Assembly: GCF_014644415.1 (NCBI RefSeq)
Contig: NZ_BMKQ01000001.1
Location: 124,001-188,000 of the forward strand
Origin: Marmoricola endophyticus
Lineage (GTDB): Bacteria > Actinomycetota > Actinomycetes > Propionibacteriales > Nocardioidaceae
Direction: 5' to 3'
DNA: 64,000 nt
The notes under the pieces are model-generated. The model did not search any database and had not been told where the DNA came from. It worked only from the letters and a program-made list of their open reading frames with translations. This document shows, one piece after another, positions 1 through 64,000 of the stretch. Within the stretch, counting starts at the first letter, position 1. Every line of letters starts with the position of its first letter. A program made the position numbers and the translations under genes.

Positions 1-828
1 GGCGTGCGCCAGCCGCTCGGCCGGGTAGGGCCACGAGGCGGCGCCGAGCGCGTCGTCGAGCGGCACCCCGCGGTCCACGAGGTCGCGGACGGTCTCGGCC
101 ACCGTGCCGATGTCGTTGCGCTGCTCCTCGACGAGCTCCCTGCCCACCAGGCGGCCGTGCCCCGGCACCACGACGGTGTCGGGACCGGTCAGGCCGATCA
201 CCAGGTCCAGCGCGAGCGGCCAGGACAGCGGGTGGGAGTCGGGGCCGTACGACGGCACGTCGGACTCCTCGACCAGGTCGCCGACCACGAGGACGTCCGC
301 GGTGCCCGCTGGGTCGGTCACCCGCGCCACCAGGTCACCGCCGGTGTGTGCCGGACCGGGGTGCACCAGCTCGACCGCGCGGTCGCCGAGGTCGATCACG
401 TGGACCGACGAGAAGGTCGTGTCCGGCACGGTGACCCTGGACGCGAGCACCTCCTCGCGGCGAGGGGCGTCGAGGGGCAGGCCCGCCGGGTCGCGGTCCC
501 ACTCCTCGATCTCGGCGAGCGCCGCCTCGTGGGCGATCACCGGTACGTCCGGGTACGACGACCGCAGCGCCGCGTTGCCGAGGACGTGGTCGTGGTGGGC
601 GTGGGTGTTGACCACTGCCACGACAGGCCCGATGCCCTGCGCGGCCAGGTCGTCGAGCACGGCACGCCCGGCCGCCTCGCTGCCGTGCGTGTCGATCAGC
701 ACCGTTCCCCGCTCGCCGCCGACGGCGGTGAGGTTGACGTCGTACCAGCCGCGCCGGCTGACCCACACGCGGTCGGCCACCTCGACGAACCCCACGTCCG
801 GCTCGGGCTGGTGCGGCGCGTGTCTCAT
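1..828 (-). CDS. MBL-fold metallo-hydrolase (partial, runs off the left edge)
   Basis: The reading frame is open from an ATG at 828 down to base 1 (276 codons), so the C-terminus is missing. The protein carries the metallo-beta-lactamase signature HAHHDH after a VVNT strand (about residue 75), then an HPGPAHTGGD segment and a later VVPGHG histidine, which are the usual metal ligands of the family. Hydrolases of this type act on thioesters, lactones or lactams, and the substrate cannot be read from sequence. A TACGCT box lies 7 nt before the ATG, which supports this start. It is divergent from hrcA. Confidence 0.85.
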   Translation of the reverse strand, partial: MRHAPHQPEPDVGFVEVADRVWVSRRGWYDVNLTAVGGERGTVLIDTHGSEAAGRAVLDDLAAQGIGPVVAVVNTHAHHDHVLGNAALRSSYPDVPVIAHEAALAEIEEWDRDPAGLPLDAPRREEVLASRVTVPDTTFSSVHVIDLGDRAVELVHPGPAHTGGDLVARVTDPAGTADVLVVGDLVEESDVPSYGPDSHPLSWPLALDLVIGLTGPDTVVVPGHGRLVGRELVEEQRNDIGTVAETVRDLVDRGVPLDDALGAASWPYPAERLAHA

Positions 829-835
829 CCCGGCG

Positions 836-841
836 AGCGTA
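836..841 (-). promoter_or_regulatory. -10 box (TACGCT) of the MBL hydrolase gene
   Basis: TACGCT on the minus strand lies 7 nt before the ATG at 828, the spacing expected if transcription starts at or next to the start codon (leaderless mRNA). No -35 was recognised. Confidence 0.5.
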
Positions 842-861
842 GTCCCGGAGGCGTTCCCGAG

Positions 862-867
862 TAGGCT
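862..867 (+). promoter_or_regulatory. -10 box (TAGGCT) of hrcA
   Basis: TAGGCT fits the actinobacterial TANNNT consensus and abuts the CIRCE operator, so bound HrcA would cover the transcription start (predicted near 874). The leader to the GTG would be about 45 nt. Confidence 0.5.
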
Positions 868-893
868 TGGCACTCGAGACCAGGGAGTGCCAG
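867..893 (+). promoter_or_regulatory. CIRCE operator (HrcA binding site)
   Basis: TTGGCACTC, a 9-nt spacer, then GAGTGCCAG. This matches the CIRCE consensus TTAGCACTC-N9-GAGTGCTAA with the exact 9-nt spacer, and 8 of 9 arm positions are complementary. It sits directly downstream of a TAGGCT -10 box and 25 bp before the hrcA start, as expected for autorepression of hrcA-dnaJ. Confidence 0.9.
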
Positions 894-918
894 ACGCAGG
901 GACGCGAAGGAGGACCTC

Positions 919-1959
919 GTGCAGGAGGAACGTCGCCTGGCCGTGCTCCGCGCGATCGTGCAGGACTACGTCGCCACCAAGGAGCCGGTCGGCTCCAAGA
1001 CGCTGGTCGAGCGACACAGCCTCGGCGTCTCGCCGGCCACCATCCGCAACGACATGGCCGTCCTCGAGGAGGAGGGCCTGATCGCCCAGCCGCACACGTC
1101 GGCGGGGCGGGTGCCGACCGACGCCGGCTACCGGGTCTTCGTGGACCGGCTGTCCCAGGTCAAGCCGATGTCCGCGGCCGAGCGCCGGGCGATCGCGGCC
1201 TTCCTCGACGGCGCGGTCGACCTCGACGACGTCGTCCAGCGCAGCGTGCGCCTGCTGGCCCAGCTGACCCACCAGGTCGCGATCGTGCAGTACCCCGTCC
1301 TCTCCGGGTCGACCGTGCGACACGTCGAGCTGGTCTCGCTCGCGCCGGCGCGGCTGCTGCTGGTGCTGATCCTCAGCACGGGGCGGGTCGAGCAGCGGCT
1401 CGTCGACCTCGACCCCGGCGACGCGGTGCCGGACGCCGAGACCGTGTCCGCGGTCCGCGCCGACCTCCAGCGCGCGACGGTCGGAGCCTCCGTGGTCGCC
1501 GCCGGGGACGCCTTGGCCGACCTCGCGTCCCGGGTGCCCGGGGAGCGTGCGGCCCTGGTGACCCGGGCGGCGGGGGTGCTGGCCGACGCGATCTCCGACC
1601 ACCGCTCGGACGAGCGCGTGGTGGTCGGCGGCACGGCCAACCTCACCCGCTTCGGGGACGCGTTCGACACCTCTCTGAAGCCGCTGCTGGAGGCGCTGGA
1701 GGAGCACGTGGTGCTGCTCAAGCTGCTCGGCGAGACCGGCTCGAGCGGCGACCTCACCGTCCGCATCGGAGCCGAGGGGCCGCTGCAGGAGCTCTCGTCC
1801 ACCTCCGTGGTGGCCAGCGGCTACGGCCCGGGCGCGGACGGCAGCGCCGCGCTCGCCGCGCTGGGCATCGTCGGACCCACCCGCATGGACTACCCGGGAA
1901 CGATGGCGGCGGTCCGCGCTGTTGCGCGCTACGTCTCCGCCATCCTCGACGAGTCCTGA
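919..1959 (+). CDS. hrcA: heat-inducible transcription repressor HrcA
   Basis: 346 aa, the usual HrcA length. The N-terminal winged helix has the family pattern [22 protein letters not shown] followed by [23 protein letters not shown], and the C-terminal GAF-like and dimerisation regions follow. HrcA represses class I heat-shock genes by binding CIRCE, with GroEL as its usual co-chaperone. The GTG start has a good AAGGAGG ribosome site 7 nt upstream and a CIRCE element just before it. dnaJ follows after 69 bp, the standard actinobacterial hrcA-dnaJ2 arrangement. Confidence 0.97.
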
Positions 1960-2028
1960 GCGACCTCGCTCCACGCCCACCCACAGACGCCCGCACACGC
2001 ACCGTCGTACGAACGACCGAAGGAACCG

Positions 2029-3186
2029 ATGGACCCCTACGCCACCCTGGGCGTCGACCGTGAGGCCGACGCCGACACGATCAAGAAGGCCTACCGCCGG
2101 CTGGCGCGCCAGTACCACCCCGACGTCAACCCCGACCCGTCGTCGCAGGAGAAGTTCAAGGAGGTCTCCGCGGCGTACGAGGTGCTCTCCGACCCCGACA
2201 AGCGGCGCACCTTCGACCTCGGCGGCGACCCCTTCGGCCAGGGCGGCTTCGGTGCCGGGGGAGCGGCCGGGCAGGGCTTCTCCTTCACCGACATCATGGA
2301 CGCGTTCTTCGGCGGTGCCGCCGGGGGAGCCGGCGGTGGGCGCGGCCCGCGCAGCCGGGTCCGGCGCGGCCAGGACGCGCTGGTCCGTCTCGACGTCAGC
2401 CTGGCCGAGGCGGCCTTCGGCACCACCCGCGAGCTGAAGGTCGACACCGCGGTCACCTGCTCGACCTGCGAGGGGTCCGGCGCCGCGCCGGGCAGCACCC
2501 CGGTCGTGTGCGAGACGTGCCACGGCCACGGCGAGGTGCAGCAGGTGCAGCGCTCGTTCCTGGGCGAGGTCCGCACGCTGCGGCCGTGCGCGGCCTGCCG
2601 CGGGTACGGCGAGCTGATCCCGGACCCCTGCCGCGAGTGCGCCGGCGACGGCCGGGTCCGCTCGCGCCGCGCGCTGACGGTGAAGATCCCGGCCGGCGTC
2701 GACACCGGCACCCGGGTCCAGCTCTCCGAGGAGGGCGAGGTCGGACCCGGCGGCGGGCCCGCCGGTGACCTGTACGTCGAGATCGCCGTCCGCTCGCACG
2801 ACGTGTTCACGCGCCAGGGGGCCGACCTGCTGTGCCACGTCACCGTCCCGATGACCGCGGCGGCGCTGGGCACCACGCTGACCCTGCCGCTGCTCGAGGC
2901 CGACCTGGAGTCCTCGGACCCCGAGCTCGAGGTCTCCCACGAGCTCGACGTGCGCGCCGGGACGCAGTCCGGCGCCGAGCACGTCGTCCGCGGGCGTGGC
3001 GTGCCGAGCCTGCGCGGCACCGGACGCGGCAACCTCGTCGTGACCGTCGTGGTGGAGACGCCGCAACGGCTCGACGACCAGCAGCGCGACCTGCTGCGGG
3101 AGCTGGCCAAGGCCCGCGACGAGGAGTCGCCGGACGGTCGCGTCGAGGCCGCGCACAAGTCGTTCTTCGGCAGGCTGTTCAAGTGA
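2029..3186 (+). CDS. dnaJ: molecular chaperone DnaJ
   Basis: 385 aa. A J domain at the N-terminus carries the HPD tripeptide (residues 30-32) that stimulates DnaK ATPase. A Gly/Phe-rich stretch follows (about 70-110), then four CxxCxGxG zinc-binding repeats ([32 protein letters not shown], about 140-205), then the substrate-binding C-terminal domains. This is the DnaJ2 copy that actinobacteria keep beside hrcA. Its stop codon overlaps the rsmE start, so the genes are probably cotranscribed and coupled. Confidence 0.97.
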
Positions 3187-3923
3187 GCCTGCCGACGTTC
3201 CTCCACCCGGGCGTCGCCGGCCTCGCGGTCGGCGACGAGGTCACCCTCGACGGCGACGAGGGCCGGCACGCCGTCGTGGTGCGCCGCGTCCGCGAGGGCG
3301 AGCGCCTGCAGCTGGTCGACGGCACCGGCGGCACCGCCGAGGTCGCCGTGACCGCGACCGGCAAGAAGGACCTCACGGCGCGGGTCGAGACGGTCGAGCA
3401 GCTTCCTGCCGAGGAGCCGCGGGTGACGGTCGTCCAGGCGATCCCCAAGGGTGAGCGGGCCGACCTCGCCGTCGAGGTGCTCACCGAGGTCGGCGCCGAC
3501 GTGATCGTCCCGTGGGCCGCCGAGCGGTGCGTCGGCGTCTGGCGACCCGAGCGTGCCGAGAGGTCGCTGGCCCGCTGGCGGGCGACGGCGCGCGAGGCGG
3601 CCAAGCAGGCGCGCCGCGCGTTCGTCCCCGAGGTCACGGAGCAGGCCGACACGACCCGGGTGGCCGAGCTGCTCGAGCAGGCGTCGGTGCCGGTGGTGCT
3701 GCACGAGGCGGCCTCGGGTCCGATCGGCAACCTGCCCATCCCCGGCCGTGGCTCGATCGTGGTCGTGGTCGGTCCCGAGGGCGGCATCTCCGAGGCCGAG
3801 CTCGCCGCGTTCGCCGCCGTCGGCGCCGAGCCGGTACGCCTGGGGTCCTCGGTGCTGCGTACGTCCACGGCGGGCGTCGCGGCCGTGGCGGCGCTGCTCG
3901 CCCGCACCCGGCGGTGGTCGTGA
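3183..3923 (+). CDS. rsmE: 16S rRNA (uracil(1498)-N(3))-methyltransferase RsmE
   Basis: 246 aa. SPOUT-family methyltransferase that modifies U1498 of 16S rRNA with SAM. The N-terminal PUA-like region ([13 protein letters not shown]...[14 protein letters not shown]) and the C-terminal knot motif [13 protein letters not shown] with [11 protein letters not shown] are diagnostic. The GTG start overlaps the dnaJ stop in a GTGA arrangement, which suggests translational coupling. The next gene overlaps its stop in the same way. Confidence 0.95.
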
Positions 3924-4621
3924 CCCGGCGGGTGCTGGCGTACGCCGGCGGCGGCTGGATGGCCGGCGACCGCGGCTCGGCGCTGGACGCGCACCTGCTC
4001 TCGCTGACCGGGCGTGAGCGGCCCAGGATCTGCCTGGTCCCCACGGCGTCCGGCGATGCCGACTCGGTGATCGAGCTGTTCCACGACTCCTTCCCGCCCG
4101 AGCGGGCCGAGGCCAGCGTGCTGACGCTGTTCCCGCGGGAGGTCGACGACATCGAGGCGTTCCTCGCGGCCCAGGACGTGGTCTACGTCGGTGGGGGGAG
4201 CACCGCCAACCTGCTCGCGGTCTGGCGGCTGCACGGGGTCGACACCGCCCTGCGCTCGGCGTACGACGCGGGCACCGTCCTCGCCGGTGTCAGTGCGGGG
4301 ATGAACTGCTGGTTCGAGGCGTCGGTCACCGACTCCTTCCTCGTCGACACGAGTCGGCCGCTGCCGGACGGGCTGGGCATCCTGCCCGGCTCCTGCTGCC
4401 CGCACTACGACGGCGAGGCGAGCCGGCAGCCGGCGTACACCTCCCTGGTCGCGGGCGGCTTCCCGGCCGGCGTGGCAGGCGACGACGACGTCGCGTTCTC
4501 GTTCGAGGACGAGCGGCTGGTCGAGGTGGTGTCCTCGCGACCGGGCGCCCGGGCATTCCGGGTCTCCGCGCACGAGGGTGCGGCGGTCGAGGAGCCGCTC
4601 GAGGTGCGGGTCCTCAGCTGA
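3920..4621 (+). CDS. peptidase E-like (family S51) protein
   Basis: 233 aa. The core resembles dipeptidase E and cyanophycinase: VYVGGGSTANLL, then GVSAGMNCWFEASVTDSF, in which the serine of GVSAG is the expected nucleophile. Family members cleave Asp-X dipeptides or related substrates, and no signal peptide is visible, so a cytoplasmic role is likely. The GTG overlaps the rsmE stop (GTGA). The 3' end overlaps the convergent GerMN/Gmad2 gene by 8 bp. Confidence 0.85.
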   Translation: MTRRVLAYAGGGWMAGDRGSALDAHLLSLTGRERPRICLVPTASGDADSVIELFHDSFPPERAEASVLTLFPREVDDIEAFLAAQDVVYVGGGSTANLLAVWRLHGVDTALRSAYDAGTVLAGVSAGMNCWFEASVTDSFLVDTSRPLPDGLGILPGSCCPHYDGEASRQPAYTSLVAGGFPAGVAGDDDVAFSFEDERLVEVVSSRPGARAFRVSAHEGAAVEEPLEVRVLS

Positions 4622-5519
4622 CGGTGACCGTGCGCGAGTCGGTCGTCGGGCCGCCGCCCTCGCCACCGCCCGAGGCGTCCCCGTCGCTGACGCTGAGCGT
4701 GTAGCGGCCCGGTGGCGCCGTCACCTCGAAGGTGTACGGCGAGAACGTGCAGCACTCCTGCGTCGTCGCGGTGCCCTGCTGGACGACGCTCCCGTCCTGC
4801 GACTCCAGCCGCCAGGTCAGTGCGGCCTCGTTGGCCGCCGCCCGGCCCGACACCGTGAACGGCGAGGAGACGGCGTCCGGTCCGGGGGAGTCGACCTGCA
4901 CCAGGCCGAGGGTGCTCAGCTCGTCGCCTTTCGTCACGGCGGTCGAGGTGTCGGCCCCGAGCACGCTGTCGACGGCGGCGCCGCCGACCGTGAAGGTGAC
5001 GGGTGTGTCCTCGCCCAGCACGGCGTCGACCGTCCAGACCACCGACTGCAGCGCGAGGGCGCCGGCCTCGGGTGTGCCGCTGTCACCGCTGGCCTCGAGG
5101 TCGGTGCCGGTCAGGTCGACGGTGACGTCCCCGTTCTCGCGGGTGACCTTCGCCTGCGTCTCGTCGGGGAACGCCGAGGTGCGTGAGGAGTCGGTCGAGT
5201 CGCCGGCGACCGCGCCCGCCACCGCCGCCTGCAACCGTCCTTCCACAGAGGTCGCGGTGTCGGCAGGTGCCTCGTAGCGCTGGGAGGTCCGGAACAGGCG
5301 CTGCCCCGCCGCGCTCGCGCCGAGGAAGTACACCGGGACGACCACGTCCGTGGTCTGCGCGCTGCTGGGCGTCGGGGTCGGCGACGTGGAGGGGGTCGTG
5401 TCCGCGGCGGGCTCCTCGGAGCCGCTCGTGGCCAGTCGTACGCCCACCACGAGTGCGACGACCAGCACGATCAGGCTGATCACGACCACGGCAGTCCGGT
5501 TGTGTCCCACGCGTCTCAT
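4614..5519 (-). CDS. membrane-anchored GerMN/Gmad2 domain protein
   Basis: 301 aa. A single hydrophobic segment (about residues 9-28, AVVVISLIVLVVALVVGVRL) is followed by a Thr/Ser/Pro-rich linker. A GerMN-type domain (about 60-190) comes next, and then a Gmad2 immunoglobulin-like domain (VQVDSPGPDAVSSPFTVSGRA, ending in GRYTLSVSD). These two domains occur together in extracytoplasmic proteins of actinobacteria and firmicutes. The exact function is unknown, though a cell-envelope role is likely. A Gly/Glu-rich insert lies near the C-terminus. Confidence 0.8.
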   Translation of the reverse strand: MRRVGHNRTAVVVISLIVLVVALVVGVRLATSGSEEPAADTTPSTSPTPTPSSAQTTDVVVPVYFLGASAAGQRLFRTSQRYEAPADTATSVEGRLQAAVAGAVAGDSTDSSRTSAFPDETQAKVTRENGDVTVDLTGTDLEASGDSGTPEAGALALQSVVWTVDAVLGEDTPVTFTVGGAAVDSVLGADTSTAVTKGDELSTLGLVQVDSPGPDAVSSPFTVSGRAAANEAALTWRLESQDGSVVQQGTATTQECCTFSPYTFEVTAPPGRYTLSVSDGDASGGGEGGGPTTDSRTVTVS

Positions 5520-5612
5520 GCTTCCACCTGCTCGGCCGGGACGCGGAGCAACGCGCGGACCCGCTCGGCCTCCTCCTCGACCGCTGCGCCGGTCGAGGCT
5601 CGTACGCGGGGC

Positions 5613-5618
5613 TACGGT
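5613..5618 (+). promoter_or_regulatory. -10 box (TACGGT) of the HIT gene
   Basis: TACGGT ends 6 nt before the GTG at 5625, which implies a leaderless transcript. No ribosome site is visible in the gap. Confidence 0.5.
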
Positions 5619-5624
5619 GAACCG

Positions 5625-5978
5625 GTGAGCGAGCCACGGAGCGAGTGCCTGTTCTGCCGGATCGTCGCCGGGGAGGTCCCCGCCGAGGTGCTCCGCACGA
5701 CCGAGTCCACCGTCGCCTTCCGCGACGTGTCGCCACAGGCGCCGACCCACGTGCTGGTGGTGCCGCGCAACCACCACCCCCACGCCGCGGCGCTGGCCCA
5801 GGACGAGCCGGAGACCCTCGCCGCGCTGGTACGCACCGCGCACGAGGTCGCCGCGGACGAGGGGCTGGGGGAGGCGTACCGCCTGGTCCTCAACACCGGC
5901 GAGGCGGCCGGCCAGAGCGTCTTCCACGTGCACCTGCACCTGCTCGGTGGTCGCGAGCTGGGCTGGCCGCCCGGCTGA
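5625..5978 (+). CDS. HIT-family histidine triad hydrolase
   Basis: 117 aa. CLFCRIVAGEVPAEV at the N-terminus and the histidine triad HVHLHLL near the C-terminus identify an HINT-type purine nucleoside phosphoramidase or hydrolase. The family cleaves AMP-linked phosphoramidates. The GTG start is supported by the -10 box 6 nt upstream. Within this region it precedes phoH and ybeY, a common actinobacterial order. Confidence 0.93.
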   Translation: MSEPRSECLFCRIVAGEVPAEVLRTTESTVAFRDVSPQAPTHVLVVPRNHHPHAAALAQDEPETLAALVRTAHEVAADEGLGEAYRLVLNTGEAAGQSVFHVHLHLLGGRELGWPPG

Positions 5979-6027
5979 GTCGAGACGAAGGCGCGCGCGT
6001 CGGCCCGCGGTGAGGCACGATGGGGTC

Positions 6028-6372
6028 ATGACCCATGGTCGCGAGCAGGACCCGGGTGCGGACTGGGAGCGCTACCGCTACGTCGCGGGCGAGTCCGCGC
6101 CGGGCGTGTGGTTCGAGGACGGCGACCCGACACCGGCCCGCTGGGGACCGGGGACGCCGTTCGGCACCCCCGAGGCCGCCCGGATCGGGCTGGACCGCAA
6201 CACCGTCGAGGGGTCGCAGGTGGCCTTCTTCGCGCACCTGCGGGGGGACAAGCGGTCGCACAAGGTCGTCGCCTGGGTCGCGCTGGCCGTGCTCACCCTG
6301 CCGCTGCTGCTCACGGGCCTGAGGATCATCACCGAGTTCGGCGGCTTCCTCGTCGCGCTGCCGGGACGCTGA
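6028..6372 (+). CDS. hypothetical single-pass membrane protein
   Basis: 114 aa, not recognised. The N-terminal 80 residues are soluble, with an acidic and aromatic start (DWERYRYVAGESAPGVWFEDGDPTPARWGPGTPFGTPEAARIGLDRN). A hydrophobic segment at about 85-104 (VVAWVALAVLTLPLLLTGLRII) is close to the C-terminus. A CACGAT box lies 6 nt before the ATG. It sits between the HIT gene and phoH. Confidence 0.7.
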   Translation: MTHGREQDPGADWERYRYVAGESAPGVWFEDGDPTPARWGPGTPFGTPEAARIGLDRNTVEGSQVAFFAHLRGDKRSHKVVAWVALAVLTLPLLLTGLRIITEFGGFLVALPGR

Positions 6373-6411
6373 TCGGCCCCTCGCCCGGGCGGTGGAATGC
6401 GCCGGCGTCTC

Positions 6412-6427
6412 CCCGTGGTTTCACGGG
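6412..6427. terminator. weak hairpin, possible terminator
   Basis: CCCGTG and CACGGG form a 6-bp stem with a GTTT loop between the hypothetical membrane-protein gene and phoH. There is no T-run, so this is weak support. Confidence 0.25.
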
Positions 6428-6449
6428 TGACCACTCCTGGTGGCTCACC

Positions 6450-6455
6450 TACGAT
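6450..6455 (+). promoter_or_regulatory. -10 box (TACGAT) upstream of phoH
   Basis: TACGAT lies 44 nt before the phoH ATG. Unlike most promoters here, it predicts a short leader that includes a GAGAGGG ribosome site. Confidence 0.35.
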
Positions 6456-6499
6456 GGGTGCGCCGCGATCCCGCACCGAGAGGGCCCCACCGGGCATCC

Positions 6500-7540
<1,041 letters not shown>

Positions 7541-7553
7541 GGAGGAGTCCGAC

Positions 7554-8009
7554 GTGAGCATCGAGGTGCTCGACGAGTCCGGTCACGGCGTCGACGTCGG
7601 GCGGACCCAGCGGCTCTCACGGTTCGTGATGGACCGGATGCGGGTGCACCCGCAGGCCGAGCTGTGCGTCACCGCCGTCGACGAGGACACCATCGCGGAG
7701 CTCAACGCGAAGTGGATGGACAAGGAGGGCCCGACCGACGTGCTGGCCTTCCCGATGGACGAGCTGCGGCCCGGGCAGGTCAACGAGGACCCCGAGGAGG
7801 GTGTCCTCGGCGACCTCGTGCTCTGTCCGGTGGTCGCTGCGGCCCAGGCGGAGACCGCCGGGCACGGCGTCGTCGACGAGCTGGACCTGCTGACCGTGCA
7901 CGGCATCCTCCACCTGCTCGGCTACGACCACGCCGAGCCGGAGGAGCACGCGGAGATGTTCGGTCTGCAGGCCCGCCTGCTGGCCGAGTGGCAGGGGGAG
8001 CCCGGGTGA
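7554..8009 (+). CDS. ybeY: endoribonuclease YbeY (rRNA maturation factor)
   Basis: 151 aa. The zinc motif [11 protein letters not shown] is the YbeY signature, and the N-terminal part has the family sequence [16 protein letters not shown]. YbeY acts in 16S rRNA 3'-end maturation and ribosome quality control. I chose the GTG at 7554 because GGAGGA sits 7 nt upstream of it. An in-frame GTG at 7533 would add 7 residues and overlap phoH. Confidence 0.94.
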
Positions 8010-9322
8010 GCCTCGACCTCCTCCTGGTCGTGGTGGCCGCGGCTCTCGTGGTCGTGGCGGGTCTGCTCAGCAGCGCGGAGGCCGCACTCTCGGCGTTCTC
8101 CCGCGCACGGGCGGAGGAGCTGGTGGCCGAGCAGCGGCCGGGCGCTCGTGCCCTCCTCGCCGTGACCGAGGACCCCCCTCGTGTGCTGTCGACGACGCTG
8201 CTGCTGCGCCTGCTGGCCGAGATCAGCGCCATCGTGCTCGCGACGGTGCTGGTGCTCGACACGCTCGGGGGCTCGGACACCTCGACGGTCCTGACCCGAC
8301 GCTGGCCCTCGATCCTGGTCGCCATCGCGGTGATGCTGGTGGTCTCCTTCGTCCTGATCGGGGTGGCTCCGCGGACCCTGGGACGCCAGCACGCCGAACG
8401 GGTGGCCCTGCTCTCGGCCGGGCCGCTGCGTGTGCTGACGAGGGTGCTCGGTCCCGGGCCGCGCCTGCTGATCCTGGTCGGCAACGCGATCACGCCGGGC
8501 CGCGGGTTCAGCGAGGGCCCGTTCGCCTCCGAGGCCGAGCTGCGCGAGCTGGTCGACCTGGCCGAGGCCTCGCAGCTGATCGAGGGCGAGGAGCGGGCGA
8601 TGATCCACTCCGTCTTCGAGCTCGGCGACACCATCGCCAGGGAGGTGATGGTGCCGCGGACCGACGTCGTCTTCGTGGAGCGGCACAAGACCCTGCGCCA
8701 GACGATGTCCCTGCTGCTGCGCAGCGGCTACTCCCGGCTCCCCGTGATCGGGGAGGACCTCGACGAGGTCGTCGGCTTCGCCTACCTCAAGGACATCAGC
8801 CAGCGGCTCTTCGACCGCAACGACGCCCGCAAGGATCCCGTCGAGTCGGTGATGCGCCCGGTCCTGCACGTGCCGGACAGCAAGCCGGCCGACGACCTGC
8901 TGCGCGAGATGCAGGCCGACCGCAGGCACATCGCTATGGTCGTCGACGAGTACGGCGGCACCGCCGGTCTGGTCACCATCGAGGACATCCTCGAGGAGAT
9001 CGTCGGCGAGATCGCCGACGAGCACGACGCGGCCGGCCAGGACGTCGAGGAGCTGCCCGAGGGGTTGTTCCGGGTGTCGTCGCGGTTCCCGGTCGACGAC
9101 CTGGAGGACCTCGTCGGGATCCGCATCGTCGACGACGAGATCGACTCGGTCGGTGGCCTGATGGCCAAGCACCTGGGGAAGGTCCCGCTGCCCGGGTCGC
9201 GGGTCGACATCGCCGGTCTGCGCCTCGAGGCCGAGTCCACGTCCGGGCGGCGCAACCGGATCGGCTCGGTCCTCATCAGCCGGGCACCGGCCGTCGTCGA
9301 GGTGCCCGAGCCGACCCGGTGA
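8006..9322 (+). CDS. CNNM/CBS-domain membrane protein (HlyC/CorC family)
   Basis: 438 aa. Several N-terminal hydrophobic segments form a DUF21/CNNM membrane domain (about 1-190). A CBS pair follows ([17 protein letters not shown] and [19 protein letters not shown]...[23 protein letters not shown]), then a CorC_HlyC C-terminal domain. Relatives are Mg2+ exporters or regulators of divalent cation transport. The GTG overlaps the ybeY stop (GTGA). It is the normal neighbour of ybeY in actinobacteria. Confidence 0.92.
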
Positions 9323-10236
9323 GCGTGCGGCTCCAGCCGCTGGTACGAGCACGGGTCGCCCGGCTCGGAGCACGGGGAGCGGACTGGGCCGAGCGGCTGC
9401 CGGGTCGCCTCGAGGACCTGTGCGAGCAGTGGGGGCTCGAGCTGGGTCGTCCGCTGGCGGGCGGGTCGGCGTCGTACGTCGTCGCGGCGCGCACCCGGGA
9501 CGGCGCCCCCCGTGTGCTCAAGGTGCTGGTGCCCGACCCCGACCTCGCCGACGAGGCGCCGGTGCTCGCCGCCGCCGACGGAACGGGCTACGCACGGCTC
9601 TACGAGGTGGAGCCCGACGCGCTGCTGATGGAGGCGCTGGGACAGCCGCTCGAGCGGTCCGGCGCCTCACCGGAGGACGCGTTCGGCGCCCTCGTCACGA
9701 CCCTGCGTCGGGCCTGGCAGGTGCCCGCCGGCCTGGTGGTCGGCCGTCGGCCCGTCGACAAGGCGGCCCTGCTGGCGGCCGACCTCGAGCGCCATGTCGC
9801 GCTGGTGGCACCCGCGGTGGCGGACGAGGTGCGCCGCACCGTCGACGCAGCCGGTGAGGTGGCCCGGGCGCTGTCGGCGGCGTACGACCCGGCGGCCGGT
9901 GTCCTCGCCCACGGCGACGCCCACCCCGGCAACCTGCTGCGCCGCCCCGGCGGTGGCTGGGCCTTCGTGGACCCCGACGGTCTGGTCGTCGAGCCGGCGT
10001 ACGACCTCGGCGTGGTGCTGCGCGACCACAGCCGGCGGCTGCTGGAGCACCCGTCCGCTGCGGATCTGCACCGCGGGTGGGTGGCGCTGGTGGCGGACCA
10101 GGCCGGCGCCGATCCGGCTCGGGTCGCGGCGTGGGCGTTCGTGGAGCGTGTCTCGACCGGGCTGTTCGTGTGCGCGCTGGGCTCCCCGGCGGTCGGGCTG
10201 CCGTTCCTGAGGAGCGCCGCGCTGCTGGTCCCCTAG
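9319..10236 (+). CDS. APH(6)/hydroxyurea-kinase-like phosphotransferase
   Basis: 305 aa. The catalytic loop HGDAHPGNLL and the metal-binding FVDPDGLVVEPAYDLG match the APH(6)/hydroxyurea phosphotransferase branch of the aminoglycoside kinase fold. The N-terminal lobe (GSASYVVAARTRDGAPRVLKVL) holds the ATP-binding lysine. Whether it phosphorylates an antibiotic or a metabolite cannot be told. The GTG overlaps the CNNM stop by GTGA, so it belongs to the housekeeping transcript. Confidence 0.8.
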   Translation: MSVRLQPLVRARVARLGARGADWAERLPGRLEDLCEQWGLELGRPLAGGSASYVVAARTRDGAPRVLKVLVPDPDLADEAPVLAAADGTGYARLYEVEPDALLMEALGQPLERSGASPEDAFGALVTTLRRAWQVPAGLVVGRRPVDKAALLAADLERHVALVAPAVADEVRRTVDAAGEVARALSAAYDPAAGVLAHGDAHPGNLLRRPGGGWAFVDPDGLVVEPAYDLGVVLRDHSRRLLEHPSAADLHRGWVALVADQAGADPARVAAWAFVERVSTGLFVCALGSPAVGLPFLRSAALLVP

Positions 10237-10239
10237 GCT
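10234..10239 (+). promoter_or_regulatory. -10 box (TAGGCT) of the deaminase-like gene
   Basis: TAGGCT overlaps the stop codon of the kinase gene and ends 7 nt before the ATG at 10247, which predicts a leaderless transcript. Confidence 0.55.
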
Positions 10240-10246
10240 GAGCTGC

Positions 10247-10588
10247 ATGGATCTCGAGGACCCCGAGGACCGCAAGCTGGTCACGCTGGCCCGCGCGACG
10301 CGCGGCCGTACCCAGGCCGCCGAGGGCGCCGCGGTGCGCGACTCCGACGGGCGGACGTACGCCGCCGCGACCGTCGACCTCCCCTCCCTGCAGGTCAGCG
10401 CGGTCGGCGTCGCCGTCGCGATGGCCGTCGCCTCGGGGAGCAAGGGTCTGGAGTCCGTCGTCGTGCTCACCGATGCCGGCGCGGTGGCCGAGTCCGACGT
10501 GGCGGCGGTCCGGGACTTCGGCGGCGACGGTGTGCCGGTCCACCGCGGCGACCCCAAGGGCGACGTGCGCGAGACCACCGCGACCTGA
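10247..10588 (+). CDS. cytidine-deaminase-like protein lacking zinc ligands
   Basis: 113 aa. Length, the alternating pattern DGRTYAAATVDLPSLQVSAVGVAVAMAVASG and the position before era recall the Cdd-like protein found there in many actinobacteria. There is no cysteine and only one histidine (VPVHRG). The C/HAE and PCxxC zinc sites of true cytidine deaminases are therefore missing, and catalysis by the normal mechanism is not possible. It may be a binding or regulatory pseudoenzyme. Its stop overlaps the next start (TGATG). Confidence 0.75.
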   Translation: MDLEDPEDRKLVTLARATRGRTQAAEGAAVRDSDGRTYAAATVDLPSLQVSAVGVAVAMAVASGSKGLESVVVLTDAGAVAESDVAAVRDFGGDGVPVHRGDPKGDVRETTAT

Positions 10589-11250
10589 TGCCGGTCCCAC
10601 CCGGTGTGGTCCTCATGGGCGACCCGCGCGTCACCTCGCTGGCCGCCGTCGACAACGGCGAGCCGCTGGTCGACGTGCGCGACCTGGGCCTGCACGTGCA
10701 TCCCGACAAGAGCCAGCGCCACCCGGACTACTTCCTCCTCCGCGCGGGCGTCGCGGAGCGTCTCGGCCAGGCACGCCGGCTCCTGCCCGAGCCGTACGGG
10801 CTGCTGATCATCGAGGGCTACCGGCCCTTCGCCGTCCAGGAGGCCGCGTTCGACCGTCACCGGCGCCGTCTGGCCGACGCCGACCCCTCGCTGTCGGACC
10901 ACGACGTGTTCATGGCCGCCAGCCAGTACGTCTCGCCGCCCGCCGTCGCACCCCACGTCTCGGGCGCGGCCGTCGACCTGACCCTCGTCGACGAGTCCGG
11001 GACCCGGCTGGACATGGGCACCGAGGTCGACGCGACGCCCGAGGAGAGCGGCGGCGCCTGCTACTTCGCGGCGACCAGCATCTCCGAGACCGGTCGGCGC
11101 CACCGCGAGGTCCTGGCGGCGGCACTGGGCGGAGCCGGCCTGGTCAACTACCCGACCGAGTGGTGGCACTGGTCGTACGGCGACCGCTACTGGGCGCTGG
11201 TCACCGGCGCGCCCGAGGCGATCTACGGTCCCGTCGGGTCGTGTGCCTGA
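10588..11250 (+). CDS. D-alanyl-D-alanine dipeptidase-like protein (VanX/DdpX, M15D)
   Basis: 220 aa. The motifs of the M15D zinc dipeptidases are present: EGYRP (transition-state arginine), HVSGAAVDLTL (His and Asp zinc ligands) and TEWWHWSYGD (catalytic Glu and zinc His). These enzymes hydrolyse D-Ala-D-Ala. No signal peptide is visible, which fits a cytoplasmic enzyme. No vanH or vanA genes are nearby, so peptidoglycan turnover rather than glycopeptide resistance is the safer reading. Confidence 0.88.
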   Translation: MPVPPGVVLMGDPRVTSLAAVDNGEPLVDVRDLGLHVHPDKSQRHPDYFLLRAGVAERLGQARRLLPEPYGLLIIEGYRPFAVQEAAFDRHRRRLADADPSLSDHDVFMAASQYVSPPAVAPHVSGAAVDLTLVDESGTRLDMGTEVDATPEESGGACYFAATSISETGRRHREVLAAALGGAGLVNYPTEWWHWSYGDRYWALVTGAPEAIYGPVGSCA

Positions 11251-11285
11251 GGTGATGCCCTGGGGTCATCTCAGGCGCACGACCC
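11236..11285 (+). terminator. strong hairpin terminator after the dipeptidase gene
   Basis: Two 16-nt arms (11236-11251 and 11270-11285) pair at 15 of 16 positions plus one G-U. Three further inner pairs (TGA/TCA) surround a short loop. The arms include the dipeptidase stop codon. There is no T-run, as is usual for high-GC actinobacterial terminators. It separates the housekeeping run from the tms operon. Confidence 0.65.
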
Positions 11286-11311
11286 GTGTGGATGCCGTCG
11301 GCGGGCAGGTC

Positions 11312-11317
11312 TACGCT
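11312..11317 (+). promoter_or_regulatory. -10 box (TACGCT) of the tms operon
   Basis: TACGCT ends 8 nt before the GTG at 11326, which predicts a leaderless tmsA-tmsB transcript. Confidence 0.5.
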
Positions 11318-11325
11318 GGCTGGCT

Positions 11326-12720
11326 GTGGCAGAGGTGGGACGGGAGCGGCACGAGCAGGCCGTCGCAAGGCTCAAGGCGTCGTACGACGCCATCGCTCCG
11401 GGCCAGCGGGTACGCCTCGCGAAGCGGACGTCGAACCTCTTCCGGCCCCGCGACGCGGTGCAGACCCCGGGGCTCGACGTCAGCGGCCTGACGGGTGTGA
11501 TCTCCGTCGACCCGCAGGCTCGCACGGCCGACGTCCAGGGCATGTGCACCTACGAGGACCTCGTCGACGCGACCCTCCAGCACGGGCTGATCCCGCTGGT
11601 GGTGCCGCAGCTGCGCACGATCACCCTCGGCGGCGCGGTCACCGGCATGGGGATCGAGTCGACGTCGTTCCGCAACGGGCTGCCGCACGAGTCGGTCCTG
11701 GAGATGGACGTCTTCACCGGCGCGGGCGAGGTGGTCACCGCCACGCCCGACAACGAGCACGCGCAGCTGTTCGCGACGTTCCCCAACTCGTACGGCTCGC
11801 TCGGCTACGCGACCAGGCTCCGCATCGAGCTCGAGCCGATCGCGCCGCTGGTCGAGCTGCAGCACCTCCGCTTCGACGACATGGGCCTGCTGGCCAAGAC
11901 GATCGGGGAGATCGTCGACACGAGGGAGTACGACGGCCGGCGCGTCGACGGCCTGGACGGCGTCTTCTTCGAGCCGGGCGAGGCGTACCTCACGCTCGCC
12001 CGCTGGCGCGAGGAGCCGGCGCCCGGCGCACAGACCTCGGACTACACCAGGGACCGGATCTTCTACCAGTCGCTGCAGCACCGCGAGACCGACCTGCTGA
12101 CCGCCTACGACTACCTGTGGCGCTGGGACACCGACTGGTTCTGGTGCTCGGGTGCGTTCGGGCTGAAGAACCCCGTCGTCCGTGCGCTGTGGCCGCGGCG
12201 CTGGAAGCGCAGCGACGTCTACCACAAGCTGGTCGGGCTGGACACGAAGTACGGCGTCGCCGACTTCCTCGACCGCCGGGCCGGGCGGCCGAAGCGCGAG
12301 AAGGTCATCCAGGACATCGAGGTGCCCGTCGAGCGGCTGCCCGAGTTCCTGGAGTGGTTCGACGACTCCGTGGGCATGCGGCCGGTGTGGCTGTGCCCGC
12401 TCCGGCTGCGCGACACGCCGGAGACCCCGGCGCACGCGTGGCCGTCGTACCCGCTCGAGGCGGGGACCACCTACGTCAACGCCGGTTTCTGGGGCACCGT
12501 CCACGTCGGTCCCGAGGCGGCGCAGGCGCCGACCAACCGTGCGATCGAGCGCGAGGTGCGCGCTCTCGGCGGCCACAAGTCCCTCTACAGCGAGGCCTTC
12601 TACGACCGGAGCGAGTTCGACCGGCTCTACGGCGGGCCCAACCTCGAGGCCGTCAAGGGCGTCTACGACCCCGACGGCCGATTCCCCACCCTCTACGACA
12701 AGGCGGTACGACGCGGATGA
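11326..12720 (+). CDS. tmsA: FAD-binding oxidoreductase, probable 10-methylene-stearate reductase
   Basis: 464 aa. An FAD_binding_4 (PCMH-type) fold is shown by VQGMCTYEDLVDATLQHGLIPLVVPQLRTITLGGAVTGMGIES, like DHCR24 relatives. The gene overlaps a downstream cyclopropane-synthase-like methyltransferase by 4 bp. This pairing is known from mycobacteria and other actinobacteria (TmsA/BfaA with TmsB/BfaB). There the reductase saturates the 10-methylene intermediate to give 10-methyl-branched fatty acids such as tuberculostearic acid. The function is inferred from family and pairing. Confidence 0.82.
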   Translation: MAEVGRERHEQAVARLKASYDAIAPGQRVRLAKRTSNLFRPRDAVQTPGLDVSGLTGVISVDPQARTADVQGMCTYEDLVDATLQHGLIPLVVPQLRTITLGGAVTGMGIESTSFRNGLPHESVLEMDVFTGAGEVVTATPDNEHAQLFATFPNSYGSLGYATRLRIELEPIAPLVELQHLRFDDMGLLAKTIGEIVDTREYDGRRVDGLDGVFFEPGEAYLTLARWREEPAPGAQTSDYTRDRIFYQSLQHRETDLLTAYDYLWRWDTDWFWCSGAFGLKNPVVRALWPRRWKRSDVYHKLVGLDTKYGVADFLDRRAGRPKREKVIQDIEVPVERLPEFLEWFDDSVGMRPVWLCPLRLRDTPETPAHAWPSYPLEAGTTYVNAGFWGTVHVGPEAAQAPTNRAIEREVRALGGHKSLYSEAFYDRSEFDRLYGGPNLEAVKGVYDPDGRFPTLYDKAVRRG

Positions 12721-14039
12721 CCGACATGAAGACCCGACCCGGTGAGCCCCGCAGCACCGGCTCCGACCAGCTGTCCATCGGCGCCCTGGTCGACCGGCTG
12801 CTCAAGGGCGGCATGCCGCTGCGCTTCACCGCGTACGACGGCTCCTCCGCCGGCCCGGAGGACTCCCCGGTCGGACTGCACCTGGCCAACGAGCGTGGCC
12901 TGCGCTACCTGCTGACCGCGCCGGGCGACCTCGGGCTGGCGCGGGCGTACGTCGCCGGCGACCTGCAGATCTCCGGCACCCACCCCGGCAACCCCTACCC
13001 GGCGATCTCCGCGCTCAAGGAGCACACCCACTTCGAGATGCCGCCCCCCGCCGAGCTGCTGCGCATGCTGCGCCACGTCGGGCTGTCCAACCTCGTGCCG
13101 CCGCCCCCGCCGCCGCAGGAGATGATGCCGCGCTGGCGCCGTCTGATGGAGGGCGTGCGGCACTCCATGACCCGCGACGCCGAGGCGATCCACCACCACT
13201 ACGACGTCTCCAACCGGTTCTACGAGCTGGTCCTCGGCCCGTCGATGACCTACACCTGCGCCTGCTTCCCGAGCGAGACCGCGACGCTGGAGGAGGCGCA
13301 GTTCTTCAAGTACGACCTCGTCGCGCGCAAGCTCGGTCTGCAGGCCGGCCAGCGGCTGCTCGACGTCGGCTGCGGCTGGGGCGGCATGGTCCGCCACGCC
13401 GCCAAGGAGTACGGCGTCAAGGCCATCGGCGTCACCCTCTCCGAGCAGCAGGCCGAGTGGGGGCAGGCGAGGATCAGGAGCGAGGGGCTCGAGGACCTCG
13501 CCGAGATCCGGTTCATGGACTACCGCGACGTGCCCGAGGGCGAGTTCGACGCGATCTCCTCGATCGGGCTGACCGAGCACATCGGCATCAAGAACTACCC
13601 CGCGTACTTCACGGCCCTGCGCGACAAGCTCAAGGACCACGGCCGGCTGCTCAACCACTGCATCACCCGCGCGGACAACCGCTCGGACGGCGGCGCGGGC
13701 GCGTTCATCGACCGGTACGTCTTCCCCGACGGGGAGCTCACCGGCTCCGGACGGATCATCTCCACGATGCAGGACCTCGGGCTCGAGGTGCGTCACGAGG
13801 AGAACCTCCGCGAGCACTACGCGATGACGCTCGCCGGCTGGTGTCGCAACCTCGAGGACAACTGGGACGAGTGCGTCGCCGAGGTGGGCGAGGGCACGGC
13901 GCGGGTGTGGGGCTTGTACATGGCCGGCTCGCAGGTCGGCTTCGAGATCAACGAGATCCAGCTGCACCAGGTGCTCGCGGTGAAGCCGGACGCCTCGGGT
14001 CGTGCGGACTTCCCGCTGCGACCCACCTGGCTGTCCTAG
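12717..14039 (+). CDS. tmsB: SAM-dependent fatty-acid methyltransferase (CFA-synthase family)
   Basis: 440 aa. The C-terminal two thirds are a cyclopropane-fatty-acid-synthase fold: HHYDVSNRFYELVLGPSMTYTCACF, then the SAM site LLDVGCGWGG, then EHIGIKNYPAYF and a GSQVGFEINEIQLHQVLAV end. The N-terminal 150 residues form the accessory domain typical of this branch, with a proline run (PPPPPPQE). It is expected to methylate the double bond of oleoyl phospholipids. The ATGA overlap with tmsA indicates coupling. Confidence 0.85.
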   Translation: MTDMKTRPGEPRSTGSDQLSIGALVDRLLKGGMPLRFTAYDGSSAGPEDSPVGLHLANERGLRYLLTAPGDLGLARAYVAGDLQISGTHPGNPYPAISALKEHTHFEMPPPAELLRMLRHVGLSNLVPPPPPPQEMMPRWRRLMEGVRHSMTRDAEAIHHHYDVSNRFYELVLGPSMTYTCACFPSETATLEEAQFFKYDLVARKLGLQAGQRLLDVGCGWGGMVRHAAKEYGVKAIGVTLSEQQAEWGQARIRSEGLEDLAEIRFMDYRDVPEGEFDAISSIGLTEHIGIKNYPAYFTALRDKLKDHGRLLNHCITRADNRSDGGAGAFIDRYVFPDGELTGSGRIISTMQDLGLEVRHEENLREHYAMTLAGWCRNLEDNWDECVAEVGEGTARVWGLYMAGSQVGFEINEIQLHQVLAVKPDASGRADFPLRPTWLS

Positions 14040-14042
14040 TCT
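14037..14042 (+). promoter_or_regulatory. -10 box (TAGTCT) of the GH43-like gene
   Basis: TAGTCT includes the tmsB stop codon and ends 9 nt before the GTG at 14052. A leaderless start is likely. Confidence 0.45.
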
Positions 14043-14051
14043 CTCCCCACC

Positions 14052-15077
14052 GTGCTCACACTCCGCTCCCGCCTGCTCGCCGCCCTCGCCACCGTCGTGG
14101 CGGGGGCGGCGCTGGTGGTGCTGCCCGGGTCGCAGCCCGCGGTCGGAGCGGGCGGGGTGCCGCAGGTGAGCGGGGCGCGCTACGTCGGCGACTTCCCGGA
14201 CCCGTCGGTGGTCCGGGCGGGCAACACCTACTACGCGTACGCCACGAACACCTCGAACCTGAACCTGCCGACGGTCAAGTCCACCGACCTGAAGACCTGG
14301 GCGGCGGTCGGCGACGCCCTGCCCCGCGCGGTCGGGTGGGCGCGCTCGGTGCGGATCGGCGGGCGGACCGTGTCGCGCACGTGGGCACCGGACGTCGCCT
14401 GGGTCCGTGACCACTTCGTCGCGGCGTACGCCGTCCCCGTCTCCGGCGGCTCGAAGCCCAAGCGCTGCCTCACTCTCGCGACCTCCTCCTCGGCCGCGGG
14501 CCCCTTCACCGACAGCTCCTCGGGTCCGCTGGTCTGCCCGTCCGACCAGGGTGCGATCGACCCGCAGGTGTACGTCGCCGGGCGCACGCCGTACCTGCTG
14601 TGGAAGACCGAGGGCGTCGTCGGCCGCGCACCGACCCGGCTCTGGTCGCGCCGGCTCGACGCCGAGGGCACCGGCTTCGCGGACGGCTCCAGCGCGACCG
14701 AGCTGCTGCACACCGAGCTGTCCTGGGAGGGCAACGTCATCGAGAACCCGGCGATGATCCGGGTCAACGGGCTGACGTACCTCTTCTACTCCGCCAACGA
14801 GTACCGCGCCGCCGACTACGCCGTCGGGTACGCCGTCTGCCGTGGGCCGTCCGGCCCGTGCGAGCGACCGAGCACCCGCCCGCTCCTGGCCAGCGGAGGC
14901 GGCGTCGAGGGCCCCGGAGGCCCGTCGCCGGTGATGGGGCCCGACGGTCGGCTGATGATGGCGTACGCCGCCTGGGACGCCGGTCGGATCGGCTACCCGC
15001 GGTACGGCCGGCGGCTGCACACCGCGACGCTGGCGATCGGCGAGGACGGCCGCCTGCGGGTCACCGACCGTGGCTGA
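14052..15077 (+). CDS. secreted glycoside hydrolase family 43-like protein
   Basis: 341 aa. An N-terminal signal peptide (about 1-33, [20 protein letters not shown]) precedes a five-bladed beta-propeller-type sequence. FPDPSVVRAGNTYYAYAT gives the probable catalytic base Asp50, and NVIENPAMIRVNGLTYLFYS and VEGPGGPSPVMGPDGRLMMAYAAW supply the other conserved acidic positions. GH43 enzymes cleave arabinan, xylan or related polysaccharides outside the cell. The substrate is not predictable. The end overlaps the next gene by 8 bp. Confidence 0.8.
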   Translation: MLTLRSRLLAALATVVAGAALVVLPGSQPAVGAGGVPQVSGARYVGDFPDPSVVRAGNTYYAYATNTSNLNLPTVKSTDLKTWAAVGDALPRAVGWARSVRIGGRTVSRTWAPDVAWVRDHFVAAYAVPVSGGSKPKRCLTLATSSSAAGPFTDSSSGPLVCPSDQGAIDPQVYVAGRTPYLLWKTEGVVGRAPTRLWSRRLDAEGTGFADGSSATELLHTELSWEGNVIENPAMIRVNGLTYLFYSANEYRAADYAVGYAVCRGPSGPCERPSTRPLLASGGGVEGPGGPSPVMGPDGRLMMAYAAWDAGRIGYPRYGRRLHTATLAIGEDGRLRVTDRG

Positions 15078-15804
15078 GCGCCCGGGCGAGCCGGTCCCGG
15101 CGCGGGTCGTCGAGCGGACCGTGCTCAGCGACCACCTGGTGCGGCTCGTCCTCGAGCCGAGGCAGGAGTGGACCTCGACCGGCGTGCTCGACGAGTGGGT
15201 CGCGCTGCGGCTGCCCGACCAGTTCCAGACCCGCTACTACACCGTCCGCGCCGCCCGTGGAGGGCGGATCGTGGTGGACGTCGTCGTGCACGCCGAGGGC
15301 CTCGTGACGCGGTGGGCCCAGACCGACTGCGTGGGTCAGGACGTCGGCGTCTCGGCGCCGAAGGGCTCGTACGCCGCGCCCGAGGACGCCGGGTGGCTGG
15401 TGCTGGTGGGCGACCTGACGGCGCTGCCGGCGATCGCCCGGGTCGTCGAGGAGACCACCGACCTCCCGGGCCGCCCACGGGTCCTCCTCGAGGTGCCGGC
15501 CGGGACGCGGCAGTCGTACCCGGACCTGGACGAGGCCCGCGCCGACGTCACCTGGCTGGAGCCTCCGGGCCCGGACGAGTCCGCGCTGGCCGAGGTGGTG
15601 GCCGGCATCGACTGGCCCGAGGGGCCGGGCTACTTCTGGATGGCGGGGGAGTCCGCGCAGATGCGCGAGATCCGGCGCCACCTGCGCCGCGACGTCGGGT
15701 TCGGCACCGACCGCTTCGACGTGATGGGCTACTGGTCGCAGGGGCGGGCACGGCAGACCCGTCGGGTCGACCCGCGTCCCGCGCACGAGAGGAGTCCCGA
15801 GTGA
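15070..15804 (+). CDS. siderophore-interacting protein (flavin reductase-like)
   Basis: 244 aa. The FAD-binding motif RYYTVR (about 58-63) and the C-terminal MAGESAQMREIRRHL define the SIP family, whose members reduce ferric siderophores with NAD(P)H. No siderophore gene is adjacent. The GTG lies inside the end of the GH43 gene, and its stop overlaps the era start (GTGA), so all three may be on one transcript. Confidence 0.88.
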   Translation: MAERPGEPVPARVVERTVLSDHLVRLVLEPRQEWTSTGVLDEWVALRLPDQFQTRYYTVRAARGGRIVVDVVVHAEGLVTRWAQTDCVGQDVGVSAPKGSYAAPEDAGWLVLVGDLTALPAIARVVEETTDLPGRPRVLLEVPAGTRQSYPDLDEARADVTWLEPPGPDESALAEVVAGIDWPEGPGYFWMAGESAQMREIRRHLRRDVGFGTDRFDVMGYWSQGRARQTRRVDPRPAHERSPE

Positions 15805-16721
15805 CGCCTGAGTTCCGCTCCGGCTTCGCCTGCTTCGTCGGGCGCCCGAACGCCGGCAAGTCGACGCTGACCAACGCGATCGTGGGGCAGAAGGTGGCGA
15901 TCACGTCGTCGCGGCCGCAGACCACGCGGACGACCGTGCGCGGCATCGTGCACCGCCCGGACGTCCAGCTGATCCTCGTCGACACCCCTGGCCTGCACCG
16001 GCCGCGCACCCTGCTCGGCGAGCGGCTCAACGACCTCGTCCGCACCACCTGGGCGGAGGTCGACGTCGTCGCCGTGTGCTTCCCCTGCGACCAGAAGATC
16101 GGCCCGGGGGACAGGTACCTCGTCGCCGAGCTGGCCAAGGTGGGCCGTACGACGACGCTCGCCGTGGCCACCAAGACCGACCTCGCCGACCCGCAGCGGG
16201 TCGCCGAGCACCTGCTGGACATCGCCGAGCTGGGCCGCGAGACCGGCACCGACTGGGCGGAGATCGTGCCGGTCTCGGCGACCTCCGGCGACCAGGTCGA
16301 CCTGCTCACCGACCTGCTCGCCCAGCGGATGCCGCCGGGGCCGGCGTTCTACCCCGACGGCGAGCTCACCGACGCGCCCGAGGAGTCGATCGTGGCCGAG
16401 CTGGTCCGTGAGGCGGCGCTGGAGGGCGTGCGCGACGAGCTGCCGCACTCGATCGCCGTCGTCGTGGAGGAGATGGGGCTGCGCGAGGACCGGCCCGAGG
16501 ACAAGCCGCTGCTGGACATCCACGCGATCGTCTACGTCGAGCGCGACTCCCAGAAGGGGATCGTCATCGGCCGCAAGGGCGCCCGTCTCAAGCAGGTCGG
16601 TGCGGACGCCCGCCGCCAGATCGAGGCGATGCTGGGCACCCCGGCCTACCTGGAGCTGCGGGTGAAGGTCGCCAAGGACTGGCAGCGCAACCCCAAGCAG
16701 CTGCGACGCCTGGGCTTCTGA
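15801..16721 (+). CDS. era: GTPase Era
   Basis: 306 aa. The GTPase motifs are G1 GRPNAGKST, G2/G3 TTRTTVRG and DTPGLHRP, and G4 TKTD. The C-terminal KH domain has GIVIGRKGARLKQVGADARRQIEAMLG. Era binds the 3' end of 16S rRNA during 30S assembly. It normally follows ybeY, the CNNM gene and the deaminase-like gene directly. Here about 5 kb of other genes separate it from them. Confidence 0.97.
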   Translation: MTPEFRSGFACFVGRPNAGKSTLTNAIVGQKVAITSSRPQTTRTTVRGIVHRPDVQLILVDTPGLHRPRTLLGERLNDLVRTTWAEVDVVAVCFPCDQKIGPGDRYLVAELAKVGRTTTLAVATKTDLADPQRVAEHLLDIAELGRETGTDWAEIVPVSATSGDQVDLLTDLLAQRMPPGPAFYPDGELTDAPEESIVAELVREAALEGVRDELPHSIAVVVEEMGLREDRPEDKPLLDIHAIVYVERDSQKGIVIGRKGARLKQVGADARRQIEAMLGTPAYLELRVKVAKDWQRNPKQLRRLGF

Positions 16722-16728
16722 GCGGAGG

Positions 16729-17592
16729 TCAGCTCGGCACCCAGCACAGGCCCCAGCGCTGGCCGGACTGCCAGTCCTCCTTGGTGGGCCACTGGAAGGA
16801 CCAGGTGAAGCTCAACGGGTCGTCGGCCCGGTCGGCCGCCTCGTCCTTGCAGCGGGCGTCGGCGTCCTTGCCCGCCGCCTTGCCGAGGTAGGCGGCGTCC
16901 TCGGGCAGGTCCACGCTGGAGATCGCCTCCCAGGTGTGCTTCTGGTCGCAGGTGACGCGCTTGAAGGCCGGCTTGTCCGGCGCCGCCGTGCCGCAGGTGG
17001 CCAGCTTGTCGCCACGAGGCGTGCCCAGCGCGTCCTTCATCCGGGTCGGGAGCGACGCCAGGGTGTCCTCGGAGCGTACGGCCACGGCGTCGCAGCGGTA
17101 CCAGCTCGCGCCGGCGTCCGACTGCTGCAGCGTCGGGCTGAACCAGATCGCGCGGACCCGGCTGAGCCGGCGCTGCTCGGTGTCGCCGCCGACGTACGCG
17201 TCCACCTTCGCCGGGCAGGCCTGGGCGATCCGCTGCTGCACCCGGTCGGAGTCGACGGCCAGCAGGTGCCCGTCCTGGTACGGGTCGATGGTGCCGACGT
17301 ACGCCGTCTGGGTGGTGTGCGGCTGACTGCAGTCGACCGGCTGGTCGTCGGAGACCGCGGCCGTGGCGTCGCCGTAGTCCATCCGGTAGCACTCGCCGAC
17401 CCGGGGCGTCCGTGGCGGCGTGCTCGAGGACGCGCTCGCGGACGGGGCCGCCGAGGACGCGCTGGTGTCCGCCGAGGACGGGGCTCGGGTGGTCGCGACG
17501 TCGGCGTCGGAGGTCGAGCCCGCGCAGGCGGTCGCGCCGAGCAGGGTCGCGGCGGCCAGCACGGTGCCGGCCTTCGTACGGAGGAGGCTCAT
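16729..17592 (-). CDS. septum-formation-family lipoprotein (copy 1)
   Basis: 287 aa. A signal peptide with a lipobox-like ATAC (Cys23) is followed by a Ser/Ala/Thr-rich linker (about 25-65). A cysteine-containing domain then has VGECYRMDYGD, PVDCSQPHTTQTAYVG, WYRCDAV, ATCGT, VTCDQKHTWEAIS and WGLCWVP. Paired Cys, an HT or HTW motif and a terminal C-W suit the septum-formation domain seen in actinobacterial envelope proteins. A paralogue lies immediately upstream on the same strand. The exact role is unknown. Confidence 0.75.
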   Translation of the reverse strand: MSLLRTKAGTVLAAATLLGATACAGSTSDADVATTRAPSSADTSASSAAPSASASSSTPPRTPRVGECYRMDYGDATAAVSDDQPVDCSQPHTTQTAYVGTIDPYQDGHLLAVDSDRVQQRIAQACPAKVDAYVGGDTEQRRLSRVRAIWFSPTLQQSDAGASWYRCDAVAVRSEDTLASLPTRMKDALGTPRGDKLATCGTAAPDKPAFKRVTCDQKHTWEAISSVDLPEDAAYLGKAAGKDADARCKDEAADRADDPLSFTWSFQWPTKEDWQSGQRWGLCWVPS

Positions 17593-17601
17593 GGGGGGTC
17601 C

Positions 17602-18453
17602 TCAGGTCGTGGTGCGCGCCCAGCACACTGAGCGCCGGTTGCCGGTCTGCCACTCGGCCTGCCCGAGGACCGTGGTGGCGTAGTCGAAGTCCTCGACCGG
17701 GTACTTCAGGTAGGCGCGCACGGAGTCCGAGCAGTACTCACTGCTCCGGACCTGGGCGAGGCGCTCACCGATCCAGCGGTCCCGGGGACCACCGAGCTTG
17801 ATCGTGGTCACCGCCCGCCAGTCGTGGTCGGTCGAGCAGGGCACCTTGGCGGAGCCCTTGAACGTGGTCCCGCGAGCGCACAGCGTCCACTCCTGGTGCG
17901 GCGACGTGGTCGGGTCCCCGGCCAGGTAGCCGCGTGCGGTCGTGGGGAGCGCGGTCAGCTCGGCCTTCGCGCCGGAGTCGGCGCCGGCGGCCACGCCGGG
18001 GCCGCCGACGAGGTCGCAGCGGTACCAGCGCTTGCCCGCCTTCCAGTCGCTCGGCGAGGGCCGGAACCAGGCCCAGCCGAACAGCGAGCGCAGCGCGGCC
18101 GAGTCGTCGCCACCGAGGAAGCGGAGGTACGCCGTCCCGCAGGTGTCGTACATGTACCTGCCGAGGACCCTCGCGTCGTAGCCCGCGGCGGCGACGGCGT
18201 CCGGGAACTCGCCGACCGCGAACGTCTGCGCCGTGTGCACCTCCTCGCACGCGACGACGGGGGTGTCGTCGGAGCTCTGCGCGAGATCCTCCGCCGTGAG
18301 GTCGCGGCACTCGCCGGCCTTCGGCGCCGCCGTGCCCGCGCTGCGCTCGCCGATCCGGTCGTCGTCCCCGCCGTCCGCGCAGGCGCCGAGCAGCACCGTG
18401 AGCGCGAGTGTGGTCGCGATCAGGCTGGCGGCGCTGGCAGGGGAGGAGGACAT
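17602..18453 (-). CDS. septum-formation-family lipoprotein (copy 2)
   Basis: 283 aa, a paralogue of its neighbour. Lipobox LLGAC (Cys25), then AGECRDLTAEDLA, VVACEEVHTAQTFAVGEFP, WYRCDLVGG, WTLCARG, VPCSTDHDWRAVTTIKLGG and a RSVCWARTTT end. The same spacing of cysteines and the EVHTAQT/HDWRAV motifs appear in both copies. The pair is separated by only 9 bp and probably cotranscribed. Both are expected outside the membrane with disulfides. A -10 box lies 9 nt before the ATG. Confidence 0.75.
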   Translation of the reverse strand: MSSSPASAASLIATTLALTVLLGACADGGDDDRIGERSAGTAAPKAGECRDLTAEDLAQSSDDTPVVACEEVHTAQTFAVGEFPDAVAAAGYDARVLGRYMYDTCGTAYLRFLGGDDSAALRSLFGWAWFRPSPSDWKAGKRWYRCDLVGGPGVAAGADSGAKAELTALPTTARGYLAGDPTTSPHQEWTLCARGTTFKGSAKVPCSTDHDWRAVTTIKLGGPRDRWIGERLAQVRSSEYCSDSVRAYLKYPVEDFDYATTVLGQAEWQTGNRRSVCWARTTT

Positions 18454-18462
18454 GGCGGCGCC

Positions 18463-18468
18463 AGGCTA
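18463..18468 (-). promoter_or_regulatory. -10 box (TAGCCT) of the lipoprotein pair
   Basis: TAGCCT on the minus strand ends 9 nt before the ATG at 18453, consistent with a leaderless transcript. Confidence 0.45.
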
Positions 18469-18492
18469 TCGGCCGACCGGTAGGTCCGGCCG

Positions 18493-18978
18493 TCAGTCCA
18501 TCAGCAGCGCCGCGAGCGTGCCGCCGAGCTCGTACGCCGCCTCACGCTCGGCGTCGCCCACGTCACCGAGCACCGAGAGCACCTCCGCGGACTGCTTCCA
18601 CGCCAGCGCCTGCACGATCGAGGTCACGGAGCGGACGGCACCCTCGGTGTCGTACCTGCCGTGGACCCACAGGGCGTACGGCTTCGGCGCGCCCGCGCCG
18701 TCGGCCGCCGAGCCGTCGTCGCTCAGCGCCCCGCCGGCCTCGAGGAAAATCGAGTCGAAGAAGTGCTTGAGCGCGCCGGACATGTAGCCGAAGTTGGCGG
18801 TGGTGCCGAGCAGGTAGCCGTCGGCGGCGAGCACGTCGTCCGCGGTGGCCTCCAGCGCCTCCTCGACCACGACCTCGACCCCCTCGATGGCGTCGTCGTT
18901 CGCGCCGGCCACCACCGCGTCGGTCAGCGACCGGACGGTCGGGGTGGGGGAGTGGTGGACGATCAGCAGACGAGCCAT
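18493..18978 (-). CDS. flavodoxin-fold NAD(P)H-dependent oxidoreductase
   Basis: 161 aa. LLIVHHSPTPTVRSLTDAVVAGA is the FMN phosphate-binding start of a flavodoxin fold, and TTANFGYMSGALKHFFDS is the second FMN-contact loop of the NADPH-dependent FMN reductase/WrbA superfamily. It is likely a soluble flavoprotein with an unknown electron acceptor. A TAGCCT box ends 7 nt before the ATG. OsmC, a peroxide-resistance family, lies just upstream on the same strand. Confidence 0.85.
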   Translation of the reverse strand: MARLLIVHHSPTPTVRSLTDAVVAGANDDAIEGVEVVVEEALEATADDVLAADGYLLGTTANFGYMSGALKHFFDSIFLEAGGALSDDGSAADGAGAPKPYALWVHGRYDTEGAVRSVTSIVQALAWKQSAEVLSVLGDVGDAEREAAYELGGTLAALLMD

Positions 18979-18985
18979 GAGCCCG

Positions 18986-18991
18986 AGGCTA
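18986..18991 (-). promoter_or_regulatory. -10 box (TAGCCT) of the flavodoxin-like gene
   Basis: TAGCCT ends 7 nt before the ATG at 18978 and overlaps the 3' end of the OsmC gene. Confidence 0.45.
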
Positions 18992-19504
18992 GGGCGTCTC
19001 CCGCCGGTGCGCGACGGTCACCTCGGGCGGGGTACGCAGGGTCTGCGCGACGACGCAGTACCGCTCCGCCAGCTCGCAGAGCCGCTCGACCGTCTTGTCG
19101 TCTGCGTCGGTGTCGACGACGAACGTCATCGTCACGTCGGTCAGCCCGACGGGGATCTCCTTGCTGAGGCCGAGCGTGCCGCGGGCGTCGAAGTGGCCCT
19201 CGACCTCGACACGCGCCTCGCGGAGCTCGACGCGCATCGCCGTGGCGACGCTGCGCAGGGTCACGCCCGCGCACCCGGCGATCGCCTCCAGCAGCATGTC
19301 GCCGGAGCAGGCGTCGGAGCCGTCGCCGCCGGTCGAGGTGTGCAGGCCGGCGCGCGTCGTACCCGCCCAGGTGTCGACCTGACAGACGATCCCGTCACCC
19401 TCGAGCCGGGCGACCGCCTTGAGCGGGACGTTCGCGGCGCCGGGGTCCTCGGCGTACCTGGACTTGAGCGGCTTCTGCATCGCGCGGAGCTGGGTGGCGT
19501 CCAT
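18989..19504 (-). CDS. OsmC-family peroxiredoxin-like protein
   Basis: 171 aa. The OsmC core is visible: GGDGSDACSGDMLLEAIAGCAGVTLRSVA contains the two redox cysteines expected for reduction of organic peroxides (one in DACSGD, one in AGCAG). The C-terminal RLCELAERYCVVAQTLR matches the family end. The ATG at 19504 is preceded by a CAGCAT box at 6 nt. The upstream gap to cobN holds repeats and a riboswitch, so this gene lies at the edge of the cobalamin region. Confidence 0.88.
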   Translation of the reverse strand: MDATQLRAMQKPLKSRYAEDPGAANVPLKAVARLEGDGIVCQVDTWAGTTRAGLHTSTGGDGSDACSGDMLLEAIAGCAGVTLRSVATAMRVELREARVEVEGHFDARGTLGLSKEIPVGLTDVTMTFVVDTDADDKTVERLCELAERYCVVAQTLRTPPEVTVAHRRETP

Positions 19505-19528
19505 GGGCCCATGCTGTCTCAGCGGTGG

Positions 19529-19801
19529 GTGAGCCACCACTCTCCGGAAAGAGGGCTCACCGGCCCGCGCGAGCCTCGTCGTGCAGCTCGCCTCGCAAGA
19601 TCGGTCTGCGAGGGAGCGCGCCCACACCGGCTGGACGCCGTCCCCGAGGGCGTGGAGCTCGGCGCACGCCTCCGCCTCCGAGGCGGACAGCCCCTCATCG
19701 GTGCGCTGATCGAGCCCGTGCACCTCGCTGACGACATCGAGATCCTCCCGATCACCCCGGACGACCTGGCGGCGCGAGGGTCGCCGGCGTTGGGGAGGTG
19801 A
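19529..19801 (+). pseudogene. short ORF or gene remnant, 90 codons, unknown
   Basis: Only the second half looks coding: codons for LIGALIEPVHLADDIEILPITPDDLAARG show the strong G/C third-position bias of the region, while the first half does not. I do not recognise the protein. The tail LADDIEILPITPDDLAA resembles the end of small antitoxin- or toxin-like proteins, but this is only an impression. It could be the 3' relic of a lost gene beside the repeat at 19806. Confidence 0.3.
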
Positions 19802-19805
19802 AGGT

Positions 19806-19887
19806 GGTCTCGACGTCCCTTCGACGCGCTCGCTTCGCTCGCTGCTCAGGACAGGCCTCGCTCGCTGCGCTCGCATCGGGCTCGACC
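19806..19887. repeat. modular repeat, long form (family A)
   Basis: Bounded by GGTCTCGACGTCC on the left and GGGCTCGACC on the right. The interior has CCTTCGACG, GCTTCGC and GCTCAGGACAGGC. The same boundary and interior words recur inside cobN (20544-20658) and, in reverse orientation, in cobI/J (40965-41049). Short forms without the interior occur at 34060 and 42473. It lies 64 bp before the cobN promoter. Confidence 0.7.
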
Positions 19888-19950
19888 GCCTGGTATCTGC
19901 GCTCGAGCGGCCCCCAGCGGGCGCGGGCGCCCCGTGCCCGGCGGCTCGAC

Positions 19951-19956
19951 TAGGCT
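19951..19956 (+). promoter_or_regulatory. -10 box (TAGGCT) of the cobN riboswitch leader
   Basis: TAGGCT lies just upstream of the cobalamin riboswitch. A start near 19963 would include the whole aptamer. Confidence 0.5.
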
Positions 19957-19962
19957 CGGCCG

Positions 19963-20100
19963 GACCGGCGTACGACGCGGGAACCCGGCGCGAGTCCGGG
20001 GCGGTTCCGCCACTGTGAGGGCCAGCACGACCGGCCCGAGCCAGACACCGCGCGTGCGCGTACCTCACTTCGACCAAGGGGGCGCGAACCCCCGGAGGAC
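19963..20100 (+). promoter_or_regulatory. cobalamin riboswitch controlling cobN
   Basis: The conserved aptamer words appear in order: GGGAACCCGGCGCGAGTCCGG (19980-20000 region), GCGGTTCC, the B12-box-like GCCACTGTGAGGG (20009-20021), and GAGCCAGACACC (20038-20049). Downstream, GGGGG (20078-20082) and CCCCC (20089-20093) form a hairpin immediately before GGAGG (20094-20098) and the ATG. That suggests control of translation initiation. Coordinates at the 3' side are approximate. Confidence 0.88.
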
Positions 20101-20103
20101 ACC

Positions 20104-23100
20104 ATGCGCATCGCCCTGCTCTCCACCTCCGACACCGACCTGCTCTCGGCGCGCGCTGCGCGCGAGCAGGGCGCCGACTACGTGTGGGCCAACCCGGCAC
20201 GGCCGGGGCACCAGTCGATGGCCGCCACGATCGAGGGGGCCGACCTCGTCGTCGGGCGGATCCTCGGCTCCCCGCAGGACCTGTGCAGCGGGTTCGCGAG
20301 GATCAAGGACACCGGGATGCCGATGGTCGTGCTCGGCGGCGAGCAGCAGCCGGACGCGGCGCTGATGGAGATGTCCAGCGTGCCGACCGGCGTCGCCACC
20401 GAGGCGCACCGCTACCTCGCCGAGGGCGGTCCGGCGAACCTCGCCCAGCTGCACGCCTTCCTCTCCGACACGGTGCTGCTGACGGGTGAGGGCTTCGAGC
20501 CCCCGGCGCAGGTGCCGGCGTGGGGTGTGGTGGAGCGGCCGGAGGTCTCGACGTCCTCCCTCGCTAACGCTCGGTCGGGCTCGACCACCTACCAGGGCTC
20601 GACCACCTACCAGGGCGCGAGCCCCGACAGCGCAGCGAGCGCTGAGTCGGCCTCGACCACTGACGGCGACCTCCCGCGCGTCGGCGTGCTGTTCTACCGC
20701 GCCCACCAGATGAGCGGGAACGACCGCTTCGCCCACGACCTGTGCGACGCGATCGACCGCACCGGGCGCGCGGTCGGCGTACCGATCTTCTCCTCGAGCC
20801 TGCGCAGCGCCCCCGACGACCTGTACGACGAGCTCGCGCGGCTGGACGCGCTGGTGGTCACCGTCCTCGCCGCCGGGGGTACGACGCCCGCCGGCGCCAG
20901 CGCGGGCGGCGACGACGAGGCGTGGGACGTCGAGCGGATGGCGGCCCTCGACATCCCCATCGTGCAGGGCCTGTGCCTCACCAGCAGCCGCGCCGAGTGG
21001 GAGGCCTCGGACGACGGGGTGACCCCGATGGACTCGGCCAACCAGATCGCGATCCCGGAGTTCGACGGCCGGATCATCACCGTGCCGTTCAGCTTCAAGG
21101 AGATCGACGAGGACGGGCTGCCCCACTACGTCGCCGACGCCGAGCGCTGCGACCGGGTCGCGGGCATCGCGGTCAACCACGCCCGGCTGCGGAGCATCCC
21201 CACGAAGGACCGCAAGGTCGCGCTGATGCTGTCGGCGTACCCCACCAAGCACAGCCGGATCGGCAACGCCGTCGGCCTGGACACCCCGGTCTCGACGATC
21301 CGGCTGCTGCGCCGGATGCGCGAGGCCGGCTACGACCTCGGCCCGGACGGCGCGATCCCGGGCCTCGACGTCGAGGACGACACCGTGGCCGGCGACACGC
21401 TGATCCACGCACTCATCGACGCCGGCGGCCAGGACGAGGAGTGGCTGACCCAGGGCCAGCTCACGGACGCCCACGTGCGCGTCAGCGCCCACGACTACAA
21501 GCGCTGGACCGCGGACGTGCCCGTCCCGCTCATGGAGGACGTGGTCGAGGCGTGGGGGCCTGCGCCCGGCAAGCTCTTCGTCAACGACGCCGACGAGATC
21601 GTGCTGGCCACCATCACCGCCGGCAACGTGGTGCTGCTGATCCAGCCGCCGCGCGGCTTCGGCGAGAACCCGGTCGCGATCTACCACGACCCGGACATGG
21701 CGCCGAGCCACCACTACCTGGCGGCGTACCGCTGGCTGAAGTACGGCTTCGGCGCCGACGCCGTCGTCCACCTCGGCAAGCACGGCTCGATGGAGTGGCT
21801 GCCGGGCAAGAACGCCGCGCTGTCCGCCGAGTGCGCCACCGACCAGGCGATCATGGACCTGCCGCTGATCTACCCGTTCCTGGTCAACGACCCCGGTGAG
21901 GGTGCGCAGGCCAAGCGCCGTGCGCACGCGACGATCGTGGACCACCTGGTGCCGCCGATGGCCCGCGCGGAGACGTACGGCGACATCGCCAAGCTCGAGC
22001 AGCTCCTCGACGAGCACGCCAACATCGCGGCGATGGACCCCGCGAAGCTGCCGGCGATCCGCCAGGAGATCTGGACGCTGATGCACGCCGCGGAGATGCA
22101 CCGCGACCTCGGCCTGGAGGAGCGCCCCGAGGACGAGGAGTTCGACGACTTCCTGCTGCACGTCGACGGCTGGCTGTGCGAGATCAAGGACGCCCAGATC
22201 CGCGACGGCCTGCACGTGCTCGGGCAGGCGCCCGACGGCGAGGCCCGGGTCAACCTCGTGCTCGCGGTGCTCCGTGCGGCCCAGGTGTGGGGCGGGGAGT
22301 CCGCCGCGGTGCCGGGACTGCGCACGGCCCTGGGGCTCAAGGAGGGCAGTGAGTCGACAGGTGCCGTCGACGAGATCGAGGAGCAGGCCCGCGGGCTGGT
22401 GCAGGCGATGGAGGACGCCGGCTGGGCGCCCGAGACGGCCGCGACGCTGAGCGACGTACCCGAGGTCCAGGCGAGCCTGCGCTTCGCGGCGCAGCACGTC
22501 GTACCCCGTCTCGCGCGGACCACCGACGAGCTCGACGCCGTGCTGCACGCCCTCGACGGCGGGTTCATCCCCGCTGGGCCGTCGGGCTCACCGCTGCGCG
22601 GCCTGGTCAACGTGCTGCCGACCGGGCGCAACTTCTACACCGTCGACCCGCGCGCCGTGCCGAGCCGGCTGGCGTGGGAGACCGGGCAGGCGATGGCCGA
22701 CTCGCTGGTCCAGCGCTACCTCGACGACACCGGGGACTACCCGTCGTCCGTGGGCCTGTCGGTGTGGGGCACGAGCGCCATGCGCACCTCCGGCGACGAC
22801 GTGGCGGAGGTGCTGGCGCTGCTCGGCGTACGCCCCGCCTGGGACATGGCCTCGCGCCGCGTGAACGACCTCGAGGTCGTCCCGCTGGAGGAGCTCGGCC
22901 GTCCGCGCATCGACGTGACGGTGCGGATCTCCGGCTTCTTCCGTGACGCGTTCCCCCACGTGCTGGCGATGCTGGACGACGCCGTGCGCATGGTCGCGGC
23001 GCTGGAGGAGCCCGAGGACCGGAACTACGTCCGCGCGCACACGCAGCGCGACCTCGCCGAGCACGGCGACGAGCGGCGCTCGACCACGCGGATCTTCGGC

Positions 23101-23808
23101 TCCAAGCCGGGCTCGTACGGCGCGGGGATCCTGCAGGTGATGGAGTCCGGCGACTGGCGCACCGACGACGACCTCGCGGAGGTCTACACCGCGTGGGGCG
23201 GCTTCGCCTACGGACGCGACCTCGACGGGCGCCCGGCCGCGGAGGACATGCAGACCAACTACCGGCGGATCAAGGTCGCGGCGAAGAACATCGACATCGC
23301 CGAGTCCGACATCGCCGACTCCGACGACTACTACCAGTACCACGGCGGCATGGTCGCCACCGTGCGTGCGCTGACCGGCGCCGACCCGCAGGCGTACGTC
23401 GGCGACTCCCGCTCGCCGGACAACGTGCGCACCCGCACGCTGCAGGAGGAGACCAACCGCGTCTTCCGCGCCCGGGTGGTCAACCCGCGCTGGATCTCCG
23501 CCATGCAGAAGCACGGCTACAAGGGCGCCTTCGAGCTCGCGGCGACGGTGGACTACCTGTTCGGCTTCGACGCCACGACGGGCGTGGTGCACGACTGGAT
23601 GTACGACACCCTCGCCAAGGAGTACGTCCTCGACGAGACCAACCAGGAGTTCATGCGCACCTCGAACCCGTGGGCGCTGCGCGGGATCGTCGAGAAGCTC
23701 AACGAGGCCGTCGAGCGCGGCCTGTGGGCCGACCCGGACGCCGAGGTCATGGCGCAGATGCAGGAGGTCTACCTCGACCTCGAGGGCGACCTCGAGGACC
23801 GCTCGTGA
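20104..23808 (+). CDS. cobN: aerobic cobaltochelatase subunit CobN
   Basis: 1234 aa, normal length for CobN. It inserts Co2+ into hydrogenobyrinic acid a,c-diamide in an ATP-dependent complex. Family sequences include GKHGSMEWLPGKNAALS, GLSVWGTSAMRTSGDDVAEVLALLGVRP, and the end NPWALRGIVEKLNEAVERGLW. Residues about 147-185 are an unusual low-complexity linker (GSTTYQGSTTYQG) encoded by a repeat element. A cobalamin riboswitch and a GGAGG site precede the ATG. The ATPase partner is the ChlI/D fusion at 34713-36806. Confidence 0.97.
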   Translation: MRIALLSTSDTDLLSARAAREQGADYVWANPARPGHQSMAATIEGADLVVGRILGSPQDLCSGFARIKDTGMPMVVLGGEQQPDAALMEMSSVPTGVATEAHRYLAEGGPANLAQLHAFLSDTVLLTGEGFEPPAQVPAWGVVERPEVSTSSLANARSGSTTYQGSTTYQGASPDSAASAESASTTDGDLPRVGVLFYRAHQMSGNDRFAHDLCDAIDRTGRAVGVPIFSSSLRSAPDDLYDELARLDALVVTVLAAGGTTPAGASAGGDDEAWDVERMAALDIPIVQGLCLTSSRAEWEASDDGVTPMDSANQIAIPEFDGRIITVPFSFKEIDEDGLPHYVADAERCDRVAGIAVNHARLRSIPTKDRKVALMLSAYPTKHSRIGNAVGLDTPVSTIRLLRRMREAGYDLGPDGAIPGLDVEDDTVAGDTLIHALIDAGGQDEEWLTQGQLTDAHVRVSAHDYKRWTADVPVPLMEDVVEAWGPAPGKLFVNDADEIVLATITAGNVVLLIQPPRGFGENPVAIYHDPDMAPSHHYLAAYRWLKYGFGADAVVHLGKHGSMEWLPGKNAALSAECATDQAIMDLPLIYPFLVNDPGEGAQAKRRAHATIVDHLVPPMARAETYGDIAKLEQLLDEHANIAAMDPAKLPAIRQEIWTLMHAAEMHRDLGLEERPEDEEFDDFLLHVDGWLCEIKDAQIRDGLHVLGQAPDGEARVNLVLAVLRAAQVWGGESAAVPGLRTALGLKEGSESTGAVDEIEEQARGLVQAMEDAGWAPETAATLSDVPEVQASLRFAAQHVVPRLARTTDELDAVLHALDGGFIPAGPSGSPLRGLVNVLPTGRNFYTVDPRAVPSRLAWETGQAMADSLVQRYLDDTGDYPSSVGLSVWGTSAMRTSGDDVAEVLALLGVRPAWDMASRRVNDLEVVPLEELGRPRIDVTVRISGFFRDAFPHVLAMLDDAVRMVAALEEPEDRNYVRAHTQRDLAEHGDERRSTTRIFGSKPGSYGAGILQVMESGDWRTDDDLAEVYTAWGGFAYGRDLDGRPAAEDMQTNYRRIKVAAKNIDIAESDIADSDDYYQYHGGMVATVRALTGADPQAYVGDSRSPDNVRTRTLQEETNRVFRARVVNPRWISAMQKHGYKGAFELAATVDYLFGFDATTGVVHDWMYDTLAKEYVLDETNQEFMRTSNPWALRGIVEKLNEAVERGLWADPDAEVMAQMQEVYLDLEGDLEDRS
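20544..20658. repeat. family A repeat inserted in frame in cobN
   Basis: Starts with GGTCTCGACGTCC, as at 19806, and ends with CCTCGACC. It holds two exact 18-bp tandem copies beginning GGGCTCGACC (20577-20594 and 20595-20612), each adding the six residues GSTTYQ. A later CGCAGCGAGCGCTGAG is related to the GC-rich interior of the other copies. The reading frame is kept throughout. Confidence 0.75.
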
Positions 23809-23832
23809 GCCCTCGCCGCGCCCCGGCTCGGA

Positions 23833-23846
23833 ACGTCGTACGACGT
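23833..23846. repeat. 14-bp perfect palindrome between cobN and cobF
   Basis: ACGTCGTACGACGT reads the same on both strands. It is followed by GGTCGCCAGGACGACC, a second inverted pair. This could be a small terminator or a protein site in the 61-bp gap. Confidence 0.35.
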
Positions 23847-23869
23847 GGTCGCCAGGACGACCAGGTCGT

Positions 23870-24661
23870 ATGACGTCCGAAGGCCCCGGACGCCGGATCC
23901 TGCTGATCGGGGTCGGTCCCGGTGATCCCGACCAGGTGACGCTCGAGGCGGTCGCGGCGCTGCGCTCGGTCGACTTCTTCGTCGTGTCGGACAAGTCCCC
24001 GCGCGGTGGGATGCCGGACCCGCTGGTCAACGCGCGCGAGCGGCTGCTGGACCGGCACCTGGACCGCGAGCCCGTCGTCGTACGCGTCGAGGACCCCGAG
24101 CGCGAGCGCCGGCCGGACCGGACCGCGAGCCCCGAGGCGTACGAGGCCGTCGTCGCCTCCTGGCACGAGGCGCGCGCGGAGGCGTTCGAGGCCGCGCTGC
24201 TCGAGCACGACGGCGACGCGGGTTTCCTGGTGTGGGGCGACCCGGCGTTCTACGACTCCACGATCCGGGTGGTGGGCCGCGTGCTCGCGCGCGGCAACGT
24301 CGACGCGTCGGTCGCGGTCGTCCCGGGGATCTCCTCGATCCAGCTGCTCGCCGCCCGGCACGGGATCGTGCTGCACGAGGTGGGGCAGGCGCTGCACGTG
24401 ACGACGGGTCGGCGGCTCCGCGACGCCGTCGAGGCTGGCCAGGAGAACCTCGTCGTGATGCTCAACCGCACCATCGACCTCGCCGGTCTCGAGGACTGGT
24501 CGATCTGGTGGGGCGCCAACCTCGGCACGGCAAGCGAGGAGCTGGTGGCCGGTCGGGTGGGCGACGTCCTGGGCGCCGTCGACGCCGCTCGCGAGCGGGC
24601 GAAGGAGTCGGCCGGCTGGGTGATGGACGTGTTCTGCCTGCGGCGGACGGGGGAGGCATAG
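23870..24661 (+). CDS. cobF: precorrin-6A synthase (deacetylating) CobF
   Basis: 263 aa. A SAM-dependent tetrapyrrole methylase with the N-terminal LIGVGPGDPDQVTLEAV and the CobF-specific features DFFVVSDKS, LVWGDPAFYDSTIRVV and VVPGISSIQLLAARHGIVLHEVG. CobF methylates C-1 of precorrin-5 and releases acetate in the aerobic pathway. The presence of cobF and cobG marks the oxygen-dependent route. It lies 61 bp after cobN and may be on the riboswitch-controlled transcript. Confidence 0.95.
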   Translation: MTSEGPGRRILLIGVGPGDPDQVTLEAVAALRSVDFFVVSDKSPRGGMPDPLVNARERLLDRHLDREPVVVRVEDPERERRPDRTASPEAYEAVVASWHEARAEAFEAALLEHDGDAGFLVWGDPAFYDSTIRVVGRVLARGNVDASVAVVPGISSIQLLAARHGIVLHEVGQALHVTTGRRLRDAVEAGQENLVVMLNRTIDLAGLEDWSIWWGANLGTASEELVAGRVGDVLGAVDAARERAKESAGWVMDVFCLRRTGEA

Positions 24662-24663
24662 CG

Positions 24664-25158
24664 ATGGCGCGCGACCCGATCGCGGAGGCCCGCCGCCAGT
24701 GGGAGGCTCACGGGTGGGGTGCCGCCGCGCCCGGCATGACCGCCGTGACCTCGGTGATGCGTGCCCACCAGCTGATGCTCACCGGCATCGACGCCACGTT
24801 GCGGCCGATGGGGCTGACGTTCGCCCGCTTCGAGCTGCTGCGGCTGCTGGCCTTCGCGCACGAGGGCCGGATGGCGATGGGCCGCGCCGGCGACCTGCTC
24901 CAGGTCCACCCGACGTCGCTGACGTCGCTGGCCGCCCGCTCGGTGGCCGACGGTCACGTACGCCGCCTCGACAACCCCGACGACGGCCGCTCGGCGCTGC
25001 TGGAGATCACGCCCGCCGGTCGCGAGCTGGTCGAGCACGCGACCGTGGCCCTCAACGCCGAGGTGTTCACCGCCATCGGGCTGGAGGAGGGTGACCTGGA
25101 GACCTTGGTCGCGGTGCTGGAGCGGTTCCGTACGTCCAAGGGGGACCGTGGCCGCTGA
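24664..25158 (+). CDS. MarR-family transcriptional regulator
   Basis: 164 aa. A winged-helix MarR domain: LTFARFELLRLLAFAHEGRMAMGRAGDLLQVHPTSLTSLAARSVADGHVRRLDNPDDGRSALLEITPAGREL, with the wing DNPDDGRS and ITPAGREL. It begins 2 bp after cobF. In sequence terms it does not belong to cobalamin synthesis. With the convergent enoyl-CoA hydratase next to it, control of an acyl or aromatic pathway is possible. Confidence 0.9.
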   Translation: MARDPIAEARRQWEAHGWGAAAPGMTAVTSVMRAHQLMLTGIDATLRPMGLTFARFELLRLLAFAHEGRMAMGRAGDLLQVHPTSLTSLAARSVADGHVRRLDNPDDGRSALLEITPAGRELVEHATVALNAEVFTAIGLEEGDLETLVAVLERFRTSKGDRGR

Positions 25159-25174
25159 GGCCCACCCCTGGAGA

Positions 25175-25951
25175 TCAGCGGTTCTTGAACTCCGGCTTCC
25201 GCTTCTCGACGAACGCCGCCATGCCCTCGGCCCGGTCCTCGAAGGCGAAGCAGGCGTGGAAGGCGCGCCGCTCGAACATCAGACCCTCGCGCAGCGTGGT
25301 CTCGAAGGCGCGGTCGACGGACTCCTTGGCGGCGTAGACGACCGGCAGCGACTTGGCGGCGATCTTGGCGGCGACGTCGGCCGCCGCGGTGAGCAGGTCG
25401 TCGGTCGGCACCACGCGCGAGACGAGGCCGTACGACGCTGCCTCCTCGGCGGAGAGCATCCGGTCGGTGAGCACGAGGTCCATCGCCACGGCCTTGCCGA
25501 CCGCGCGGGTCAGACGCTGGGTGCCGCCCAGACCGGGGATGATGCCGAGGTTGGTCTCGGGCTGGCCGAACTTCGCCGACTCGGCGGCGACGACCAGGTC
25601 GCACATCATGGCCAGCTCGCAGCCACCGCCGAGGGCGTACCCCGAGACGGCTGCGACCTTGGGTGTACGGACACCGATCAGCCGGTCCCAGTGCGAGATC
25701 ATGTCCTCGTTGACGACGTCGGCGTGCGACTTGGCCGACATCTCCTTGATGTCGGCGCCGGCGGCGAACGCCTTCGCCGAGCCGGTGAGCACGATCGCGC
25801 CGATGCCCGTGTCGGCGTCGAAGGCCTCCATCGCCGCGACGACCTCGCCCATCAGGGTCAGGTTGAGCGCGTTGAGCGCCTCGGGGCGGTTCAGCGTGAT
25901 GGTGCCGACGCGGCCGTCGGTGCTGACCTTGATGGTGGTGTAGTCGCTCAT
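25175..25951 (-). CDS. enoyl-CoA hydratase
   Basis: 258 aa. A crotonase with both catalytic glutamates: [13 protein letters not shown] (Glu112) and [20 protein letters not shown] (Glu132). The oxyanion-hole segment [11 protein letters not shown] is also present. It hydrates trans-2-enoyl-CoA in beta-oxidation. The ATG at 25951 begins MSDYTTIKV, and an upstream ATG 6 codons earlier (25969) is possible. It is isolated between a MarR gene and cobQ, not part of an obvious fatty-acid operon. Confidence 0.93.
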
Positions 25952-25982
25952 GTCGACACCCAACCACACGGGTGCGGGCCGG

Positions 25983-25988
25983 TAGCGT
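25983..25988 (+). promoter_or_regulatory. -10 box (TAGCGT) of cobQ
   Basis: TAGCGT ends 7 nt before the GTG at 25996, which predicts a leaderless cobQ-cobK mRNA. No riboswitch fits in this gap, so this operon is not controlled like cobN. Confidence 0.55.
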
Positions 25989-25995
25989 GCCGCTC

Positions 25996-27471
25996 GTGAG
26001 CGGGCTGCTGGTCGCCGGGACGACCTCCGACGCGGGCAAGTCGCTGGTCGTGACGGCGCTGTGCCGGGCGTTCGCCCGCCGCGGGATCGACGTGGCGCCG
26101 TACAAGGCGCAGAACATGTCCAACAACTCGATGGTGTGCGTCGGCGCGGACGGTGCGGGCGCCGAGATCGGTCGCGCGCAGTGGGTCCAGGCCCGTGCGG
26201 CGCAGGTCGAGCCGGAGCCGACGATGAACCCGGTGCTGCTCAAGCCCGGCGGCGAGTCTCGCAGCCACGTGGTGGTCATGGGCCGGCCGGCCGGCACGAT
26301 CTCCTCCCGCGACTTCGTGGACGGGCGGGCGCACCTGGCGCGGGCGGCGTACGACGCCTTCGACGACCTGTCCGCCCGGCACGAGCTGGTGGTCGCCGAG
26401 GGCGCGGGGAGTCCGGCGGAGATCAACCTGCGCGCGGGGGACTACGTCAACATGGGCCTGGCCCGGCACGCGGACCTGCCGACCGTGGTCGTCGGCGACA
26501 TCGACCGGGGCGGCGTGTTCGCGGCGTTCCTGGGGACGCTCGCCCTGCTCTCCGTCGAGGACCAGCGGCTGGTGGCGGGCTTCGTCGTCAACAAGTTCCG
26601 GGGCGACGTGTCGCTGCTCCGGCCGGGCCTCGACGAGCTCACGGTGCGCACGGGCCGGCCGACGTACGGCGTGCTGCCCTGGCGCCCCGACGTGTGGCTC
26701 GACTCCGAGGATGCGCTGGACCTGGCCGGACGCCGGTCCTCCGGCACCCGCCGCAGGGTGGCCGTCGTACGCCTGCCGCGGATCAGCAACTTCACCGACG
26801 TCGACGCGCTCGGTCTCGAGCCGGACCTCGACGTCGTGTTCGTCTCGGACCCGCGGGACCTCGGCGACGCGGCGCTGGTGGTGCTGCCGGGTACGCGCGC
26901 GACCATCGCGGACCTGGCCTGGCTGCGCGAGCGCGGGCTGGACCGAGCGCTGCTCGACCACGCGGCCGCCGGACGCCCGGTGCTGGGGATCTGCGGTGGC
27001 TTCCAGATGCTCGGACGCGTGGTGCGCGACCCGCTCGGCGTGGAGGGGGCGGGCGGGGCGGAGGTCGACGGACTCGGGCTCCTGGACGTGGCCACCGACT
27101 TCGCCGAGGAGAAGGTCCTCCGGCTGCCCACCGGCGATGCGCTCGGGGTGCCGGCCTCAGGGTACGAGATCCACCACGGCCGAGTCAGCCGCGGAAGCGG
27201 TGAGGAGTTCCTCGGCGGTGCCCGCAGCGGATCGGTCTTGGGCACGATGTGGCACGGCGCGCTCGAGGGCGACGCGCTGCGCGGTGCGTTGCTGGCCGAG
27301 CTGCTGCCGGACCGAGCGGCCTCGGGGGTCTCGTTCCCCGCCGCACGGGAGGCACGCCTCGACGCGCTCGGTGACCTCGCCGAGGAGTGCCTCGACCTCG
27401 ACGCGCTGCTGTCGCTCGTACGGACGGGCGTGTCGTCGCTCCCGGTGCTCGACGGGGTGCTGCGTCGGTGA
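25996..27471 (+). CDS. cobQ: cobyric acid synthase CobQ
   Basis: 491 aa. An N-terminal ATP-binding domain with the DTBS-like loop [11 protein letters not shown], then [12 protein letters not shown] and [14 protein letters not shown]-terminal class I glutamine amidotransferase domain has the nucleophile in [10 protein letters not shown] and the catalytic His in YEIHHGRVS. It amidates positions b, d, e and g of adenosylcobyrinic acid a,c-diamide. The start is set by the -10 box and the P-loop position. Confidence 0.96.
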
Positions 27472-27489
27472 AGGGCCGGTGACGGGGCC

Positions 27490-28224
27490 GTGATCCTCGT
27501 GCTCGGTGGGACCGGGGAGGCGCGAGCGCTGGCCGCGGCGCTGGTGTCCTCGGGGACGCCCGTGCTGTCGTCCCTCGCCGGCCGGGTCGCTCGGCCCCGG
27601 CTGCCCGAGGGGGAGGTGCGCGTCGGAGGGTTCGGTGGCGTCGCGGGCCTGCAGGACTGGCTGCGCGCGCACCGCCCCGAAGCGGTCGTCGACGCGACGC
27701 ACCCCTTCGCGGCGACGATCAGCGCGCACGCGGCGCTGGCCTGCGCCGCCGAGGGTGTCCCGCTGCTGCGGCTGCAGCGGCCGGGCTGGTCGGGGGAGCC
27801 GGGCGCGGACGGGTGGCACTGGGTCGACGACCACTCCGCCGCAGCGGAGACGGCGCTGACGCTGGGCGAGCGACCGTTCCTGACCGTGGGTCGCCAGTCG
27901 CTGGTGGACTTCGTCGGCCCGCTGGCCGCGGCCGCGGTGCTCGTACGCGCCGTGGACCCGCCCGAGGTCACCCTGCCGCCGGCGTGGGAGCTGCTGCTCG
28001 CGCGCGGCCCGTACACCGTCGACGGTGAGCGGGCGCTGCTCGAGGAGCACCGTGCCGACGTCCTGGTCACCAAGGACTCGGGTGGGGACCTGACTCGCGC
28101 GAAGCTGGACGCCGCCGCCGCACTGGACCTCCCGGTCGTCGTCGTACGACGTCCCGAGGCGCCGGCAGGGGTACGGACCGTCAGCGAGGTCGCCGACGTG
28201 CTCGACCGGCTGCGAGCGCGCTGA
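27490..28224 (+). CDS. cobK: precorrin-6A reductase CobK
   Basis: 244 aa. LVLGGTGEARALAAAL is the NADPH site of the CobK/CbiJ family, followed by VVDATHPFAATISAHAALAC, LARGPYTVDGERALLEEH and VTKDSGGDLTRAKLDAA. It reduces precorrin-6A to precorrin-6B. It begins 18 bp after cobQ, so the two are likely cotranscribed. Its end overlaps the convergent cbiB gene by 44 bp. Confidence 0.95.
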   Translation: MILVLGGTGEARALAAALVSSGTPVLSSLAGRVARPRLPEGEVRVGGFGGVAGLQDWLRAHRPEAVVDATHPFAATISAHAALACAAEGVPLLRLQRPGWSGEPGADGWHWVDDHSAAAETALTLGERPFLTVGRQSLVDFVGPLAAAAVLVRAVDPPEVTLPPAWELLLARGPYTVDGERALLEEHRADVLVTKDSGGDLTRAKLDAAAALDLPVVVVRRPEAPAGVRTVSEVADVLDRLRAR

Positions 28225-29125
28225 GCACGACCGCACCGAGACCGACGCGGTCGGCGAGGGTGCGTGCACGGACGATGTCTCGCGCCTCCACGGGACGCCC
28301 GTCGCCGAGGACGGCGCGGTGCTCGGTCCGGCCGGCGTACACGTTGGTGCCGCCCAGCCGCACCCCGAGCGCGCCGGCGAAGGCCGCCTCGACGGGTCCG
28401 GCGTTCGGGCTCGGGTGGGCGCGCGCGTCGCGGTGCCACGCGCGACACGCGCCGGCGTGGTCCGGGCCGAGCAACACGGCCAGGACGGCGCTCAACCGCG
28501 AGCCGGGGAGGTTGAGGACGTCGTCGAGCCGCGCGGCGGCCCAGCCGAACCGCTCCAGCCGTGGCGTCCGGTGCCCGACCATGGCGTCGAGGGTGTTCGC
28601 GGCGCGGTAGCCGAGGAGGCCGGGTACGCCCCCGATCGCGCCCCAGACCAGCGGGGCGACGACCGCGTCGGAGGTGTTCTCCGCGACCGACTCGACGACG
28701 GCACGGGCGATCTCGCCGGGGCCGAGCTCGCTCGGGTCTCGCCCGACGAGGTGGGTGAGCCGCTGCCGTGCACCGTCCAGGTCCTCGTCGCGCAGCAGTG
28801 TGTCGACGGCGTCGGCCTCGCGGGAGAGCGTCGTCCCTCCGAGCACGGCCCACGTCGCCGCGGCCGTCAGCGCCGCGTGCACGGTCGGTCGTACCCGCTC
28901 GGCGGGCAGCCCGAGCGCGACCGCCGCTCCGACGAGGACGGCGACGTGGGCCGCACCGTGCACGCGGTCGTCGGCGTACGTCCACCGCTCCAGCCGCCCC
29001 GCCGCCTGCCCGAACCCGGCGACCGGGTGCCGGCGCCGCGGGTCGCCGAGCGCGCGGTCGGCGGCGTACCCCAGTACGAGACCGACCGCTCGACTGCTGC
29101 CGGCTCGACGGCCGGTGCGCGTCAC
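28181..29125 (-). CDS. cobD: adenosylcobinamide-phosphate synthase CbiB/CobD
   Basis: 314 aa. An integral membrane protein that links aminopropanol or its phosphate to adenosylcobyric acid. Family sequences: ALGDPRRRHPVAGFGQAAGRLER, AVVESVAENTSDAVVAPLVWGAIGGVPGLLGYRAANTLDAMVGH, and SPNAGPVEAAFAGALGVRLGGTNVY. The GTG start at 29125 is 26 bp from the divergent cobU start. The long convergent overlap with cobK (44 bp) is unusual but both frames are well supported. Confidence 0.94.
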   Translation of the reverse strand: MTRTGRRAGSSRAVGLVLGYAADRALGDPRRRHPVAGFGQAAGRLERWTYADDRVHGAAHVAVLVGAAVALGLPAERVRPTVHAALTAAATWAVLGGTTLSREADAVDTLLRDEDLDGARQRLTHLVGRDPSELGPGEIARAVVESVAENTSDAVVAPLVWGAIGGVPGLLGYRAANTLDAMVGHRTPRLERFGWAAARLDDVLNLPGSRLSAVLAVLLGPDHAGACRAWHRDARAHPSPNAGPVEAAFAGALGVRLGGTNVYAGRTEHRAVLGDGRPVEARDIVRARTLADRVGLGAVVLSALAAGRARRRPR

Positions 29126-29151
29126 GGCCGCCGCCGGGGGAGGATGGCCGG

Positions 29152-29676
29152 GTGAAGGTGCTGGTGACCGGGGGCGTGCGCTCGGGCAAGTCCGCGCACG
29201 CGGAGGGGCTGCTGGACGGCGAGGAGAACGTCACCTACGTCGCTCCCGGCGACGTCCCCGACCCCGACCACGACCCCGAGTGGGCGGCGCGGGTCGCGGC
29301 GCACCAGCTGCGGCGACCGGCGTCGTGGGCGACGCTCGAGACCCGCGACCTCGCCGCGGTGCCGTCGGACGGGCCGCTGCTGCTCGACTCGCTCGGCACC
29401 TGGGTCACCGGTGTCGTGGACGAGGCGGGGCTGTGGGACGCTCCGGGCAGCCAGGTGCTCGAGCACGTGATGGCGCTGCTCGACCCCTTCGTCGCAGGCG
29501 TACGCGCACGGGCGGGAACGGTGGTGCTGGTGTCCGAGGAGGTCGGGCTCGGCGGCGTGGCCGAGCACCGCTCGGGCCGGCTGTTCGCCGACGTGATCGG
29601 GACCGTCAACCAGCGTCTCGCCGAGGTGTGCGACGAGGTGCACCTGGTGGTGGCCGGGCGCGTACTGCGGCTGTGA
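29152..29676 (+). CDS. cobU: adenosylcobinamide kinase/guanylyltransferase CobU
   Basis: 174 aa. The P-loop GGVRSGKSAHAE and later DSLGTWVTGVVDEAG, VLVSEEVGLGGVAEHRSGRLFADVIGTVNQRLAE are diagnostic. It phosphorylates adenosylcobinamide and then makes the GDP derivative. The GTG is preceded by GGGGAGG at 8-nt spacing and also by a GAGGAT -10-like box 6 nt upstream. It is a single gene on the plus strand between minus-strand cbiB and cobS. Confidence 0.94.
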   Translation: MKVLVTGGVRSGKSAHAEGLLDGEENVTYVAPGDVPDPDHDPEWAARVAAHQLRRPASWATLETRDLAAVPSDGPLLLDSLGTWVTGVVDEAGLWDAPGSQVLEHVMALLDPFVAGVRARAGTVVLVSEEVGLGGVAEHRSGRLFADVIGTVNQRLAEVCDEVHLVVAGRVLRL

Positions 29677-29686
29677 GCGCACCGCG

Positions 29687-30535
29687 TCAGCCTGCGAAGT
29701 AGACGGTCGTCGGCACGAGACCCAGCAGCAGCACCGCCAGCATCACCTCGATCGCGGCACCGTGCACGTCGCCGGTGGTTCCACCGAAGCGACGTACGCA
29801 GCGCGCGAGCAGGGCGCCGACGACGACGAGCGCGACCACGGCGGCAGCGAGACCGTGCACGAACCCGGCGTCCGTCAGCACTGCGCAGGCGCCGGCGAGA
29901 AGCACGAGCACGAGCGCGCCGAGCGCCGTCCACGTTCGGGGGACGCAGCCGGCGAACGGGGTGCCGAGACCGTCGCTCCGTGCGGCCGGCGGCCCGGCGA
30001 CGCAGGTGAGCAGCAGCGACCAGCGTGACAGGCAGACCAGGACGGCAACCGCGATCGGCGCCAGGAGCGGGTCGTTCCCGGGCAGCAGGTCGTTGCCCGC
30101 CTCGTCCAGCACAGCGGCGGACCACGTGGGTGTCAGCAGGGCGGCGAGAGCGGCGACCTGCAGGCCCAGCACGACGAGCAGCGCGACCGTGCCGGCCGGC
30201 CCGGAGGTGCCCGACTTCATCACCGCCAGCGACCGCTCGGAGTCGTACGACGCGGTCAGGCCGTCGGCGACGTCGGAGAGCCCGTCGAGGTGGAAGGCCC
30301 GGGTGCCGAGGGCCAGCGTGGCCACGACCAGCACCGCGACCGCCAGGCTCGGCAGTGCCAGGCCGTCGCCGACGAGCGCGACCAGTCCCGCGGCAACCCC
30401 CAAGGGCAGGACGGCGACGGGAGCGAGGACAGCGGCCCAGCGCGCCGTACGCGCGTCGACGACCGCCGGCGGCCGGGTGCGGACGACGCTGAGCGTGCCC
30501 ACGGCGAGCCGCAGGCCGTCGACGGCACTGCTCAT
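29687..30535 (-). CDS. cobS: adenosylcobinamide-GDP ribazoletransferase CobS
   Basis: 282 aa. A multi-pass membrane protein with the family metal motif FHLDGLSDVADGL followed by MKSGTSGPAGTVALL. It joins alpha-ribazole (phosphate) to GDP-cobinamide to make cobalamin. The ATG at 30535 overlaps the cobT stop in an ATGA arrangement. It is the last gene of the minus-strand chlI/D-cobO-cobB/C-cobT-cobS run that starts behind the second riboswitch. Confidence 0.94.
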   Translation of the reverse strand: MSSAVDGLRLAVGTLSVVRTRPPAVVDARTARWAAVLAPVAVLPLGVAAGLVALVGDGLALPSLAVAVLVVATLALGTRAFHLDGLSDVADGLTASYDSERSLAVMKSGTSGPAGTVALLVVLGLQVAALAALLTPTWSAAVLDEAGNDLLPGNDPLLAPIAVAVLVCLSRWSLLLTCVAGPPAARSDGLGTPFAGCVPRTWTALGALVLVLLAGACAVLTDAGFVHGLAAAVVALVVVGALLARCVRRFGGTTGDVHGAAIEVMLAVLLLGLVPTTVYFAG

Positions 30536-31554
30536 GTCGGCATGATCTCCGAGAGCAGCGCGACGTCGCGCAGCAGGGCGACGGCGCTGCGCACGAGCGG
30601 GACGGCCGCGACGGCGCCCGAGCCCTCGCCGAGGCGCAGGTCGAGGTCGAGCAGCGGCTCGAGGCCGAGCTTGTCCAGCGCGAGCGACTGGGCGGGCTCG
30701 GTGGAGCGGTGGCCGGCGGCGTACCACGCGGCCGACCCCGGGGCGATCCGCTCGGCGGTGAGCGCACAGGCGACCGAGATCAGGCCGTCGAGGAGGACGG
30801 GTACGCCGGCCTCGGCCGCGGCGAGCAGGTAGCCCGTCGTCGCCGCGAGATCGGCGCTGCCCAGCGCCGTGAGGGTGTCCACGGGGTCGGTGGTACGAGC
30901 CCCGGCGCGGGCCAGCGCCGTGTCGAGCACCTCGATCTTGCGACGCAGCCCGGCGTCGTCGACACCGGTGCCGCGACCGACCACCTCCGTCGCGGGCAGG
31001 CCGAGACCGGCGGCGACGAGGGCGGCCGACGGCGTGGTGTTCCCGATCCCCATGTCACCGGAGATCAGCAGCTGCGCGCCGGCCGCGATCTCCGCGGACG
31101 CGGCCTCGGACCCCACGCGCAGCGCCTGCGCGGTCTCCTCGGCGGTGAGGGCGTCCTCGAGGTGGATCGCGCCGGAGCCGCGCCGCACCTTGTGCGCGGT
31201 GACCTCCTCGGGGACACCGCCCAGGTCGTCGTCGACGGCGATGTCGAGCACGCGCACGCTCACGCCGTGCGCGCGCGCCAGCGCCGAGACGCCGCCGCGT
31301 CCGGTGAGGAAGGTGCGCACCATCGCGGGCGTGATCGCGGCCGGGTACGCCGACACCCCGTGCGCCGCGACACCGTGGTCGCCGGCGAACACCACGAGCC
31401 GGACGTCCTCGAGCAGCGGCGGGGGGCACTCGCCGAGGGTGGCCGAGACCCACACGGCCAGCTCACCGAGCCGGCCGAGTGCTCCGGCGGGGGTCGCAAG
31501 CGCGGCGAGGCGCTCGCGTGCGGCGGCGGCGACCAGGACGTCGGGTGGGTTCAT
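30532..31554 (-). CDS. cobT: nicotinate-nucleotide--dimethylbenzimidazole phosphoribosyltransferase CobT
   Basis: 340 aa. VFAGDHGVAAHGVSAYP, ISGDMGIGNTTPSAALV, EVVGRGTGVDD and the C-terminal LRLGEGSGAVAAVPLVRSA are family motifs, and the Glu in LGEGSGA is the likely catalytic base. It makes alpha-ribazole phosphate from DMB. Its start overlaps the end of the CobB/C gene by 4 bp, and its stop overlaps the cobS start. Confidence 0.95.
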   Translation of the reverse strand: MNPPDVLVAAAARERLAALATPAGALGRLGELAVWVSATLGECPPPLLEDVRLVVFAGDHGVAAHGVSAYPAAITPAMVRTFLTGRGGVSALARAHGVSVRVLDIAVDDDLGGVPEEVTAHKVRRGSGAIHLEDALTAEETAQALRVGSEAASAEIAAGAQLLISGDMGIGNTTPSAALVAAGLGLPATEVVGRGTGVDDAGLRRKIEVLDTALARAGARTTDPVDTLTALGSADLAATTGYLLAAAEAGVPVLLDGLISVACALTAERIAPGSAAWYAAGHRSTEPAQSLALDKLGLEPLLDLDLRLGEGSGAVAAVPLVRSAVALLRDVALLSEIMPT

Positions 31555-34007
31555 GGGAGCTCCTCGAGGGCGTGCAGCAGGCGGTCGGTGGTGGTCTCGG
31601 GGCGGACGGCGATCCGCACCCACGCGGGCCCGAGCCCGGGGAAGGTGTCGCAGCGGCGCACGGCGATCCCCGCCCTGCGCAGGCGTTCGTGCACGCCGTC
31701 GCCGAGCTCGGCGAGGACGTACGGTGCCGTGCTGGGCACGTGCCCGAGCCCGAGGTCGGCCAGGCCGGTCTCCAGGTACGCGCGCCAACGCGCGATCTGC
31801 TGGGCGCGGCGGTGTGCCTCGGTCCGCGCCGCCTCGCTGGTGGTCGCGACCAGCGCCGCGCACGCCTGCGCGGAGACCGACCACGGGGTCTGCTCGCGTC
31901 GCAGCGCGTCCACCACGGCGGACTGGCCGAGGGCGTACCCGGCACGTACGCCGGGCATGCCCCAGAGCTTGGTGAGGCTGCGGAGCACGACGAGCCCGTC
32001 GTACGACGTCGCCGCCAGCGACTCGCGCTCGCCGGGGACGGCGTCGAGGAACGCCTCGTCCACGACGACCAGCCGTCCGGGGCGCAGCAGCGCGGTGATC
32101 GCCTCGGCCGGGTGCAGCACGCCGGTCGGGTTGGTCGGGTTGCCGACGACGACGAGGTCGGCGTCCTCGGGGACTGCGTCGTCGTCGAGCACGAAAGGCG
32201 CGGACAGGCGTGCCTCGGTGACGGCGTGCCCCGCCTGCTGCAGCGCGGCGTGCGGCTCGGTGAACTGCGGGTGCACGACGACCGGCCGCCGCCACTCGCG
32301 CAGCCGCGCGATCAGCCCGAACGCCTCCGCCGCGCCCGCGGTGGCCAGCACCTCGTCGCGCTCCCGCCCGTGGCGCGCGGCGACCGCAGCCTCGGCGGTG
32401 CCCGGGTGCGGGTAGGCGCCCACCTCGTCCAGGCTCGTCCGCAGCGCCGCCTCGAGCCACGGCGGTCGGGGGCCGGGGTGCACGTTGACCGCGAGGTCCA
32501 GCACCGGGCCGTCCGCCGCACGCACCTCCGCGTCGCCGTGGTGCCGCAGCGGGTCGGCCGGTGGTTCGTCGGTGGTCCGCGAGGCGTCGCCCGCTGCGCG
32601 AGGCGTCGCGTGCACGCGACGCCTCGTGGGCTCGGGTGCGGGCCGGTGCGCATGGACGGCGTCGGCGAAGCGCTGGGCCAGCTGCGGGTGCCCGGCCCAG
32701 TGCACGTGGAGGTACGACGCGTGCAGCGCGGGTCCGGCGAAGCCGACGTCGGCGCCGTCGATGCGCCACGCCGGACCGAGGTCGCTAGAGGTCCCCGCCA
32801 CCGGCTCGGTGTGCGTGCGGTGGAACTCGTGGCCGGTGACGGTCTCGCCGCTGCGACCCAGCATCGAGTCGCCGCTCGCCGTCGCCTCGGGGTAGCGCAG
32901 CGTCAGCCGTCCGGTCATCGCCGCTTCGGCCCGCAGCGCTCCCACCATCGCCGTGCCGTCGAGGGTGTCGGCGAGGTAGAGCAGACCGGCGCACTCGGCG
33001 ACGGTGGGGACGCCGGCCGCGACGGCGGCGCGGAGCTCGCCCAGCAGCGCCCGGTTGTCGGCCAGCGCGGACGCGTGCACCTCGGGGAACCCGCCGCCGA
33101 GGTAGATCCCGCGCGTGCCCTCCGGCAGAGAACGGTCGGTGGTCGGGTCGAAGGTGACCACACGACACCCGGCAGCCTCGAGCAGCTCCTCGGTCTCGGC
33201 GTAGCGGAAGGTGAACGCGCGCCCCCCGGCCACCGCGACCACGGGACGCTCCGTCCCCGTCGGCGCCACCTCGACGGTCGGGTCCCACGGCTGGACGTCG
33301 AGGTCCGGGGCCGAGCGTGCCAGGGCGAGCACGGCGTCGAGGTCGACGTGCTCGGCGACCGCTGCGGCGAGGTGGTCGAGGGCGTGCGCGGCCTCCTCGC
33401 GCTCGGCGGCCGGGACGAGGCCCAGGTGGCGGCTCGGGGTCGAGAACGCCTCATCACGCGGGAGCACGCCGAGCACGGGGAGCCCGGCCGTCTCGATCGC
33501 GGTACGCACCTCCGCCTCCAGCCGGGGCGAGCCGACCTGGTTGAGCACGACGCCGCCGATCCTCGGGGCCCCCGGGTACGACGCCATGCCGTGCGCCACC
33601 GCCCCCACCGACCGCGAGGACCGCGACACGTCCACGACCAGCAGCACGGGGCTGGCCGTCAGGTGCGCCACGTGCGCGGTCGAGGAGAAGCCGGCACCGC
33701 CGACCCGGCCGTCGTACAGCCCCATCACGCCCTCGACGACCGCGACGTCGGCCGGGGTCGGCGTGTGCGCCCCGTGCAGCAGCAGCGGGGCGATCCGGTC
33801 CTCGCCGACGAGGTGCGGGTCGAGGTTGCGGCCGGAGCGTCCGCAGGCCAGCGCGTGGTATCCGGGGTCGATGTAGTCCGGGCCGACCTTGTGCCCGCTC
33901 ACGACGTGACCGGCGCGGGTCAGCGCGGCCATCAGGCCGGTCGCGACGGTCGTCTTGCCGGACCCGGTGGAGGGCGCGGCCACGACGAGCCGGGGGAGCG
34001 TGGTCAC
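31551..34007 (-). CDS. cobB: fusion of cobyrinic acid a,c-diamide synthase (CobB) and CobC/CobD-type aminotransferase-fold enzyme
   Basis: 818 aa from GTG 34007 (an in-frame GTG at 34034 would add 9 residues). Residues 1-450 are CobB: PSTGSGKTTVATGLMAAL P-loop, HKVGPDYIDPGYH, GGGFPEVHASALADN and amidotransferase CAGLLYLAD. Residues about 485-818 are a PLP-dependent fold I domain like threonine-phosphate decarboxylase: NPTNPTGVLHPAEAI, the PLP-lysine motif SLTKLWGMPGVRAGYALG, and WVRIAVRP. So amidation of the ring and aminopropanol-phosphate supply are joined. The linker (about 459-476) is encoded by a palindromic repeat. No clear ribosome site precedes either start. Confidence 0.92.
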   Translation of the reverse strand: MTTLPRLVVAAPSTGSGKTTVATGLMAALTRAGHVVSGHKVGPDYIDPGYHALACGRSGRNLDPHLVGEDRIAPLLLHGAHTPTPADVAVVEGVMGLYDGRVGGAGFSSTAHVAHLTASPVLLVVDVSRSSRSVGAVAHGMASYPGAPRIGGVVLNQVGSPRLEAEVRTAIETAGLPVLGVLPRDEAFSTPSRHLGLVPAAEREEAAHALDHLAAAVAEHVDLDAVLALARSAPDLDVQPWDPTVEVAPTGTERPVVAVAGGRAFTFRYAETEELLEAAGCRVVTFDPTTDRSLPEGTRGIYLGGGFPEVHASALADNRALLGELRAAVAAGVPTVAECAGLLYLADTLDGTAMVGALRAEAAMTGRLTLRYPEATASGDSMLGRSGETVTGHEFHRTHTEPVAGTSSDLGPAWRIDGADVGFAGPALHASYLHVHWAGHPQLAQRFADAVHAHRPAPEPTRRRVHATPRAAGDASRTTDEPPADPLRHHGDAEVRAADGPVLDLAVNVHPGPRPPWLEAALRTSLDEVGAYPHPGTAEAAVAARHGRERDEVLATAGAAEAFGLIARLREWRRPVVVHPQFTEPHAALQQAGHAVTEARLSAPFVLDDDAVPEDADLVVVGNPTNPTGVLHPAEAITALLRPGRLVVVDEAFLDAVPGERESLAATSYDGLVVLRSLTKLWGMPGVRAGYALGQSAVVDALRREQTPWSVSAQACAALVATTSEAARTEAHRRAQQIARWRAYLETGLADLGLGHVPSTAPYVLAELGDGVHERLRRAGIAVRRCDTFPGLGPAWVRIAVRPETTTDRLLHALEELP
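32579..32631. repeat. family B palindrome in frame in the cobB/C linker
   Basis: Two direct copies of GCGAGGCGTCGC, the second forming a perfect 28-bp palindrome at 32599-32626 (arms CGAGGCGTCGCGTG and CACGCGACGCCTCG). The same arms occur at 45291-45318 and 46364-46477. It is read in frame as RRRVHATPRAAGDASR between the CobB and CobC domains. Confidence 0.85.
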
Positions 34008-34059
34008 GAGAGCGCCACGCCGGTGCTGTCGCACGATGCGCGCCGCCCCGGACCACGGA

Positions 34060-34078
34060 GGTCGAGCCTGTCGAGACC
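34060..34078. repeat. family A repeat, short form
   Basis: GGTCGAGCCTGTCGAGACC, whose complement begins GGTCTCGAC and ends GCTCGACC, the same boundaries as the long copies. It lies in the gap between cobO and the CobB/C gene. A near identical copy is at 42473. Confidence 0.65.
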
Positions 34079-34098
34079 CGGGGACCGGGCCAGGTCCC

Positions 34099-34713
34099 TC
34101 ACCACTCGATGCCCCGCTGGCCCTTCTGGCCGCGGTCCATCTGGTGCTTGACCTTCGTCATCTCGGTGACCAGGTCGGCCGCCTCGACCAGCGCCGGGTG
34201 GGCACGGCGGCCGGTGACGACGACGTACTGCCGACCCGGGCGGTCCCGCAGCGTCGAGACCACGTCGTCGACGTCGACCCAGCCCCACTCCATGGGGTAG
34301 GTGAACTCGTCGAGCACGTAGAGGTCGTGCCGCTCCTCGGCGATGCGGCGCTTCACCTCCGCCCAGCCCTCGGCGGCCTTGACGGCGTGGTCGGCGTCGG
34401 TGCCCTCCTTGCGGCTCCACGACCAGCCCGCGCCCATCTTGTGCCACTCGACGGGACCGCCCTCGCCGGTCTCGTCGTGCAGCTCGCCGAGGCGCTCGAG
34501 CACGCTCTGCTCGCCGATCCGCCACTTCGCGGACTTCACGAACTGGAAGACGCCGACGTCCCAGCCCTGGTTCCAGGCCCGCACGGCCAGTCCGAACGCA
34601 GCGGTGGACTTCCCCTTGCCGTCACCGGTGTGCACCATCAGCAGCGGCAGGCTGCGCCGCTGCGCGGTCGTCAGCCCGTCGTCGGGGACGACCAGCGGCT
34701 TGCCTTTCGGCAT
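34099..34713 (-). CDS. cobO: corrinoid adenosyltransferase CobO
   Basis: 204 aa. LMVHTGDGKGKSTAAFGLAVRAWNQGWDVGVFQFVKSAKWRIGE is the P-loop start of the CobA/CobO family, and VLDEFTYPMEWGWVDVDDVV and VVTGRRAHPALVEAADLVTEMTKVKHQMDRGQKGQRGIEW complete it. It transfers the adenosyl group of ATP to Co(I). The ATG overlaps the ChlI/D stop by one base, which couples the two genes. Confidence 0.96.
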   Translation of the reverse strand: MPKGKPLVVPDDGLTTAQRRSLPLLMVHTGDGKGKSTAAFGLAVRAWNQGWDVGVFQFVKSAKWRIGEQSVLERLGELHDETGEGGPVEWHKMGAGWSWSRKEGTDADHAVKAAEGWAEVKRRIAEERHDLYVLDEFTYPMEWGWVDVDDVVSTLRDRPGRQYVVVTGRRAHPALVEAADLVTEMTKVKHQMDRGQKGQRGIEW

Positions 34714-36806
34714 CAGGCCACCCTCTCCTGCACGGCATCGGTGAGCGCCGCCGCGCTCACCTCCGCGACGGGGACGTGCTCGCCGCGCAGCGCCGCGCTG
34801 AGCGCGTGGGCGAGCCCCATCCGCATCGGACCGGTCTCGCAGTCGATGACCAGCGAGGCGACGTCGTCGCCGGCCAGCAGCTCCGCCGCCCGGCGCGAGC
34901 GTGCGACGGCGCCCTTGTCGTTCGTCGCCCGCCCGTCGGTGACGAGCACCAGCAGCGGCCGGCGCCGCGGCTCGCGTACCCGCTCCACGGCCAGCACCCG
35001 GCGCGCCTCCAGCAGCCCCTCGTCCAGCGGAGTACGACCCCCGGTGGCCAGGTCGCCCAGGCGCGTCGCCGCGACGTCCACTGAGCGGGTCGGCGGCAGC
35101 ACCAGCTCGGCCGTGCTCCCGCGGAAGGTGATCAGCCCGACCTTGTCGCGCCGCTGGTACGCGTCGAGCAGCAGGCTGAGGATCGCCGTCTTCACCTGCT
35201 CCATCCGCCGCTTGGCGGCCATCGAGCCCGAGGCGTCCACGCAGAACAGCACCAGGTTGGACTCCTGGCCCTCGCGGGTGGCGACCCGCAGGTCGGCGGG
35301 CGCGAACCGCAGCGGCCCGGCCCCCGGCCCGGTGCCGCGACCCCGCTCGGCCTGGTGCGGCGCCGCGGCCCGGATGGTCTCGGCCAGGTGGATCGACCCG
35401 TGCGCGCCGGGCTCCGCGCCCGTACGACGCCCCGTCTCGGTGACGGCCCGGCTGCGCCGCCCCGCCTCGCCGGCGCCGGTCCCGCGGACCGTGAACAGCC
35501 GGGTGCGGTACGCCTGCCCCATGCCCGCCACCGCCTGAGGAGTCGCGTCCTCGGCGTCGTCCCCGGGCGAGGCGTCGCGTCCCTCGGATTGCGGCGGACT
35601 CGCCGCGTCGTCCTGCCCAGGACGCGACGACTCACCGGTGTCTCGGGTGCCGCTGTCGTCGGTCCCGCCCGGGTCGCGCGAGGAGTCCGGAGGCTCGGGC
35701 GCCGTCTCCGTCGGGTCGTCGCCCTCGTCGGGCGACGCCTCCGTCTCATCCACCGACTCCGGCTCGGGCTCCGGCGGCTCCGGCTCGTCGTCGCCGAGCA
35801 CCTGGTCGAGCAGGTCCTCGTCCAGCCCGGGCGCGTCGAAGGGGTTGCGCCGACGGCGGTGGGGGAGCGCCAGCAGGGCGGCGGCGCGGACGTCGGCGCG
35901 CGTCACCCGGGTGCGTCCGTGCCACGCCGCGTGCGCGATCGCCGCCCGCGCGGTGACGATGTCCGCCCGCATCCCGTCGACCTCGAACGCCGCGCACACG
36001 CGCGCGATGTCGCTCAGCGCACGGTCACCCAGCTCGACCGTGCCGACCCGGGCCTGCGCGTCCGCGACCCGCTCGCGCAGCGCCTGCTCGGCGTCGGCGT
36101 ACGCGGCCGCGAACCCGTCGGGGTCGGCGTCGTACGCCATCCGCCGGCGCACCACGTCGACCCGCACCTCCGGGTCGCGCGGCGCGGCGACCTCGACGGT
36201 CAGCCCGAACCGGTCCAGGAGCTGCGGGCGCAGCTCGCCCTCCTCGGGGTTCATCGTGCCGACCAGCACGAAGCGCGCGGCGTGCTCGACGGAGACGCCG
36301 TCGCGCTCGACGGTCGAGCGGCCCATCGCGGCCGCGTCGAGCAGCAGGTCGACGAGGTGGTCGTGGAGCAGGTTGACCTCGTCGACGTACAGCAGGCCGC
36401 GGTGGGCGCGGGCCAGCAGGCCGGGCTCGTACTCCGCCTTGCCCTGCGACAGCGCACGCTCCAGGTGCAGTGAGCCGAGCACGCGGTCCTCGGTGGCACC
36501 GACGGGCAGCTCGACCAGCCGGACCGGCCGGACCGAGGTCGGTGCGTCGACGGCCCAGGTGCCGTCCGGCGACGACTCGCCGGGACGGGAGGAGAACCGG
36601 TCGCCGTCGACCACCTCGATCGGCGGCAGCACCGCGGCCAGGGCACGGACGATCGTGGACTTCGCCGTGCCCTTCTCGCCACGCACGAGCACTCCACCCA
36701 CCTCGGGGGAGATCGTGGTGAGGACCAGCGCGAGCGCCATGTCGCCGAGGCCGTCGGGGTCCGTGGGGTCGGCGCCGACGACGGCGCTGAAGGGGTACTG
36801 CGGCAT
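34713..36806 (-). CDS. magnesium/cobalt chelatase ATPase, ChlI-ChlD fusion
   Basis: 697 aa. Residues 1-320 are an AAA+ ChlI/BchI domain: Walker A GEKGTAKSTIV (about 43), VDAPTSVRPVRLVELPVGATEDRVLGSLHLERAL, Walker B LLYVDEVNLLHD, sensor VGTMNPEEGELRPQLLDRFGL. About 330-440 is an acidic Asp/Glu/Pro linker. Residues about 510-697 are a VWA domain with the metal site DASGS. It probably replaces CobS and CobT as the ATPase partner of CobN. It is the first gene behind the second riboswitch and has GGGAG upstream of the ATG. Confidence 0.93.
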   Translation of the reverse strand: MPQYPFSAVVGADPTDPDGLGDMALALVLTTISPEVGGVLVRGEKGTAKSTIVRALAAVLPPIEVVDGDRFSSRPGESSPDGTWAVDAPTSVRPVRLVELPVGATEDRVLGSLHLERALSQGKAEYEPGLLARAHRGLLYVDEVNLLHDHLVDLLLDAAAMGRSTVERDGVSVEHAARFVLVGTMNPEEGELRPQLLDRFGLTVEVAAPRDPEVRVDVVRRRMAYDADPDGFAAAYADAEQALRERVADAQARVGTVELGDRALSDIARVCAAFEVDGMRADIVTARAAIAHAAWHGRTRVTRADVRAAALLALPHRRRRNPFDAPGLDEDLLDQVLGDDEPEPPEPEPESVDETEASPDEGDDPTETAPEPPDSSRDPGGTDDSGTRDTGESSRPGQDDAASPPQSEGRDASPGDDAEDATPQAVAGMGQAYRTRLFTVRGTGAGEAGRRSRAVTETGRRTGAEPGAHGSIHLAETIRAAAPHQAERGRGTGPGAGPLRFAPADLRVATREGQESNLVLFCVDASGSMAAKRRMEQVKTAILSLLLDAYQRRDKVGLITFRGSTAELVLPPTRSVDVAATRLGDLATGGRTPLDEGLLEARRVLAVERVREPRRRPLLVLVTDGRATNDKGAVARSRRAAELLAGDDVASLVIDCETGPMRMGLAHALSAALRGEHVPVAEVSAAALTDAVQERVA

Positions 36807-36849
36807 GTGAGGCTCCCGCTCGTTGCCAGGTCAGGGGTCGCGCGCGGGG

Positions 36850-36981
36850 CCGGTCTTCGGACTTCGTCGTCCCGCGTCCCGTGCCAGGACAAGGGCGACG
36901 TCACCGCAGCGGGCCTGTGCCGGAGTCTCACCGGCTTCCCAGATTCTCCCCGACCGGCGGACCGGCGGGGCACCTCGCGCC
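36850..36981 (-). promoter_or_regulatory. cobalamin riboswitch controlling the chlI/D-cobO-cobB/C-cobT-cobS run
   Basis: On the minus strand the words GGGAAGCCGGTGAGACTCCGG (36920-36940) and CAGGCCCGCTGCGGTGACG are followed by GAAGTCCGAAGACCGG (36850-36865). These match the cobalamin aptamer core (GGGAA..CCGGTG..A.TCCGG, CCCGC, then AGTCC.GA.ACC). The usual B12-box ACTGT is CTGCGGTGA here. The 5' and 3' limits are approximate. A TAGCGT -10 box lies just upstream. Confidence 0.85.
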
Positions 36982-36987
36982 GGGCAC

Positions 36988-36993
36988 ACGCTA
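36988..36993 (-). promoter_or_regulatory. -10 box (TAGCGT) of the second riboswitch leader
   Basis: TAGCGT on the minus strand would start RNA near 36981, just before the aptamer, giving a leader of about 175 nt to the chlI/D ATG. Confidence 0.5.
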
Positions 36994-37055
36994 CTCGCTC
37001 CCGGCGGGCGGCACCCGGGTCGCCCGGCACCGGCCTGCCCGGCGATGATGGGGCC

Positions 37056-38237
37056 GTGGCGAGTCTCGGGCGGAGCAGGAGCGTGACCTCGGGTGCCGGG
37101 CTGGCCACGGTGCTGGCGCTCCTGCTCGCGACCGGGTGGGCGGCCAACCACTTCTCGGCGCTCATCCCCGTCTACGGCGTGCGCGAGGACCTGTCGACCG
37201 CGCTGCTCGACGGGGCGTTCGGGCTGTACGCCCTCGGTCTGCTGCCCGGTCTCTTCGGCGGCGGCGCGCTCTCCGACCGGTTCGGACGTCCCGCCGTGGT
37301 GCTCCCCGGCGCGACGATCGCCGCGCTGGGCACCGTGCTGCTGATGGTCGACCACGTCGAGCTCGGCGTGCTCCTCGGCCGCCTCGTCGTCGGCCAGGGG
37401 GCCGGCCTGACCTTCGGCGCCGGCACCGCCTGGGCCGCCGACCTGGGCGCGACCCGCGGGACCGTGCTCGCCGGGGTCTTCCTCACCAGCGGCTTCGGGA
37501 TCGGTCCGGTCGTCAGCGGGGTGCTCGCCGAGTCGGCACCCGCGCCGCTGACGACGCCGTACGTCCTCTCGCTGGTGGTCTCCCTCGTCGCCGTCGCCGC
37601 TGCGGTGCTCGTGGCCGTGCCCGCCACTCCTCGGACCGACCCGTCCACCCGCCCGGCACCGCTGCCGCACCACGACGCGCGCACGGCGCTGGCGTGGTCC
37701 GGGCCCGTCGGCATCCTCGTCTTCGCCTCCGCGACCACCACGCTGGTGCCGCTGCCCGCCCGCCTGCCCGAGGAGTACGACGGCCCCGTGCTGGTCGGTG
37801 TCGCGGCCGCGCTGACGCTGTTCACCGGCATCGCCGTTCAGGCGCTCGCGCGGCGCGTGGCGGGCGGGGCCCGGACCGGTGTGCTCGGGGCCGGCTGCGC
37901 CGCCCTGGGCTGGGTGCTGGCCGCGGCCGGCGGGTCGACGATCGGGCTGCCGCTGTTCGTGGGCTGCTGCCTGCTGCTGGGCTCGGCGTACGGCCTGTGC
38001 CTGCGCGAGGGCCTCCTCGACGTCGAGACCCTCGCTCCGCCGGCGAAGCGGGGGACGCTGACAGGGGTCTTCTACGTGCTCACCTACCTCGGCTTCGGGC
38101 TGCCGCTGCTGCTCACCGCCGTCCAGCCGACGACCGGTGACGTGGCGCCGTTCGTGGTGCTGGCCGCGATCGCCGCGGCTGTCGCGGTGCTCCGCGTGGG
38201 CCAGCTGCGTCGAGGTCACCCGGGACGGCTCGCATGA
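37056..38237 (+). CDS. MFS transporter
   Basis: 393 aa, about 12 hydrophobic segments. The MFS motif A appears as GGGALSDRFGRPAVVLPG between segments 2 and 3, with GRLVVGQGAGLTFGAGTAWAADLG in segment 4. The substrate is unknown. It overlaps cobL by 4 bp, so transport linked to corrinoids or a precursor is possible but not shown. A GTG at 37083 is an alternative start. It diverges from the chlI/D operon. Confidence 0.88.
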   Translation: MASLGRSRSVTSGAGLATVLALLLATGWAANHFSALIPVYGVREDLSTALLDGAFGLYALGLLPGLFGGGALSDRFGRPAVVLPGATIAALGTVLLMVDHVELGVLLGRLVVGQGAGLTFGAGTAWAADLGATRGTVLAGVFLTSGFGIGPVVSGVLAESAPAPLTTPYVLSLVVSLVAVAAAVLVAVPATPRTDPSTRPAPLPHHDARTALAWSGPVGILVFASATTTLVPLPARLPEEYDGPVLVGVAAALTLFTGIAVQALARRVAGGARTGVLGAGCAALGWVLAAAGGSTIGLPLFVGCCLLLGSAYGLCLREGLLDVETLAPPAKRGTLTGVFYVLTYLGFGLPLLLTAVQPTTGDVAPFVVLAAIAAAVAVLRVGQLRRGHPGRLA

Positions 38238-39427
38238 TCCACGTCGTCGGGATCGGCGCGGACGGGTGGACCGTCCTGTCCGAGCGCCTGCGCACCCTGG
38301 TCCGCGAGGCCGAGGTGCTCCTCGGCGGGTCGCGGCACCTGTCGCTGGTCCCCGAGGTCCCCGGGCAGGAGCGGACGCCGTGGCCCAGCCCGCTGCGCGA
38401 CGCGCTCCCCGCGCTCCTGGACTCCTTCGGCAGCCGCCGCGTCGTGGTCCTGGCGTCCGGCGACCCGATGGTCTCCGGGATCGGTACCACCCTGGTGGAC
38501 TTGCTCGGTGCCGACCAGGTCGTCGTCGAGCCGGCCGTGTCCTCCGTCGCGCTGGCCCGGGCCCGGATGGGCTGGGCGGCGGAGTCCTGTGCGGTCGTCT
38601 CCCTCGTCGGTCGCGACGCGTCGGCGCTGCTGCGTGAGCTCGCACCAGGGCGTCGGGTGCTGGTGCTGTGCGCGGACGAGACGACGCCCGCGACAGTGGC
38701 CGCGCTGCTCGTCGAGGCGGGTGCGGGCGAGAGCAGGATGACCGTGCTCGGCGACCTCGGTGCCGCGGAGGAGTCGCGGAGCGACGGGCTCGCCGCCACC
38801 TGGGGCGGCGACTCCCCGCGGCTCGCGGTGCTGGCGGTCGAGGTCGTACGCCCGACCGGACCGGCGACGTCGTGGGCCCCCGGGCTCCCGGACGACTCGT
38901 ACGAGCACGACGGGCAGCTGACCAAGCGCGACCTGCGCGCGTCCGCGCTGTCCCGCCTTGCGCCGGCCCCCGGCCAGCTGCTCTGGGACGTCGGTGCCGG
39001 TGCCGGCTCGGTCGGGATCGAGTGGATGCGAGCGCACCCGACCTGCCGCGCGGTCGCCGTCGAAGCGGACGCCGAGCGCGCCGCGCGGATCGGCCGCAAC
39101 GCGGCACGGCTGGGCGTACCCGGGCTGAGCGTCGTGCACGGCGGCGCTCCCGGCGCGCTGGTGGGGCTCGACGCGCCGGACGCCGTCTTCGTGGGCGGGG
39201 GAGCGACCCGGCCGGGCGTGCTCGACAGCGTGCTCGGTGCGCTGCGGCCCGGTGGGCGGCTGGTGGTGCACGGGGTGACGGTGGAGACCGAGCGGCTGCT
39301 GGCGGAGGCCTACGCGTCGTACGGCGGCGAGCTCACCCGCCTGCACGTCGAGCACGCCGAGCCGATCGGGTCCTTCACCGGCTGGACCCCGGGGCGCGCG
39401 GTCACCCAGTGGGCGGTCGTCCGGTGA
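38234..39427 (+). CDS. cobL: precorrin-6Y C5,15-methyltransferase (decarboxylating) CobL
   Basis: 397 aa, a natural fusion of CbiE (about 1-200, HVVGIGADGWTVLSERLR, LASGDPMVSGIGTTL) and CbiT (about 215-397, LTKRDLRASALSRLAPAPGQLLWDVGAGAGSVGIEWM, the SAM site). It methylates C-5 and C-15 and removes the acetate carboxyl. The ATG overlaps the MFS stop by ATGA, and cobM overlaps its end. Confidence 0.96.
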   Translation: MIHVVGIGADGWTVLSERLRTLVREAEVLLGGSRHLSLVPEVPGQERTPWPSPLRDALPALLDSFGSRRVVVLASGDPMVSGIGTTLVDLLGADQVVVEPAVSSVALARARMGWAAESCAVVSLVGRDASALLRELAPGRRVLVLCADETTPATVAALLVEAGAGESRMTVLGDLGAAEESRSDGLAATWGGDSPRLAVLAVEVVRPTGPATSWAPGLPDDSYEHDGQLTKRDLRASALSRLAPAPGQLLWDVGAGAGSVGIEWMRAHPTCRAVAVEADAERAARIGRNAARLGVPGLSVVHGGAPGALVGLDAPDAVFVGGGATRPGVLDSVLGALRPGGRLVVHGVTVETERLLAEAYASYGGELTRLHVEHAEPIGSFTGWTPGRAVTQWAVVR

Positions 39428-40170
39428 GCGCCGTCCACTTCGTCGGTGCGGGGCCGGGCGCCGCCGACCTGCTGACGCTGCGGGCCGCGGCGCTGCTGGG
39501 CGAGGCCGACGTCGTGCTCTACCCCGGCACGTACCTCGACGCCGACGTGCTCTCGCACTGCCCGCGTGCCCGGCTGGTCGACACCCAGGGTCTCGACCTC
39601 GACCAGATCACCGCGGTGGTGGTCGAGGCGCACGGTGACGGGCTCGCCGTCGTACGCCTCACCTCTGGTGACCCGTCCGTCTACTCCGCGCTGCACGAGC
39701 AGACCGCCCGGCTCGACGCGGCCGGGGTGCCATGGGACGTGACGCCGGGCGTGGCGTCGTACGCCGCCTCGGCCGCGCTCGTCGGCGCCGAGCTCACCGT
39801 CCCCCTGGTGGCGCAGTCGGTCGTGCTGACCCGGGTGCAGGCGCGCTCGACCGCGATGCCCGACACCGAGTCGCTGACCGCCTTCGCGGCCACCCGCGCG
39901 ACGCTGGCGATCCACCTCGCGATCACCCGTGTGCGCGAGGTGATGGCCGAGCTCGCGCCGGCGTACGGCGAGGACTGCCCGGTCGTCGTCGTCCACCGCG
40001 CCTCCCAGCCCGAGGAGCTGGTGCTGCGCGGCACCGTCGCCACGATCGCCGCCGCCGTCGAGGCCGCTGGCCTGCGGCAGGCGGCGGTCATCCTCGTGGG
40101 CCGGGCGCTGGCTCCGCGCGACGCCGGCGAGTCCCACCTCTACGACCCCGCCCGCCTGCGTAGTCCCTGA
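39424..40170 (+). CDS. cobM: precorrin-4 C11-methyltransferase CobM
   Basis: 248 aa. FVGAGPGAADLLTLRAAALLGEADVVLYPGTYLDADVL, LTSGDPSVYSALHEQ and VVVHRASQPEELVLRGTV are CobM/CbiF features of the SAM-dependent tetrapyrrole methylase fold. The GTG overlaps the cobL stop (GTGA). Its stop codon lies inside a 60-bp inverted repeat shared with the convergent cobI/J gene. Confidence 0.96.
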   Translation: MSAVHFVGAGPGAADLLTLRAAALLGEADVVLYPGTYLDADVLSHCPRARLVDTQGLDLDQITAVVVEAHGDGLAVVRLTSGDPSVYSALHEQTARLDAAGVPWDVTPGVASYAASAALVGAELTVPLVAQSVVLTRVQARSTAMPDTESLTAFAATRATLAIHLAITRVREVMAELAPAYGEDCPVVVVHRASQPEELVLRGTVATIAAAVEAAGLRQAAVILVGRALAPRDAGESHLYDPARLRSP

Positions 40171-40220
40171 CGTTTCGGCGGACAAATCGGGACACGGAAC
40201 CACCAGAACGTCAGGGACTA
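40161..40220. repeat. 14-bp inverted repeat with 32-nt interior at the cobM/cobI-J junction
   Basis: Arms TAGTCCCTGACGTT (40161-40174) and AACGTCAGGGACTA (40207-40220) are perfectly complementary. Both stop codons lie in the arms (cobM TGA 40168-40170, cobI/J at 40211-40213). It may serve as a bidirectional terminator. The interior is less GC-rich than its surroundings (GACAAATCGG), unlike normal terminators here. Confidence 0.7.
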
Positions 40221-41788
40221 CCCGCCTCGGGGACGAATCGGGCGGTCCACACGGCGCCGGATGACGTCACGCGCGTGCCGGTCGAGCCGACGATGAGCAG
40301 GCACTTCATGTCGATGCTCGTGGGGTCGAGGTCGGCGAGCGTGGTCACGACCAGCGACTCCTCGGCACGGCCCACGTCGCGCCCGACGACGACGACCGTC
40401 TCGGGGCCGCGGTGCTCGAGGAGGACCTCACGCATCCGCACCACCTGTTCGCGGCGCGAGCGCGACGCGGGGTTGTAGACCGCGAGCACCAGGTCGACCG
40501 CCGCGATGGCACGCAGCCGCTGCTCCACGACCTCCCACGGCTTGAGCCGGTCCGAGAGCGACACGACGGCGAAGTCGGCCCCCACCGGGGCGCCCGCGCG
40601 AGCGGCCACGGCCTGTACCGCAGAGACGCCGGGCAGCACCCGTACGGCCACCGCGTCGTACGCCGGATCGCTCGCGGCCGCCTCGTACACCGCCGAGGCC
40701 ATCCCGAACACGCCCGCGTCGCCGCCGGACACGACCGCGACCCGCTCGCCGCGCAGCGCCAGGTCCAGTGCGAACCGTGCGCGGTCGACCTCGACGGTGT
40801 TGCCGCTGGCGTGCCGCTGCAGCCCGGCACGCTGGGGGACGCGGTCGACGTACGGCGCGTAGCCGACCACGTGCTCCACCGACGCCAGTGCCGCCGAGAC
40901 CTCCGGCGTGAGCCAGTCGTCGGGACCGGGACCGAGCCCGACGACGAGCAGCTCGGCGGGCTCCGGCCTCGACGACCGCTCCTCGCTGCGCTCGCTGCCT
41001 GTCCTGAGCTCGGCTGAGCTGGCGAAGCCGTACGTCGAAGGGCTCGACCTCCGTGCGTCGTAGCGAGCTCCGCGGCTGTCGCCGGGCACCACGATCAGGG
41101 AGAAGTACGGCACCTCGTCCGGGTCGACCTCGGCCACCGGGCGCCACTGCTCGCCGGGCATCGAGGCGCGCTCGACGTACACCGCGTCCGCGAGCCGGCC
41201 CGCCTGCTCCAGGGCCGAGCGGACGGCGGGGAAGGTGCGGCCCAGCTTCATGATGATCGCGCCGTCGGTGTCGGCCAGCCGCCGCGCGAGCTCGGGCTCC
41301 GGCAGGGTGCCGGGCAGCACGGTGAGGACGTCGGTCTGGCGTACGAGCGGCGTCGCGGTGAGCGCGGTGGCGGCGACGAACCCGGGCACGCCCGGCACCA
41401 CCTCGGTCGCGAAGTCGGGGGACAGCCGGTCGTGCATGTACATCGCCGAGCCGTAGAACAGCGGGTCTCCCTCGGCGAGGAGGACGACCGTCCGCCCGGC
41501 CGACAGGTGGGAGCGCAACCGCTCGGCCGAGGCCTCGTAGAAGTCCGCCATCGCGCCGGCGTACCCGCCCGGGTGGTCGGCCACGCCCGTCGTCACCGGG
41601 TAGCGCAGCTCCTCCTCGAGCGTCCCTCCCGGGATCAGGTCGGCCACGATCCGTCGCGCGTGCGACTCCTTGCGCACGCCGGCGTGGTACGCGACCACGT
41701 CGGCCTCGCCGATCAGCCGGGCGGCCTTGCGGGTGACCAGCTCGGGGTCGCCGGGGCCGACGCCGACGGCGAAGAAGCGGCCGGTCAC
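40211..41788 (-). CDS. cobJ: fusion of precorrin-2 C20-methyltransferase (CobI) and precorrin-3B C17-methyltransferase (CobJ)
   Basis: 525 aa. Residues 1-235: CobI, AVGVGPGDPELVTRKAARLIGEADVVAYHAG, LLAEGDPLFYGSAMYMHDRL, VPGVPGFVAATAL. Residues about 278-525: CobJ, LLVVGLGPGPDDWLTPEVSAAL, VVSGGDAGVFGMASAVYEAA, YNPASRSRREQV, VGRDVGRAEESLVVTTLADLD. The CobI-CobJ fusion is common in actinobacteria. The linker (about 246-275, including SSPSTYGFASSAELRTGSER) is encoded by a family A repeat. The GTG start at 41788 is 8 bp from the cobH stop. Confidence 0.96.
   Translation of the reverse strand: MTGRFFAVGVGPGDPELVTRKAARLIGEADVVAYHAGVRKESHARRIVADLIPGGTLEEELRYPVTTGVADHPGGYAGAMADFYEASAERLRSHLSAGRTVVLLAEGDPLFYGSAMYMHDRLSPDFATEVVPGVPGFVAATALTATPLVRQTDVLTVLPGTLPEPELARRLADTDGAIIMKLGRTFPAVRSALEQAGRLADAVYVERASMPGEQWRPVAEVDPDEVPYFSLIVVPGDSRGARYDARRSSPSTYGFASSAELRTGSERSEERSSRPEPAELLVVGLGPGPDDWLTPEVSAALASVEHVVGYAPYVDRVPQRAGLQRHASGNTVEVDRARFALDLALRGERVAVVSGGDAGVFGMASAVYEAAASDPAYDAVAVRVLPGVSAVQAVAARAGAPVGADFAVVSLSDRLKPWEVVEQRLRAIAAVDLVLAVYNPASRSRREQVVRMREVLLEHRGPETVVVVGRDVGRAEESLVVTTLADLDPTSIDMKCLLIVGSTGTRVTSSGAVWTARFVPEAGSP
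40965..41049. repeat. family A repeat in frame in the cobI/J linker
   Basis: Read on the minus strand it has CCCTTCGACG, GGCTTCGCC, GCTCAGGACAGGC and GCGAGCGCAGCGAGG. The words CCTTCGACG and GCTCAGGACAGGC are shared exactly with the intergenic copy at 19806-19887. It encodes residues between the two methylase domains. Confidence 0.75.
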
Positions 41789-41795
41789 AGCGCGC

Positions 41796-42494
41796 TCACT
41801 CCGCGTCCTGGGCCAGCGCGTTGAGCGCCGAGGAGGTGATCGCCGAGCCGCCGCGGCGCCCACGCACGGTGACGTACGGGACGTCGATGCCGTGGTCCGC
41901 CGCCAGCCTGGTCAGCGCGTCCTTGGACTCCGCCGCACCGATGAAGCCCACCGGGCAGCCGATGATCGCCGCCGGTCGCGGGGCGCCCTCGATCAGCATC
42001 TCCATCAGGTGGAACAGCGCGGTCGGGGCGTTGCCGATCGCGACCACCGCGCCCTCGAGGTACGGCGCCCACAGCGAGACCGCGGCTGCCGTCCGCGTCG
42101 TGCCCCAGGCCCGGGCCAGGTCCGGCACCTCGTCGGCGCCGAGGAAGCAGTGCACCTCGTTCCCGCTCGGCAGGCGACCCGAGGTGACGCCGACGGCGAC
42201 CATCCGCGCGTCGCACAGGATCGGTGCCCCCGACTCCAGGGCCGCGCGCCCCGCGGGGACCAGCTCCGGGTGGACGACGAGGTCGTCGACGAGATCGGTC
42301 TGCCCGGTGCCGTGGATCATCCGTACCGCCAGCCGCTCGGCCGACTCCGGCACCCGGGAGAGGTCGGTCTCGCGCCGGATCGTGGCGAAGGAGTCGACGT
42401 AGATCGAGGGGCCGCTGCGGACGTACTCGTAGTGCCGCGCCGGAGGCCGGGGGCCGCTTCCGCCCTCGCGCTGGTCGAGCTTGTCGAGACTCAC
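41796..42494 (-). CDS. cobH: precorrin-8X methylmutase CobH
   Basis: 232 aa from GTG 42494. The core is canonical: YVRSGPSIYVDSFATIRRETDLSRVP, the catalytic histidine in AVRMIHGTGQTDLVDDLVVHP, ILCDARMVAVGVTSGRL, IGNAPTALFHLMEML, IIGCPVGFIGAAESK. It moves a methyl group from C-11 to C-12 to give hydrogenobyrinate. The first residues SLDKLDQREGGSG are not part of the family core and are encoded by a short family A repeat. The start overlaps the cobG stop. Confidence 0.95.
   Translation of the reverse strand: MSLDKLDQREGGSGPRPPARHYEYVRSGPSIYVDSFATIRRETDLSRVPESAERLAVRMIHGTGQTDLVDDLVVHPELVPAGRAALESGAPILCDARMVAVGVTSGRLPSGNEVHCFLGADEVPDLARAWGTTRTAAAVSLWAPYLEGAVVAIGNAPTALFHLMEMLIEGAPRPAAIIGCPVGFIGAAESKDALTRLAADHGIDVPYVTVRGRRGGSAITSSALNALAQDAE
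42473..42490. repeat. family A repeat, short form, at the cobH start
   Basis: GGTCGAGCTTGTCGAGAC differs from the copy at 34060 by one base over 18. On the minus strand it directly follows the cobH GTG codon and encodes SLDKLDQ. Confidence 0.65.
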
Positions 42495-43339
42495 GGGAGC
42501 AGGATGCCGCGCCACGGGGTCACGACGAGCAGCGGGTCGCCGGGCAGGCCGGCCACGAGCCCGTCGACGGCGTCGGGGGTCAGCCGTCCGTCGGGGACCC
42601 GCCGGTGCCGCTCGTCGTACGACGGCGGGGCGGGCGCTGCGGGCACCCGCTCGTCCGCGTCGTACGTCGGCATCAGCGCGTCGCGCTGCGCCGACGACAG
42701 CTCGACCACGTGCCACGCGGCGCTCGGGCCGTCACCCCGCAGCCGCAGGAACTCGGTCGCCAGGTGCACCAGCAGCCGGGGGCCGTTGGCCAGCGAGACC
42801 GACTCGCCCCAGTCGTCACCCACGCGGGTCTGGGCCGAGTGCTCGTCGAGCGGGACCAGGAGCAGGTCGGTGTCCTGGTCGAGCAGGTCGCCGGACCCGT
42901 CGTCGACCGCGAGCAGGAACTTCCCGGGCAGGCGCGCCGTCCGAGGGTCGGCGAGCAGCAGCCGCTCGGTCTCCTGGGCGAGTGGCCACGGGTCGACCCG
43001 GCCGGAGGCGGTCCCAGGGGAGACCAGGAGGTTGCGGACCTGGTCGTGCGCACGCGAGGGAAGCAGCCCCAGGGCCTCGATGGCCTCGACGACCGCGGGG
43101 TCGGTGCCCTCGGGGCCGGCGGGCAGGCCGCGCAGCTGCAGGTTGGCCCGGGAGGTCAGGTGCAGGTCACCGTCGCCGTGCTCGCGCGCCACGGCCGAGA
43201 GCCCTGCCAGCTGGCCGGCCGTGATCCGCCCGCCGACCAGCCGGACCCGTACGAGCGCGCCGTCCTCCGCGGGCCACGGCCGCAGGATCCCCGGGCAGGC
43301 GTCGCGGCGGTCCCGTGGGTGGGCGGAGGCGGCAGGCAC
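42491..43339 (-). CDS. cobG: precorrin-3B synthase-like protein CobG
   Basis: 282 aa. The N-terminal DACPG and LRPWPAEDGALVRVRLVGGRITAGQLAGLS, DLHLTSRANLQLRGLP, RNLLVSPG and a C-terminal LLVVTPWRGILLP place it in the CobG/nitrite-sulfite-reductase half-domain family. CobG hydroxylates precorrin-3A before ring contraction. It is shorter than the Pseudomonas-type enzyme and holds only one cysteine, so a four-Cys [4Fe-4S] site is not visible. The GTG at 43339 has TAGCGT 7 nt upstream. Confidence 0.85.
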   Translation of the reverse strand: MPAASAHPRDRRDACPGILRPWPAEDGALVRVRLVGGRITAGQLAGLSAVAREHGDGDLHLTSRANLQLRGLPAGPEGTDPAVVEAIEALGLLPSRAHDQVRNLLVSPGTASGRVDPWPLAQETERLLLADPRTARLPGKFLLAVDDGSGDLLDQDTDLLLVPLDEHSAQTRVGDDWGESVSLANGPRLLVHLATEFLRLRGDGPSAAWHVVELSSAQRDALMPTYDADERVPAAPAPPSYDERHRRVPDGRLTPDAVDGLVAGLPGDPLLVVTPWRGILLP

Positions 43340-43346
43340 CCCCCGA

Positions 43347-43352
43347 ACGCTA
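43347..43352 (-). promoter_or_regulatory. -10 box (TAGCGT) of cobG
   Basis: TAGCGT ends 7 nt before the GTG at 43339, which sets this start and predicts a leaderless cobG-cobH-cobI/J mRNA. No riboswitch fits upstream. Confidence 0.5.
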
Positions 43353-43366
43353 CCGACCGGCTGCGC

Positions 43367-43372
43367 TATCGT
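43367..43372 (+). promoter_or_regulatory. -10 box (TATCGT) of the leuA leader
   Basis: TATCGT ends 9 nt before the ATG of the leader peptide, so the leader peptide itself is probably translated from a leaderless mRNA. Confidence 0.5.
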
Positions 43373-43381
43373 GGCAACGTC

Positions 43382-43426
43382 ATGCGACACCTGAGCCTCC
43401 TCCTTCGCTGCCGCAGCGAGGCCTAG
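43382..43426 (+). CDS. leuL: leucine-rich leader peptide of leuA
   Basis: 14 codons: MRHLSLLLRCRSEA, with four leucines at positions 4, 6, 7 and 8 (CTG, CTC, CTC, CTT). It lies 95 bp before leuA behind its own -10 box. Leucine codons followed by alternative stems are typical of transcription attenuation of leucine biosynthesis: a ribosome stalled at Leu4-Leu8 would leave the downstream stem free to form. Function is inferred from layout. Confidence 0.75.
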   Translation: MRHLSLLLRCRSEA

Positions 43427-43467
43427 CCCGCCCGGAAGGGCGCGGAAGCCGGACCTCCTCGCTGCGG
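43411..43467 (+). promoter_or_regulatory. leuA attenuator region
   Basis: CCGCAGCGAGG (43411-43421, codons 10-14 of the leader peptide) is perfectly complementary to CCTCGCTGCGG (43457-43467). A competing stem pairs CGGAG (43465-43469) with CTCCG (43480-43484). A stalled ribosome would favour the first stem, and a ribosome at the stop codon would block it. No T-run was seen. Confidence 0.6.
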
Positions 43468-43476
43468 AGTTCGTGA

Positions 43477-45267
<1,791 letters not shown>

Positions 45268-45270
45268 CCC

Positions 45271-45320
45271 GCGAGGCGTCGCTTCCTGCGCGAGGCGTCG
45301 CGTGTACGCGACGCCTCGCG
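45271..45320. repeat. family B palindrome after leuA
   Basis: GCGAGGCGTCGC at 45271 is followed by 12-bp arms CGAGGCGTCGCG (45291-45302) and CGCGACGCCTCG (45307-45318) with a TGTA centre. It is the same unit as in the cobB/C linker (TGCA centre there). Confidence 0.8.
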
Positions 45321-45321
45321 C

Positions 45322-45371
45322 CCCGTCTCCCGCGAGGCGTCCCGTCTACGCGACGCCTCGCGGGAGACGGG
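45322..45371. terminator. 20-bp stem-loop after leuA, probably a terminator built from a family B repeat
   Basis: CCCGTCTCCCGCGAGGCGTC (45322-45341) and its exact complement (45352-45371) enclose a 10-nt loop. A 20-bp perfect stem 54 bp after the leuA stop could end leuA transcription. The core GCGAGGCGTC is shared with the other family B copies. Confidence 0.65.
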
Positions 45372-45408
45372 GCTGTGGACAACCGCGGAGCGAGCCGTCA
45401 CCCGCAGC

Positions 45409-46359
45409 ATGCTGTCGGCTGTGGAGAGCCGAGCCGAGTCGTTGCTGACCCTGCGGGCGATGTACGGAACGCAGCCGTTCACCGCGGCCGACGCCGTGCG
45501 CCTGGACCTCGGCCCGCAGCAGCTCACGGCACTGTGTCGACAAGCAGAGCTGCGTCGCCTGCTGCGCGGCGTGTACGTGGATAGTCGGGCCGACGACTCT
45601 CTCCAGACCCGGCTCGCCGCGCTCAAGCTGGTCATCCCGGCCGGCGTCGTCGTCACCGACCGTACGGCTGCGTGGCTGCACGGTGCCGACATGGCTCTCG
45701 AGCCGGGCGCCCACCTGGCCGTGCCGCCCATCTCGGTCTTCCACCGCTCGCGTGGCGGCAGGCTTCGCAACGACGTGACGCGCAGCGGTCAGCGGATGAT
45801 GCCCGACAGCGACGTCGTCGAGCTGGACGGCCTGCTGGTGACGACGCCGCTGCGTACCGCGCTCGACCTCGGTCGGCTGCTGCCGCGGTCGCAGGCGTTC
45901 GCGGGGATGGACCAGATGCTCGGTCTCGGTGTCCCTCACCAGGACCTCGTGGCGGGTGTCGAGCGCTTCCGGACTCGTCGCGGCGTACGACAGCTGCGGA
46001 CTCTCGCGCCGCTGGCCGACCCGCGAGCGGAGTCGCCCGGCGAGTCCGCGCTCCGGCTGCACTGGCTCGACGCGTGCCCGCCGTTGCCGCGGCCCCAGCT
46101 CCAGGTGGTGGTCCCCGGGCCGAACGGCGAGCCGTTCAGGCTCGACCTCGCCGACGAGAGGAGCCGGTTCGCCGCAGAGTACGACGGCGAGGCGTGGCAC
46201 GGTGCGGATCGGGAGACGTACGACCGCTGGCGCCGGGAGTGGCTGCGACGGATGGGGTGGACGGTGCTCGTGTTCCGACGATCCCAGGTCTTCGGTCAAC
46301 GTCGAGACGCGGAGCTGATGCTGCGCCGGGCATGGATCGGCCTGAGGGGCGCTGCCTGA
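45409..46359 (+). CDS. AbiEi-like winged-helix protein with C-terminal endonuclease-like (DUF559-type) domain
   Basis: 316 aa. The N-terminal 100 residues resemble the AbiEi antitoxin wing: PFTAADAVRLDLGPQQLTALCRQAELRRLLRGVYVDSRADDS, then VVVTDRTAAWLHGADM. The C-terminus (about 230-316) has FRLDLADERSRFAAEYDGEAWH and GWTVLVFRRSQV, which fits a PD-(D/E)xK-like fold (Asp, then E-x-D). No AbiEii nucleotidyltransferase partner is adjacent. A solitary protein of this kind is common in actinobacteria, and its role is not known. Confidence 0.7.
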   Translation: MLSAVESRAESLLTLRAMYGTQPFTAADAVRLDLGPQQLTALCRQAELRRLLRGVYVDSRADDSLQTRLAALKLVIPAGVVVTDRTAAWLHGADMALEPGAHLAVPPISVFHRSRGGRLRNDVTRSGQRMMPDSDVVELDGLLVTTPLRTALDLGRLLPRSQAFAGMDQMLGLGVPHQDLVAGVERFRTRRGVRQLRTLAPLADPRAESPGESALRLHWLDACPPLPRPQLQVVVPGPNGEPFRLDLADERSRFAAEYDGEAWHGADRETYDRWRREWLRRMGWTVLVFRRSQVFGQRRDAELMLRRAWIGLRGAA

Positions 46360-46363
46360 CGCC

Positions 46364-46477
46364 GAGGCGTCGCGAACACGCGCCGTCTCGGGACCTGCTC
46401 TCCGCGAGGCGTCGCGAACACGGGCCGTCTCGGGGCCTGCTCTCCGTCAGGCGTCGCGAACACGGGACGTCTCGGGG
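46364..46477. repeat. 42-bp tandem repeat, 2.7 copies
   Basis: Copies begin at 46364, 46406 and 46448, each with AGGCGTCGCGAACACG followed by CGTCTCGGG and (first two copies) CCTGCTCTCCG. The period is exactly 42 bp. The opening GAGGCGTCGCG is the family B core. It fills the gap between the AbiEi-like gene and the convergent recO. Confidence 0.9.
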
Positions 46478-46478
46478 C

Positions 46479-47210
46479 TCAGCGGGGGACCAGGGGCATC
46501 GAGCGCAGCGCGCGCTCCAGGTGCCAGGAGAGGTACGCCGAGACCAGGGTCGCGGCCTCTCGGCGGGTGCGGTCGTCGGCGCCGGCGACGACGTCCCACT
46601 CGCCGGCCAGCAGCGCGCCGAGGTGGACGACGGTGTCGTCGGCGGGGGAGGCGGAGCCGGGGATCTTGCAGTCGGCGCAGAGCATCCCGCCGTGGGCGGG
46701 GTGGAAGGCCCGGTGCACGCCGACGACACCGCAGCGGGCGCAGGCGGTGAAGGACGGCGCGTAGCCGGCCACCGCGAGGGAGCGCAGGAGGAACGAGTCG
46801 CGCACGTCGCCGGACCCGCGCGTGCCGTCGGTCATGGCGCGCAGCGCGCCGACGAGGAGGAGGTACTGCTGCACCGACGGCTCGCGCTCCTCGGCGACCA
46901 GCCGCTCGGCGGTCTCGAGCATCACCGAGGCGTTGGTGTAGCAGTCGTAGTCGGCGGTGATCCGAGCACCGTACGGCTCCAGCGTCACCGCCTGCGTGAT
47001 GGTGTCCAGTCCCTTGCGGCCCTCGGCGAGCTGCAGGTCGACGTGGGTGAACGGCTCGAGGCGCGAGCCGAACTTCGAGGACGTACGACGTACCCCGCGC
47101 CCGACCGCACGGACCACACCGTGGCGCCGCGTGAGCAGCGTGATGATCCGGTCGGCCTCGGCGAGCTTGTGCGTGCGCAGCACGATCGCCTCGTCGCGGT
47201 AGAGGGGCAC
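46479..47210 (-). CDS. recO: DNA repair protein RecO
   Basis: 243 aa. An OB fold at the N-terminus (YRDEAIVLRTHKLAEADRIITLLTRRHGVVRAVGRGVRR) is followed by a helical domain and a zinc finger with CARCG and CADC (about 160-190). RecO loads RecA with RecR in the RecFOR pathway. The GTG at 47210 gives the usual family start VPLYRDEAIVLR. A GACACT box lies 6 nt upstream of it. Confidence 0.95.
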   Translation of the reverse strand: MPLYRDEAIVLRTHKLAEADRIITLLTRRHGVVRAVGRGVRRTSSKFGSRLEPFTHVDLQLAEGRKGLDTITQAVTLEPYGARITADYDCYTNASVMLETAERLVAEEREPSVQQYLLLVGALRAMTDGTRGSGDVRDSFLLRSLAVAGYAPSFTACARCGVVGVHRAFHPAHGGMLCADCKIPGSASPADDTVVHLGALLAGEWDVVAGADDRTRREAATLVSAYLSWHLERALRSMPLVPR

Positions 47211-47245
47211 GTGACCAGTGTCCCCCAGGGGGTGCAGGCCCGCGC

Positions 47246-48109
47246 TCAGCCCGCGCTGAGGCGCCGTGCCCCGCTCGCCCCGTTCGTGCTGGTGCGCCAC
47301 ACCTCGGCGCAGAAGTCGGCCGCGACCGCGTTCAGCCGCTCGGGGGAGAAGCGCCACTCGAGGATGCTCCGCGAGGCGACGAAGCGGGAGTCCGGGAGCT
47401 CCTCGGCCAGCATGGCGGCGTCGGCGGCGGGGTGGATCGGGTCGTGCGGGTGCCCGACGACCAGGGCGGGCATGTCCAGCGACTCCCGCACGTGTGCGGG
47501 CGGCGCGATCCGGCCGAACAGCAGCCCGTGCATCGTGGCCGCCATCGGGCCCGGCTGCTGGCTGAGCGTGTCGAGCACGATGCCGCCCCAGAACGGCACC
47601 ACCCGGCGCGGGACCAGAGCGATCGCCCGACGGACCAGGTGGACCGAGACGGGGGCGTACCTGGCGGCGAACATCAAGGGGCTGAAGGCGACCAGGCAGG
47701 CGTCCAGCGCGTTGTCGAGGACCGGCATCTCGACCAGCAGCGCGCGCACCCGGGAGGGGGCGAGCGCCGCCACCTCGAGCGCGACGTTGGCCCCGAGCGA
47801 GGTCCCGCCGACCACGGCCTGCTCGGCGCCGAGCTCGTCGAGGACGTGGACGACCTGCTCGGCGAAGGCGGTCATCGAGTAGAGCAGCGGGTCGTCGGGC
47901 CGGTCCGACCGGCCGTGCCCGAGCAGGTCGAGGGTGACCACGTGGTTCCCCGCGGCCGCGAGCGCGCGAGCCAGAGGCTCGTGCATCCGTCGCGGCATCA
48001 GCTGACCGTGCAGCAGCACCACCCAGCGGTCGCCGGCGCCGTACTCGGTGAGCTCCAGGCGCCAGCCGTCGACGAAGACCTGACCGACCCGCTCGGAGAC
48101 CAGGCTCAT
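47246..48109 (-). CDS. alpha/beta hydrolase
   Basis: 287 aa. LLHGQLMPRRMHEPLARAL carries the oxyanion-hole loop. VVGGTSLGANVALEVAALAPSRVRALLVEMP contains the nucleophile elbow (Ser in GTSLG), and VVGHPHDPIHPAADA the acid region. A late histidine is not obvious. The substrate is unknown. A TATCCT box ends 6 nt before the ATG. Confidence 0.88.
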   Translation of the reverse strand: MSLVSERVGQVFVDGWRLELTEYGAGDRWVVLLHGQLMPRRMHEPLARALAAAGNHVVTLDLLGHGRSDRPDDPLLYSMTAFAEQVVHVLDELGAEQAVVGGTSLGANVALEVAALAPSRVRALLVEMPVLDNALDACLVAFSPLMFAARYAPVSVHLVRRAIALVPRRVVPFWGGIVLDTLSQQPGPMAATMHGLLFGRIAPPAHVRESLDMPALVVGHPHDPIHPAADAAMLAEELPDSRFVASRSILEWRFSPERLNAVAADFCAEVWRTSTNGASGARRLSAG

Positions 48110-48115
48110 GGAGCC

Positions 48116-48121
48116 AGGATA
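48116..48121 (-). promoter_or_regulatory. -10 box (TATCCT) of the alpha/beta hydrolase gene
   Basis: TATCCT ends 6 nt before the ATG at 48109, consistent with a leaderless mRNA. It faces the TACGCT box of the divergent lipoprotein gene 30 bp away. Confidence 0.45.
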
Positions 48122-48150
48122 TCGACCCGCGAGCGCCTCCAGGAGGCCCG

Positions 48151-48156
48151 TACGCT
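48151..48156 (+). promoter_or_regulatory. -10 box (TACGCT) of the hydrolase lipoprotein gene
   Basis: TACGCT ends 7 nt before the ATG at 48164, consistent with a leaderless mRNA. Confidence 0.5.
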
Positions 48157-48163
48157 CGAACGC

Positions 48164-48811
48164 ATGCTTCGACTCCGTGTCCTCGCACTCCTGGGTCTCG
48201 TCGCGGCTGCACTCCTCACGGGCTGCGGCAGCGCGGCCGAGGAATCTGCGCAGCGCGGCAGGAGCAGCGCCGAGTCGGAGGGAAGGCCTGGCGAGAACGG
48301 CGATGTGCGCTGGGGTGAGGGCGAGTACGGCGTCGTCCTCGCCCACGGCGCGGCCTTCGACGCCGCGAGCTGGTCCCAGCAGGCCACGCGGATCGCCGAT
48401 CTCGGGGCGAGCGTGATCGCGGTCCAGGACATCGCTCCCGAGTCGATCGCCGAGGCGGTCTCGACGCTGAAGTCGGAGGGGCACGAGCGGGTGGCACTGG
48501 TCGGCGGCAGCGCGGGCTCCGACGCGATCCTGCAGCTCAGCGCCGAGCAGCCGGAGCTGGCGGACCAGCTCGTCCTGCTCTCGCCCAACAGTGCGGTCGA
48601 CGGTCTGGGCAGGCAGCCCAAGCTCTTCATCGCCAGCGAGGAGGAGCCGGTGGCCGACGTCTCCACCGAGCTGGCGCGGAGCGCTCCGGGCGACGACAAC
48701 GAGGTGATCCTGCTGCCCGGGTCCGCTCACGCGCAGAACATCTTCGACTCCGCCCAGGGGCCGCGTGCGCAGCGGGCGCTGCTCGACCGCATCGCCGACC
48801 GGGTCGGCTGA
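48164..48811 (+). CDS. alpha/beta-hydrolase-fold lipoprotein
   Basis: 215 aa. Signal peptide with lipobox LLTGC (Cys21), then a Ser/Glu-rich linker. The hydrolase core has GVVLAHGAAFDAASWSQQATRIADLG, LVGGSAGSDAILQLSAEQP (nucleophile Ser in GGSAG), and a final GSAHAQNIFDS supplying the catalytic His. It should be anchored outside the membrane. It is divergent from another alpha/beta hydrolase, but the two are not close in sequence. Confidence 0.85.
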   Translation: MLRLRVLALLGLVAAALLTGCGSAAEESAQRGRSSAESEGRPGENGDVRWGEGEYGVVLAHGAAFDAASWSQQATRIADLGASVIAVQDIAPESIAEAVSTLKSEGHERVALVGGSAGSDAILQLSAEQPELADQLVLLSPNSAVDGLGRQPKLFIASEEEPVADVSTELARSAPGDDNEVILLPGSAHAQNIFDSAQGPRAQRALLDRIADRVG

Positions 48812-48856
48812 ACCCGGCTCGACCGAGCGGTCGGCTGACCGAGCCGTCGACCCAGG

Positions 48857-50377
48857 TCACAAGCGCGCGCGCAGCGCCTTGCGGTCCAGCTTGCCGATGC
48901 TGGTCAGGGGCACGGCGTCGACGAGGTGCACCTCGCGGGGGTACTTCGCCCGTGACAGGTGCTCGCGCCCGAAGGCGATCAGCTCCTCGGGGGTCACCGT
49001 CGCGTCGGGCCGCGGCTGCACGAAGGCGACCACCTCCTCGCCGTGCGCCTCGTCGGGCCGCCCTACGACCGCGGCCACCGCGACGGCGGGGTGCTTCTCG
49101 AGGGCTTCCTCGACGTCGCTCGGGTAGACGTTGAAGCCGCTGCGGATGACCACGTCCTTGAGCCGGTCGACGAGGAAGAGGAAGCCGTCGGCGTCGAGGT
49201 GGCCGACGTCGCCGGTGCGGAAGAACCCGTCGGTCATCGCGGCGGCGGTCGCCTCCGGGTCCTGCCAGTAGCCGGTCATCAGCCCGGGGTGGCGTACGAG
49301 CACCTCACCGTCCTCGTCGGGACCGGCCTCGCCGGACCCGTCCAGCCGCTCGATGCGGATCTCGACCTCGGACGAGGCCTCGCCGACGCTGCCCGGGCGC
49401 ACCCGTCCGGGGTACGTCGTGGTGGCCATCGCCGCGGTCTCGGACGCGCCGTACCCCTCGACGACCTCGACGTGCGGCACCCGTCGCGCCCACTCCTCGC
49501 GCACCTCGGGCGGCAGCGGCGCCGAGCCCGAGCCGAGCCGCCGCAGCGGGGAGAGGTCGTGCTCCTCCAGCGGCTGGGACAGCAGCAGCCTCAGCATCGT
49601 GGGGACGACGGCGCCGCTCTGCACCTTCTCGGCCTCGGCCAGCCGCACCCACTCCGCGGCGTCGAACCAGCGCATCAGCACCGTGCGCTGCGGCTGCACG
49701 GCGTGCAGGGCGCTCGCCGAGACCATCATCCCGAACACGTGCGCCATCGGCAGGGGGAGCAGCGAGACCGTCAGCCCGGAGGTCAGCCCGGTGTTGACGG
49801 TGTTCCACGCCGCCGAGGAGAGCGCGTCGTGGCTGAGCACCACGCCCTTGGACCGCCCCGTGGTGCCACCGGTGTAGAGCAGGGCCGCCATGTCGGCCGC
49901 GTCGACGTCGGCGAGCGGGGCCTCCTCGCCCGACGCGAGGTCGGCGTACGACGTCACGCCGGGCCGGTCGACGTCCCCGACGACGACCAGGCGCACGTCC
50001 AGCCCGTCGGTCGCGATCGCGACCTTGTCCAGCTGGTCGGGGGTGGTGACGAGCACCTTCGCGCCGGAGTCGGACACGGCGTGGCGGATCTCGTCGGCGC
50101 TGAGCAGGAACATCAGCGGCGTCATCACCGCACCGAGCCGCCAGATCGCGCGGTAGGTCTCGAGCACCTCGGGACAGTTGGCCATGCACAGAGCCACCCG
50201 GTCGCCGGGACCGACCCCGAGCGAGGCCAGCCCGGCGGCGAAGCGACGCCCCCGCTCGCCGAGCTGGGCGGTCGTCAGCTCCCTGCCCTCGAACAGAAGC
50301 GTGGAGTCGGCGCCGAAGCGCTCCTCCGAGACTTCTGCGAGCCGGCCGAGCGAGGATCCCCGAGGTTGTGTGAGCAC
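48857..50377 (-). CDS. class I acyl-CoA ligase (AMP-binding)
   Basis: 506 aa from GTG 50377. P-loop-like LLYTGGTTGRSKGVVLSH, motif A5 VEGYGASETAAM, the ATP ribose contact FFRTGDVGHLDADGFLFLVDRLKDVV and the C-terminal lysine SIGKLDRKALRARL are present. These enzymes activate fatty or other carboxylic acids as acyl-CoA. The chain length is not predictable. A GTG at 50383 is in frame, but TACGTT lies 6 nt before the second GTG, so I chose 50377. Confidence 0.9.
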   Translation of the reverse strand: MLTQPRGSSLGRLAEVSEERFGADSTLLFEGRELTTAQLGERGRRFAAGLASLGVGPGDRVALCMANCPEVLETYRAIWRLGAVMTPLMFLLSADEIRHAVSDSGAKVLVTTPDQLDKVAIATDGLDVRLVVVGDVDRPGVTSYADLASGEEAPLADVDAADMAALLYTGGTTGRSKGVVLSHDALSSAAWNTVNTGLTSGLTVSLLPLPMAHVFGMMVSASALHAVQPQRTVLMRWFDAAEWVRLAEAEKVQSGAVVPTMLRLLLSQPLEEHDLSPLRRLGSGSAPLPPEVREEWARRVPHVEVVEGYGASETAAMATTTYPGRVRPGSVGEASSEVEIRIERLDGSGEAGPDEDGEVLVRHPGLMTGYWQDPEATAAAMTDGFFRTGDVGHLDADGFLFLVDRLKDVVIRSGFNVYPSDVEEALEKHPAVAVAAVVGRPDEAHGEEVVAFVQPRPDATVTPEELIAFGREHLSRAKYPREVHLVDAVPLTSIGKLDRKALRARL

Positions 50378-50383
50378 GAGCAC

Positions 50384-50389
50384 AACGTA
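50384..50389 (-). promoter_or_regulatory. -10 box (TACGTT) of the acyl-CoA ligase gene
   Basis: TACGTT ends 6 nt before the GTG at 50377 and directly abuts the alternative GTG at 50383. The spacing favours the later start. Confidence 0.45.
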
Positions 50390-50420
50390 CGACCGCCCTC
50401 CGACGAGGACGGCGGCAGGC

Positions 50421-51182
50421 TCACGCGGAGCCGTACCTGCGGTCCCGCTCGGCGTACGTCGTGACCGCCCGCCACAGGTCGCGCCGGTCCACGTCGGGCC
50501 ACAGCACGTCGGTGAAGACCATCTCGGAGTACGCCGCCTGCCAGAGCATGTAGTTGGACAGGCGCTGCTCGCCCGAGGTCCGCCACACCATGTCGGCGTC
50601 AGGCAGGTCGGGGACGTAGAGGTACTTGGCGAACGTCCGCTCGTCGACCCGCTTGAGCCGGCCCGCCCGGGCGTCGGCGACCATCCGGTCCGCCGCGTCG
50701 GCGAGCTCGGCGCGGCCGCCGTAGTTCACGCACATCGTGAGGGTCAGGACGTCGTTGTCCTTCGTCAGCTCCTCGGCGACCTGCAGCTCCTTGATCACCG
50801 AGCGCCACAGCCGGGGCGCGCGGCCCGCCCAGCGCACGCGGACGCCGAGCTCGTGCATCTCGTCGCGGCGGCGCCGGATCACGTCCCGGTTGAAGCCCAT
50901 CAGGAACTTCACCTCGGCGGGGGAGCGGGCCCAGTTCTCGGTCGAGAACGCGTAGGCCGAGATCGCCTTCACGCCGATCTCGATCGCCCCTTCGACGACG
51001 TCGAACAGGCTGCTCTCGCCCTCGGTGTGCCCGGCCGTGCGGGGCAGGCCGCGTTGCTTGGCCCACCGCCCGTTGCCGTCCATGATGATCGCGACGTGCG
51101 CGGGCACCAGCTCGCTCGGCAGCTCCGGGGGCCGTTCGCCCGAGGGGTGCGGCGTCGGTGGGCGTGGCGTACGGCGTGGCAC
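50421..51182 (-). CDS. uppS: isoprenyl (undecaprenyl) diphosphate synthase UppS
   Basis: 253 aa. HVAIIMDGNGRWAKQRGLPRTAGHTEGESSLFDVV holds the catalytic Asp in MDGNGRWA. AYAFSTENWARSPAEVKFLM and DMVWRTSGEQRLSNYMLWQAAYSEMVFTDVLWPD complete the family. It makes the polyprenyl carrier for cell-wall synthesis. A TAACCT box ends 6 nt before the GTG. recO, uppS and a Fur-family gene near glyS is the usual order in actinobacteria. Confidence 0.96.
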   Translation of the reverse strand: MPRRTPRPPTPHPSGERPPELPSELVPAHVAIIMDGNGRWAKQRGLPRTAGHTEGESSLFDVVEGAIEIGVKAISAYAFSTENWARSPAEVKFLMGFNRDVIRRRRDEMHELGVRVRWAGRAPRLWRSVIKELQVAEELTKDNDVLTLTMCVNYGGRAELADAADRMVADARAGRLKRVDERTFAKYLYVPDLPDADMVWRTSGEQRLSNYMLWQAAYSEMVFTDVLWPDVDRRDLWRAVTTYAERDRRYGSA

Positions 51183-51188
51183 CGCGCG

Positions 51189-51194
51189 AGGTTA
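51189..51194 (-). promoter_or_regulatory. -10 box (TAACCT) of uppS
   Basis: TAACCT ends 6 nt before the GTG at 51182, so a leaderless uppS transcript is likely. Confidence 0.45.
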
Positions 51195-51253
51195 GCGCGG
51201 CTCTGGCGCCGCAGCGCAGCGTCTCGACGACGGCAGCCAGCGCCGCGCGGGCC

Positions 51254-51658
51254 TCAGGCGCAGTCGGGGCAGAGCCCGAAGACCTCGACGGTGTGGTCGA
51301 CGTCGACGAAGCCGGCCTTGGCGGCGGTCTGCTCCGCCCAGCGCTCGACGGCGGAGCCCTCGACCTCCTCGGCGCGCCCGCAGGAGCGGCACACGACGTG
51401 GTGGTGGTGCCCGCCCGGTGTGTCGCCGCAGAAGCGGTAGACCGTCTCACCGTCGGGGTTGTGGATCACGTCGACGACGCCGTCGTCGGTGAAGGCCTGC
51501 AGGTGGCGGTAGACCGTCGAGAGCCCGATCTTCTGCCCGTCGGCACGAAGGACGGCGTACACCGACTGGGCGCTGCGGAAGCCGTCCTCGGCGCGCAACG
51601 CGTCGCGGACGGCGGCGCCCTGCGCGGTGGCGCGGGTACGGGTCTGCTGCGGGCTCAC
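51254..51658 (-). CDS. zur: Fur-family regulator, probably Zur
   Basis: 134 aa. SAQSVYAVLRADGQKIGLSTVYRHLQAFTDDGVVDVIHN is the winged helix. The metal sites are HHHHVVCRSCGRAEEVEG (CxxC) and a terminal GLCPDCA (CxxC), as in zinc-binding Fur proteins. The divergent neighbour is a zinc-type ABC importer and a Zur box lies between them. Zinc is therefore the likely signal, though Fur cannot be excluded from sequence. The GTG at 51658 has a TATCCT box 7 nt upstream. Confidence 0.88.
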   Translation of the reverse strand: MSPQQTRTRATAQGAAVRDALRAEDGFRSAQSVYAVLRADGQKIGLSTVYRHLQAFTDDGVVDVIHNPDGETVYRFCGDTPGGHHHHVVCRSCGRAEEVEGSAVERWAEQTAAKAGFVDVDHTVEVFGLCPDCA

Positions 51659-51665
51659 GGAGACG

Positions 51666-51671
51666 AGGATA
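51666..51671 (-). promoter_or_regulatory. -10 box (TATCCT) of zur
   Basis: TATCCT ends 7 nt before the GTG at 51658, so the zur mRNA is probably leaderless. The Zur box begins 25 bp upstream. Confidence 0.45.
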
Positions 51672-51695
51672 GCGGCTCGGGACGAGGAACGGATT

Positions 51696-51710
51696 TGGGA
51701 ACCGTTCTCA
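51696..51710. promoter_or_regulatory. Zur operator between zur and znuA
   Basis: TGGGAAC-C-GTTCTCA, 15 bp with 6 of 7 arm positions symmetric, inside a TTGGGAACCGTTCTCATTAA context. It matches the Fur/Zur pattern TGA.AA....TT.TCA in symmetry and centre. It lies 20 bp before the znuA ATG and next to an AT-rich CATTAAT, so binding would cover the znuA promoter. Confidence 0.8.
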
Positions 51711-51729
51711 TTAATGGCAGAGTGCAGCC

Positions 51730-52638
51730 ATGCCCACCACGCGCACCCCCGCCCTTGCCGCCCTCGCTCTCCTCGCCGCAGGCGCCCTGACCGCCTGCGG
51801 GTCACAGGACAGCGCCGACGACGGGACCGTTCGCCTCGTCGCCAGCACCGACGTGTGGGGGAGCGTGGCCGAGCAGGTCGTCGGCGACGTCGACGGCGTC
51901 GAGGTGACCTCGATCATCGACGACCCGTCGAAGGACCCGCACACGTACGAGGCGAGCACGCGCACCCAGCTCGCGCTCTCGCGTGCCGACGTGGTGGTCG
52001 AGAACGGCGGCGGCTACGACGACTTCATGGGCTCGATGCTGAAGAACGCCGACTCGAAGGCGACCGTCCTCGACGCGGTCGAGATCTCGGGCAAGAAGGC
52101 GCCCTCGGGAGGCGAGCTCAACGAGCACGTCTGGTACGACCTCCCCACCGCCGCAGCGGTGGCCGAGAAGGTCTGCGAGGCGCTGACGGAGGCCGACCCG
52201 GACGACGGAGCCGCCTACGACGCGAACACGAAGGCCTTCACCCGCAAGCTCGACGGTCTGGAGCGCGCCGAGGCCGCGATCAAGCAGCAGCACGCTGGCG
52301 AGGGCGTGGCGATCACGGAGCCGGTCCCCGGCTACCTCCTCGAGGCCGCGGGGCTGGAGAACGAGACGCCCGCCGAGTTCAGCGAGGCGATCGAGGAGGA
52401 CACCGACGTCTCGCCGGCCGTGCTCAAGCAGACCCTCGACCTGTTCAGCGACAAGTCGGTCCGCGCGCTGGTCTACAACGAGCAGACCAGCGGCCCGCAG
52501 ACGCAGGCCGTGCTGAAGGCGGCCAGGGCCGCGGACGTGCCGGTCGTGCCCGTGACCGAGACGCTGCCGGCGGGGAAGGACTACCTGACCTGGATGAAGG
52601 CCAACATCGCCGCCGTACAGTCGGCGCTGGGCCGATGA
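51730..52638 (+). CDS. znuA: zinc ABC transporter substrate-binding lipoprotein ZnuA-like
   Basis: 302 aa. Signal peptide with lipobox LTAC (Cys23). Metal ligands expected for cluster 9 metal binders are His71 (DPSKDPHTYE) and a His in LNEHVWYDLPTAAAVA, with a late Glu in YNEQTSGPQT. No His-rich loop is present. It captures zinc (or Mn) and delivers it to the permease. It is first in a three-gene operon behind the Zur box. Confidence 0.9.
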   Translation: MPTTRTPALAALALLAAGALTACGSQDSADDGTVRLVASTDVWGSVAEQVVGDVDGVEVTSIIDDPSKDPHTYEASTRTQLALSRADVVVENGGGYDDFMGSMLKNADSKATVLDAVEISGKKAPSGGELNEHVWYDLPTAAAVAEKVCEALTEADPDDGAAYDANTKAFTRKLDGLERAEAAIKQQHAGEGVAITEPVPGYLLEAAGLENETPAEFSEAIEEDTDVSPAVLKQTLDLFSDKSVRALVYNEQTSGPQTQAVLKAARAADVPVVPVTETLPAGKDYLTWMKANIAAVQSALGR

Positions 52639-53504
52639 GCGTCGCCATGGCGCGTCCGGTCGCCGATCGCGAGGAGGTGGCCGTGGCCGACCCTGTCCTG
52701 GAGCTGCGTGACGCCTCCTTGTCGTACGGCTCCCGCACGCTGTGGAGCGGTCTCGACCTCCAGGTCCGTCCCGGCGAGCTGGTCGCCGTGCTCGGCGGCA
52801 ACGGCACCGGCAAGACCAGCCTGCTGCGCGCGGTCCTCGGGCTGCAGCAGCTGAGCGCGGGCACGATGCAGGTGGCCGGGCACGCGCCGCGACGCGGTGA
52901 CGCGAGCATCGGCTACGTCCCCCAGCAGCGCCGGATCGACTCCCACACCCCGCTGCGGGTCCGCGACCTCGTCCGCCAGGGGCTCGACGGTCACCGGTGG
53001 GGCATCGGCCGCCCCGGACGGGTGCGCTGGGACCGGGTGGACGCGGCGCTCGCGCAGGTCGGCGCCTCGGCGTACGCCGACATGCCGCTCAGCCTGCTCT
53101 CCGGCGGCGAGCAGCAGCGCGCCCGGGTCGCGCAGGCGCTGGTCGGCGACCCGTCGCTGCTGCTGTGCGACGAGCCGCTGCTCTCCCTCGACCAGAGCAG
53201 CCAGCGCACGGTGACCGAGCTGGTCGACCGGCGCCGGCGCGAGCACGGCACCGCGGTGCTGTTCGTGACCCACGAGATCAACCCGGTGCTGCCGTACGTC
53301 GACCGCGTGCTCTACCTCGCCGGCGGCCGGTTCCGGATCGGCACGGTCGACGAGGTGCTCAACAGCGAGGCGCTGAGCGCGCTGTACGGCACCCGCGTCG
53401 AGGTCCTCCGCCACGGCGACCAGGTGCTCGTCGCCGGCGCGCCCCACCACGTCGAGCACCACGCCGCGCCCTGCGTGCACGAGGACGAGGACGTGGCCCG
53501 GTGA
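52635..53504 (+). CDS. znuC: zinc ABC transporter ATP-binding protein ZnuC-like
   Basis: 289 aa. Walker A GGNGTGKTSLLRAVLGL, signature LSLLSGGEQQRARVAQALVGDPSLLLCDEPLLSLD (Walker B with Glu), H-loop FVTHEINPVLPYVDRV. The C-terminus is His-rich (APHHVEHHAAPCVHEDED), which could bind metal. The ATG overlaps the znuA stop by ATGA. GTG codons at 52683 could be later starts. Confidence 0.94.
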   Translation: MSVAMARPVADREEVAVADPVLELRDASLSYGSRTLWSGLDLQVRPGELVAVLGGNGTGKTSLLRAVLGLQQLSAGTMQVAGHAPRRGDASIGYVPQQRRIDSHTPLRVRDLVRQGLDGHRWGIGRPGRVRWDRVDAALAQVGASAYADMPLSLLSGGEQQRARVAQALVGDPSLLLCDEPLLSLDQSSQRTVTELVDRRRREHGTAVLFVTHEINPVLPYVDRVLYLAGGRFRIGTVDEVLNSEALSALYGTRVEVLRHGDQVLVAGAPHHVEHHAAPCVHEDEDVAR

Positions 53505-54400
53505 GCGACGTCTGGGGCCAGCTCTTCGACTTCCGCGACTACGGCGCGCTGCTGCCGCTGGTGGCGAACTCGCTGCTCGCCGGAGCCGTCCTCGGCCTGG
53601 TCGGCGGGATGGTCAGCAGCATCGTGATGATGCGCGACCTGCCGTTCGCGGTGCACGGGATCTCCGAGCTGTCCTTCGCCGGCGCGACCGGCGCCCTGCT
53701 GATCGGCGCGGGCGTGGTCGCCGGCGCGCTGGCCGGGTCGGTCGTCGCCGCGCTGCTGATCGGCGTGCTCGGGGCGAGCGCGCGCAGCCGCAGCTCGATC
53801 GTCGGCGTGCTGATGCCCTTCGGCCTCGGCCTGGGCATCTTGTTCCTCTCGCTGTACGACGGGCGGGCCGCGAACAAGTTCGGTCTCCTCATCGGGCAGA
53901 TCGTCTCCGTCGACGACCCCCAGCTGACGGCGATGCTGGTCAGCGGGGCCGTGGTCGCGGTCGGGATGCTGGTGCTCTGGCGGCCTCTGGTCTTCGCCAG
54001 CACCGATCCCGAGGTGGCCGCGGCCCGCGGCGTGCCCGTCCGTGCGCTGTCGATCGCCTTCATGGTCCTGCTCGGCCTCGCGGTCGCGATCTCGGTGCAG
54101 ACCATCGGTGCGCTGCTGGTGCTCAGCATCATCTGCACCCCGGCCGCAGCGGCCTTCCGGGTCTCCGCCAACCCCCGGGTCGTCGTGGCGCTCAGCTCGG
54201 CCTTCGGGTTCACCGCGATGGTCGGCGGCATCCTGCTGGCGACCGGCAGCCGGCTGCCGATCACGCCGTACGTCACGACGCTGTCGTTCGCGATCTTCGT
54301 CGTCTGCGCGGGTGTCGGCGCCTGGCGCCAGCGGCACGGCTGGTCGCGCGCCCGAGCGCTCGCGCCGAGCTCGCGGGTGGCGGAACCCGCTACGACCTGA
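53501..54400 (+). CDS. znuB: zinc ABC transporter permease ZnuB-like
   Basis: 299 aa. An ABC-3 family permease with about 8-9 hydrophobic segments: VANSLLAGAVLGLVGGMVSSIVMMRDLPFAVHGISELSFAGATGALLIGAG, FASTDPEVAAARGVPVRALSIAFMVLLGLAVAISVQTIGALLVLSIICTPAAAA. It forms the membrane channel for znuAC. The GTG overlaps the znuC stop (GTGA). Its end overlaps the convergent CAT gene by 11 bp. Confidence 0.94.
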   Translation: MSDVWGQLFDFRDYGALLPLVANSLLAGAVLGLVGGMVSSIVMMRDLPFAVHGISELSFAGATGALLIGAGVVAGALAGSVVAALLIGVLGASARSRSSIVGVLMPFGLGLGILFLSLYDGRAANKFGLLIGQIVSVDDPQLTAMLVSGAVVAVGMLVLWRPLVFASTDPEVAAARGVPVRALSIAFMVLLGLAVAISVQTIGALLVLSIICTPAAAAFRVSANPRVVVALSSAFGFTAMVGGILLATGSRLPITPYVTTLSFAIFVVCAGVGAWRQRHGWSRARALAPSSRVAEPATT

Positions 54401-55040
54401 CCCACTCCGGGTCGCCCACGAGCGACCGCAGGTCCTCCAGCGCGCGACCGGCGTGCAGCCCGTCGGTGGCGGCGTGGTGCACCTGCAGCGCCACCGGGAG
54501 CAGGGTGCGGCCGTCGCGCTCGACGTACCTGCCGAGGGTGAAGATCGGCAGGAAGTGGTCGCCGACGGCGACCTGCAGGCTGAACGCGGTGAACGAGGTC
54601 CACGGCAGGCTCGACACGTCGAACGTGTGGGCCGGCTTCGTGCCCTGCGGGAACATCGTCGTCGCGTGCCGGTGCTCGGCGAGCAGCCCGCTCGCCTGTT
54701 CGTGGAACGTCGCGAAGTCCGGGTCGTACGGCGTCCAGACGGCACAGAACGTCTCGCGCTCGGGGTTGAGCACGGTGAACGACGGGTCGACCCTCGGCCA
54801 CGTCGCCGGGCGGCCGTCGAGGAGGGTCATCCGCAGCTCGCGATGGCGGTCGACCACGCTCGCCAGGGCCCAGACCTGCGCGGCGTAGGCGTTGCGGCCC
54901 GAGTCGCGGACCGCGGTCCTCAGCGCCGTCACGTCGACCTCGACGGTGATCGCGAAGGTGCACGGCACCACCTCGCGGTAGTGCCGGAAGTGCTCGGTGC
55001 GGGCCCAGGTGCTCTGGTCGATCGGTTCAGGGCGGTCCAC
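54390..55040 (-). CDS. type A chloramphenicol O-acetyltransferase-like protein
   Basis: 216 aa, the CAT length. The catalytic sequence HHAATDGLHAGR (His in HHxxxDG) is the CAT active site, and SSLPWTSFTAFSL matches the conserved segment before it. FRHYREVVPCTFAITVEVDVTAL is the N-terminal pattern. Whether it acetylates chloramphenicol or another acceptor is open. The GTG at 55040 has a TAGGCT box 6 nt upstream, which overlaps the box of the divergent gene. Confidence 0.85.
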   Translation of the reverse strand: MDRPEPIDQSTWARTEHFRHYREVVPCTFAITVEVDVTALRTAVRDSGRNAYAAQVWALASVVDRHRELRMTLLDGRPATWPRVDPSFTVLNPERETFCAVWTPYDPDFATFHEQASGLLAEHRHATTMFPQGTKPAHTFDVSSLPWTSFTAFSLQVAVGDHFLPIFTLGRYVERDGRTLLPVALQVHHAATDGLHAGRALEDLRSLVGDPEWVRS

Positions 55041-55046
55041 GTGCGC

Positions 55047-55052
55047 AGCCTA
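55047..55052 (-). promoter_or_regulatory. -10 box (TAGGCT) of the CAT-like gene
   Basis: TAGGCT on the minus strand ends 6 nt before the GTG at 55040. It shares two bases with the divergent -10 box at 55051, so the two promoters overlap. Confidence 0.55.
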
Positions 55053-55056
55053 GGAT
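55051..55056 (+). promoter_or_regulatory. -10 box (TAGGAT) of the monooxygenase-like gene
   Basis: TAGGAT ends 7 nt before the GTG at 55064 and overlaps the divergent box at 55047-55052. Confidence 0.55.
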
Positions 55057-55063
55057 CGCGGTC

Positions 55064-55372
55064 GTGCTGGTCGTGAACCGCTTCCGCGTCGCCGAGGACG
55101 ACCTCGCCTTCCGCGACGACCTCGAGACCGCACTGGCCACGCTGGCGCAGCGGCCCGGCTTCGAGGACGGCCGGCTGGGGCGCAACGTGGACGACCCCAC
55201 GCTGTGGACGATGGTCACCCGGTGGGCGGACGTGGGCAGCTACCGCCGCTCGCTGTCGTCGTACGACGTCAAGCTGCACGCCGTGCCGCTGCTCTCCCGG
55301 GCGCTCGACGAGCCGTCGGCGTACGAGTCCCTCGACGGCCCCCTCAACACGGCAGGAGCACGCGAGACATGA
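55064..55372 (+). CDS. antibiotic-biosynthesis-monooxygenase-like (ABM) domain protein
   Basis: 102 aa. The pattern LVVNRFRVAEDDLAFRDDLETALATLAQRPGFEDGRLGRNVDDPTLWTMVTRWADVGSYRRSLSSYDVKLHAVPLLSRALDEPSAYE fits a dimeric alpha/beta barrel of the ABM type. Family members oxidise small aromatics or degrade haem, but no function can be assigned here. The stop overlaps the start of the next gene (ATGA). Confidence 0.8.
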   Translation: MLVVNRFRVAEDDLAFRDDLETALATLAQRPGFEDGRLGRNVDDPTLWTMVTRWADVGSYRRSLSSYDVKLHAVPLLSRALDEPSAYESLDGPLNTAGARET

Positions 55373-55995
55373 CACCTGAGGCGATCCTCTCCGCTACGAC
55401 GGCGATGCGCCTGGAGACCGCGGACTGGCTGGACACGCTGAGCGACGACCAGCTCGACCACCCGTCGCTGTGTGCGGGCTGGCGGGTGCGCGAGGTGGCC
55501 GGGCACCTCGCCCAGGCCGGGGCGGTGAGCGTGCCGGCGATGTTCGTGCAGGTCGCCCGCAGCGGCTTCAACCCGCACCGCGCCAACACCGCGTTCGCGC
55601 GCCGCTTCGGGGCGGACCGGCCGCAGGACCTGATCCGCACGCACGCCGAGAAGAAGCTCGATCTGCCGTTCGTCGGCGTCCACGGCCAGTTCGTCGACCT
55701 GCAGGTCCACGGCGCTGACATGCGGGTCCCGCTCGACGCCGCCTGGGTCCCGCCGGTCGGGTACGCCGCCGAGGCCCTGCGGTTCCTCGAGGGTGGCGCG
55801 ATCGGGTTCGCGCCCAGGAAGCGGGTCGCCGGGCTGCGGGTCGAGGCGACCGACGCCGACGTGGCCTGGGGGAGCGGCGCCGCGCTGCGCGGGACGTCGT
55901 ACGACCTGGTCCTCGCGCTGTGCGGACGACGTCACGCGCTCTCGGGCCTGGAGGGCCCCGGAACCGATGTGATCGCGGCCGCCCTGGCGCCCTAG
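55369..55995 (+). CDS. mycothiol-dependent maleylpyruvate isomerase-fold (DinB-like) protein
   Basis: 208 aa. The N-terminal LETADWLDTLSDDQLDHPSLCAGWRVREVAGHLAQAG is the metal-binding, DinB-like start of the maleylpyruvate isomerase N-terminal family, with HLAQ as a metal ligand. HGADMRVPLD is the later metal His segment. A mycothiol cofactor role is typical for these in actinobacteria. It is coupled to the ABM gene by ATGA. Confidence 0.82.
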   Translation: MTPEAILSATTAMRLETADWLDTLSDDQLDHPSLCAGWRVREVAGHLAQAGAVSVPAMFVQVARSGFNPHRANTAFARRFGADRPQDLIRTHAEKKLDLPFVGVHGQFVDLQVHGADMRVPLDAAWVPPVGYAAEALRFLEGGAIGFAPRKRVAGLRVEATDADVAWGSGAALRGTSYDLVLALCGRRHALSGLEGPGTDVIAAALAP

Positions 55996-55998
55996 GCT
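55993..55998 (+). promoter_or_regulatory. -10 box (TAGGCT) of glyS
   Basis: TAGGCT overlaps the stop of the upstream gene. With the GTG at 56044 it predicts a leader of about 38 nt holding a CAGGAG ribosome site (56028-56033), so glyS is not leaderless. Confidence 0.5.
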
Positions 55999-56043
55999 GG
56001 CGACTTCGTACTCACCCCGCCTCACCCCAGGAGCTCTCCCGCC

Positions 56044-57441
56044 GTGGCCAAGAAGCCCCCGTCCGCGCTCGACAACGTCGTCAACCTCGCCAAGCGGCGC
56101 GGGTTCGTGTTCCCGGCGGGCGAGATCTACGGCGGTACCCGCAGCGCGTGGGACTACGGGCCCCTGGGCGTGGAGCTGAAGGAGAACATCAAGCGCCAGT
56201 GGTGGCGCTTCATGGTCACCTCCCGCGAGGACGTCGTCGGTCTGGACTCCAGCGTCATCCTCCCGACCCGGACCTGGGAGGCCTCCGGCCACCTGGAGAC
56301 GTTCACGGACCCGCTGACCGAGTGCCAGTCCTGCCACAAGCGATTCCGCGCCGACCACATGCAGGAGGACTACGCGACGAAGAAGGGGATCGACGACCCG
56401 GACACCGTCGACCTCGACCTGATCGCGTGCCCCAACTGCGGCACCCGCGGGGCGTGGACCGAGCCGCGCAACTTCCAGATGATGCTCAAGACCCACCTCG
56501 GCGTGGTCGAGGACGACTCCGGCATCCACTACCTGCGCCCCGAGACCGCTCAGGGGATCTTCCTGGACTTCCAGAACGTCCTCACCAGCACGCGCAAGAA
56601 GCCGCCGTTCGGCATCGGCCAGATCGGCAAGAGCTTCCGCAACGAGATCACGCCGGGCAACTTCATCTTCCGCACCCGCGAGTTCGAGCAGATGGAGATG
56701 GAGTACTTCTGCAAGCCCGGCGAGGACGAGGAGATCCACCAGTACTGGATCGACGAGCGGACCCGCTGGTACACCGACCTCGGCATCAACCCCGACAACC
56801 TGCGTCACTTCGAGCACCCGGCGGAGAAGCTCTCGCACTACTCCAAGCGCACCGTCGACATCGAGTACCGCTTCGGCTTCTCCGGGCGCGACTTCGAGGA
56901 GCTCGAGGGGATCGCCAACCGCACGGACTTCGACCTCAAGCAGCACTCGGAGTACTCCGGGCAGGACCTGTCGTACTTCGACCAGGCCTCCGGCGAGCGC
57001 TACCTGCCGTACGTCATCGAGCCGGCGGCCGGTCTGACCCGCAGCATGATGGCGTTCCTCATCGACGCATGGACCGAGGACGAGGCGCCCAACACCAAGG
57101 GCGGTGTGGACGTACGCACCGTGCTGCGCCTCGACGCGCGCCTCGCGCCGGTCAAGGTCGCGGTGCTCCCGCTGAGCCGCAACGCCGACCTCACGCCGAA
57201 GGCCAAGGACCTCGCGCAGCAGCTGCGCGGAGCGTGGAACGTCGAGTTCGACGACTCCGGGGCGATCGGTCGCCGCTACCGCCGTCAGGACGAGATCGGC
57301 ACCCCGTTCTGCCTCACCGTCGACTTCGACACCCTCGACGACCAGGCGGTCACCGTCCGCGAGCGCGACACGATGAGCCAGGAGCGGGTCGCCCTGGACC
57401 AGGTGCAGGGCTGGCTGGCGCAGCGTCTCGTGGGCTGCTGA
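56044..57441 (+). CDS. glyS: glycine--tRNA ligase GlyS (class II, alpha2 type)
   Basis: 465 aa, the dimeric glycyl-tRNA synthetase. Class II motifs: [26 protein letters not shown] (motif 2), the start [30 protein letters not shown], and [20 protein letters not shown] (motif 3). A small C-x-x-C insertion (ECQSCHKR and ACPNCGTR) is present. A Walker-like C-terminal anticodon domain follows. It charges tRNA-Gly. Confidence 0.97.
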
Positions 57442-57512
57442 GCCGCTGCCGCCGGTCTGCTGACCGGCGCGTTCGCGAGTCCTGAGGGGCGGCGAGCGGG
57501 CAGGATGCCCGC

Positions 57513-58169
57513 ATGACCCGAGGTGTCGCGGCGGGCGCCGTCCTGCTCCTGCTCCTGACCGGCTGCTCCGCCGAGCGCGAGGGGGCACCCGTACCCCGCC
57601 CGAGCAGTGCCGACCCGGTCCCGACGACCACCGTCGCCCCTCCGCCCGGACTCACGCTCACCCCCGCCGGGACGCAGCTCCGGCTCGGCCAGCCGGCGAC
57701 CGTGGGCTTCACCCAGAACGCCGACCGGCGTACGACGCTGAAGCTGACGGTCACCGCCCTGCGCAAGGGCAAGCCCGCGGACCTGGCGGCGTACGCCCTC
57801 GACGACCGCGCCCGCCTGGCCACGCCGTACTACGCCGACGTGACGGTGGCCAACCTCGGCTCGGGCGACGTGGGCCGGGCCGCAGTCCCTCTGGCGGCGC
57901 TCGGCTCCGACGGGTCGTCGGTGACGCCCTCGGGCTTCACGACCGCGCCGAAGCAGTGCCGGTCCTCGGGGCCCCCGGCCGCCCTGCCGGTCCCGTTCGC
58001 CCAGGGTGCGACGACGGCGACCTGCCTGGTCTACCTGCTCCCGCCGGGGACGACCGCCGTGAGGATCGGCTTCCAGCCGGCCACCGGGGACCCGATCACC
58101 TGGCGGGCCGGCGCCGCGTCGCCGAGTGCCTCGGCGTCACCTCGGGTGAGCGTCTCGCCCGTTCGCTGA
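57513..58169 (+). CDS. hypothetical lipoprotein
   Basis: 218 aa. Signal peptide with lipobox LLTGC (Cys18) and a Pro/Thr-rich linker to about residue 45. An immunoglobulin-like or DUF4352-like domain follows (LRLGQPATVGFTQNADRRTTLKLTVTALRKGKPADLAAY, YYADVTVANLGSGDVG). A Ser/Pro-rich C-terminal tail (SPSASASPRVSVSPVR) ends it. No close function is recognised. A CAGGAT box ends 6 nt before the ATG. Confidence 0.75.
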   Translation: MTRGVAAGAVLLLLLTGCSAEREGAPVPRPSSADPVPTTTVAPPPGLTLTPAGTQLRLGQPATVGFTQNADRRTTLKLTVTALRKGKPADLAAYALDDRARLATPYYADVTVANLGSGDVGRAAVPLAALGSDGSSVTPSGFTTAPKQCRSSGPPAALPVPFAQGATTATCLVYLLPPGTTAVRIGFQPATGDPITWRAGAASPSASASPRVSVSPVR

Positions 58170-58212
58170 GGCAGACTGGTCGGGTCCGTACCCGAGTCGT
58201 CAGGAGACACGT

Positions 58213-59382
58213 GTGACCGCGACACTCGCCGCCGCCGGCCTGCGCCTGGGCGCGCTCGAGGTCGAGAGCCCGGTGGTGCTGGCCCCGATGGCCGGGATCA
58301 CCAACGCGGCGTACCGCCGGCTGTGCCTGGACCAGATGCGCGCCCAGGGTCCGGAGGGACTGTTCGTCTGCGAGATGATCACCAGCCGCGGCCTGGTCGA
58401 GGGCGACCCCACGACTCGCGCGATGCTGGCCTTCGACGAGGCCGAGACCACCCGCTCGGTGCAGCTCTACGGCACCGACCCGACGTGCGTCGGTGAGGCG
58501 ACGCGGATCCTCTGCGAGGAGTACGGCGTCGCCCACGTCGACCTCAACTTCGGCTGCCCGGTGCCCAAGGTGACCCGCAAGGGCGGCGGCGCGGCGCTGC
58601 CGTGGAAGCGCGGCCTGCTCGGTCGGATCCTCGACCGGGCGGTCGCCGCCGCCGCGCCGTACGACGTCCCGGTGACGATGAAGACCCGCAAGGGCATCGA
58701 CGAGGACCACCTGACCCACCTCGACGCGGGACGGATCGCCCAGGAGTCCGGTGTCGCCGCGATCGCGCTGCACGGGCGGACCGCCCTGCAGGGCTACTCG
58801 GGCGTGGCGGACTGGGACTCGATTGCCGAGCTCGTCGCGCACGTCGACATCCCGGTCCTGGGCAACGGCGACATCTGGGAGGCCTCCGACGCGCTGGCGA
58901 TGGTCGAGCGGACGGGCGCGGTGGGCGTCGTGGTCGGGCGCGGGTGCCTGGGACGGCCGTGGCTGTTCCGCGACCTCGCCGCCGCCTTCGCCGGCCAGGA
59001 GGTGGCGACGCTGCCGCGGCTCGGCGAGGTCGCGGCGATGCTGCGCCGCCACGCCGAGCTGCTCTGCCGTCACATGGGGGAGGAGCGCGGCTGCAAGGAG
59101 ATGCGCAAGCACGTCACGTGGTACCTCAAGGGATTCTCTGCCGGTGGTCCGCTGAGGCACGCGCTCGCGCTGACCTCGACGCTGGCCGAGCTCGACGCGC
59201 TCCTCGGCGAGCTCGACCCCGAGGAGCCGTTCCCGACGCAGATCCTCGGCGCCCCGCGGGGCCGGCAGGGTGGGCCGCGCAAGGGCGTCGCCCTGCCGGA
59301 GGGCTGGCTCGACGAGGCCGACGGCTCGCACCTGGCCGACGGCGCACTGGTCGAGGACGCCGCGGAGACCTCCGGTGGGTGA
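58213..59382 (+). CDS. dusB: tRNA-dihydrouridine synthase DusB
   Basis: 389 aa. VVLAPMAGITNAAYRRLCLDQMRA, LYGTDPTCVGEATRI, HVDLNFGCPVPKVTRKGGGAALPWKRGLLGRI and NGDIWEASDALAMVERTGAVGVVVGRGCLGRPWLFRDL are the FMN- and tRNA-binding sequences. The catalytic Cys is in NFGCP. It reduces uridine to dihydrouridine. The GTG is preceded by AGGAGA (about 8 nt). Position after glyS is common in actinobacteria. Confidence 0.95.
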   Translation: MTATLAAAGLRLGALEVESPVVLAPMAGITNAAYRRLCLDQMRAQGPEGLFVCEMITSRGLVEGDPTTRAMLAFDEAETTRSVQLYGTDPTCVGEATRILCEEYGVAHVDLNFGCPVPKVTRKGGGAALPWKRGLLGRILDRAVAAAAPYDVPVTMKTRKGIDEDHLTHLDAGRIAQESGVAAIALHGRTALQGYSGVADWDSIAELVAHVDIPVLGNGDIWEASDALAMVERTGAVGVVVGRGCLGRPWLFRDLAAAFAGQEVATLPRLGEVAAMLRRHAELLCRHMGEERGCKEMRKHVTWYLKGFSAGGPLRHALALTSTLAELDALLGELDPEEPFPTQILGAPRGRQGGPRKGVALPEGWLDEADGSHLADGALVEDAAETSGG

Positions 59383-59465
59383 TCTTGCTCACGCTTGCGG
59401 CGGACATCGCGGACACCTGTCCCGTTCTCCTTGATTCGGCGGCGCCGACCCGGGAAGGTGTCGTG

Positions 59466-59549
59466 ATGCCCGCCGACGAGGCCCACTCCTCGGCCGTGCG
59501 GGCCGCCCCCACCTCGCACCGACAGTCAGGGACGCCCCTCAGCTCATGA
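59466..59549 (+). CDS. putative short leader ORF upstream of the SH3-domain gene
   Basis: 27 codons, MPADEAHSSAVRAAPTSHRQ then SGTPLSS. GGGAAGG lies 8 nt before the ATG, and its TGA overlaps the next ATG (ATGA), as in translationally coupled pairs. The peptide has no recognised feature. It may be a coupling leader for the downstream gene or a chance frame. Confidence 0.35.
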   Translation: MPADEAHSSAVRAAPTSHRQSGTPLSS

Positions 59550-60430
59550 CCGGACGACACCGCCTCGAACGCCCCGAGAAGCACGACAAGCCACTGGCCG
59601 TACGCGCCGCCGTGGTCACCGCTCCCGTCCTGACCGCAGGTGCGGTCGGGGTCGGGGTCCTCAGCTCCGTGGCCGCCGCGCCGAGCGCCAGCAGCAGCGA
59701 CGGGGTGAACCTCGAGTCCTCCGTCGGCGACGCGGCCCGGCAGGTCGCGGACACCAGCGACCGGGTGCGCAGCGAGCAGATCACCAGGTCGACCGACCGG
59801 GTCGCCACGGCCGTGAAGGTCTCCAGCGCCCCGCAGCGCCAGAAGCTGACCCGCTTCACGACCGACTCGCTCGACGTCCGGGTGCGTCCCGCCGCGGGCG
59901 CGAAGACGGTGGAGGAGCTCGAGCCGGGCACCAAGGTCACCTACACCGGGGTCGACGAGGGCCAGTTCTCCGAGATCGCCTACAAGGGTGAGCGGCGCTG
60001 GGTGACGGGGGAGTACCTCTCGAAGAAGCGCCCGCAGCTCTCGGCCGCCGAGGAAGGGTCCTCCATGGGCGTCAGCGACGGCGCCTGCCCGAGCGGCTCC
60101 GACGTGGAGTCGGGGCTGACCGACGCTGCCGTCAAGGTGCACCGCGCCGTCTGCAACAACTTCCCGGAGATCTCGACCTACCTCGGCTACGACGCCCACG
60201 GCGAGCACAGCAGCGGGAAGGCGATCGACATCATGCTCAGCGACCAGGCGCTCGGCGACCGGGTGGCGGAGTTCCTCAAGGCGCACGCCGCCGAGCTGGA
60301 CCTGTACGACGTGATCTACCGCCAGCGCATCTGGACCCCGGTCCGCGCCAGCGAGGGCTGGCGCTCGATGCCGGACCGCGGCTCCGCGACGGCCAACCAC
60401 TACGACCACGTCCACGTCTCGGTGAACTAG
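59546..60430 (+). CDS. SH3-domain cell-wall-associated protein with peptidase-like C-terminal domain
   Basis: 294 aa. The N-terminus has a basic start and a hydrophobic segment (AAVVTAPVLTAGAVGVGVLSSVAAAP, about 20-46) acting as signal or anchor. A bacterial SH3-like domain (about 95-160, LDVRVRPAAGAKTVEELEPGTKVTYTG) follows. The C-terminal domain (STYLGYDAHGEHSSGKAIDIMLSD, ATANHYDHVHVSVN) resembles the ARB-07466-like or M15-like group, with zinc-type His in DAHGEHSSGKAID and HYDHVHV. Peptidoglycan interaction is likely. Confidence 0.8.
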   Translation: MTGRHRLERPEKHDKPLAVRAAVVTAPVLTAGAVGVGVLSSVAAAPSASSSDGVNLESSVGDAARQVADTSDRVRSEQITRSTDRVATAVKVSSAPQRQKLTRFTTDSLDVRVRPAAGAKTVEELEPGTKVTYTGVDEGQFSEIAYKGERRWVTGEYLSKKRPQLSAAEEGSSMGVSDGACPSGSDVESGLTDAAVKVHRAVCNNFPEISTYLGYDAHGEHSSGKAIDIMLSDQALGDRVAEFLKAHAAELDLYDVIYRQRIWTPVRASEGWRSMPDRGSATANHYDHVHVSVN

Positions 60431-60458
60431 CCCCGACGTCGAGACCCCGTACGCCGGC

Positions 60459-61103
60459 TCAGAAACCCAGCGACGCCTCGCGCAGCGCGGCGACCCGCGC
60501 GTCGGGGCCCTCGAAGGTCAGGCCCCGGTGCTGGTCCCGCCCGAAGAGGAACATCGCGAGCTCGACCGGCTCGCCGCTGACCGTCACCGGCTCGTCGCCG
60601 CGACGCAGCGTGCGCACGCGGTCCGACCCCGACCCCTGCCCGGGCCACGAGATCCGCACCGGCACCCCGGCGGGGCGCACGAGACCGACCCCGGCCATGC
60701 CGAGCGCCCGCCAGACCTCGCGCTGCTCGTGGGCGGCGAGGGTGCGCGGTTCCCACGACGCCGCGGCACGACGGACGTCCTCGTGGTGCACGACGAGCTC
60801 GAGGGTGTTGGCCGTCCGGTCGACGACGGGCAGCCGGAACGGCGACCACAGCGGGGGCACGGACAGCCTCTCCACGAGGTCGGGCAGCGGGTCGCCGGCG
60901 TGGCGGCGCATCGCCCTGTCGGTGAGGAACCACAGCGGCCCGATCGCGATGCCCGGCATGGCCAGCAGGTCGCCCTCGCGGACGACGAGGTGCACGAGGA
61001 GGTCGTGGACCGTCCAGTCGCCGCACAGCGTGGGTGCGTCCGCACCGGCGTCCAGGGCCGACCGGCCGAGCCGGTGCCGCTCGGCGTCCACGAAGCTGCT
61101 CAT
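60459..61103 (-). CDS. TIGR03085-like maleylpyruvate-isomerase-fold protein
   Basis: 214 aa. FVDAERHRLGRSALDAGADAPTLCGDWTVHDLLVHLVVREGDL is the mycothiol-dependent isomerase N-terminal metal-binding start. LELVVHHEDVRRA carries the second metal segment, and FLFGRDQHRGLTFEG the third. The family is typical of actinobacteria, and the enzymatic role is unknown. A TAGCGT box ends 8 nt before the ATG. Confidence 0.8.
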   Translation of the reverse strand: MSSFVDAERHRLGRSALDAGADAPTLCGDWTVHDLLVHLVVREGDLLAMPGIAIGPLWFLTDRAMRRHAGDPLPDLVERLSVPPLWSPFRLPVVDRTANTLELVVHHEDVRRAAASWEPRTLAAHEQREVWRALGMAGVGLVRPAGVPVRISWPGQGSGSDRVRTLRRGDEPVTVSGEPVELAMFLFGRDQHRGLTFEGPDARVAALREASLGF

Positions 61104-61111
61104 GCCTGCCG

Positions 61112-61117
61112 ACGCTA
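61112..61117 (-). promoter_or_regulatory. -10 box (TAGCGT) of the TIGR03085-like gene
   Basis: TAGCGT ends 8 nt before the ATG at 61103, consistent with a leaderless mRNA. Confidence 0.45.
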
Positions 61118-61147
61118 TCGTCGCCGGGAATAGTCGGCCCGCTCGAC

Positions 61148-61153
61148 TACCTT
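61148..61153 (+). promoter_or_regulatory. -10 box (TACCTT) of the ABC exporter operon
   Basis: TACCTT ends 9 nt before the GTG at 61163, which suggests a leaderless operon mRNA. Confidence 0.45.
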
Positions 61154-61162
61154 GGCGCAGTT

Positions 61163-62998
61163 GTGAGTACGTCGGCGCCGGACACCCCGCAGACCCGGGA
61201 CGGCTCCGTCGACTCGTTGGCCGCGGCCGGTGCCTCATCGCTGCGTGACGGCCTGCGCGTGCTCGGGGTCGCGATCCGGCGCGAGCCCTGGATCTTCACC
61301 CTCTCGACCCTCGGGTCGGTGCTCTTCGGCGCGCTGACCGTCGCCGACGCATGGGTTCTCGGCTGGGCCACCGACCACGCGGTGCTGCCCGCCTTCCGTG
61401 ACGGCGAGGTGGGCGGCGGGGTCCTCGTGGCGGTCGTCGCGCTGTTCGTCGGGGTCGCGCTGCTGCGTGCGGTCGGCATCGTCGCGCGCCGGCTGGGTGC
61501 GGGCATCATGCAGTACCGGATGCAGGCGGCGTACCGCCGCGAGGTCACCCGGCAGTACCTCTCCCTCCCGATGTCGTGGCACCAGCGCCACCCGACCGGG
61601 CAGCTGCTCTCCAACGCCAACTCCGACGTCGAGGCGGCCTGGGCGCCGATCGCGCCGCTGCCGATGGCGGTCGGCACGATCGCGATGATGGTGGTCGCGG
61701 TGGTGCAGATGCTGCTGGCGGACCGCCCGACGGCCGTGGTCGGACTGGTCGTCTTCCCGCTGGTGATCGTGGCCAACGTCGTCTACCAGCGGTTGTCCTC
61801 GCCCCTGATCACTCGCATCCAGTCCACCCGCGCCGACCTCTCCGAGACGGCCCACGAGTCCTTCGACGGAGCGCTCGTGGTCAAGACCCTGGGTCGCGAG
61901 GCCGAGGAGACCGAGCGGTTCTGGGCGCAGGCGTCCACCCTGCGCGACCTCGGCGTACGCGCCGGGCGGATCAGGGCGGCCTTCGACCCGGTCCTCGAGG
62001 CCCTGCCCAACCTGGCCATCCTCGGCGTGCTCGCCCTCGGCGTCGCCAGGGTGGAGACCGGCGCGGCGCAGGCCGGTGAGATCGTGACCATCGCCTACCT
62101 GCTGACCATCGTGGCCTTCCCGGTCCGCTCGATCGGCTGGCTGGTCGGGGAGTTCCCGCGCAGCGTCGTGGGCTACGAGCGCGTCCACCGGGTCCTGGAC
62201 GAGACGCTGTCGCAGCAGTACGGCGCCACCCGGCCGTCCCAGGAGCCGTACGGCGCCCACCTCGGCGTGAGCGGACTCGGCTACGCCCACGACGGCGGCG
62301 AGCCGGTGCTCGGCGGGCTCGACCTGGTCGTCGAGCCGGGTCGTACGCTCGCGGTCGTCGGCGCCACCGCCAGCGGGAAGAGCACGCTCACGACGCTGCT
62401 GATGCGGCTGGTCGACCCCGACGAAGGGGTCGTCCGCCTCGACGGGCACGACCTGCGTGACCTCGCCCCCGGGGCCCTGGCCGAGCACGCCGCGCTGGTC
62501 CCGCAGAGCGCCTTCCTCTTCGACGACACCGTGCGCGGCAACGTCACCCTTGGCGCGGACGTGCCCGACGCCGCGGTCTGGGAGGCGCTGCGCACCGCCC
62601 AGGCGGAGGACTTCGTACGTCGTCTCCCGCAGGCCCTGGACACGCCGCTGGGCGAGCGCGGCACCACGCTCTCCGGCGGTCAGCGGCAGCGGCTCTCGCT
62701 GGCTCGGGCCCTCGTGCGCCGCCCTCGCCTGCTCGTGATGGACGACGCGACGTCAGCCGTCGACCCCGAGGTCGAGCAGCGGATCCTCGCGGCCATGCGC
62801 GAGAGCCGCGGCGAGGCGCCCGCCACGATGGTGCTGGTCGCGTACCGCAAGGCGACCATCGCGCTCGCCGACGAGGTCGCGTTCCTGGCCGGTGGCCGGA
62901 TCGTGGACCGGGGCACGCACGAGGAGCTGCTGGTCCGCAATGCCGACTACGCGCGGTTGGTCAACGCCTACGAGGCCGAGGAGGTGGGCGCCCGATGA
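61163..62998 (+). CDS. ABC exporter half-transporter with degenerate ATPase site
   Basis: 611 aa. Six membrane segments (about 40-330) followed by an ATPase domain. Walker A is GATASGKST (about 404), and LSGGQRQRLSLARAL is the signature (about 503). Walker B is LLVMDDATSAVD, with Asp where the catalytic Glu normally stands (about 527). The switch His is replaced by Tyr in VAYRKAT (about 558). These are the marks of the noncanonical half of a heterodimeric exporter, and the next gene is the partner. The ATGA overlap supports coupling. Confidence 0.93.
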   Translation: MSTSAPDTPQTRDGSVDSLAAAGASSLRDGLRVLGVAIRREPWIFTLSTLGSVLFGALTVADAWVLGWATDHAVLPAFRDGEVGGGVLVAVVALFVGVALLRAVGIVARRLGAGIMQYRMQAAYRREVTRQYLSLPMSWHQRHPTGQLLSNANSDVEAAWAPIAPLPMAVGTIAMMVVAVVQMLLADRPTAVVGLVVFPLVIVANVVYQRLSSPLITRIQSTRADLSETAHESFDGALVVKTLGREAEETERFWAQASTLRDLGVRAGRIRAAFDPVLEALPNLAILGVLALGVARVETGAAQAGEIVTIAYLLTIVAFPVRSIGWLVGEFPRSVVGYERVHRVLDETLSQQYGATRPSQEPYGAHLGVSGLGYAHDGGEPVLGGLDLVVEPGRTLAVVGATASGKSTLTTLLMRLVDPDEGVVRLDGHDLRDLAPGALAEHAALVPQSAFLFDDTVRGNVTLGADVPDAAVWEALRTAQAEDFVRRLPQALDTPLGERGTTLSGGQRQRLSLARALVRRPRLLVMDDATSAVDPEVEQRILAAMRESRGEAPATMVLVAYRKATIALADEVAFLAGGRIVDRGTHEELLVRNADYARLVNAYEAEEVGAR

Positions 62999-64000
62999 GC
63001 ACGACGGCGGTCGACAGCGGCGAGGAGCGCGGCGCGATCGAGACGATCCGCAGCGGGTTCCGGCACTCCCCGGAGCTCGGCGCCGGTCTCAAGATCACGC
63101 TGCTCCTCGCCGTCCTCGGCGCACTCGGCCGGGTCGTCGTCCCCATCGCGGTGCAGCAGACGCTGGACCGCGGACTGGGCGGAGGCGACGGCGGTGCCGT
63201 CGACGTCGGCTTCGTCGTGCGCATGGGCCTGGTCGCCGCGCTGGCCGTGCTGGTGACGGGCGTGTCGTCGTACTTCATGACGGCGCGGCTGTTCACCGCG
63301 GCCGAGCGTGGGCTGGCGACGCTGCGCACCAAGGCGTTCCGGCACGTCCACGACCTGCCCGTGCTGACCCAGAGCACCGAGCGGCGGGGCGCGCTGGTGT
63401 CCCGGGTCACCAGCGACGTCGACCAGGTCTCGCAGTTCCTCGTCTTCGGGGGGATCGTCGCGGTCGTCTCGGTGCTGCAGGTGAGTGTCGCGACGGTCGT
63501 GATGCTCGCCTACTCGTGGCAGCTGACCCTCGTGGTGTGGCTGTGCTTCGTGCCGCTGTTCCTCTCGCTGCGCCACTTCCAGCGGCGGCTCTCGTCGGCG
63601 TACGGCTACGTCCGCCGCCAGGTCGGCGCCATGCTCTCGGCGATCTCCGAGCCGGTCGTCGGCGCGGCGGTGGTGCGTACCCACGCCATCGAGGACCGGA
63701 CCCAGGAGCGGATCGACACCGCCGTCGACCGCACCCAGCGCGCCTACACCAAGGCGCAGAGCCTCACCGCGGTCACCTTCTCCCTCGGCGGGCTGTCGTC
63801 GGGCCTGGCCAACGCGGGCGTGATCGTGGTCGGGGTGCTGCTCGGTCTGGCCGGGGGCCTCTCCTCGGGCGAGGTGCTGGCCTTCGCGTTCCTGGTGACG
63901 CTGTTCGTCGGTCCGGTGCAGAACGGCACGCAGGTGCTCACCGACGCCCAGAACGCCATCGCGGGCTGGCGTCGGGTGATCGGCATCCTGGACACACCGG
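62995..64000 (+). CDS. ABC exporter half-transporter, second subunit (partial at right edge)
   Basis: 335 codons to the window end. The membrane domain of an ABC exporter: LLLAVLGALGRVVVPIAVQQTLDRGLG, FVVRMGLVAALAVLVTGVSSYFMTARLFTAAERGLATLR, and VLTQSTERRGALVSRVTSDVDQVSQFLVFGG. The ATPase domain lies beyond the edge. If the heterodimer reading is right, it should carry the canonical Glu and His. It overlaps the first subunit by ATGA. Confidence 0.93.
   Translation, partial: MSTTAVDSGEERGAIETIRSGFRHSPELGAGLKITLLLAVLGALGRVVVPIAVQQTLDRGLGGGDGGAVDVGFVVRMGLVAALAVLVTGVSSYFMTARLFTAAERGLATLRTKAFRHVHDLPVLTQSTERRGALVSRVTSDVDQVSQFLVFGGIVAVVSVLQVSVATVVMLAYSWQLTLVVWLCFVPLFLSLRHFQRRLSSAYGYVRRQVGAMLSAISEPVVGAAVVRTHAIEDRTQERIDTAVDRTQRAYTKAQSLTAVTFSLGGLSSGLANAGVIVVGVLLGLAGGLSSGEVLAFAFLVTLFVGPVQNGTQVLTDAQNAIAGWRRVIGILDTP

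Follow-up and report, generated by a model that had tools for sequence, protein, structure and literature searches.

Dispersed hairpin repeats in Marmoricola endophyticus and a small GIY-YIG nuclease as the candidate for their spread

Repeat copies in the window and across the genome

The window, that is, the whole stretch of 64,000 nucleotides of Marmoricola endophyticus DNA analysed here, carries short repeats both in gaps between genes and inside cobalamin genes, namely cobN and a cobI/cobJ fusion gene (table 1). The initial annotation had reported these scattered repeats; they are real, and copies stand at each of the places it listed. Exact pairs of the boundary words GGTCTCGAC…GCTCGACC are found at three places, marked in table 1, against none in 100 dinucleotide shuffles of the window.

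Table 1. Repeat elements and their parts in the window; the gene at 41796-42494 comes from our own gene calls
Feature	Position	Strand	Remark
Long nested element, gap before cobN	19806..19887	+	Outer frame GGTC-TCGAC…GCTC-GACC; exact boundary pair
Inner hairpin CCCTTCGAC…GCTCAGGA of the long element	19817..19851	+	One arm mismatch
43-bp element, class M2, in cobN	20544..20586	+	Variable inter-domain linker; exact boundary pair
Remainder of the cobN insert	20587..20658	+	Tail of the 18-bp tandem duplication (20577-20612), then a degenerate element ending GGCCTCGACC
Short 19-bp element GGTCTCGAC-AG-GCTCGACC	34060..34078	-	Intergenic gap; exact boundary pair, in reverse
Long composite element, linker of the cobI/cobJ fusion gene (gene on -)	40965..41049	+	Left boundary GGCCTCGAC
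Degenerate short element AGTCTCGAC-AA-GCTCGACC	42473..42491	-	First codons of the 41796-42494 gene

The anatomy of several copies differs from that first described. The element of the cobI/cobJ gene had been given the same boundary words as the others, but it begins with GGCCTCGAC and not with GGTCTCGAC; it holds a nested CCCTTCGAC…GCTCAGGA hairpin in reverse, at 41002-41042. At 42473 there is indeed a short element, but not one with an intact boundary: because AGTC stands there for GGTC, we regard this copy as degenerate. The cobN insert, taken for a single unit (20544-20658), proved to be a composite: it starts with one 43-bp element, across which the cobN reading frame remains open, continues with what is left of an 18-bp tandem duplication, and closes with another element in degenerate form. 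As for the two words thought to be shared by the long forms, CCTTCGACG and GCTCAGGACAGGC, they belong instead to a second hairpin (arms CCCT/AGGA) nested in the first. In the element preceding cobN, this second hairpin, CCCT-TCGAC…GCTC-AGG, is inserted within the outer frame; the same nested left junction is present at positions 50677, 624800 and 886000 of contig C1, and a blastn search returned nine similar places elsewhere in the genome. A relaxed scan of the window gave 10 places (shuffle mean 1.15, maximum 6), three of which, at 26812, 30639 and 52266, look like chance.

When the boundary words were scanned genome-wide, as had been suggested, the exact pair separated by 0-30 bases turned up 236 times and the reversed pattern not once. 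The genome has a GC content of 72% and single boundary words are common in it, as chance or GC bias would have it, but the empty reversed control and the shuffles of the window refute such an origin. The copies measure 19-46 bp, and more when nested, with main classes of 19, 36, 43 and 46 bp. Short and long forms are one frame with differing loop contents, and the genome-wide data support the earlier description of a modular, REP-like element, in that they reveal a copied family. The main classes fall in the size range of REPs (short palindromic units of ~20-40 bp), and copy number is high and location mainly extragenic, as in REPs: 106 of 116 elements lie between genes, although some 90% of the DNA falls within called genes, one overlaps a gene end and nine are inside genes (five regex lengths, 34, 51, 79, 91 and 92, which resemble chance coding matches, were left out of this count). 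Inverted pairs reminiscent of BIMEs are frequent, since 56 of 115 gaps between neighbouring elements are below 200 bp, and the 17 listed neighbouring M1-M2 pairs are all in opposite orientation.

A covarying hairpin with a tag at one end

Read on its purine strand, the element is a hairpin in which an arm is joined by a tandem of G·A mismatches (GAG…CGA), a bulge of a single base, mostly T, and pairs that covary. In the 27 sequences whose two-base step is bounded by GA, this step is strictly paired in 24 (permutation mean 10.3, maximum 18; 5000 permutations); pairing is also seen in 14 of 17 steps without a GA boundary and in the three one-base steps. Of 348 distinct elements located beside GIY-YIG genes (see below), 281 pair across the one-base bulge, compared with a mean of 112 and a maximum of 139 in 2000 shuffles, and the bulge base is T in 259. 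The hairpin bears an unpaired tag at one end. With the arm GGTC, the 5' flank of the purine strand reads C (86%), G (98%), N, T (87%), and the 3' flank is not conserved; the tag is thus about CGNT. Six of the seven arms shown have a similar 5' tag and GGCC (seven elements) is without it, while the first base of the tag is weak in the 36- and 43-bp types of the window genome.

Thermodynamic folding as DNA beats shuffles for the 19-bp type (z −3.01 and −2.54), but on neither strand of the 36- and 43-bp types does it improve on them (z 0.12 to 0.39), and we therefore relied on covariation. As RNA, the 19-bp type folds better than shuffles on both strands (z −2.69 and −2.48) and the 43-bp type does so on its purine strand (z −2.45); the other long folds give weaker values (z −0.49 to −1.40). 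An arm-free scan of 1.2 Mb for TCG…CTC with 4-bp arms gave 944 matches, weakly above the 590 of the reversed control, so across the genome the motif alone lacks specificity. In a scan with alternating mismatches G·A matched 43 times, AG 11 times and GG 18 times, and the three Markov controls gave 7-9 matches; it was given little weight because its copies are not independent.

Association with a small GIY-YIG nuclease gene

The first candidate for a spreading enzyme, a RAYT, was rejected. The initial annotation had found no transposase, and a search of this genome with PF01797 (Y1) likewise returned no match at E≤1; the likely partner, a GIY-YIG gene, lies outside the window. In the family, Y1_Tnp is present in 2 of 197 genomes, which hold 6 and 2 elements. 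The elements could be remnants of a RAYT REP system whose transposase was lost, as their REP/BIME-like architecture, one-end tag and inverted pairs might suggest; yet the tag is not the GTAG of REPs with RAYTs, Y1 transposases are nearly absent and the gene bracketed is that of a different nuclease, and we hold this origin to be very improbable.

Among the 1127 genes in 1.2 Mb of the window's own genome, three are flanked on both sides by elements no more than 350 bp away, and two of the three encode small GIY-YIG nucleases. Across the family, a GIY-YIG gene is present in 46 of the 50 genomes with at least 20 elements, in contrast to 58 of the 147 with fewer (P = 1.9e-11), and in all 32 genomes with at least 50. 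One-sided rank tests inside genera agree (g1, P = 0.0014; g6, P = 0.0002; g19, P = 0.0049), and a broader element pattern gives 65/70 versus 39/127, with P <1e-6 at each of the four thresholds tried. Two of the four element-rich genomes without a GIY-YIG match are <90% complete; in genome G095, which has 149 elements, the sole match is a fragment with two in-frame stops.

Hairpins bracket the GIY-YIG gene in 29 of 30 family loci (control words: 0, 1, 0 and 0), counting only brackets on both sides, with sides named by contig strand; the flank hits at two loci, L183 and L177, have GGCC arms and are doubtful, and the L183 sequence shows hairpins with GATC arms. The nearest copy stands in inverted orientation in 25 of the 29 cases upstream of the gene and in 26 of the 30 downstream of it; for one locus, L167, the orientation was not set from the protein. 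Among named loci the gene is bracketed in 68 of 78, hairpins missing on one or both sides in the other 10, whereas control words bracket 22 (CTC…TCG), 5, 1, 0 and 0. When more distant relatives were drawn from across the phylum, two loci too short to score being left out, only 7 of 27 loci had a word of 16 bases or more on one side of the gene that returns inverted on the other.

The repeat frame beside the gene is not always that of the window, from which it differs in 14 of the 30 inspected family loci. Three genomes with at least 20 window-frame elements (G105, G151 and G046) have their single detected GIY-YIG gene bracketed by another frame; enzyme and repeat are therefore not one-to-one. 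The two GIY-YIG loci of Nocardioides sp. Root682, L188 and L220, differ from each other in hairpin frame. Frame type nevertheless tracks the protein tree, with 24 changes versus 48.2 when shuffled overall and 10 versus 23.6 inside Nocardioidaceae, none of 200 shuffles being as low in either case. These protein trees are poorly resolved; the wider one has 105 of 110 rows labelled, one row (L189) evidently being in the wrong reading frame, and the Nocardioidaceae tree 52 of 54, after removal of near-identical rows (58 to 54). The encoded protein is a bare GIY-YIG domain of ~100 amino acids: that of locus L154 scores 71.8 bits with PF01541 (Pfam cut-off 22.6), and the residues Y5, Y15-V-G17, R25, H29 and E62, which we take to be catalytic, are invariant in 19 rows.

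Because hairpins flank its gene in many unrelated bacteria, the GIY-YIG nuclease is the best candidate for the spreading enzyme. From this association we infer mobilisation, and consider it likely that the repeats are non-autonomous REP-like hairpins spread in the genome by a small stand-alone nuclease of UPF0213/COG2827 type, whose gene is bracketed by inverted copies. The enzyme would act on a one-strand structure made of the 5' tag, a covarying arm, the GAG…CGA tandem, the one-base bulge, another covarying pair and a loop, either short or with a second hairpin inside it. The enzyme probably acts on this hairpin as it forms in single-stranded or cruciform DNA, recognising it and cutting at the tag; repair would then copy the hairpin elsewhere, new copies settling mostly in intergenic gaps and sometimes in frame in protein linkers.

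Alternatively, the hairpins may spread otherwise, by another transposase or by single-stranded hairpin copying in replication or repair, the nuclease being a housekeeper that resolves or trims them and its gene being bracketed as cargo. A review (PMC7017083) groups YhbQ and YazA in one family with the structure-selective nuclease Slx1, and our profile matches Slx1 structures weakly (E 0.004); the four element-rich genomes without a GIY-YIG gene and the three with a discordant frame point the same way. A housekeeper would not need bracketing that is regular, inverted and close, nor a frame that follows the protein tree inside one family, and Y1 transposases are nearly absent; we judge this reading unlikely.

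Relatives carry from 0 to 299 elements, with a patchy distribution among congeners. The cobN and the cobI/cobJ inserts are each missing in 17 of 17 aligned congeners and thus occur, among the congeners aligned, in this genome alone. Such empty sites had been proposed as a check, and the opposite outcome, occupation of every site in all relatives, does not hold. The sequence adjoining the inserts is highly diverged between relatives, and target-site duplications or exact junctions are not readable there. In Azospirillum, the whole unit (GIY-YIG gene plus hairpins) is present or absent at one place, and is missing in three aligned relatives. As expected of a mobile element, empty sites are hence found for both cob inserts and for this unit. 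Furthermore, nine congeners retain the gene upstream of the GIY-YIG gene but have the latter elsewhere or lack it. An exact scan of GTDB contigs, which possibly did not include the window genome itself, found no match to the core of its 36-bp type.

These distributions also bear on a selected function, in which the hairpins would be RNA or DNA structures (terminators, mRNA stabilisers or nucleoid sites) and the GIY-YIG gene would be bracketed because they regulate it. Elements do sit between genes, 26 of 116 of them in convergent gaps, which make up 16.8 of the 122.7 kb of gap DNA, and the purine strand of the 43-bp type folds well as RNA. Nonetheless, the wide range in copy number among relatives and the presence of both orientations in co-directional gaps (36 versus 24) argue against it, and nested copies and cob-gene inserts are hard to account for, making a selected function appreciably less probable than a housekeeping nuclease.

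Wider meaning and comparison with known systems

By a small margin, we favour the broader proposal that REPs have, besides RAYTs, another and hitherto unnoticed class of dedicated mobiliser: the small stand-alone GIY-YIG nucleases, which are not related to RAYTs and would be at work in Actinomycetota, Chloroflexota, Bacteroidota, Spirochaetota, Fibrobacterota and Pseudomonadota. The code recognised by these nucleases would be structural, made up of the 5' tag, the G·A tandem, the bulged base and the covarying pair, and among them would be the enzyme sought for the CGTC REPs and, by extension, for Neisseria dRS3 and a part of the Rickettsia palindromes. The GIY-YIG fold is known from repair, restriction and homing; if the proposal is true, it gains a role in mobilising hundreds of dispersed hairpins per genome, the recognition code becomes open to oligonucleotide testing, and the in-frame inserts of CobN, CobIJ and similar metabolic enzymes find an explanation.

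CGTC REPs, found mostly in alphaproteobacteria and also in Neisseria, have been equated with Neisseria dRS3 and Rickettsia RPE-4/RPE-6 in a study where the RPE names appear and which left their moving enzyme open, with no dedicated transposase (Di Nocera et al. 2013, PMC3733652); the words Actinobacter*, Nocardioid*, Micrococc* and GIY are absent from its main text. The GIY-YIG nuclease is a concrete, small and testable candidate for that enzyme, and connects CGTC REPs to a far wider range of hairpin repeats. Nineteen proteobacterial loci were examined: in 10 the GIY-YIG gene is bracketed by CGTC REPs, one has such hairpins on a single side, and four are without them. Three 50-kb stretches served for comparison, and CGTC hairpins bracket none of the 130 other CDS examined there; this set lacks one complete CDS of the third stretch (47962-48975), which has no CGTC hairpin near it. 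True CGTC/TGTC tags belong to alphaproteobacterial, Neisseria and some distant loci. The window family resembles CGTC REPs in its short hairpins, 5' tag at one end, frequent head-to-head pairs and lack of a dedicated RAYT. Its tag reads about CGNT, that of the super-family CGTC, TGTC or CCTC, and it differs in the G·A mismatches and bulge of its stem and in longer or nested loops; its elements do not have the stem of the CGTC super-family (8-9 paired bp starting with AT, loop of 4-5). Two distant loci, L308 and L309, combine both styles, with a TGTC tag and a GAG…CGA core.

GTAG REPs and BIMEs with RAYTs (TnpA-REP) share with the window family tagged hairpins, inverted pairs and a bracketed small-nuclease gene, but have another tag and an enzyme of an unrelated superfamily. 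Rickettsia palindromic elements are hairpins inserted in frame into protein-coding genes, as in cobN and cobI/cobJ; the host is different, and the likeness drawn here is one of insertion pattern. On the enzyme side, single-domain GIY-YIG proteins of UPF0213/COG2827 (structures 1zg2 and 1ywl; Escherichia coli YhbQ, Bacillus subtilis YazA) are of the same family by sequence (E 2.4e-21 for our profile against 1zg2), and the B. subtilis yazA copy examined has no such hairpins around it. GIY-YIG homing endonucleases possess an extra DNA-binding part and target one allele. Like them, the partner proposed here would be a nuclease serving a mobile element, but it is a bare domain standing beside hundreds of dispersed hairpins.

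Hairpin repeats of the window and their structural code

The initial annotation had described a modular repeat family in gaps and inside cobalamin genes, and its copies are indeed present in the sequence. The boundary words it considered common to all of them, GGTCTCGAC and GCTCGACC, hold for three sites and not for the two variant copies listed in the table; exact pairs were absent from 100 shuffled windows. Across the genome of 3.66 Mb in 22 contigs, where the window occupies C1:124001-188000, the scan for boundary words that it proposed returned 236 pairs GGTCTCGAC…GCTCGACC separated by 0–30 bases, versus 0 occurrences of the reversed pattern.

Within 1.2 Mb of contiguous sequence, about one-third of the genome, the elements fall into a few classes of 19 bp, 36 bp (M1), 43 bp (M2), and 46 bp, plus longer ones. 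Boundaries are separated by two bases in the 19-bp class, and the short and long forms noted initially are forms of one element, the short one sharing the frame of the others and having a minimal loop. Some longer elements enclose a second hairpin with arms CCCT/AGGG or near. The left inner junction of the nested composite at 19806 recurs at three further sites of the 1.2 Mb, and blastn finds nine places similar to this composite in the genome; the composite itself has therefore been copied.

On the purine strand, one or two Watson–Crick pairs alternate with tandem G·A mismatches, as in GGTC-GA-GC-CC-GA-CC-GA-GC-loop-GC-GA-GG-GA-GG-ACGTC-GA-GACC. The pairs between the constant GA steps covary (CC/GG, GC/GC, CT/AG, GT/AC), with strict pairing in 24 of 27 two-base steps (5000 permutations: mean 10.3, maximum 18). 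Among 348 distinct elements drawn from the flanks of GIY-YIG loci in named genome contigs, and selected blind to both the one-skip pair and the skipped base, 281 form a pair between the base following GAG and the base two positions ahead of CGA, with one base skipped (shuffles: mean 112, maximum 139); in 259 that skipped base is T. For all but one of the seven arms shown, the 5' flank on this strand is approximately CGNT, and the 3' flank displays no conservation.

The window also contains another palindromic family, GCGAGGCGTCGCG…CGCGACGCCTCGC, whose word GAGGCGTCGCG has 23 copies in the 1.2 Mb, distributed over both strands, and two cobalamin riboswitches (RF00174), the first of which begins about 90 bp after the end of the long element 19806–19887.

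Coordinates of repeats, riboswitches, and GIY-YIG genes (C1, contig containing the window)
Feature	Location	Strand	Remark
Exact boundary-word pair	window 19806		
Exact boundary-word pair	window 20544		
Exact boundary-word pair	window 34060		
Variant copy	window 40965		begins GGCC
Variant copy	window 42473		begins AGTC
18-bp tandem duplication	window 20577-20612		in frame, within cobN insert
Other palindromic family	window 32577-32630		
Other palindromic family	window 45269-45363		
Other palindromic family	window 46358-46477		
Cobalamin riboswitch	window 19978-20050	+	
Cobalamin riboswitch	window 36831-36992	-	
GIY-YIG nuclease gene	C1:712514-712816		46-bp elements on both sides
GIY-YIG nuclease gene	C1:787488-787799		43-, 36-, and 61-bp elements around
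GIY-YIG fragment	G095:C144:14694-14867		two in-frame stops; genome of a relative

Association with a GIY-YIG nuclease gene

The classical REP transposase, RAYT/Y1, had no match in the window genome and was found in 2 of 197 Nocardioidaceae genomes, with 6 and 2 elements. In these 197 genomes, GGTYTCGAC…GCTCRACC occurs 0 to 299 times per genome (0 to 262 within the window's genus). When 1127 genes were examined for elements at most 350 bp away on both sides, three were bracketed, two of which encode 100-aa GIY-YIG nucleases, the third being a neighbor of one of them. The protein of the second nuclease gene contains PF01541, and the closest PDB entries to a profile of its relatives are the UPF0213 proteins 1zg2 and 1ywl.

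GIY-YIG relatives are present in 104 of the 197 genomes: 46 of the 50 with at least 20 elements, all 32 with at least 50, and 58 of the 147 with fewer than 20. One-sided rank tests of element count versus GIY-YIG gave p values of 0.0014, 0.0002, and 0.0049 in genera g1, g6, and g19, and of 0.059 to 0.1 in three small genera. With a broader pattern admitting other frames, the gene is found in 65 of 70 genomes with at least 120 hits versus 39 of 127 others. The match of enzyme to repeat is not one-to-one, because G105, G151, and G046 each have 20 or more elements in the frame seen in the window, and a different frame brackets the only GIY-YIG gene found in them. In another relative, with 149 elements, the sole GIY-YIG match is the fragment in the table, as if the element population had outlived its enzyme.

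At the 30 best family loci, elements of the form arm-TCG…CTC-arm', with arms beginning GG, lie on at least one side in all 30 and on both in 29, whereas four control word pairs gave 0, 1, 0, and 0 on both sides. Their density is 132 in 24 kb of flank, versus 26 in 140 kb around the congeners' cobN and cobI/J loci. The nearest element (median distance 85 bp upstream, 39 bp downstream) has the expected strand in 25/29 cases upstream and 26/30 downstream, and thus the gene lies between inverted copies.

A scan of named contigs with a GIY-YIG protein alignment yielded 578 loci, of which the best 80, with the most similar proteins, were retained. Hairpins with any arms are present on both sides in 68 of the 78 with usable flanks (controls: 22, 5, 1, 0, and 0), and the longest inverted word across the gene has a median length of 15, versus 9 for flanks of different loci. 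Both-side loci in this set include those of Anaerolineales, Caldilineaceae, Treponema, Fibrobacter, Chryseobacterium, Arenibacter, and many Actinomycetota; at loci L226, L243, and L261, by contrast, there are no flanking hairpins of any arms. Also in this set, Nocardioides sp. Root682 has two GIY-YIG genes with different hairpin frames (L188, with a hairpin upstream only, and L220). Bracketing is much rarer among more distant relatives sampled across the phylum, where 7 of 27 loci share an inverted word of 16 bases or more. The kind of pair (C-G, T-A, G-C) tracks the GIY-YIG tree, with 24 changes versus 48.2 in shuffles for 110 proteins and 10 versus 23.6 for the 54 from Nocardioidaceae, in trees where most forks are unresolved. 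The association of the GIY-YIG nuclease gene with hairpin elements is strong, as an association in sequence, and this gene is a candidate mobilizer.

Placement and empty sites

With gene calls covering 90% of the DNA, 106 of 116 elements lie between genes, one over a gene end, and nine inside genes. All 17 neighboring M1–M2 pairs listed are in opposite orientation, and BIMEs are likewise inverted pairs. The empty sites in relatives that the initial annotation proposed to seek do exist: the cobN insert, located in a variable linker, and the cobI/J insert are each absent from 17/17 congeners (aligned ones, for cobN). The cobI/J linker of one congener (G075) contains a longer insert, distinct from this one. 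The cobI/J linker peptides LLVEPVETRR and SVVEEGAQRLSRNPG (L130 in G043 and L132 in G107) resemble translated hairpin elements at the peptide level, and the linker may therefore have been struck by elements several times.

The whole unit also has empty sites, in a sampling of mostly one genome per species. In Azospirillum lipoferum 4B, the GIY-YIG gene and hairpins lie between sufB and sufC; among the 12 listed Azospirillum rows, all but 4B consist of flanks only, and the unit is absent in alignment from three relatives whose matched flanks are 95–98% alike. The site of the unit in two Sphingobium strains is occupied by one CGTC-like hairpin in TomTYG64 and by neither unit nor hairpin in TomTYG72. 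Nine congeners of the window's genus retain the gene lying upstream of the nuclease at 787 kb (80–87% identity), and the match ends before the nuclease; six of them lack any GIY-YIG match, and in G004, G060, and G089 it is on another contig or far off.

CGTC REPs and a possible mechanism

Further GIY-YIG relatives, from Proteobacteria and others, were reached via plasmid records, 21 being hand-picked from the match lists. Hairpins of the form CGTC/TGTC-stem-loop-stem, often with a CCA tail, flank both sides of 10 of 19 proteobacterial loci (two Sphingobium, Novosphingobium, Sinorhizobium meliloti, Azospirillum, Rhizobium CIAT894, Neorhizobium, two Shinella, and Neisseria). A CCTC variant lies on both sides in Sinorhizobium C101 and on one side in Rhizobium tumorigenes; TCG…CTC hairpins lie on both sides in two Methylobacterium and Sphingomonas parapaucimobilis, and also occur at the Planktothrix locus. 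No such flanking hairpins were found at the Sphingomonas paeninsulae, Acidiphilium, Salinivibrio, and Variovorax loci or at Bacillus subtilis yazA. In three 50-kb stretches, each centered on a GIY-YIG gene, of the 133 CDS tested just 3 are bracketed by CGTC/TGTC hairpins at distances of up to 350 bp, and these are the three GIY-YIG genes. The CGTC and GAG…CGA styles are probably related, because two distant loci (L308 and L309) join a TGTC tag to a GAG…CGA core.

On a Planktothrix agardhii plasmid (L275), the GIY-YIG gene lies between an MmeI-like gene and DISARM drmA, surrounded by three copies of TTCTTCGTTTCACTCAGAA. Large Rhizobium phages, such as MN988525, encode a GIY-YIG relative (47–49% identity).

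If the system works like RAYT with its REPs, as seems most likely, the GIY-YIG nuclease would recognize the tagged hairpin and cut, and repair would then copy the hairpin to other places; the cutting, its strand, and the copying route are inferences from this analogy. Among the matches listed from PubMed Central open texts (preprints and most subscription papers lying outside), no report links GIY-YIG proteins to palindromic repeats, nor do those listed from these texts for Nocardioides REPs, the repeat words, or UPF0213/COG2827/YhbQ. A review (PMC7017083) classes YhbQ and YazA together with Slx1, a structure-selective nuclease, Caulobacter is reported to have three small COG2827 genes, one with an SOS box (PMC1839093), and a Moraxella paper places a RAYT and a GIY-YIG gene both among clade-specific genes. 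The CGTC REPs, reported to be without a dedicated transposase (Di Nocera et al. 2013, PMC3733652), are matched by the hairpins beside proteobacterial GIY-YIG genes.
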